From the NCBI GenBank assembly GCA_026770585.1, contig MU646841.1:21725-44539 (forward strand): a stretch of 22,815 nt of DNA. The letters are read 5' to 3'. Positions within the stretch are counted from its first letter, which is position 1; the number at the start of each line of letters is the position of its first letter. The notes beneath the pieces were generated by a model, which had not been told where the DNA came from, made no database searches, and saw only the letters and a list, made by a program, of their open reading frames with translations. Of this stretch, positions 1-22,815 are shown piece after piece. Source of the stretch: Baffinella frigidus. Taxonomy: Eukaryota; Cryptophyceae; Cryptomonadales; Baffinellaceae. A program made the translations under genes and the position numbers.

Positions 1-3
1 ACC

Positions 4-37
<34 letters not shown>

Positions 38-125
38 CCAAAGCCTAAACCCTCGAACCCCAAAGCCTAAACCCTCAACCCTCAACCCTCAACCCTCAAC
101 CCTAAACCTTAAACTCAGAACCCTG
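1..125 (-). repeat. C-rich telomere-like repeat tract at left edge
   Basis: Heptamers CCCTCAA and CCCTAAA, with irregular variants, run from the first base to about 125. Read on the minus strand these are TTGAGGG/TTTAGGG. The G-rich strand therefore points outward to the left, the orientation expected at the left end of a chromosome. The degeneracy argues for a subtelomeric or interstitial tract rather than a functional telomere tip. Confidence 0.85.
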
Positions 126-387
126 AAGTTATACTCACTTACACAAAACCAAGTCGCTTTGATCGAATTTTGAGTCGTCCTGAGAAAATTCTGAGTTGTT
201 CTCACTGATTACATGAAACCTGGTGGAAAAGTTGGTGAGAGTGTCCTACGGAGAGTCCGAACATTTGAACACGATACAAATGGCCAACATTTCACTGAAC
301 TACAGCCATTTGCGCCCTGTTGGTGGATGGGGGGGGGGAAATGACCTTAAAACCTGGTTAAAAACTGGTACCCCACACCCCAGCCAG
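126..387. other. unassigned AT-richer spacer with a poly-G run
   Basis: No gene or repeat family is recognised here. A weak open frame from 223 to 507 runs through a G homopolymer (about 331-339) and ends in telomere-like repeat, so it is not considered coding. Confidence 0.4.
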
Positions 388-455
388 TTTCAGTTTTTAA
401 CTAAAAAAATGGTAGTGATGAGACTGATTGATGAGTTCTCGTCGGCCACACTACC
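388..455 (-). repeat. partial copy of the foldback element seen at 22407-22558
   Basis: The stretch contains CAGTTTTTAACTAAAAA, TGGTAGTGATGAGACT and CTCGTCGGCCACACTACC. The same blocks occur in inverted orientation at 22438-22499, and the last also at 22520-22537. The outer ACCAAAGCTCG ends of the right-hand copy are missing, so this is a truncated copy. Confidence 0.7.
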
Positions 456-469
456 CTTTACTCTCATCC

Positions 470-622
470 CAAACCCTAATCCTTCGACCCTAAATTCTAA
501 ACCCTAAGCCCTCAAGTCTTCACCCACAACAAGGAGAAATCTGCCCTCAACCCGAAACCCTAAACCCTCACCCCTATCCCAAACCTTGAACCCTCAAACC
601 CCAAACCCTAAACCCTAGCAAA
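470..622 (-). repeat. second degenerate CCCTAAA/CCCTCAA tract
   Basis: Irregular CCCTAAA, CCCTCAA and CCCAAAC units interrupted by short unique stretches. The block around 529-548 (ACAACAAGGAGAAATCT) has an inverted relative at 22658-22677, directly inside the right terminal array. Confidence 0.7.
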
Positions 623-625
623 GCC

Positions 626-807
626 TCAATCCAATCGGAAAGCAGTGCGAGGAGCGAAGGAAGAGACATATCCCTCGGTGGTGGTCGCCGTGGGTTTGGT
701 GTCCACCGCTGCATCAATGCGCTCAATGATTCTGTTGAAAACGATCTCCCATGACCAGCGGAGGCCCGCGTCGACCGCAGGTTGGTATTGCATGATTTGA
801 GACCCCG
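626..807 (-). CDS. terminal exon of an unrecognised protein (partial)
   Basis: On the minus strand a frame runs from a likely 3' splice site at 808/807 to a TGA at 628-626. The acceptor context is good: a TTGACTAAG branch-like motif, a CCTCTCTCCTCC pyrimidine tract, then TAAG. The product is about 60 residues and includes WSWEIVFNRIIERID and a C-terminal EGYVSSFAP motif. The first in-frame ATG is at 793-791, which would give 55 residues if translated alone. The same peptide block ATTTEGYVSSFAP is encoded at 21938-21976 on the plus strand, and two of the nucleotide differences there are synonymous in this frame, which supports it as the real reading frame. No family is recognised. The upstream exon is unclear, and the gene may be a decayed subtelomeric family member. 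Confidence 0.5.
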
Positions 808-871
808 CTTAGGAGGAGAGAGGCCGCTTAGTCAACCATCGAGGCTCATCACCTGTCCGACCGAGGCTCAC
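808..871 (-). other. putative 64-nt spliceosomal intron
   Basis: Read on the minus strand it starts GTGAGC, contains TTGACTAAG and a pyrimidine-rich stretch, and ends CTAAG immediately before the 626-807 exon. Joining across it keeps an open frame upstream toward about 1100, broken by a single TAG at 905-903. The gene would therefore be a pseudogene, or the true upstream exon lies elsewhere. Confidence 0.35.
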
Positions 872-894
872 ATGATTTTGCGAGAGACCCATGA

Positions 895-1113
895 GGTCTG
901 AGCTACGTGACGGACACGGTGCTGTTGATGGCGGCGTGCATTGCAGAGTTGGGTGTGTTGGGTTCAAGTATCCCTGAGTTCATCTGGGTCATGGGCAATG
1001 TACGTACGCGCGTTCCGATGGCTGTCATGTACGTCTGCTTGTCGCTGATCATACTCGTCTCGTTGGGAACCTGTTTTACATCACGTTTGTCGGCAAGGAC
1101 AGCTCTGAACTGA
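895..1113 (+). pseudogene. membrane-protein-like frame, possible transporter fragment
   Basis: The plus-strand frame encodes a strongly hydrophobic peptide. A segment around LLMAACIAELGVLG is followed by a polar loop with NVRTRVP and then a second hydrophobic segment, MAVMYVCLSLIILVSL. This two-helix pattern with a P after a basic loop resembles parts of amino-acid or polyamine permeases of the APC superfamily, but the match is only impressionistic. Near 1070 a shift of frame would continue as NLFYITFVGKDSSELK to a TGA at about 1131, which suggests a frameshift. There is no ATG at the start; the frame opens after a TGA at 892-894. The exact antisense frame is also open and could instead be the upstream exon of the minus-strand gene. 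Wobble positions of the two frames coincide, so codon use cannot decide between them. Confidence 0.3.
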
Positions 1114-1120
1114 AGCTACT

Positions 1121-1265
1121 AGAGAGAGATTGATAATTTATTGCCAAACAACCAGCGTCAGCGCCGCACATGCTACGCATTGTGCCACTTACTGTACCCC
1201 GTGTCGGCCGCTCATACGAGCATTTTCCGGATGGATTCTAACTCCACCTCCTACACTGAAGCTAC
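1121..1265 (+). repeat. dispersed repeat F, copy 1
   Basis: Begins AGAGAGATTGATAATTTATTG and includes CCAAACAACCAGCG and TACTGTACCCCGTGTCGGCC. Related copies lie at 1795-2010 and 15966-16075 (both inverted) and at 21134-21300 (direct). This copy has no counterpart at the matching position in the right arm, so it was inserted after the arms separated or was lost on the right. Confidence 0.75.
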
Positions 1266-1420
1266 TACAGGATACCGACGCCCCTGTTGGTGGTGACGAT
1301 ACCCCCCGTACCGGCCACACGGTATACAGTGCCCTCAACCCTCGACCATAAACCAGCTATGGTGGGCCTCATCAATAGAAACGAACGGCGGCGGGATGCC
1401 CCCCCCCGCGCCCCAAACTA

Positions 1421-1521
1421 TCCCTTAGGTGGCCAGGCAGTCAAATTTGACGGCCAAGAGGTCCTAGGCAGGTCCTTGGGGCCTACGGTAGGGCGTATGA
1501 GCCTACTGGCCACTCAAGGGA
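1421..1521 (-). mobile_element. family-B MITE
   Basis: Flanked by TA (1419-1420 and 1522-1523). Ends are TCCCTTAGGTGGCC and GGCCACTCAAGGGA. Internal GTCAAATTTGAC and GGTCCTTGGGGCCTACGGTAGGG blocks are typical of the family. It is reversed relative to the copy at 14746. The equivalent copy in the right arm is 21533-21633. Confidence 0.85.
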
Positions 1522-1552
1522 TAAACCCTAAAACCTTACAACCCTATCATAA

Positions 1553-1720
1553 GTTAACCCCTCTGCTGCGATCCTTTGAATGTGATCCGAAAGGATCACA
1601 TCAAGTTCCAGTGTCCGCCTATCCCTTAAGTGACCAGGAACCTAAAGGACCTCTGCACCGGGGGTTTCGATGCGATCCGAATGGAAGACTATGTTGGGAG
1701 CTCGAAGAACCGTACTGACT
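1553..1720 (-). repeat. dispersed repeat G, rearranged copy with a B-end fragment
   Basis: Contains AACCCCTCTGCTGCGATCCT, GCGATCCGAATGGAAG and TTGGGAGCTCGAAGAACC, all in inverted order at 21385-21515. About 75 bases at 1579-1654 interrupt it. They include a second GTTCCAGTGTCCGCCTA followed at TA (1620-1621) by the first bases of a family-B MITE (TCCCTTAAGTGACCAGG), a truncated insertion. Confidence 0.65.
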
Positions 1721-1794
1721 CAAAAGACCTCTACCCCTCTGACGCAGGTAACTGAGGCCATGTGAGGTTTGCGGAGTGCCCCCTTGAAGATGGG

Positions 1795-2010
1795 GGCTCT
1801 TCACTCCTATCCCCGCGATGAAGGAGATGGAGATCGAAACCATCCGGAAGCAGCATGTGAGAGCTCCCTAAGTCAACCAGGACCACGTTGGGTGGAAGCC
1901 TGGCTGCAGACACGGGGTACAGTAAGAAGAACAATCCTTAGGGCATGTGTATTGCTGGCGCTGGTTGTTTCGCAATAATACAATACCAATCTCTCTCCAT
2001 CCCCGCGGTG
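1795..2010 (-). repeat. dispersed repeat F, copy 2 (inverted)
   Basis: Carries, reversed, the GGTACAGTA, CGCTGGTTGTTT and CAATACCAATCTCTCTCC blocks of the repeat. It is the left-arm partner of 21134-21300. A spacer at about 1862-1905 is unlike the other copies. Confidence 0.7.
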
Positions 2011-2070
2011 GCATTCCAAGCTAATGGAGCTTCATTATTGAACAGAGTTTACACGTAGCCCGAAAGGCGC

Positions 2071-2592
2071 CTAGGGCCGGAGGCAGACAGACCCGCAAAG
2101 CTGCACGCGCCGGGGCGGGAACGGCTGGTGGGGGGACTGCAGAGCCCGGAAGCTGCCTTGCGCCTGGTGGAGACCGGGGCCGTGCCCGCAGTCGACCCTC
2201 GCCGTCGCGATCGTCCCCAGAAGAACCGCGAGACGGAGACAGCTGGCCGCCGCCCTCGAAGTCGCTGCCCTCGTAGCCGACCTCGCCTCGGGTGGCGTGT
2301 CTTGGAGGCCAGGGTCGCTCAAGTAGCCCATTGCGCCAGGGGCGGGGCGGCGATGGGCAGGGCGACGGCACGAAAGAGGTGAACGCTGCTGTGAAGAGGT
2401 GGGTGGGTGGGTGGGTGGGTGGTGTGGACGAGGGAACGATGGTGTGTTCCTTTCTAAAGCGCGAGCAACTTGCCCGTGACCCCCGATGTCACGGCATTTT
2501 TTTGAAAAATACACCCTGGAAAGGACGTCGACTAGACAGTCGGAATCAATGGCCTGCACGTGTAGTAAAGAGATCATGATCGTGTGTTTCAC
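2071..2592 (-). CDS. GC-rich open frame conserved in both arms, unknown
   Basis: A 173-codon minus-strand frame whose last third, including a motif ATARVDCGHGPGLHQ and the end LCGSVCLRP, is also open at the matching place in the right arm (20606-21067). In the last 30 codons the two copies differ at about eight sites, of which about five are synonymous. That weakly favours this frame, but an overlapping frame (2371-2021) is also conserved in both arms. The N-terminal half runs through a TGGG microsatellite and is not credible. No domain is recognised. It may be a repeat-encoded by-product rather than a gene. Confidence 0.22.
   Translation of the reverse strand: MKHTIMISLLHVQAIDSDCLVDVLSRVYFSKKCRDIGGHGQVARALERNTPSFPRPHHPPTHPPTSSQQRSPLSCRRPAHRRPAPGAMGYLSDPGLQDTPPEARSATRAATSRAAASCLRLAVLLGTIATARVDCGHGPGLHQAQGSFRALQSPHQPFPPRRVQLCGSVCLRP
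2399..2423 (+). repeat. (GGGT)n microsatellite
   Basis: Six tandem GGGT/TGGG units. The matching place in the right arm (about 20690) has no expansion, so the tract grew after the duplication. Confidence 0.8.
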
Positions 2593-2737
2593 GCACTCTC
2601 GTGCGTTTCACGCTCCCCTCAAATAGAAGGACTAATCGAGCATACACCCCCGAACACACCAACGTCGTGATCACGTCGTGATCAAAATAACAATAATCTA
2701 TGAACAATTTTCGCTTGTAATTAATTTGTAATTATTG
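2446..2737. other. intergenic, short direct repeats only
   Basis: No gene seen. Short duplications are present: GTGTTTCACGCACTC with GTGCGTTTCACGC (2581-2612), and CGTCGTGATCA twice (about 2664-2684). It becomes AT-rich toward the right. Confidence 0.4.
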
Positions 2738-2828
2738 AATCTCGAAGTTTCTCACCGGCAGTAAAAATGAAAATCAAGAAACTCCAGAACGTTCCAGGTG
2801 ACAATCGAAGCGACCGGTTACTTTAGGG
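2738..2828 (+). repeat. duplicate of the FYVE-gene upstream region (5' part)
   Basis: Closely resembles 4948-5038. Both have a GAAGTTTCTC block, GGCAGTAAAAATGAA, CAAGAAACTC, GTTCCAGGT and ATCGAAGCGA in the same order. The remainder of the duplicate resumes at about 4141, on the other side of the hAT-like insertion. Confidence 0.75.
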
Positions 2829-3217
2829 TCGTCTAAAGCAGGGCTGGGCCGTCAAGTCAACTAAGTTGACCTTGTAGGATCCTACCAAGTTTTTCGTTGA
2901 CTTGGTAAAAGGTCAAGTCAACTTCGGCCCCGGGGGAACTCCGACAAAGTCAAGTCAAACGTCAAGTTTCACCTTGACGTTTGACGTTTGGTAACGAATT
3001 TGACTTTAGGTCAATTTCGACAGGCAAGATCTGGTTTGCCAGATCTTGTCCGTCAGTGCCAGATCTTGTCTGTCAAAATTTCAAAAGTGCATGCACTTTT
3101 GAAAAAGTTCGTTTACAATACTTGTAAACCTCGATCCTCGTGCCACCAACCTGGGAAAGGCATGGGCTGACACCGACAATCCTGTTTAATAAACACGAAA
3201 TCAACGAAATCAGCAGA

Positions 3218-3570
3218 ATGCCCCCCGCTGCGGGTGCTTCATCGTCGTCGGAGTTCATCGACAAGTTCATCGACAAGGTCACGACTCTTCGCGCCAACCG
3301 GCGCTTCATGAAGTTCATGAGAGCCAACCACCACAACGAAGTCTTCCCCATCAAGAAGAGCGATCCCGTGTACGTCGATGACCTGGCAGACGATATCGGC
3401 GCCTTGTACGTTGCTGATTAAAGATGAGAGATACACGTTGCGCGGCGTGCCTGTAGAACTCGAGGGAAATTCTGATTCAAATGGCACGACGCCTTGTTGA
3501 GCTTGGCGGGGCAGTATACACCATGCGCATTTACTACCCCCCTGTACATGCATGCCTCTGCCCAGGGGCA
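3218..3570 (+). pseudogene. frameshifted gene fragment inside the hAT-like element
   Basis: From ATG 3218 a GC-ending codon pattern encodes 67 residues to a TAA at 3419-3421, with motifs EFIDKFIDKVTTLRANRRF and DPVYVDDLADDIGALYVAD. The coding pattern continues past the stop in a second frame (KDERYTLRGVPVELE, about 3423-3466) and then in a third (EILIQMARRLVELGGAVYT, about 3467-3523 onward). Single-base indels near 3417 and 3465 would explain both switches. The fragment is interrupted by or ends at the family-A insertion at 3572. No family is recognised: it could be the remains of the element's own gene or a captured host exon. Upstream of 3218 the sequence is AT-rich and non-coding. Confidence 0.5.
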
Positions 3571-3573
3571 CTA

Positions 3574-3690
3574 CAGGGGTACCTCGCTCATAAGAAACCA
3601 ACGCCCCCTAGGACCTACAGTAGGACGATGCCTAGGGTCCTATGCTGGTCCTAGGGGGGGGGGGCGTTTCTTATGAGCGAGGTACCCCTG
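3574..3690 (+). mobile_element. family-A foldback MITE, tandem copy 1
   Basis: 117 bp from CAGGGGTACCTCGCTCATAA to its complement, flanked by TA at 3572-3573 and 3691-3692. The arms are complementary through most of the element. The right-hand TA is shared with the next copy. Confidence 0.93.
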
Positions 3691-3692
3691 TA

Positions 3693-3810
3693 CAGGGGTA
3701 CCTCGCTCATGAGAAACCGCGCCCCCCTAGGACCCTACAGTAGGCCTATGCCTAGGGCCCTATGGTGGTCCTAGGGGGGGCGGCGGTTTCTTATGAGCGA
3801 GGTACCCCTG
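3693..3810 (+). mobile_element. family-A foldback MITE, tandem copy 2
   Basis: Same orientation as its left neighbour and separated from it only by the shared TA 3691-3692. Right TA is 3811-3812. The core CCCTACAGTAGGCCTATG and GGGCCCTATGGTGG is typical of the family. Confidence 0.93.
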
Positions 3811-4140
3811 TAGCCATGTTGTACGACCTTAGGGCGGTGGATGCCTTGATCCCATCACCTGAAGATACCCCTTAAAGGAGTACCGACCTGATAAAAAAGC
3901 GCCTCCTCGTAGGCCTGTCTGGACCGTATCTTGCGTCCAGAGGGTACCTCCCGTCCGGAGAAAAATTTCAGACTTGACGGCGGACCAAATTCGTGACCAA
4001 ACGTCCAACGTCAAGTCAAAAGAATCTGAAAACCTTGACGTTTGACGCAAGTCAAGTCAAGTGAATCTCAAAACCTTGACGTTTGACGGCCGTCAAGTCA
4101 ATCTCCAAAAACTTGACGGCCCAGCCCTGGTCTAAAGGAT

Positions 4141-4186
4141 GCTGTGCATGTTTGGATCTTGTGACTTTCAGCACACGTGTCCTGTC
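4141..4186 (+). repeat. duplicate of the FYVE-gene upstream region (3' part)
   Basis: GCATGTTTGGATCTTGTGAC followed by ACACGTG resembles 5042-5086 (GCATGTTTGACTCTGTGAC, ACACGTGACATGG). With 2738-2828 it makes a once-continuous copy now split by the hAT-like element. Confidence 0.6.
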
Positions 4187-4310
4187 TTAGGGAAACAGCG
4201 ACACTCCGTGACCCCGAACGTGACTCTGTCGACGTTCGTAAAGATCGTGCGTTGAACGCTCCGCCTAAATCAAAGGACGCGTTCATGACAATGCCCCCCA
4301 GGCACACGGA

Positions 4311-4799
4311 AGTCGTGACCAAAAGGAAGTCTTTTACATCTGGGGATCTTTACTACACGTCGAGCAACATCTGGGGCCCGGGGATCTTTTTACACAAAGC
4401 GACTTGAATTTCTGTCGAATCCGAAGAACGGATCTGAGACTCAACGGATCTTCTTCGGAGAGGCCACTTTACTGTAGACACATGCACGCCACCCCTGCAA
4501 GGTCTTGAACAGACGCCCCGCAAATTACGAGACGCTTCGCGAATTACCCTTGTAAAATTTGACGCGAAACGTCCTGGTTTTTACATCTTGGCGCGAAGCG
4601 CCACGTGTTTGTATGGCGCGAAGCGCCTCGTGTTCGCGAACCGGTGCGTCCCGATCCGAAGAGTTCGAGATCCGTTCTTCGGGTTCGACAGAAATTCAAG
4701 TTGCTTTGTGTAAAAAGATCCCCGGGTCCCCAGATGTTGCTCGGCGTGTAGTAAATATCCCCAGATGTAAAAGATCCCTCCTTTTGGTCACGACAATTG
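4311..4799. repeat. long inverted repeat (arms about 120 bp)
   Basis: The left arm (4311-4432) and right arm (4670-4797) are imperfect reverse complements. They share CGTGACCAAAAGGA, TTTTACATCTGGGGAT, GAGCAACATCTGGGG, GGGGATCTTTTTACACAAAG and CTTGAATTTCTGTCGAA. The central 230 bases contain two GGCGCGAAGCGCC palindromes (4590-4602 and 4615-4627). No clear target duplication was found, so it may be a foldback transposon or an inverted duplication. Confidence 0.7.
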
Positions 4800-4857
4800 T
4801 CACGACGTGAAAGACCCCGGTGTACGAGCCCTCGTAGGTCCTAGATGTAAAAGACCC

Positions 4858-4950
4858 CGGTTCCTTCCACAAGGAACCGTGAGGAACCAGAATCGAATGA
4901 ACTAGAATAGTCTGTTCGATCAATTGTTCGATCTAGAATAGTCTGTTCGA
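4858..4950. repeat. small hairpin and short tandem repeat
   Basis: CGGTTCCTT and AAGGAACCG (4858-4879) form a 9-bp stem with a 4-base loop. Just after it, a GAATAGTCTGTTCGATC block occurs twice (4905-4921 and 4937-4950). Confidence 0.55.
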
Positions 4951-5274
4951 TCTGGAAGTTTCTCTCTGGCAGTAAAAATGAATCCAAGAAACTCTAGAAT
5001 GTTCCAGGTTCGGATCGAAGCGAGCGGTTTCTTGAGGATGAGGGGCATGTTTGACTCTGTGACCGTCATCAATACACGTGACATGGACCTTCACCCGGCT
5101 GTTTCTGCAAAAAACTCTGCACTCACCCAGATTCACAACCACACCCTGCTTAGTTCGTGTTCTACGCACCCCCTCGCTCGCCCTCTTCTCCTTCTGCGCG
5201 CGCATCCGACACGGTCGACTCTCCGCCCCAAGCGCCCGCACCTGCGGCGCGATAACACCCTAACACCTTCAATA

Positions 5275-6186
5275 ATGATGTCTGCTCGTACGCCTGGGTC
5301 ACCGAGTCTTCTCGAGGCGGGCTCCCGCTGCATCGTCGACGAATGCTGCACCCCCTCGACCGCCTCGACCGCCTCGACGGAGGAGGCTCGCGACGCGCGC
5401 ATCGCCGACTTGCTCACTTGGGATGTCTGTGAGCGCAAACCTCGGTCCGCGACCGTCGGCTTGCCCAAGGGCCTCTGGCAGCCGGACGCCGACGCGCCGA
5501 CCTGCTCGATGATGACGTGTGGGAAGGAGTTCAACCGCTTCTTCCGGCGGCACCACTGCCGCATGTGCGGCCGCGTCGTCTGCTCAGACTGCTCCACTGC
5601 GCGCCGGCGCGTCGTGCCAGAGACCGGGACCAAGGCCCACGACCTGCGCCTCTGTGACGCCTGTGCGACGCCCGACCTCTACGCCATGTCGCGCACCGTC
5701 ACCCCCTCGACCCCTCCGCGTTCCAGGACAATGAGCGCGCCGACGACGCCGTCCCGCCCGAACCCCGCGAAGAAGAACGTTTCAGCCACGTCGCCCTGGG
5801 GCCACGCCGCGGCGAACGTCTCAACCACATCGCTCTGGGGCTACGCCACGACCCTTCCGCGCCCCCGCTCGGAGACAAGCCTCTCCTCCCCGCTCGCGAT
5901 CCCCAACTCCCGCGCCGTCTGGCCCCCGCTTCCGGACGTCGCGATGCAGCCGCGCTCCGCCGCGTCCGACGGGGGGCGCGATGGGGCGCAAGGTGGGGGG
6001 AAAGAGGCGGCGGCGCCTCCTTCGGTCGCATGCCCCCCGGGAGAGGAGGAGGACCACGTGCTGCAGGCGGTGCGCGAAAAGTTTGCGACGACGTCGTACT
6101 ACGAGGGGCTGCACCTGCATGAGCCGGCGGCGCTCGATCTGTTGTTGCGGTGCGCGGCGGATCAGATGCGGTCTAGGGAGATGTGA
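5275..6186 (+). CDS. FYVE-type zinc finger protein, 303 aa
   Basis: A single-exon frame with strong GC-ending codons. FYVE fingers bind phosphatidylinositol 3-phosphate on endosomal membranes through the basic RRHHCR motif. Here the finger spans residues 68-130: WQPD at 68, RRHHC at 91-95, CG at 98, the VVCSDC pair, and RLCDAC at 125-130. All eight expected cysteines are present. The first pair is CX4C (C77, C82) instead of the usual CX2C. Residues 131-255 are Ser/Pro/Thr/Ala-rich and probably disordered. Residues 257-303 look structured and end in AADQMRSREM. No membrane segment or second domain is recognised. The frame is open from an ATG at 4978, but that adds 99 low-quality residues lying in duplicated flanking DNA, so the ATG pair at 5275/5278 (context CAATAATGATG) is preferred. 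Likely a phosphoinositide-dependent membrane-trafficking adaptor; its exact role is unknown. Confidence 0.85.
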   Translation: MMSARTPGSPSLLEAGSRCIVDECCTPSTASTASTEEARDARIADLLTWDVCERKPRSATVGLPKGLWQPDADAPTCSMMTCGKEFNRFFRRHHCRMCGRVVCSDCSTARRRVVPETGTKAHDLRLCDACATPDLYAMSRTVTPSTPPRSRTMSAPTTPSRPNPAKKNVSATSPWGHAAANVSTTSLWGYATTLPRPRSETSLSSPLAIPNSRAVWPPLPDVAMQPRSAASDGGRDGAQGGGKEAAAPPSVACPPGEEEDHVLQAVREKFATTSYYEGLHLHEPAALDLLLRCAADQMRSREM

Positions 6187-6246
6187 GGTGTGTGAGCAAG
6201 GGGAAATGTATTTCTACTCGTGGTGTGAGGCGAGTGCGAGGATGTA

Positions 6247-6414
6247 GTGGGTGTGTGTATGTGTGTGTGTGTGTGTAAATGTGTCCCGAGTGTCTGTCTG
6301 TGTCTGTCTGTGTCTGTCTGTGTCTGTGTCTGTGTGTCTGTGTCTGTCTGTGTGGAGAGAGATGGAGAGCTGCAAGAGTATGTGTTTCTGCCTGTGTCTG
6401 TGTCTTTATGTCTG

Positions 6415-6447
<33 letters not shown>

Positions 6448-6469
6448 GAGAGAGCTGCAAGTGTGTCTG

Positions 6470-6504
<35 letters not shown>

Positions 6505-6539
6505 GTGAGCGAGAGAGAGGGAGAGAGAGGGAGAGAGAA

Positions 6540-6582
<43 letters not shown>
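6247..6582 (+). repeat. compound microsatellite downstream of the FYVE gene
   Basis: Successive tracts: (TG)n, (TGTC/TGTG)n, (TC)n at about 6417-6446, (TCTG)n at about 6470-6503, and (GA)n at about 6505-6582. Long frames rich in Cys/Val or Ser/Leu here are repeat artefacts. Confidence 0.9.
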
Positions 6583-6585
<3 letters not shown>

Positions 6586-6665
6586 GAACCTGCTGATGCG
6601 CTGCGCGGCGGACCAGATGCGGTCTAGGGAGATGTGCGGACTGCGAGAGGATGTATCTGGTGGGT
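6583..6665 (+). pseudogene. duplicated 3' tail of the FYVE gene, copy 1
   Basis: Encodes LNLLMRCAADQMRSREM, nearly the same as the FYVE protein end (LDLLLRCAADQMRSREM). The terminal TGA has become TGC, so the frame runs on a few codons. The nucleotide similarity continues into the former 3' flank (GCGAGAGGATGTA, GGTGGGTGT). It looks like a copy produced along with the microsatellite expansion. Confidence 0.8.
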
Positions 6666-6720
6666 GTTGACAGGTGTCTCTGTGTGTACACCCCCAAGCC
6701 ACCTAAGGATGTAGGGTGTA

Positions 6721-6847
6721 CAGGAGTACCTCGCTCATGAAAAACCAAGCCTGACAAAATCCCCCCTAGGATCACCATGGGACCCCACGCATGGGTCTAC
6801 TGTAGGGTCCTAGGGGGGGGCGGTTTCTAATGAGCGAAGTACCCATG
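6721..6847 (-). mobile_element. family-A foldback MITE, divergent, first of a pair
   Basis: Flanked by TA 6719-6720 and 6848-6849. Ends are CAGGAGTACCTCGCTCAT and ATGAGCGAAGTACCCATG, slightly decayed. An internal extra block (CCTGACAAAAT) makes it 127 bp. The right TA is shared with the next copy, which has opposite orientation. Confidence 0.85.
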
Positions 6848-6849
6848 TA

Positions 6850-6966
6850 CAGGGGTACCTCGCTCATAAGAAACCGCACCCCCCTAGGACCCTACAGTAG
6901 GCCTATGCCTAGGGCCCTACGGTGGTCCTAGGGGGGGGGCAGTTTCTTATGAGCGAGGTACCCCAG
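6850..6966 (+). mobile_element. family-A foldback MITE, second of a pair
   Basis: 117 bp with TA at 6848-6849 and 6967-6968. The left end is intact and the right end is CCCCAG instead of CCCCTG. Confidence 0.92.
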
Positions 6967-7012
6967 TAGGATGCGAAAGGTGGGAAAGATCCGTGACGAG
7001 AAGTCTCATGTA

Positions 7013-7113
7013 TCCCTGGAGTGGCCAGTAGGCTCATACGCCCTACGGTAGGACCCTAGGACCTGTCTAGGACCTCTTGGCCTTCAAATTTGACGGCATG
7101 GCCACTTGAGGGA
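7013..7113 (+). mobile_element. family-B MITE, first copy of a duplicated unit
   Basis: TA at 7011-7012 and 7114-7115. Ends are TCCCTGGAGTGGCC and GGCCACTTGAGGGA. It is followed by a 36-bp spacer (TGGATGAGGCCCCC...) that recurs after the next B copy. Confidence 0.85.
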
Positions 7114-7153
7114 TATGGATGAGGCCCCCAGGATTTGATACCCGAAGGGAATA

Positions 7154-7372
7154 TCCCTTAGGTGGCGTGTACAGGGGTACCTCGCTCATAAAAAAACGCG
7201 CCTCCCTAGGATCCTACCGTAGGCCTATGCCTAGGGCCCTATGGTGGTCCTAGGGGGGGGGGCATTTCTTATGAGCGAGGTACCCCTGTAGGCGCATACG
7301 CCCTACGGTAGGGCCCTGGGACCTGCCTAGGGCGAGTTAGGGTGAATATTCGCCCAATGGGCACTTGAGGGA
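7154..7372 (+). mobile_element. family-B MITE split by a family-A insertion
   Basis: The left part (7154-7169, TCCCTTAGGTGGCG) and right part (from 7289, GGCGCATACGCCCTACGGTAG to GGGCACTTGAGGGA) make one B element once the A copy at 7172-7288 is removed. It is followed at 7373-7408 by the same spacer seen after the previous B copy, so B plus spacer was duplicated in tandem. Confidence 0.85.
7172..7288 (+). mobile_element. family-A foldback MITE nested in a B element
   Basis: 117 bp with TA 7170-7171 and 7289-7290. The neighbouring tandem copy of B (7013-7113) lacks it and serves as an approximate empty site. Confidence 0.92.
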
Positions 7373-7408
7373 TGGATGAGGCCCCCGGGGTTTGATAGCT
7401 GAAGGGCA

Positions 7409-7458
7409 TAGGGGTACCTCGCCCATAAGAAAGTGCCTCCTCCTAGGACCCTACAGTA
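7409..7458 (+). mobile_element. family-A MITE, left-end fragment
   Basis: Starts TAGGGGTACCTCGCCCATAA and stops in the core at CCCTACAGTA. The right half is missing and the terminal CA is lost. Confidence 0.75.
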
Positions 7459-7484
7459 CATGTACAGGGGTATCTTGGCTACCC

Positions 7485-7580
7485 CATAAGTGGCGAGTAG
7501 GCTCATACTCCCTACTGTAGGGCCCTAGGACCTGCCTAGGACCTCTTGGGGGTCAATTTTGACCCCCTCGCCACTTAAGA
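7485..7580 (+). mobile_element. family-B MITE with decayed ends
   Basis: Interior is typical (GTAGGCTCATACTCCCTACTGTAGG, a GGTCAATTTTGACC palindrome, GCCACTTAAGAG). The outer TCCC/GGGA ends are degenerate and sit between family-A end fragments (a TACAGGGGTATC block near 7472 and a GGGGTACCTCGCC fragment at 7584-7626). Confidence 0.75.
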
Positions 7581-7627
7581 GCTGGGGGTACCTCGCCTAC
7601 AAGAGAGTGTCTCCTCCTGGGACCCCA

Positions 7628-7744
7628 CAGGGGTACCTCGCTCATAAGAAACGACCACCCCCATAGGACCACCGTAAGGCCCTAGGCATAGGCCTACTGT
7701 AGGGTCCTAGGGGAATGCGGTTTCTTATGAGCGAGGTACCCCTG
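7628..7744 (-). mobile_element. family-A foldback MITE
   Basis: 117 bp. Right flank is TA (7745-7746); left flank is CA, a decayed TA adjoining the preceding A fragment. The core reads in the reverse orientation (ACCACCGTAAGGCCCTAGG). Confidence 0.9.
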
Positions 7745-7746
7745 TA

Positions 7747-8259
7747 CAGAAAAGGGGTATCTGGGCTAAGAAAACAGAACTTAAGAACACAGACCGGATT
7801 TGGGCCGCCCATTTTCTTGATTTAGTACCACACGGTTGACTAAATCTTGCGTCTAGTCAATCCTTTGGTACTCCTTTAAGAAAACAGACACCGACCGATG
7901 CCGGAACACTCGTGTTCTTATCCCTTAATAAGGCGGAATATTGGTTTCTTCCCGAGTTGGGAGCGGTTCTACAGCTGCCAACTCGGGAAGAAACCATTTC
8001 TTCCCGATTGACTTTGCGAGTGTTTTTATCTGGCTTTTTGCGCCGCAGGCTGCCCGATTTCGGGCGACATCTCGTACAAGTGCCCGAGAAACGTAAAACC
8101 CGCAATCGAAAGTCAATCGGTCCGAAGAGAGAATGTTCGGCCGCGGTAAAATCACTTGTAAAGTCAATCGGGGAAGAAAAGCGTGTACTGAGCGGCGCAG
8201 GCCAAGTGAGAGCTTCCTTCCGTGAATCCTTCGAAACACGTGTGTTCCCAGGATGCACG
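7747..8259. repeat. unassigned region rich in inverted repeats
   Basis: A perfect 19-bp inverted repeat (7942-7960 and 7978-7996, TGGTTTCTTCCCGAGTTGG) with a 17-base loop would form a strong hairpin. A second pair, TTCTTCCCGATTGACTTT (7999-8016) and its near-complement (8160-8178), encloses 140 bases. An AGGGGTATCTGGGCTA block at about 7754-7769 recurs inverted at 8676-8691, so 7754-8691 could be one larger TIR element. Open frames on both strands here mirror one another through these palindromes and are not called as genes. Confidence 0.55.
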
Positions 8260-8261
8260 TA

Positions 8262-8361
8262 TCCCTTAAGTGACCAACGGGGGAATAATCGCCCGTGGAA
8301 GCCCTAGGCAGGTCCTAGGGCCCTACGGTAGGGCGTATGAGCCTACTGATCACTTAAGGGA
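8262..8361 (-). mobile_element. family-B MITE
   Basis: TA at 8260-8261 and 8362-8363. Ends are TCCCTTAAGTGACC and GATCACTTAAGGGA. The GTCAAATTTGAC block is replaced by GGGGGAATAATCGCCC. Confidence 0.85.
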
Positions 8362-8363
8362 TA

Positions 8364-8649
8364 GGAGGCACGCTTTCCTTGAAGCCACCATTTCAATTGC
8401 GGTTCCGATTTTGGAATTTGGTCACAGGGTGGGTTGGTGCAATTTTCAGCAATGCACCACTCGGGAACCCAGGTTTTATGGGGAAATGTTGTCACTTTTT
8501 CAGGCCGAAAATTCGCTAGCTCCATTCTCCGGGGGGGTAAGCGATCTGTGGGCGTTCTTGATTTTGATTTGAGAAACTTGCTGAAGGTGGATTTTCCTTT
8601 AAAAATTAAGAAACTTTTGCCCTGAAAAACGCCTTTTTCTTATCAGATC
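8364..8649. other. no recognisable feature
   Basis: Unique-looking DNA of ordinary composition between a B element and A-element ends. A 100-codon frame starts within the B element and is not supported. Confidence 0.35.
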
Positions 8650-8763
8650 CGTTTCTTATGAGCGAGGTACCCCTGTAGCCCAGATACCCCTCGCCTATGC
8701 CTAGCTAGGGCCCTATGATGGTCCTAAGGGGGGGAGCGGTTTCTTATGAACGAGGTACCCCTG
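8650..8763 (+). mobile_element. two right-end fragments of family-A MITEs
   Basis: 8650-8675 is only the terminal GTTTCTTATGAGCGAGG...CCCCTG followed by TA. After AGCCCAGATACCCC, a second piece (8691-8763) starts in the core (CGCCTATGCCTAG) and runs to CCCCTG and TA 8764-8765. Confidence 0.8.
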
Positions 8764-8775
8764 TAGCGAGGACTC

Positions 8776-8798
8776 GGTGGGTGTCTGTATGTGTGTAA

Positions 8799-8839
<41 letters not shown>

Positions 8840-9122
8840 TGTGTTTGTGTGTGTGTGTGTGCGTGTGTGTGTGTGTGCGTCCGTGTGTTTGTGTGTGTTG
8901 TGTGTGTGTGTGTGTGTGTGTGTCCGTGTCCGTGTCCGTGTGTCCGTGTTCTTGTGTCTGTGTGTGTCTGTGTGTCTGTGTGTCTCTGTGTCTCTGTGTG
9001 TGTGTATGTATGTTTGTGTCTGTGTGTATATGTGTGCGTATGTGTGTGTCTGTGTGTGTCTGTGTGTCTGTGAATGTCTGTGTGTCTCTGTGTCTGTGCG
9101 TGTGTGCAAGTGTGTGTGTGAG
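8776..9122 (+). repeat. long (TG)n-type microsatellite
   Basis: About 350 bases of TG with TCTG, TTTG, CGTG and TATG variants. The left edge (GCGAGGACTCGGTGGGTGTCTGTATG) resembles the FYVE 3' flank at about 6235-6260, so the tract probably descends from the same downstream region. Open frames over it are artefacts. Confidence 0.92.
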
Positions 9123-9129
9123 AGTCGTC

Positions 9130-9215
9130 CACTTAGATCCGAAAGGATGCATGGCTTTTCTACAGACAAGTTCTAGTGTCCGCCTATGTTAGGAGCTCGA
9201 AGAAACTCAAGGACC
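9130..9215 (-). repeat. dispersed repeat G, copy
   Basis: GATCCGAAAGGATGCATGGC, CTACAGACAAGTTCTAGTGTC and CGCCTATGTTAGGAGCTCGAA match repeat G at 1553-1720 and, inverted, at 15313-15394, 15423-15492 and 21385-21480. Confidence 0.75.
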
Positions 9216-9251
9216 TGAAGTGCGGTCAACTTGTCACGCCATGCGTGGCCA

Positions 9252-9335
9252 GGAATCAGCCAACCAGGATTACCCAAATTAGCCAACCAGGATTACCCGT
9301 TGGAATTAACCAACCAGGATTACCCAACCAGGGGC
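9252..9335 (+). repeat. short tandem repeat with CCAACCAGGATTACCC units
   Basis: Three copies of CCAACCAGGATTACCC with variable AATTAG/GTTGGAATTAA spacers, then a partial CCAACCAGG. Confidence 0.8.
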
Positions 9336-9523
9336 ATCTGCGGTTCTCTCAGTGTGTGCGGCGGACCTCAGCCGGGAACATATAATTCGAGAGAAAAAAT
9401 GGTGTCTATCAAACCGGATTCTAGCCCTAAATAGATTTACTCAGGGCCCTAATTAATCGTCTTCCACCTCCTATGAACACATAGGGATCCATTTTCTTTT
9501 AAATTAAACATGTCCCCGGATGA

Positions 9524-9597
9524 GACCAGATGAGGTCTAGGGCAATGTGAGGTTGAGGATTCCAGTGCGAGGATGTGTGGGGGGGTGGCTCTGTGTG
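9524..9597 (+). pseudogene. duplicated 3' tail of the FYVE gene, copy 2
   Basis: Encodes DQMRSRAM followed by TGA, against DQMRSREM-TGA in the FYVE gene. The flank GTGCGAGGATGTGTGG also matches the FYVE 3' flank. Upstream (9500-9523) it joins a TTTTAAATTAAACATG block that also occurs at 22309-22323. Confidence 0.7.
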
Positions 9598-9599
9598 TA

Positions 9600-9717
9600 C
9601 AGGGGTGCCTCGCGCATAAGAAACCGCCCCCACCCCTAGGAACACCGTAGGGTGCTAGGCAGGGTCTCACTGTAGGGTCCTAGGGGGGGGCGGTTTCTTA
9701 GGAGCGAGGTACCCCTG
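9600..9717 (-). mobile_element. family-A foldback MITE
   Basis: 118 bp with TA 9598-9599 and 9718-9719. It is inserted in the duplicated FYVE 3' flank within CTCTGTGTGTA. The same motif at 6680-6689 is uninterrupted. Confidence 0.9.
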
Positions 9718-9856
9718 TAGGGAAGTGTGAGGTGGGGCAGGGGGGGGCGATGATGTGGTGGGTGGATGGCTGTGAGTATATTTGTGTACACGTGTGTGTG
9801 TGTGCACAAGTGTGTGTACAAGGTGTGTGCGCAAGTGTGAGCGCGGTACCCCATGT

Positions 9857-12800
9857 AGGCCTAGTTTAGGGTCAGGGTTTAGGGTTTAGGGGTTGGGGGT
9901 TAATGGGGTTTAAGGTTTAGGGTGTAGGGTTCAGGATTTAGGTTGTAGTGTTTAGGGTTGAGGGTTGAGGGTTGAGGGTTGGGGGTTTAGGTTTTTGGGT
10001 TTTGGGTTGAGGGTTTTTGGTTTAGGGTTTTGGGTTTATGGTTTAGGGTTTATGGTTTATGGTTTAGGGTTTAGGGTTTAGGGTTTAGGGTTTAGGGTTT
10101 GAGGTTTGGGGTTTAGGGTTTCGGGTTTGGGGTTTGGGGTTCAGGGTTTATAGCTTTAGGGTTTACGATTTAGGGTTTAGGGTTTAGGGTTTAGGATTGA
10201 GGGTTTAGGGTTTAGGGTTTGGTGTTTAGAGGTTCAGGGGTTTAGGGTTTAGGGATTTCGGGTTGAGGGTTGAGGGTTTAGGGTATAGGATTCAGGGTTT
10301 TATGGTTTAGGGTTTATGGTTTAGGGTTCAGTGTTTAGGGTTTAGGGTTTGGGGTTTAGGGTTTGGGGTTCAGGGTTTATTGTTTTAGGGTTTACGGTTT
10401 AGGGTTTAGGGTTTAGGGTTTAAGGTTTGGGGTTTGGGGTTTGGGGTTTAGGGGTTTGAGGTTTAGGGATTTCGGGTTGAGGGTTCAGGGTTTAGGGCAT
10501 AGGATTCAGGGTTTTATGGTTTATGGTTTATGATTTAGGGTTGAGTGTTTAGGGTTTAGGGTGTAGGGGTTAGGGTTTAGGGTTTAGGGTTTCTGGTTGA
10601 GGGTTGAGAAGATAATCGGTTTGAGGTTGAGGGTTCAGGGTTCAGGGTTTAGGGTTTAGGGGGTAGGGTTTGGGGTTTAGGGTTTAGGGTTTAGACATTA
10701 GGTTTTAGGGCTTGGGGTTTAGGTTGTAGGGTTCAGGGTTCAGGGTTTAGGGTTCAGGGTTGAGGGTTGAGGGTTTCAACTTTATGGTTTTGGGTTGAGG
10801 ATTTGGAAGTTTGGAGTTTTGAGTTTGGGATTCAGAGTTTAGGGTTTTGGATTTTGGGTTTTGGGTTCAGGGTGTAGGGTTTAAGGTTTAGGGTTTAGGG
10901 TTTAGGGTTTAGGGTTTAGGGTTTAGNNNNNNNNNNNNNNNNNNNNNNNNNNNNNNNNNNNNNNNNNNNNNNNNNNNNNNNNNNNNNNNNNNNNNNNNNN
11001 NNNNNNNNNNNNNNNNNNNNNNNNNNNNNNNNNNNNNNNNNNNNNNNNNNNNNNNNNNNNNNNNNNNNNNNNNNNNNNNNNNNNNNNNNNNNNNNNNNNN
11101 NNNNNNNNNNNNNNNNNNNNNNNNNNNNNNNNNNNNNNNNNNNNNNNNNNNNNNNNNNNNNNNNNNNNNNNNNNNNNNNNNNNNNNNNNNNNNNNNNNNN
11201 NNNNNNNNNNNNNNNNNNNNNNNNNNNNNNNNNNNNNNNNNNNNNNNNNNNNNNNNNNNNNNNNNNNNNNNNNNNNNNNNNNNNNNNNNNNNNNNNNNNN
11301 NNNNNNNNNNNNNNNNNNNNNNNNNNNNNNNNNNNNNNNNNNNNNNNNNNNNNNNNNNNNNNNNNNNNNNNNNNNNNNNNNNNNNNNNNNNNNNNNNNNN
11401 NNNNNNNNNNNNNNNNNNNNNNNNNNNNNNNNNNNNNNNNNNNNNNNNNNNNNNNNNNNNNNNNNNNNNNNNNNNNNNNNNNNNNNNNNNNNNNNNNNNN
11501 NNNNNNNNNNNNNNNNNNNNNNNNNNNNNNNNNNNNNNNNNNNNNNNNNNNNNNNNNNNNNNNNNNNNNNNNNNNNNNNNNNNNNNNNNNNNNNNNNNNN
11601 NNNNNNNNNNNNNNNNNNNNNNNNNNNNNNNNNNNNNNNNNNNNNNNNNNNNNNNNNNNNNNNNNNNNNNNNNNNNNNNNNNNNNNNNNNNNNNNNNNNN
11701 NNNNNNNNNNNNNNNNNNNNNTAATCGGTTTGAGGTTGAGGGTTGAGGGTTCAGGGTTTAGGGGGTAGGGGGTAGGGTTTGGGGTTTAGGGTTTAGGCTT
11801 GAGGCATTAGGTTTTAGGGCTTGTGGTTTAGGTTGTAAGGTGTTGGGTTTAGGGTTCAGGGTTTAGGGTTTAGGCGTTAGGGTTGAGGGTTTCAACTTTA
11901 TGGTTTTGGGTTGAGGATTTGGAAGTTTGGTGTTTGGGGTTTGGGATTCAGAGTTTAGGGTTTTGGATTTTGGGTTTGGGGTTCAGGGTTTAGGGTTGAA
12001 GGTTGAGGGTTTAGGGTTTAGGGTTTAGGGTGCAGGATGCAGGGTGTAGGGCTTGGGGTCTGGGGTTAAGGGTTTGAGGTTTAGGGTTTGGGGTTTAGGG
12101 TTTAAGGTTGAGGGTTTAGGTTTGAGGGTTGAGGGTTGAGGGTTGAGGGTTTAGGGTCCAGGGTTTAGGGTTTAGGGTCCAGGGTTTTTGGTGTTAGGGT
12201 TTAGGGTTTATGGTTTAGGGTTGAGAAGATAATCGGTTTGAGGTTGAGGGTTGAGGGTTTAGGGTTTAGGGAGTAGGGGGTAGGGGGTAGGGTTTAGGGT
12301 TTAGGGTTTAGGCATTAGGTTTTAGGGTTTGGGGTTTAGGTTGTAGGGTTCAGGGTTTAGGGTTCAGGGTTCAGGGTTAAGGGTTTAGGGTTCAGGGTTG
12401 AGGGTTTCAACTTTATGGTTTTGTGTTCAGGATTTGGAAATTTGGTGTTTGGGGTTTGGCATTCAGAGTTTAGTGTTTTGGATTTTGGGGTTTTGGGTTC
12501 AGGGTTTAGGGTTTAAGGTTGAGGGTTGAGGGTTTAGGGTTTAGGGCTGAGGTTCCAGGGTGTAGGGTTTTGGGTCTGGGGTTAAGGGTTTGAGGTTTTG
12601 GGTTTGGGGTTTAGGGTTTGGGGTTTGGGGTTTTGGGTGTTGGGTTTAGGGTTTAGGGTTTAGGGTTTGTGGTTTGTGGTTTAGGGTTTAGGGTTTAGGT
12701 TTGAGGGTTTAGGGTTTAAGGTTTTGGGTTTAGAGTCCAGTGTTAAGGGTTTAGGGTCCTGGGTTTATGGTTTAGTGTTTAGGGTTTATGGTTTAGGGTT

Positions 12801-13775
12801 GAGAAGTTAATCGTTTTGAGGTTGAGGGTTGAGGGTTCAGGGTTTAGGGGGTAGGGGATAGGGTTTGGGGTTTAGGGTTTAGGAATTAGGGTTTAGGGTT
12901 TGGGGTTTAGGTTTTAGGGTTTGGGGTTTAGGTTGTAGGGTTCAGGGTTTCGGGTTTAGGCGTTAAGGTTCAGGGTTTAGGGTTGAGTGAGGGTTTAAAC
13001 TTTATGGGTTTGGGTTGAGGATTTGGAAGTTTGGAGTTTGGGGTTTGGGATTCAGAGTTTAGGGTTTTGGATTTTGGGTTTGGGGTTCAGGGTTTAGGGT
13101 TGAAGGTTTAGGGTTTAGGGTTTAGGGTTTAGGGTGCAGGTTGCAGGGTGTAGGGTTTTGGGTCTGGGGTTAAGGGTTTGAGGTTTTGGTTTTAGGGTTT
13201 TGGGTTTGGGGTTTTGGGTTTTGGGTTTAGGGTTTAGGGTTTAGGGTTTCGGGTTTGTGGTATGGGGTTTAGGGTTCAGGGTTTTTGGTTGAGGGTTGAG
13301 GGTTTAGGGTTTAGGGTTTAGGGTCCAAGGTTTAGGGTTTAGGTTGTAGGGGTTAGGGTTTAGGGTCTGGGTTTAAGGGTTTGAGTTTGAGGGTTGAGGG
13401 TCTGGTGTTAGGATTTAGGGTTTAAAGTTTGAGGTTTTGGGTTTAGGGTTTGGGGTTTAGGGCTTAGGGTCTAGGGTTTAGGGTTTAGGGTTTAGGGTTG
13501 AGGGTCCAGGGTTGAGGGTTTGGGGTTGAGGGTTTAGGGTCCAGGGTTGAGGATCCTGGGTTTAGGGTCTGGGGTCAAGAGTTTGAGGTTTAGGGTCTAG
13601 GGTTTAGGGTTCAGGGTTTAGTTTTTAGGGTGTAGGGTGTAGGGTTTGAGGGTTGAGGGTTTAGGTTGAGGGTTTAGGGTTTAGGGTTTAGGGTACAGGT
13701 TTCAGGGTTCATGGTGTAGGATCTGGGGTTTAGGGTTCAGGGTTGAGGGTTTATTGTTCATGGGTTTGTGTTAAG
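9857..13775 (+). repeat. interstitial telomere-like TTTAGGG array with higher-order repeats
   Basis: Almost 4 kb of degenerate TTTAGGG, TTGAGGG, TTCAGGG and TTTGGGG heptamers, G-rich on the plus strand. Two marker blocks recur. TAATCGGTTTGAGG is at 10613, 11722 and 12230, with a variant at 12808. A CAACTTTATGGTTTTGGGTT block is near 10777, 11893, 12408 and 12997. Spacings of about 510-590 bases, and about 1110 across the gap, imply a higher-order unit. No gene is present. Confidence 0.92.
10927..11721. other. assembly gap of 795 N
   Basis: Unresolved bases inside the telomere-like array. The marker spacing across the gap is about twice the unit length, so one further higher-order unit would fit, if the gap size is right. 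Confidence 0.98.
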
Positions 13776-13803
13776 TTTTCAGCCCCAAACCCCCACCACT
13801 TCC

Positions 13804-13884
13804 GTGAATCCGCCTCACCCCATTTGCAGATCCTGAATCCGCCTCACCCCCTTTCCAGCACCTGAATCCTCACCCCTTTTCCAG
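13804..13884 (+). repeat. 29-bp tandem repeat containing splice-acceptor-like ends
   Basis: GAATCC starts recur at 13806, 13835 and 13864 (period 29), then at 13890 after a 3-base loss. Each unit carries CCTCACCCC, a pyrimidine stretch and CAG. The last unit ends TTTTCCAG directly before an apparent coding exon. Confidence 0.8.
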
Positions 13885-13998
13885 ATCCCGAATCGCCTCG
13901 TGCGGCGCATGGCGGGGGTCCTCGCTGAGGCAGGGCATGGCTCCGTCAAGTACAGCATGCCGCGGGAACCGCCGCCACCCCCCCCCCCTGTGCCGTAG
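13885..13998 (+). CDS. small terminal exon fragment, unknown protein
   Basis: After a strong acceptor (CCCCTTTTCCAG) a frame of 37 codons runs to TAG 13996-13998. Codons end mostly in G or C. The first part reads IPNRLVRRMAGVLAEAGHG and continues SVKYSMPRE into a proline run. The proline run coincides with a C homopolymer whose length controls the stop, so the true end is uncertain. No upstream exon is possible within the telomere-like array, so this is a stranded exon or a chance frame. No family is recognised. Confidence 0.35.
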   Translation: MPNRLVRRMAGVLAEAGHGSVKYSMPREPPPPPPPVP

Positions 13999-14075
13999 GC
14001 CTTACTCACCTATCCCTTCGTAGCCCGCTGTGTGGAGTCCGCCCCCCCCCGTGCCGTAGCCCCTACTCGACTATC
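13989..14075 (+). repeat. imperfect duplication with poly-C
   Basis: GTGCCGTAGGCCTTACTCACCTATC and GTGCCGTAGCCCCTACTCGACTATC, each preceded by a C homopolymer, lie about 60 bases apart. Confidence 0.65.
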
Positions 14076-14080
14076 TGATA

Positions 14081-14197
14081 CAGGGGTACCTCGCTCATAA
14101 GAAACGCCCACGCCTCTAGGATCACCATAGGGCCCCAGGCATAGGCCTACTGTAGGGTCCTAGGAGGAGGCGCTTTCTTATGAGCGAGGTACCCCTG
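14081..14197 (-). mobile_element. family-A foldback MITE
   Basis: 117 bp. Left flank TA (14079-14080); right flank TG, a decayed TA. TGATA occurs on both sides (CTGATA / TGATAG), so a longer duplication cannot be excluded. Confidence 0.9.
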
Positions 14198-14243
14198 TGA
14201 TAGGCCCACCTCAGGATCCGAGGCCCACACCCCATCTGCTGCA

Positions 14244-14359
14244 CAGGGGTACCTCGCTCATAAGAAACCGCCCCCCCCCAGAACCCTACAGTAGCCCTAT
14301 GCCTAGGGCCCTAAGTGGTCCTATGGGGGGGGCAGTTTCGTATGGGCGAGGTACCCATG
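14244..14359 (+). mobile_element. family-A foldback MITE with decayed right end
   Basis: 116 bp. Left flank CA; right TA 14360-14361. The right arm has CGTATGGGCGAGG and CCCATG changes. Confidence 0.87.
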
Positions 14360-14419
14360 TAGCCCCCCACCCCTCTTCCGTCCCCCCCTCCCCTAATAGG
14401 CCCCCCTCGGGAAGTACTC

Positions 14420-14662
14420 ATCTCGAGGCGGGCCTGTCAACCCCGAGGCGGGCCTATCAACCCCAAGGCGGGCCCTTTAGGTCCTTTAGGTTTTAATTTC
14501 TCCCAACATATGCCAACGACACGCCCTTCCGTAGAAAGGACTGCAAAGAAAGCATTTTATCAACCCCAAGGCGGGCCTATCAATCCCGAGGAGGGCCTGT
14601 CAATTCAGAGGCGGGCCTATCAATCCCGAGGCGGGCCTATCAATCCCGAGGCGGGCCTATCC
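14420..14662 (+). repeat. 20-bp minisatellite in two blocks
   Basis: Unit GAGGCGGGCCTATCAATCCC. About three copies lie at 14420-14472 and five at 14565-14662, separated by 90 bases. The separator contains a degenerate repeat-G start (TTTAGGTCCTTTAGG) and a CCAACATATG block. The unit length is not a multiple of three, which argues against a coding repeat. Confidence 0.85.
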
Positions 14663-14745
14663 CAGGCGTTCAGATCTTGGTCTTACAAGGCCTTCACGGA
14701 AGGGAACACATGGAGGCCATGTTGGTTGCGATCCGTTATCCCTTA

Positions 14746-14846
14746 ACCCTTAAGTGGCCAGTAGGCGCATACGCCCTACCGTAGGGCCCTAGGACCTGCC
14801 TAGGACCTCTTGCGGGTCAAATTTGACCGGCTGGCCACTTAAGGGT
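14746..14846 (+). mobile_element. family-B MITE, head of an inverted pair
   Basis: Flanked by TA (14744-14745, 14847-14848). Ends are ACCCTTAAGTGGCC and GGCCACTTAAGGGT. The upstream flank, CCATGTTGGTTGCGATCCGTTATCCC, recurs inverted beside the B copy at 16196-16296, so B and flank were duplicated together. Confidence 0.88.
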
Positions 14847-14848
14847 TA

Positions 14849-14943
14849 TGTGGCGAGGCCGTCAAATTTGAATTTGCCGGCGAAGAGGTCCTAGGCAGGT
14901 CCTAGTGCCCTACCGTAGGGCGTATGCGCCTACTCGCCACTTA
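14849..14943 (-). mobile_element. family-B MITE, truncated, inverted partner
   Basis: Starts TGTGGCGAGGCCGTCAAATTTG directly after the TA of the preceding copy and runs in the opposite orientation to CGCCACTTA. The terminal TCCC/GGGA is missing on both sides. Confidence 0.82.
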
Positions 14944-14999
14944 CTTTTCTCTCACTAAGCCCTGAGTCCCCCGTCTCCGTTCGTACATAGCAGGTGATA

Positions 15000-15084
15000 C
15001 AGGGATACCTCGCTGATAAGACCCCCCCCCCTCCCCCTCTAGGACCACCATAGCACCCTAGGCATGGTCCTACTGTAGGGTCCT
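15000..15084 (-). mobile_element. family-A MITE truncated on the right
   Basis: TA 14998-14999, then CAGGGATACCTCGCTGATAA through the core to CTGTAGGGTCCTA. The right arm is absent, and an apparent coding frame follows immediately. Confidence 0.85.
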
Positions 15085-15324
15085 AAGCAGGCCCAACAGC
15101 TCCAAAACGCAGTCCCTCCAAGTGTCCACATGGAGATGGAACCAGCAAGAACGCTGCTGGCCGCGATGCGGGGGGCGCTGGGCCCAGGCTCAACTCGGGA
15201 GCCCCCCGACAGCACATCTTCCAAGCGGCTCAAGGCATTGCTTGGGCATGCATCCCCCTCCCCCTCCCTCGTTGCTGCAGTTCTCGGCCCTTCCCCCCTC
15301 CACAAAAACACTTTAGGTCCTTAA
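15085..15324 (+). CDS. gene fragment, unknown, ends in a dispersed repeat
   Basis: Codons AAG CAG GCC CAA CAG begin where the truncated family-A element stops (TCCTAAG, acceptor-like). About 79 residues follow to TAA 15322-15324. The first in-frame ATG is 15130. Motifs include EPARTLLAAMRGALGPG and TSSKRLKALLGHA. Most codons end in G or C, and the composition is that of a disordered Ala/Pro/Ser-rich protein. The last codons run into repeat G (from about 15313), so the stop is not the original one. It may be the remnant of an exon cut off on both sides by repeats. No family is recognised. Confidence 0.35.
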   Translation, partial: KQAQQLQNAVPPSVHMEMEPARTLLAAMRGALGPGSTREPPDSTSSKRLKALLGHASPSPSLVAAVLGPSPLHKNTLGP

Positions 15325-15394
15325 GGTTTTTCGAGCTCCCAACATAGGCGGACACCGGAACTGGTTCTGCAGGATGGCCCTGCTTCCTTTCGTG
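15313..15394 (+). repeat. dispersed repeat G, copy
   Basis: TTTTTCGAGCTCCCAACATAG, GCGGACACCGGAACTGGTTCT and a CCCTGCTTCC block. It is nearly identical over about 45 bases to the next copy 110 bases downstream. Confidence 0.85.
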
Positions 15395-15422
15395 CGCTGG
15401 CCAAGTCCTAACAGATTGGCTC

Positions 15423-15492
15423 TAGGTTTTTCGAGCTCCCAACATAGGCGGACACCGGAACTGGTTCTGTAGAAAGGCCATGCTTCCTTTCC
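15423..15492 (+). repeat. dispersed repeat G, tandem copy
   Basis: Same start (TAGGTTTTTCGAGCTCCCAA) and GGAACTGGTTCTG core as the preceding copy, and like the right-arm copy at 21385-21480. Confidence 0.85.
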
Positions 15493-15648
15493 GGGATTTT
15501 TTGACCAGGGAATTCCCTGTTTTCTTCATTTTCGGCCTGGGCATAGCCACTAGGGGGGGGGGGGTTCTTATGAGCGAGGTACCCCTGGAAGCCTTCTCCT
15601 GGGCACACTTTTCACGCCGGGACAGACCTTTATTAATACGTACGTCTA

Positions 15649-15764
15649 CAGGGGTACCTCGCTCATAAGAAAACGCCGCTCCCAGGACCCTACAGTAGCC
15701 CTGCGCCTAGGCCTCTATGGTTGTCCTAGGGGGTGGGCGGTTTCTTATGAGCGAGGTACCCCTG
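15649..15764 (+). mobile_element. family-A foldback MITE in tandem unit 1
   Basis: TA 15647-15648 on the left; the right end is followed by GA instead of TA. A right-end fragment of another A copy precedes the unit (about 15551-15587). Confidence 0.9.
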
Positions 15765-15825
15765 GAAGCCTTCTCCTGGGCACACTTTTCACGCCGGGAC
15801 AGACCTTTATTAATACGTACGTCTA

Positions 15826-15941
15826 CAGGGGTACCTCGCTCATAAGAAAACGCCGCTCCCAGGACCCTACAGTAGCCCTGCGCCTAGGCCTCTATGGTTG
15901 TCCTAGGGGGTGGGCGGTTTCTTATGAGCGAGGCACCCCTG
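15826..15941 (+). mobile_element. family-A foldback MITE in tandem unit 2
   Basis: TA 15824-15825 and 15942-15943. Immediately right, TATCCCTTAACTGGCG is a family-B end fragment (15944-15957) sharing the same TA. Confidence 0.9.
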
Positions 15942-15965
15942 TATCCCTTAACTGGCGCTTTCCAT

Positions 15966-16075
15966 GTAGGAGGTGGCGTATGAGCGGCCGACACGGGGTA
16001 CAGTAGCGGCACCATGCGTAGCATGTGCGGCGCAGACGCTGATTGTTTGGCAATAAATTATCAATCTCGCTGGCG
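15966..16075 (-). repeat. dispersed repeat F, copy 3 (inverted)
   Basis: The reverse complement of 1121-1222 is closely matched: GCGGCCGACACGGGGTACAGT, GCGTAGCATGTGCGGCG, TTGGCAATAAATTATCAATCT. Confidence 0.85.
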
Positions 16076-16195
16076 CTTTCCGCCGCAGCGCACCGGCGTG
16101 TCCGTCCTAGTGGCTACACGTCTTGATCGTTTGACCAGGCCGTAATCTGGTACAAATCCACTGGTTTTACAGTGAATTCACTACCTCGAGACGTA

Positions 16196-16296
16196 TCTCT
16201 TAAGTGACCAGGCCGTCAAATTTGACGGTCAAGAGGTCCTAGGAAGGTCCTAGGGTCCTACAGTAGGGCGTATGAGCCTACTGGCCACTTAAGGGT
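16196..16296 (-). mobile_element. family-B MITE
   Basis: TA 16194-16195 and 16297-16298. Ends are TCTCTTAAGTGACC and GGCCACTTAAGGGT. The right flank AAGGGATAACGGATCGCAACC is the inverted match of the left flank of 14746-14846. Confidence 0.87.
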
Positions 16297-16372
16297 TAAG
16301 GGATAACGGATCGCAACCAACATGGCGCCCGCCACACCTTTGTTAAATGTATTATCGTACATCTATCCCTTA

Positions 16373-16497
16373 CAGGGGTACCTCGCTCATCAGAAACAGC
16401 CCCCCCACACACCACCATAGGGCCCTAGGCATAGGCCTGCTGTAGGGTCCTAGGGGGGCGCAGTTTCTTATGAGCTAGGTACCCCTGTAAATGGCGC
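16373..16497 (-). mobile_element. family-A foldback MITE with matching empty site
   Basis: TA 16371-16372 and 16498-16499. Flanks CGTACATCTATCCCT and AATGGCGCCCGCCACACC are joined with a single TA at 17537-17571, the unoccupied paralogous site. The element is 125 bp with a CACACACCACC variation in the left inner arm. Confidence 0.94.
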
Positions 16498-16539
16498 CCG
16501 CCACACCAAACGTACAGGCGCAAACCCAACCTGGTAGTA

Positions 16540-16651
16540 CAGGGGTGCCTCGTTCATAAGAAACCTCCTCCCCATAGGACCCTACAGTAGGCCTATGGCT
16601 TACGGTGGTCCTGGGGGGGGGGGGCATTTTCGTACGAGCGAGGTACCCCTT
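16540..16651 (+). mobile_element. family-A MITE, decayed right end
   Basis: TA 16538-16539. Left end CAGGGGTGCCTCGTTCATAA. The right arm reads TTTTCGTACGAGCGAGG and stops at CCCCT followed by TCA rather than GTA. Confidence 0.83.
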
Positions 16652-16707
16652 CAATCGATGCCAAGAGTGTGAGAGAGAGAGCGGGAGAGCGAGAAAGAGA
16701 TTCTTTA

Positions 16708-16824
16708 CAGGGGTACCTCGCTCATAAGAAACCGCACCCCCCGTAGGACCACCATAGGGCCCTAGGCATAGGCCTACTGTAGGGTCCTAGGGGGGGGCGG
16801 TTTCTTATGATCGAGGTACCCCTG
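16708..16824 (-). mobile_element. family-A foldback MITE
   Basis: 117 bp with TA 16706-16707 and 16825-16826. Nearly perfect, one of the least diverged copies. A short GA-rich tract (16669-16700) precedes it. Confidence 0.93.
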
Positions 16825-16855
16825 TACCGTTCACATGCAGGTCGCACCCGCCATA

Positions 16856-17325
16856 CAGGGGCACCTCAACTATAATTGTCATAAGGAACGGTCGCCATAA
16901 GGAACAGGGCGTTTTTGGTGTCTGAGTTCCTTAATAAATAAGGAACGGAGGGCGGGCGTTCCCACTGAGTTCCTTAATAATTAAGGAACGGAGGGCGGGC
17001 GTTTCCACGGAGTTTCTTAATAAACAAGGAACGGAAGGTCGAATTTCGTCAAATCCTTGGAAGGATGAGTGGTAGGAACCTCGAAACCCTCAAAGATCGG
17101 TGGTAGGGACCTCAAAACCCAGAAAAATGCCAAAATTTGCTGAGGTACTTCACGTTTCGGGCAAAAAGTTCCTTAATAATTAAGGAACGGAGGGCGGACG
17201 TTTCCACGGAGTTCCTTAATAATCAAGAAACGGATGGCGGGCGTTTCCACGGAGTTCCTCGATAATTAAGGAACGGAGGGCGGGCGTTTTCAGATCTCCG
17301 GTTCCTTCAGAACGAGGTACCCCTG
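16856..17325 (+). mobile_element. 470-bp relative of family A with internal 43-bp palindromic repeats
   Basis: TA 16854-16855 and 17326-17327. Ends CAGGGGCACCTC and GAGGTACCCCTG match the tips of family A, but the interior is unrelated. Inside, GTTCCTTAATAATTAAGGAAC-type palindromes begin at 16926, 16969, 17012, 17168, 17211 and 17254. That is two blocks of three with an exact 43-base period, each followed by GGAGGGCGGGCGTTTCCACGG-like spacers. It may be the longer parent form from which short A copies derive, or an independent element using the same tips. Confidence 0.85.
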
Positions 17326-17536
17326 TACCAAGCGCACCGGCGCTTATTGACACTTATTGACTTTATTCGAAAGAGAAATGCACGGTGCAGAAATGAGGCG
17401 AGCTTAGGAAAATACTCGGGTAATCATCCGGTTGAATCCTAAGTCAAGAAACTGCCACTACCCATATTTGAGGGTTCCTAGGATTCCATCCCCGCTCTTT
17501 TCACGTCGAGAGACTTTTATTCAAGTTATTTCACAC

Positions 17537-17571
17537 GTACATCTATCCCTTAAATGGCGCCCGCCACACCA
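17537..17571 (+). repeat. empty paralogue of the 16373-16497 insertion site
   Basis: CGTACATCTATCCCT-TA-AATGGCGCCCGCCACACC is continuous here, with one TA. The upstream 17496-17545 stretch (TTTTCACGTCGAGAGAC, TTTATT) also resembles the spacer of the 177-bp unit at 15606-15645. Confidence 0.9.
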
Positions 17572-17653
17572 AGCGCGGCGCGCCACGGACTCAGGGCTGA
17601 GTGAGAGGGAAAGTGCGTTTATTACGGATGGCAACCAACATGACCACCATGTA

Positions 17654-17699
17654 CAGGGGTGCCTCGCTCATAAGAAAACGCCCGCCCCTAGGACCACCA
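17654..17699 (-). mobile_element. family-A MITE, left half only
   Basis: TA 17652-17653, then CAGGGGTGCCTCGCTCATAA to CCTAGGACCACCA. The right half is missing and GC-rich, apparently coding DNA follows. Confidence 0.85.
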
Positions 17700-17737
17700 C
17701 CTTCCACTCCTCGTCCGGGGTCCGCCCCCCCCCCCCC

Positions 17738-18344
17738 CTACATGCCCATGAGCTTGGCCATGCGCATGGAGATGGGGATGGGGGAGACGCCGCGGGTCGC
17801 AAGGAGAGCGCCCCAGCGTGCGGAACTGCTCGAGGTTGCGGAGGCGGTCGTGCGCGTCGTAGAATGACCGCCTGTGGTTCACTTCCTTGCTCAGAGGGCT
17901 CTCACCGAGCCGCGCAGGTTCGCTCAGGCTGCGGCGGACCGGCGCTTTTGCGGAGTTGGAGCGAGCGGTGGCGCCCGCTCCTGCGCGTTGAGCCCAAAGG
18001 ACAAGCCGTCCTCGGATCGCTGTTGGTTGCTGGCGCGGGAGCGGCGAAGACGAGTCGCAGGTCGCGGAGCGGGGGAAATGTGCGGCCACGCTCGGAAGCT
18101 TGATCATGCGACGTGAGGCACGTTGTTTTGCCCCGTCCCCAGGCAGGGGCGAGACCGAGCAGCGTCCGGCAGGAGAACGATCGGTTCTGGCCCGAGAAGC
18201 TGCCTTTCCGAGAAGCAGCGACTCGGTGCGGTGGCACGAAATGGGGGGGTGGAGGGCGTCTGTCGCTTGGGACATTGTCGCGTGGCGTGCTTGGGCGGTT
18301 TGGGGAAGAGTCGATTGGCGGTTGGCGAAGAATTGTTTCAGCAC
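17738..18344 (-). pseudogene. decayed or frameshifted minus-strand gene, unknown
   Basis: A minus-strand frame from 18344 shows strong GC-ending codon use in its second half, with motifs RRSLSEPARLGESPLSKEVN and FYDAHDRLRNLEQFRTLG. At a GGGG run (plus-strand CCCC 17811-17814) the coding pattern jumps one frame and continues ALLATRGVSPIPISMRMAKL to a TAG at 17740-17738. Removing one G would join the two, so this is either a frameshift mutation or a sequencing error. The first roughly 100 codons are less convincing and could contain an intron or a later start. No domain is recognised. The 3' side abuts a poly-G tract (plus-strand C17) and the truncated family-A element. Confidence 0.42.
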
Positions 18345-18388
18345 AAACAGGTGCGAAAAAACATGACCTGATCCTAATAACGTACCTC

Positions 18389-18420
18389 GGACTCTCTACG
18401 AGAGTCCCCTCGTAGAGGGG
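18389..18420. repeat. two adjacent small hairpins
   Basis: GGACTCT-CTACG-AGAGTCC (18389-18407) and CCCCTC-GTA-GAGGGG (18406-18420). They overlap by two bases. No transcription unit ends clearly here, so a terminator role is not claimed. Confidence 0.6.
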
Positions 18421-18673
18421 AGTTTTACTAGAAAAACTACATGATGACGGACTGAAGGGCAGGGAAGCTTTGCAGGGGAGTTTTTACTACAGATAACACG
18501 TCCGTTCGAAAGACATGTGTTGGGACGTGTTAAGATTTATATGTGACTCAACACGTGGCGCTTCGCGAAAAACACCAAGTGCAGGGGAAAGTAAGTAAAA
18601 AACGGGACGCTTCGTGTCATGTTTTTTACATATGTGGATTGGCCACAGTGGTGTAGGTACCAGGGTATCCTTA

Positions 18674-18912
18674 TCCTCTAGCCGGTTTTATGGATTATAA
18701 GGCCTTATTCCCTTTAGAACATATTTTTTGGCCTGTAGTAAAGATCTCAAGATTTCATTGCAGCTCGAATTTTTTTAGCAGATTCTGGAGCTGACGGCCA
18801 AATCTCGAGGATCTGCGCTTTCAGATTTGAAAAAGGACAAAAATTAGGGGCGAAATTTCGCAGCAAACCCGAAATATAGATGGACACTTTATTTTTCAAA
18901 CCGGCTAGAGGA
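18674..18912. mobile_element. small TA-flanked TIR element (family E)
   Basis: A perfect inverted repeat TCCTCTAGCCGGTTT / AAACCGGCTAGAGGA bounds 239 bases and is flanked by TA (18672-18673 and 18913-18914). The AT-rich interior has no coding potential. It appears only once in the window. Confidence 0.75.
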
Positions 18913-18937
18913 TAATCACCGGGGCGTTGGTAATAGG

Positions 18938-19032
18938 CGGGGCGTCTCTTCAAGATCTCGAAGAGGTGTGCATGAGACTTCGTTCATAGGACGTGAATGA
19001 GTCGTGAACGTCTCTTCAAGATCTTGAGGGGG
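18938..19032 (+). repeat. short direct repeat CGTCTCTTCAAGATC
   Basis: GGGCGTCTCTTCAAGATCTCGA (about 18940-18961) and AACGTCTCTTCAAGATCTTGA (about 19006-19027) are about 66 bases apart. No gene is seen between 18913 and 19440. Confidence 0.6.
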
Positions 19033-19436
19033 GGGGCACGCCGCGTCTAGAGGAGTGTGTGGATCATTGTAGAATGCGAAAAGAGCTGAGTCAGTGTGTC
19101 CAACTGTTTCCATGCCCGACAAAAATTCGACAAAATCAAATCTCCCCTTCTTTCCGCGTGGTTTTTTAAAAACTCCCCTGGAATTCGATGTCCTGATCCT
19201 AACCGTCATATGCGACCCGATTTTCCGGTCGTAAAAAACAAAAACTTGAAAAGCGGTGAAAAACCGCAACGCTCCAAAAATGAAAAACCCGGAACATGCC
19301 CGTTTAGACGTTCTAGACGAATCCAGGTGTTTCTATTGGTCATCACGACTTGATAGCGACCACGGCGGGGTCGTCGCGTGGGGCATCGTGGGGAGTGTTC
19401 GCTGCTCGCGGCCCCATGAGATTCCGATGAGGAGAG

Positions 19437-19540
19437 ATGGGGAACAACCTGCATGCAGCTGGGGAACAAATTTGCATGCTGGGTCAGCTGGGGAGCAATT
19501 TGCATGCTGGGGGGATCACGTGGCGCGAAGCGCCACGTTC
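19437..19540 (+). repeat. GCATGC-containing minisatellite followed by a palindrome
   Basis: Three variants of a TGGGGAACAA-TTTGCATGC unit lie in 19437-19510, then a perfect ACGTGGCGC-GAA-GCGCCACGT hairpin at 19518-19538. Its core, GGCGCGAAGCGCC, also occurs at 4590 and 4615. Confidence 0.75.
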
Positions 19541-19599
19541 AGAGGGGTGTACAGAACATGACATGTTGAGCTTGTGGAATGTGAACATGTTCTAGAGCC

Positions 19600-20169
19600 G
19601 AGCAAATTACCGATATGGGCCCCTATTTTTTTTTACTTACGGATATGGGCCCCCCGCGCAAAATGGGCCCCCAGCCGGGAATCTCCGACATTACTACACA
19701 CATCACGTGTGTCCAGACAGTTGCGACCCCAAACAAGGCTCTCTTCGTAGGATCATATTTTCCCCATCAGATACCTCGACGGGCCTTGTGTCTCGTGCAC
19801 GAGACACAACCCGAGACGCTGGACGGCACCCCCCGCCCCGCTGCATACCTGAGCCGAGGCCGAGACCCAGCTGTCTGCGGCCCATCCAGAATGGAAAAAA
19901 CATGGCGCGTAGCGCCATGTTTTTTCCTTGGCGCGCTGGACGACACCCCTCACCTCCCGGGCCTCCGGCCCGCCGGGCCGGAGGCCCGGCTGAGGCAGGA
20001 GCTTTAATTGCAGGGTCGCGTCCAATTACAATCACATGTAAGAGTCACGCGGCCAATTTCCAGTGTATACAAGGACACGACAAATATCTCGGGGCCCATT
20101 TTGCGTGGGGGGCCCATTTCTGTTTGGGTTTACTACCGGTACATAGGGGCCCATATCGGTATTTTTCTC
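19600..20169 (+). mobile_element. MULE-like non-autonomous element with 10-bp target duplication
   Basis: 570 bp. Termini GAGCAAATTACCGATATGGG and the complement of GAGAAAAATACCGATATGGG, with inverted similarity extending about 70 bases inward (GGGCCCCTAT, GCGCAAAATGGGCCC). TTCTAGAGCC is directly repeated at 19590-19599 and 20170-20179. A 9-11-bp duplication with long G-starting TIRs is characteristic of Mutator-like elements. The interior is dominated by perfect palindromes: 19786-19809 (24 bp), 19893-19927 (16-bp stem, 3-base loop) and 19957-19989 (16-bp stem, 1-base loop). Open frames over them are not considered genes. Confidence 0.82.
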
Positions 20170-20179
20170 TTCTAGAGCC

Positions 20180-20659
20180 ACTTTCAAGTGTTATCACGTC
20201 CGGACACATGCGTTGTGAACGGACGTGTTATCCTGTAGTCACCTTTCGGATGTTTCGGACACAAGGGGAAGTTGTAATTCCGCCCGTCGAGTGCCCCTTG
20301 TAAGACTGAAAGTGTCCTTCTATTGGAAACGTTTGAGAAACGGGGACGTCACGTGATGCATAACTCCTTTGTGGCGAGACGTAAAATGAGCAACCACCAG
20401 GAAACCACGGGTCACATGAAGTTTCCCCTGCGTCTGTACAGTAGTAATCTCCACTAGCTTCTTCTTGTAGTGATCTCCACTAGCTTCTTCAGCCCCCGCG
20501 GCTGTGCTCACCACGGCGTTTCGTTCCAACGGAGCAAGGAACGTGCGTGCTGCTGCACAACGTTCATTAAAGCTCCAATAGCCCCAATAGCTGAAGAAAC
20601 AGCTGATGCAACTCTCCTGCAAAATTCTACCTCCGCGCGTGCGTCCGACCGACGCCTGC
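20180..20659. other. no supported gene; short direct repeat
   Basis: Only a duplicated ATCTCCACTAGCTTCTTC (about 20447-20464 and 20473-20490) stands out. Confidence 0.4.
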
Positions 20660-21067
20660 TCGACCAGCATGGCGTGCTTCCTCGTCCAAACACCCGCCTC
20701 TTCACATCAGCGTTCACCTCGTTCGTGCACCGCGGATCCTTGGGGGTCGAATCCCCCCGCCGTCGCCCGGCCCAACGCCGCCCCGCCTTCTGGCGCAAGC
20801 CGCATGGCCTACTCTAGCGACCCTGGCCTCCAAGACACGCCTCCCGAGGTGAGGGCGGCGACTTCGAGGGCGGCGACTTCGATGGCGGCGGCCAGCTGTC
20901 TCCGTCTTGCGGTTCTTCTGGGGACGATCGCGACGGCGAGGGTCGACTGCGGGCACGGCCCCGGTCTCCACCAGACGCAAAGCAGCTTCAGGGCTCTGCA
21001 GTCCCCCCACCAGCCGTTCCCGCCCCGGCGCGTGCAGCTCTGCGGGTCTGCCTGTCTTCGGCCTTAG
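20606..21067 (+). CDS. GC-rich open frame conserved in both arms (right copy), unknown
   Basis: A 153-codon plus-strand frame. From about residue 68 (SSDPGLQDTPPE) to the end LCGSACLRP it aligns with the minus-strand frame at 2071-2592. An Ala/Ser-rich stretch is expanded here by a 15-bp duplication (GGCGGCGACTTCGAG, about 20864-20890). An overlapping frame with GGDFEGGDFDGGGQ is conserved too, so the coding frame is not settled. No domain or targeting signal is recognised. Confidence 0.22.
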   Translation: MQLSCKILPPRVRPTDACSTSMACFLVQTPASSHQRSPRSCTADPWGSNPPAVARPNAAPPSGASRMAYSSDPGLQDTPPEVRAATSRAATSMAAASCLRLAVLLGTIATARVDCGHGPGLHQTQSSFRALQSPHQPFPPRRVQLCGSACLRP

Positions 21068-21133
21068 GCGCCTTTCGGGCTGCGTGTAAACTCTGTTCAA
21101 TAATGAAGCTCCATGGACCGCCATCGCTGGGAT

Positions 21134-21300
21134 GGAGAGAGATTGGTATTGTATTATTGCCAAACAACCAGCGCCAGCACCGCACAAGCCCTACGCGGTG
21201 TGCTACTTACTGTACCCCGTGTCTGCCGTTCTTACGAGCTGTTTCCGCATGGTTTCGATCTCCATCTCCTTCATTGAAGGGATAGGAGTTGAGAGTGAAG
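21134..21300 (+). repeat. dispersed repeat F, copy 4
   Basis: AGAGAGATTGGTATTGTATTA, CCAAACAACCAGCGCCAGC, TACTGTACCCCGTGTCTGCC and a CATGGTTTCGATCTCCATCTC block. It pairs with 1795-2010. Confidence 0.8.
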
Positions 21301-21384
21301 AGCCCCCATCTTCAAGTGCGAGCCTCGGTGCTCTCCTCAACCCTCACGTGGCCTCTGTTACCTGCTTCAGAGGGGTAGAGGTCC

Positions 21385-21480
21385 TTTAAATCCTTCAGGT
21401 TCTTCGAGCTCCCAGCATAGGCGGACACTGGAACTGGTTCTGCAAGAAAGCCCTGCTTCCATTCGGATCGCATCAAGCCC
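21385..21480 (+). repeat. dispersed repeat G, right-arm copy
   Basis: TTCTTCGAGCTCCCAGCATAG, GCGGACACTGGAACTGGTTCT, CCCTGCTTCCATTCGGATCGC. The uninterrupted form of the rearranged left-arm copy. Confidence 0.82.
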
Positions 21481-21532
21481 CCCGGTGCAGAGGATCGCAG
21501 CAGAGGGGTTGACATGGGGGTTTGAGGGCTTA

Positions 21533-21633
21533 TCCCTTAAGTGGCGAGTAGGCTCATACGCCCTACTGTAGGGCCCTAGGACCTGCCTAGGACCTCTTGG
21601 CGGTCAAATTTGACAGCCTCGCCACTTAAGGGA
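21533..21633 (+). mobile_element. family-B MITE, right-arm copy
   Basis: TA 21531-21532; right flank TT. Ends are TCCCTTAAGTGGCG and CGCCACTTAAGGGA. It occupies the same place as 1421-1521 in the left arm, so this insertion predates the arm duplication. Confidence 0.88.
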
Positions 21634-21681
21634 TTGTTTGGGGCGCGTTGGGGCCGTCTCGCCGCCGCGCGTCAGCCGTTA

Positions 21682-21798
21682 CAGGGGTACCTCGCTCATA
21701 AGAAACCGACCCCCCCTAGGACCCTACAGTAGGACCATGCCTAGGGCCCTATGGTGGTCCTAGGAGGGGGGCAGTTCCTTATGAGCGAGGTACCCCTG
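21682..21798 (+). mobile_element. family-A foldback MITE, only in the right arm
   Basis: 117 bp with TA 21680-21681 and 21799-21800. The left arm lacks it at the matching position (about 1378-1395), so the insertion is younger than the arm duplication. Confidence 0.93.
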
Positions 21799-21837
21799 TA
21801 GGTCCTACAGCTTTTGATGAGGCCCACCATAGCTTGT

Positions 21838-21845
21838 TTTAGGGT

Positions 21846-21904
<59 letters not shown>

Positions 21905-21916
21905 TGGTTGAGGGTT
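21838..21916 (+). repeat. TTGAGGG heptamer array
   Basis: About ten near-perfect GGGTTGA units. The left arm has only a short CCCTCAACCCTCGACC remnant at 1331-1347. Confidence 0.92.
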
Positions 21917-21929
21917 TAAAAGGGTTTAA

Positions 21930-22010
21930 ACCCCCGGCGACCACCACCGAGGGATATGTCTCCTCCTTTGCTCCTGCCACTGGATTATGGATTAAGGTTT
22001 GGGGTTTAGG
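21930..22010 (+). pseudogene. truncated copy of the 626-807 exon
   Basis: CCGGCGACCACCACCGAGGG to GCTCCTGCCACTGG encodes PATTTEGYVSSFAPATG, matching the C-terminal part of the minus-strand left exon. Upstream of ATTT it breaks into telomere-like repeat, and downstream the original stop is lost and the frame runs into GGGTTTAGGG repeat. A dead copy. Confidence 0.6.
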
Positions 22011-22060
22011 GTTTAGGGTTTCGGGTTGAGGGCATGTGTTTAAATACCTTGGGTCTGGCA

Positions 22061-22405
22061 AGATGGACACACTTCATCTTATGTGAAGTAATTTAGGTTC
22101 AAATCACGTGCAGTAATTTTGATCACATCGATCCGTCTGACTCCGTTTACACGGGCGAAGCAGTCCCAGATCTAATCCGGGCACATGTCTTATCTACAAG
22201 AAAACGATTCCCTTTTTTCTCATAGGAGTTGGCCGAAGGTTTATTAGGGCCCTAAGTAAATTTAATCGGGGCCAGACTCCGGTTTGACAGGCCAATTTTA
22301 TTTTGTTTTAAATTAAACATGTTCCCGGATGAGATCGTGCGACGCCCCGGAGGCCGCACAACCGCAAAACTGCCCCCCCCCTTCCCGATGTCCGATCGCA
22401 ATTTT
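22061..22405. other. unassigned; contains a block shared with 9500-9523
   Basis: TTTTAAATTAAACATG with CCCGGATGAGA (22309-22333) matches 9498-9524 just before the FYVE-tail copy. AGGGCCCTAAGTAAATTTAAT (22247-22266) resembles the inverted form of 9425-9456. This suggests one older repeat shared by both places. No gene seen. Confidence 0.45.
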
Positions 22406-22406
22406 T

Positions 22407-22558
22407 TTCAACGGACGTACCAAAGCTCGCCGAGCTTTAGTGTGGCCGACGAGACAAAAACTGGTAGTCTCATCACTACCAGTTTTTAGTTAAAAACTGA
22501 TGGGTCGCCTTCACCTTGACTCGTCGGCCACACTACCGAGCTTTGGTTCTTCCGTTGA
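22407..22558. repeat. foldback element with nested hairpins
   Basis: Outer arms TTCAACGGACGTACCAAAGC and their imperfect complement (ending at about 22558), then CTTTAGTGTGGCCGACGAG against CTCGTCGGCCACACTACC. In the centre, AAAAACTGGTAGT (22456-22468) and its exact complement (22475-22487) form a 13-bp stem with a 6-base loop, followed by TTTTTA-GT-TAAAAA. A truncated inverted copy is at 388-455. Confidence 0.8.
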
Positions 22559-22673
22559 AGGACTTTTGAGTTCGGTAAAGGACCATTGCTAATCGTTTGC
22601 ACGTCTTAAATGGGGGCAGATGGACCAGCATCCGATCTACGGTCGTGCCGGCTCCAGGTAAGATTTCCCCTTG

Positions 22674-22674
22674 T

Positions 22675-22734
<60 letters not shown>

Positions 22735-22815
22735 GTTTGAGGGTTGAGGGTTGAGGGTTGAGGTTTGAGGGTTGAGGGTTGAGAGTTGAGGGTTGAGGGT
22801 TGAGGGTTGAGGGTT
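22674..22815 (+). repeat. terminal TTGAGGG array at right edge
   Basis: About twenty GGGTTGA heptamers with rare variants (GGTTTGA, GAGTTGA), G-rich strand pointing right. It is more uniform than the internal array and mirrors the CCCTCAA units at the left edge. Confidence 0.93.

Follow-up and report, generated by a model that had tools for sequence, protein, structure and literature searches.

A near-palindromic 117-bp MITE family with TA target duplication in Baffinella frigidus, and a 19-bp core shared with families of other tips

A 22,815-nucleotide stretch of Baffinella frigidus DNA (hereafter the window) carries a short, near-palindromic repeat, family A, which we interpret as a miniature inverted-repeat transposable element (MITE) family with TA duplication, at a probability of about 0.97. 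Fifteen inward-facing tip pairs lie between 3574-3690 and 21682-21798 (Table 1); all measure 112-127 bp and seven exactly 117 bp, which is also the modal length in a genome sample. Short, uniform length is one mark of a MITE; others are terminal inverted repeats, here 24-bp ends about 96% identical, and the lack of an internal transposase, which these elements are too short to encode. The copies are 78.7-97.5% identical to their own consensus. Because two of them are the units of one 177-bp tandem duplication (15649-15764 and 15826-15941), 14 are independent, in line with the roughly 14 full copies counted in the earlier note, whose fragments, coordinates, tip, and core also hold. The counts exclude a sixteenth tip pairing (15000-15587, 588 bp), which represents a broken copy. 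In all, the window contains 22 A-like intervals totaling 2,139 bp. No coding role was seen for family A. Of the 32 window ORFs that reach 100 aa, 27 were domain-scanned and FYVE was the sole domain found; the five excluded are simple-repeat ORFs.

Table 1. Family A and related features in the window. Coordinates of family B take in the flanking TA positions.
Feature	Position	Strand	Remarks
Family A copy	3574..3690	+	117 bp; one TA (3691-3692) common with copy 3693..3810
Family A copy	3693..3810	+	118 bp
Family A copy	6721..6847	-	127 bp; one TA (6848-6849) common with copy 6850..6966
Family A copy	6850..6966	+	117 bp
Family A copy	7172..7288	+	117 bp; within family B element; paralogous empty sites
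Family A copy	7628..7744	-	117 bp; left flank CA
Family A copy	9600..9717	-	118 bp
Family A copy	14081..14197	-	117 bp; right flank TG
Family A copy	14244..14359	+	116 bp; left flank CA
Family A copy	15649..15764	+	116 bp; unit 1 of 177-bp tandem duplication; right flank GA
Family A copy	15826..15941	+	116 bp; unit 2 of 177-bp duplication; paralogous empty site 17535-17560
Family A copy	16373..16487	-	115 bp; paralogous empty site 17536-17575
Family A copy	16540..16651	+	112 bp; right flank CA
Family A copy	16708..16824	-	117 bp
Family A copy	21682..21798	+	117 bp
Family A fragment, left half	7410..7458	+	
Family A tip ending longer coreless element	8651..8675	-	
Family A fragment	8693..8763	-	
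Family A fragment	15000..15085	-	
Family A fragment, one end	15550..15587	-	
Family A fragment	17654..17699	+	
Core example in A copy	3726..3744	+	CCTAGGRCCCTACNGTAGG
Core example in B copy	21562..21580	-	CCTAGGRCCCTACNGTAGG
Element C	16856..17325	.	470 bp; A-type tips CAGGGGCACCTC / GAGGTACCCCTG; TA both sides; coreless subrepeat interior
Family B MITE	1419..1523	-	
Family B MITE	7011..7115	+	
Family B MITE	7152..7374	+	split by A copy 7172-7288
Family B MITE	7480..7584	+	
Family B MITE	8260..8363	-	
Family B MITE	14744..14848	+	nested within another B
Outer, interrupted family B element	14849..14943	-	larger part
Family B MITE	16194..16298	-	
Family B MITE	21531..21635	+	

How consistently does family A occupy a duplicated TA? 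TA adjoins the 15 window copies on the left in 13 cases, on the right in 12, and on both sides in 10; at the window's TA frequency of 0.047, the chance of at least 12 of 15 on the right is 5e-14. Each of the five non-TA flanks (CA, TG, CA, GA, and CA) is one-sided, and the GA beside copy 15649-15764 marks where the two tandem units join. Sixty copies sampled genome-wide have TA on the left in 47, on the right in 52, and on both sides in 41, with no other flank preference, and in translated copies the codon after the tip is Y in 47 of 73 (background, 3.6%). Unoccupied paralogues within the window for three copies (7172-7288, 15826-15941, and 16373-16487) reveal exactly one TA duplicated. Most copies offered no clean empty site, and the counterpart (1332-1432) of copy 21682-21798 could not be aligned across its junction. 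An automated empty-site comparison over all sampled regions gave junction-spanning matches at 22 A and 8 B sites, 15 and 4 of them gap-free, which we do not count as evidence because many are simple-repeat matches. Flanks and single-TA empty sites together support the TA target duplication that the earlier note had proposed; the contrary outcome it envisaged, most sites lacking TA, does not apply.

To which transposons might family A be related? It very probably belongs to the Tc1/mariner superfamily, and we file it, somewhat less firmly and by tip and TA only, as probably of pogo/Tigger type. The CAGGGG tips had been thought unusual, but after the TA they share 13 of 15 bases with TACAGTGGTACCTCGG, the beginning of the Tigger-like MITE_109 of Rhodnius (TACAGTGGTACCTCGGTTTTCGAA), although a single published tip is a weak criterion by itself (PMC4678618, in the part available). 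Among the other Rhodnius tips given there, three Tigger-like ones match at 10 bases and one at 7, and Tc1-like, mariner, and IS630 tips match at 4-9. MITE_109 of Rhodnius prolixus is also like family A in its TA target and in having no longer progenitor found in the genome, as far as that part of the report goes; however, it is 300-647 bp long with part of a Tigger sequence inside, whereas family A is 117 bp, near-palindromic, and without a recognizable transposon remnant. A second protist MITE in thousands of copies, the pogo/Tigger BogoMITE of the ciliate Blepharisma (8,000 copies), differs from family A in its length (~389 bp), TAA/TTA target, tip, and known autonomous partner (PMC9942856, available part).

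We propose that family A moves as a non-autonomous DNA transposon, inserting at TA and duplicating it. The transposase, most likely a pogo/Tigger member of the Tc1/mariner superfamily, would be supplied in trans and is predicted to recognize the 24-bp ends of the element, chiefly their outermost 12 bp (CAGGGGTACCTC); movement would presumably be by cut-and-paste. The Stowaway MITEs of plants are likewise short, TA-targeted, and present in many copies, but they are AT-rich and have a different tip, whereas family A begins CAGGGGTACC and is GC-rich.

The earlier note had asked for an autonomous partner with the same tips, and four Pfam transposase profiles found none in the host genome: DDE_1 (PF03184) returned 0 candidates and HTH_Tnp_Tc5 (PF03221) one, with none scored, in searches whose controls were silent and which are therefore no proof of absence; DDE_3 returned 0 with positive search controls, and DDE_Tnp_4 returned 0. 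The FYVE profile gave 11 matches in the same genome. Ten of 72 large ORFs from sampled regions were domain-scanned, and no transposase domain appeared among them. A DNA query fetched longer A-tipped elements, the H elements (132-218 bp), in which ORF listing alone showed no transposase. This protist genome holds thousands of miniatures with no partner recognized so far. Could family A instead be a TA-inserting MITE of Tc1/mariner or another TA-duplicating group outside pogo/Tigger, its tip resembling Tigger by chance or convergence? The missing DDE_1 and HTH_Tnp_Tc5 domains (with the silent controls noted above) would fit, as would family B, which also uses TA and yet has a tip matched at no more than 3 of 13 bases by any of 12 Rhodnius tips (PMC4678618, available part). 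We nevertheless consider this unlikely, if worth keeping in view, given the 13 shared tip bases as against 4-9 for Tc1-like, mariner, and IS630 tips; moreover, DDE_3 and DDE_Tnp_4 were likewise not found.

MITE families are usually defined by their tips, and their interiors may differ. Here a 19-bp core, CCTAGGRCCCTACNGTAGG, occurs in families A, B, and E, whose tips are unrelated, and at 21,965 places in the host genome (control, 0). Family B has the same TA target as family A; E carries the core without TA flanks. Families F and G contain the core loosely, and neither is established as a complete element (F has no tip pairs, and G has two copies with unclear true ends). Across window copies the core 19-mer is 95.7% identical, against 82% for the spacer. 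Ungapped 19-mer comparison of A with B gave scores that were as high in 0 of 200 and 1 of 200 shuffles; the gapped alignment is weaker, equaled in 2 of 2,000 dinucleotide and 25 of 2,000 palindromic shuffles. Conversely, A tips with TA flanks enclose unrelated interiors in element C and six H elements. We infer that the core passed between palindromic elements by recombination or nested insertion.

The closest precedent that we found is the coral CMITEs, which, in the part of the report available (PMC2872659), are likewise ~100 bp, with one interior under several tips and tandem arrays. There the target is TTAA, the tips share the piggyBac motif CC[C/T]T, and ~1600 copies are estimated; here the target is TA, the tips are unrelated (CAGGGG and TCCCTT), E has no TA flanks, and the core has ~22,000 places. 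The CMITE authors suggested for their core what might be proposed for this one, namely a functional cis module (a protein-binding site or hairpin) that aids several transposases and is kept by selection. Identity above that of the spacer and recurrence under A, B, and E tips favor such a module, but C and H are TA-flanked, A-tipped, and coreless, showing that A-type tips can do without the core; in addition, the arms show no covariation, and common descent explains the similarity with no need of function. We regard the module as improbable. Equally speculative is a modular MITE set that trades tips and cores, with one core under several unrelated tips (among them those of E, which inserts by another rule) and one tip type around unrelated interiors; in it, a portable cis-acting core would let miniatures pass from one transposase to another and outlive each autonomous partner. 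A core under unrelated tips at so many places raises the question of how MITEs are born and whether their interiors have any role; the same tips without the core, and the same core without those tips, are natural comparisons that make it testable by computation.

Family A folds back on itself, as the earlier note had described in suggesting that a transcript might be processed by small-RNA machinery; the consensus forms 52 pairs at -103.5 kcal/mol. This strong fold is what a hairpin RNA gene family kept by selection on structure would show, but the arms drift independently: in 15 copies one pair changed on both sides, against 2.9 in shuffles, and in 57 copies 18 cells did, against 14.7, with 53 of 300 shuffles reaching 18. 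With no compensatory changes beyond the shuffle range, nothing supports a maintained hairpin RNA; an Rfam scan of the window yielded no family reaching the cut-off, and we give that reading almost no credence.

How far does family A extend beyond the window? At up to two mismatches, the 382-Mb host assembly holds 23,113 A tips (11,525 + 11,588; reversed-pattern control, 0/0), which supplies the genome-wide count called for earlier and shows the many dispersed copies typical of a MITE; the family is not confined to this locus. Two features might speak for a local satellite propagated by tandem and segmental duplication: the 177-bp duplication, and arrays of half-elements elsewhere in the genome with periods of 50 bp and 60 bp. 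As the principal means of dispersal this reading is nevertheless scarcely credible, and it is rejected on the genome-wide tips, differing flanks, and the single-TA empty sites. Exact tip or core scans gave 0 in viral and 0 in prokaryote contigs; translated-MITE scans matched in 1 viral and 58 prokaryote stretches, none confirmed; a single blastn against plasmids gave none; three proteins of 275-875 aa containing the MITE peptide were candidates, none scored; and a literature search by repeat strings, peptides, and topic returned no paper naming this repeat. The upstream flanks of 102 translated copies fall into 96 clusters. In 57 copies the ends are 96.1% identical, the spacer 81.8%, and the core 91.6%, with a median divergence of 8.5%. 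The family has expanded to a number of tips equivalent to about 11,500 copies, and most of the copies sampled are old. Family A also inserts next to other A copies and within other MITEs.

Does family A, the near-palindromic MITE of about 117 bp, insert at TA? The copies, coordinates, tips and core that an earlier note ascribed to it match the 15 tip-paired copies found in the window, and its claim of a TA duplication is borne out at three copies, each of which has an unoccupied counterpart inside the window and one TA more in the filled than in the empty site. TA flanks 10 of the 15 copies on both sides; the other five are off on one side only. Two pairs of neighbouring copies have one TA in common (at 3691-3692 and 6848-6849), the pattern expected from insertion of one copy into the TA at another's edge. 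The copy at 14081-14197 has TGATA directly at both flanks rather than a bare TA pair, a single case and possibly chance. We also sampled 20 regions of 10 kb from elsewhere in the host genome, picked for listed exact A tips and all on contigs C1-C3. The 60 A tip pairs in this sample (60-180 bp) have TA on the left in 47, on the right in 52 and on both sides in 41, with no flank preference other than TA. The consensus of the 57 sampled copies of 100-135 bp is identical to that of the window, and their median divergence from consensus is 8.5%.

Family A sites with an unoccupied counterpart, the coreless element C, and copies of family E (L-numbers denote retrieved regions outside the window)
Feature	Coordinates	Setting	Unoccupied counterpart
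Family A copy	7172-7288	within a family B element	the point is crossed, with one TA, at eight other places in the window
Family A copies	15826-15941 and 16373-16487	two different TAs of one repeat	17535-17575
Element C	16856-17325	A-type tips around a coreless interior	
Family E	L009:8116-8276		
Family E	L013:7029-7190		
Family E	L015:6535-6696		
Family E	L021:2856-3016		

Translated copies provide a second line of evidence on insertion. When the translation of one A copy (40 residues) served as the query of a protein search, 151 proteins among 155 candidates matched, and the best 120 of these were analysed. Among these best 120 of 151 matches, 102 upstream flanks fall into 96 clusters, which argues that most translated A copies are separate insertions. 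The codon after the SEVPL of the tip starts with flanking bases, and a Y there means TA plus C or T. Within the same 120 of 151, the residue after SEVPL is Y in 47 of 73 internal cases (background, 3.6%), 10 further proteins terminate right after SEVPL, and 20 of the 26 remaining residues (H, Q, C, W; manual count) lie one transition away from a TA codon. Y also precedes RGTS in 104 of 117 translated copies from this set, which is not independent evidence because the query itself started with Y. Two organism names stand on these 120 matches, both Baffinella frigidus. A search for the MITE peptide inside longer proteins gave no scoring match.

To which transposons might family A be related? The TA duplication and short tips point to the Tc1/mariner superfamily. 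A pogo review (PMC7386202) gives TA as the usual pogo target outside the Fot types. The CAGGGG tips had been described as unusual, a view that does not stand: in a Rhodnius study (PMC4678618), one Tigger-like MITE tip agrees with that of family A at 13 of the 15 bases after TA, while the other Tigger-like tips there match it at 10, 10, 10 and 7 bases, and Tc1-like, mariner and IS630 tips at 4-9. The putative filing of family A under pogo/Tigger draws on two features, the tip and the TA. The autonomous partner that the earlier note had proposed seeking did not surface with four transposase profiles: genome searches with DDE_3 and DDE_Tnp_4 found nothing, nor did those with DDE_1 and HTH_Tnp_Tc5, two profiles whose built-in search controls gave no signal either. 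In the same type of search of the same genome, the FYVE profile gave 11 matches. The partner may have been lost, split by introns, diverged, or lie beyond the sequence searched.

Family B, the second TA-flanked MITE of the window, has TCCCTTAAGTGGC tips, is about 101 bp long and occurs there in nine copies, of which one is interrupted and another partial. TA lies to the left of 8/8 and to the right of 5/8 window copies, and 17 of the 27 pairs in sample plus window have it at both ends; where one B is nested within another in the window, the joined site has a single TA. Genome-wide (382,457,362 bases, 1,364 contigs), the B tip occurs 10,504 times and its control once. A and B have a 19-bp core in common, CCTAGGRCCCTACNGTAGG, in which 17 of 19 bases agree between the consensuses, an agreement equalled by 0/200 dinucleotide and 1/200 palindromic shuffles. 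All core matches in the window lie inside A or B. With at most one mismatch, the core is present at 21,965 places genome-wide (control, 0) and 120 times in sample plus window, with none for 60 letter-shuffled patterns.

How many families carry this core? Matches with up to two mismatches in sample plus window were merged into 144 places and labelled by the best nearby tip, a loose label that tolerates mismatches in as much as a third of the tip. The labels were A (85), A variant (3), B (41), E (5), F (4) and none (6), proportions that are not genome-wide estimates because A tips were the criterion for choosing the sample. Two of the six unlabelled places are a pair of 173-175-bp elements (group G). 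Family E, of 161-164 bp with CCACACAGCGG ends, carries the shared core; it seems not to insert at TA, because TA lies on both sides in 0 of 7 pairs and on one side in 1.

We favour descent as the origin of the shared core, which would have been passed down as palindromes recombined or inserted into one another. In coral CMITEs, too, families that differ in their tips have one interior in common, but every coral family retains a piggyBac tip motif and TTAA (PMC2872659), whereas the core-sharing families of this genome have unrelated tips and E does not seem to follow the TA rule. It is also possible that the core itself is functional; against this, element C (470 bp) and the H elements (132-218 bp) have A tips and TA around coreless interiors, with TA at both sides in all six H elements examined. 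The CAGGGGTACCTC tips number 188 in sample plus window, 155 of them with TA; 20 of the 188 have no adjoining core by our filter, a figure that takes in some core variants. The palindrome of family A looks like an inherited shape in decay, and its arms do not co-vary. Among the 15 window copies, one arm pair is altered on both sides, where shuffles give 2.9; among 57 copies, the count is 18 cells against 14.7, a value matched by 53 of 300 shuffles.

Other arrangements involve A-type sequence. A 16-bp perfect inverted repeat, AGGGGTATCTGGGCTA, encloses about 940 bp (7749-8692), in the right part of which an A tip adjoins a coreless interior. Tandem family A half-elements occur at L035:1151-1500 and L039:1228-1467, with periods of 50 bp and 60 bp; the 50-bp unit stops at TA within the core, which fits repeated self-insertion there or tandem duplication.

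The window occupies positions 21725-44539 of contig C529 in the host assembly. Its G+C content, 53.5%, differs little from the 53.9% given for Baffinella sp. CCMP2293 in PMC9756366. A FYVE zinc finger is found (Pfam E 1.4e-16) in a 402-aa ORF (4978-6186, +), whose nearest named relatives are two, both from Baffinella frigidus (52% and 51% identity). Together with the two named matches to the translated MITE, these features suggest that the host is Baffinella or a close relative. Degenerate TTTAGGG-like repeats span about 4 kb (9860-13780), with an assembly gap (N run) at about 10927-11721, and TTGAGGG/CCCTCAA runs are visible by eye at both ends of the window. These ends seem to hold an inverted duplication, because ORFs on opposite strands, 2071-2592 (-) and 20606-21067 (+), have a long near-identical peptide in common. 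Two inverted copies of ACCGATATGGGCCCC some 550 bp from each other (19609-20160), also seen by eye, possibly mark the ends of another inverted-repeat element.
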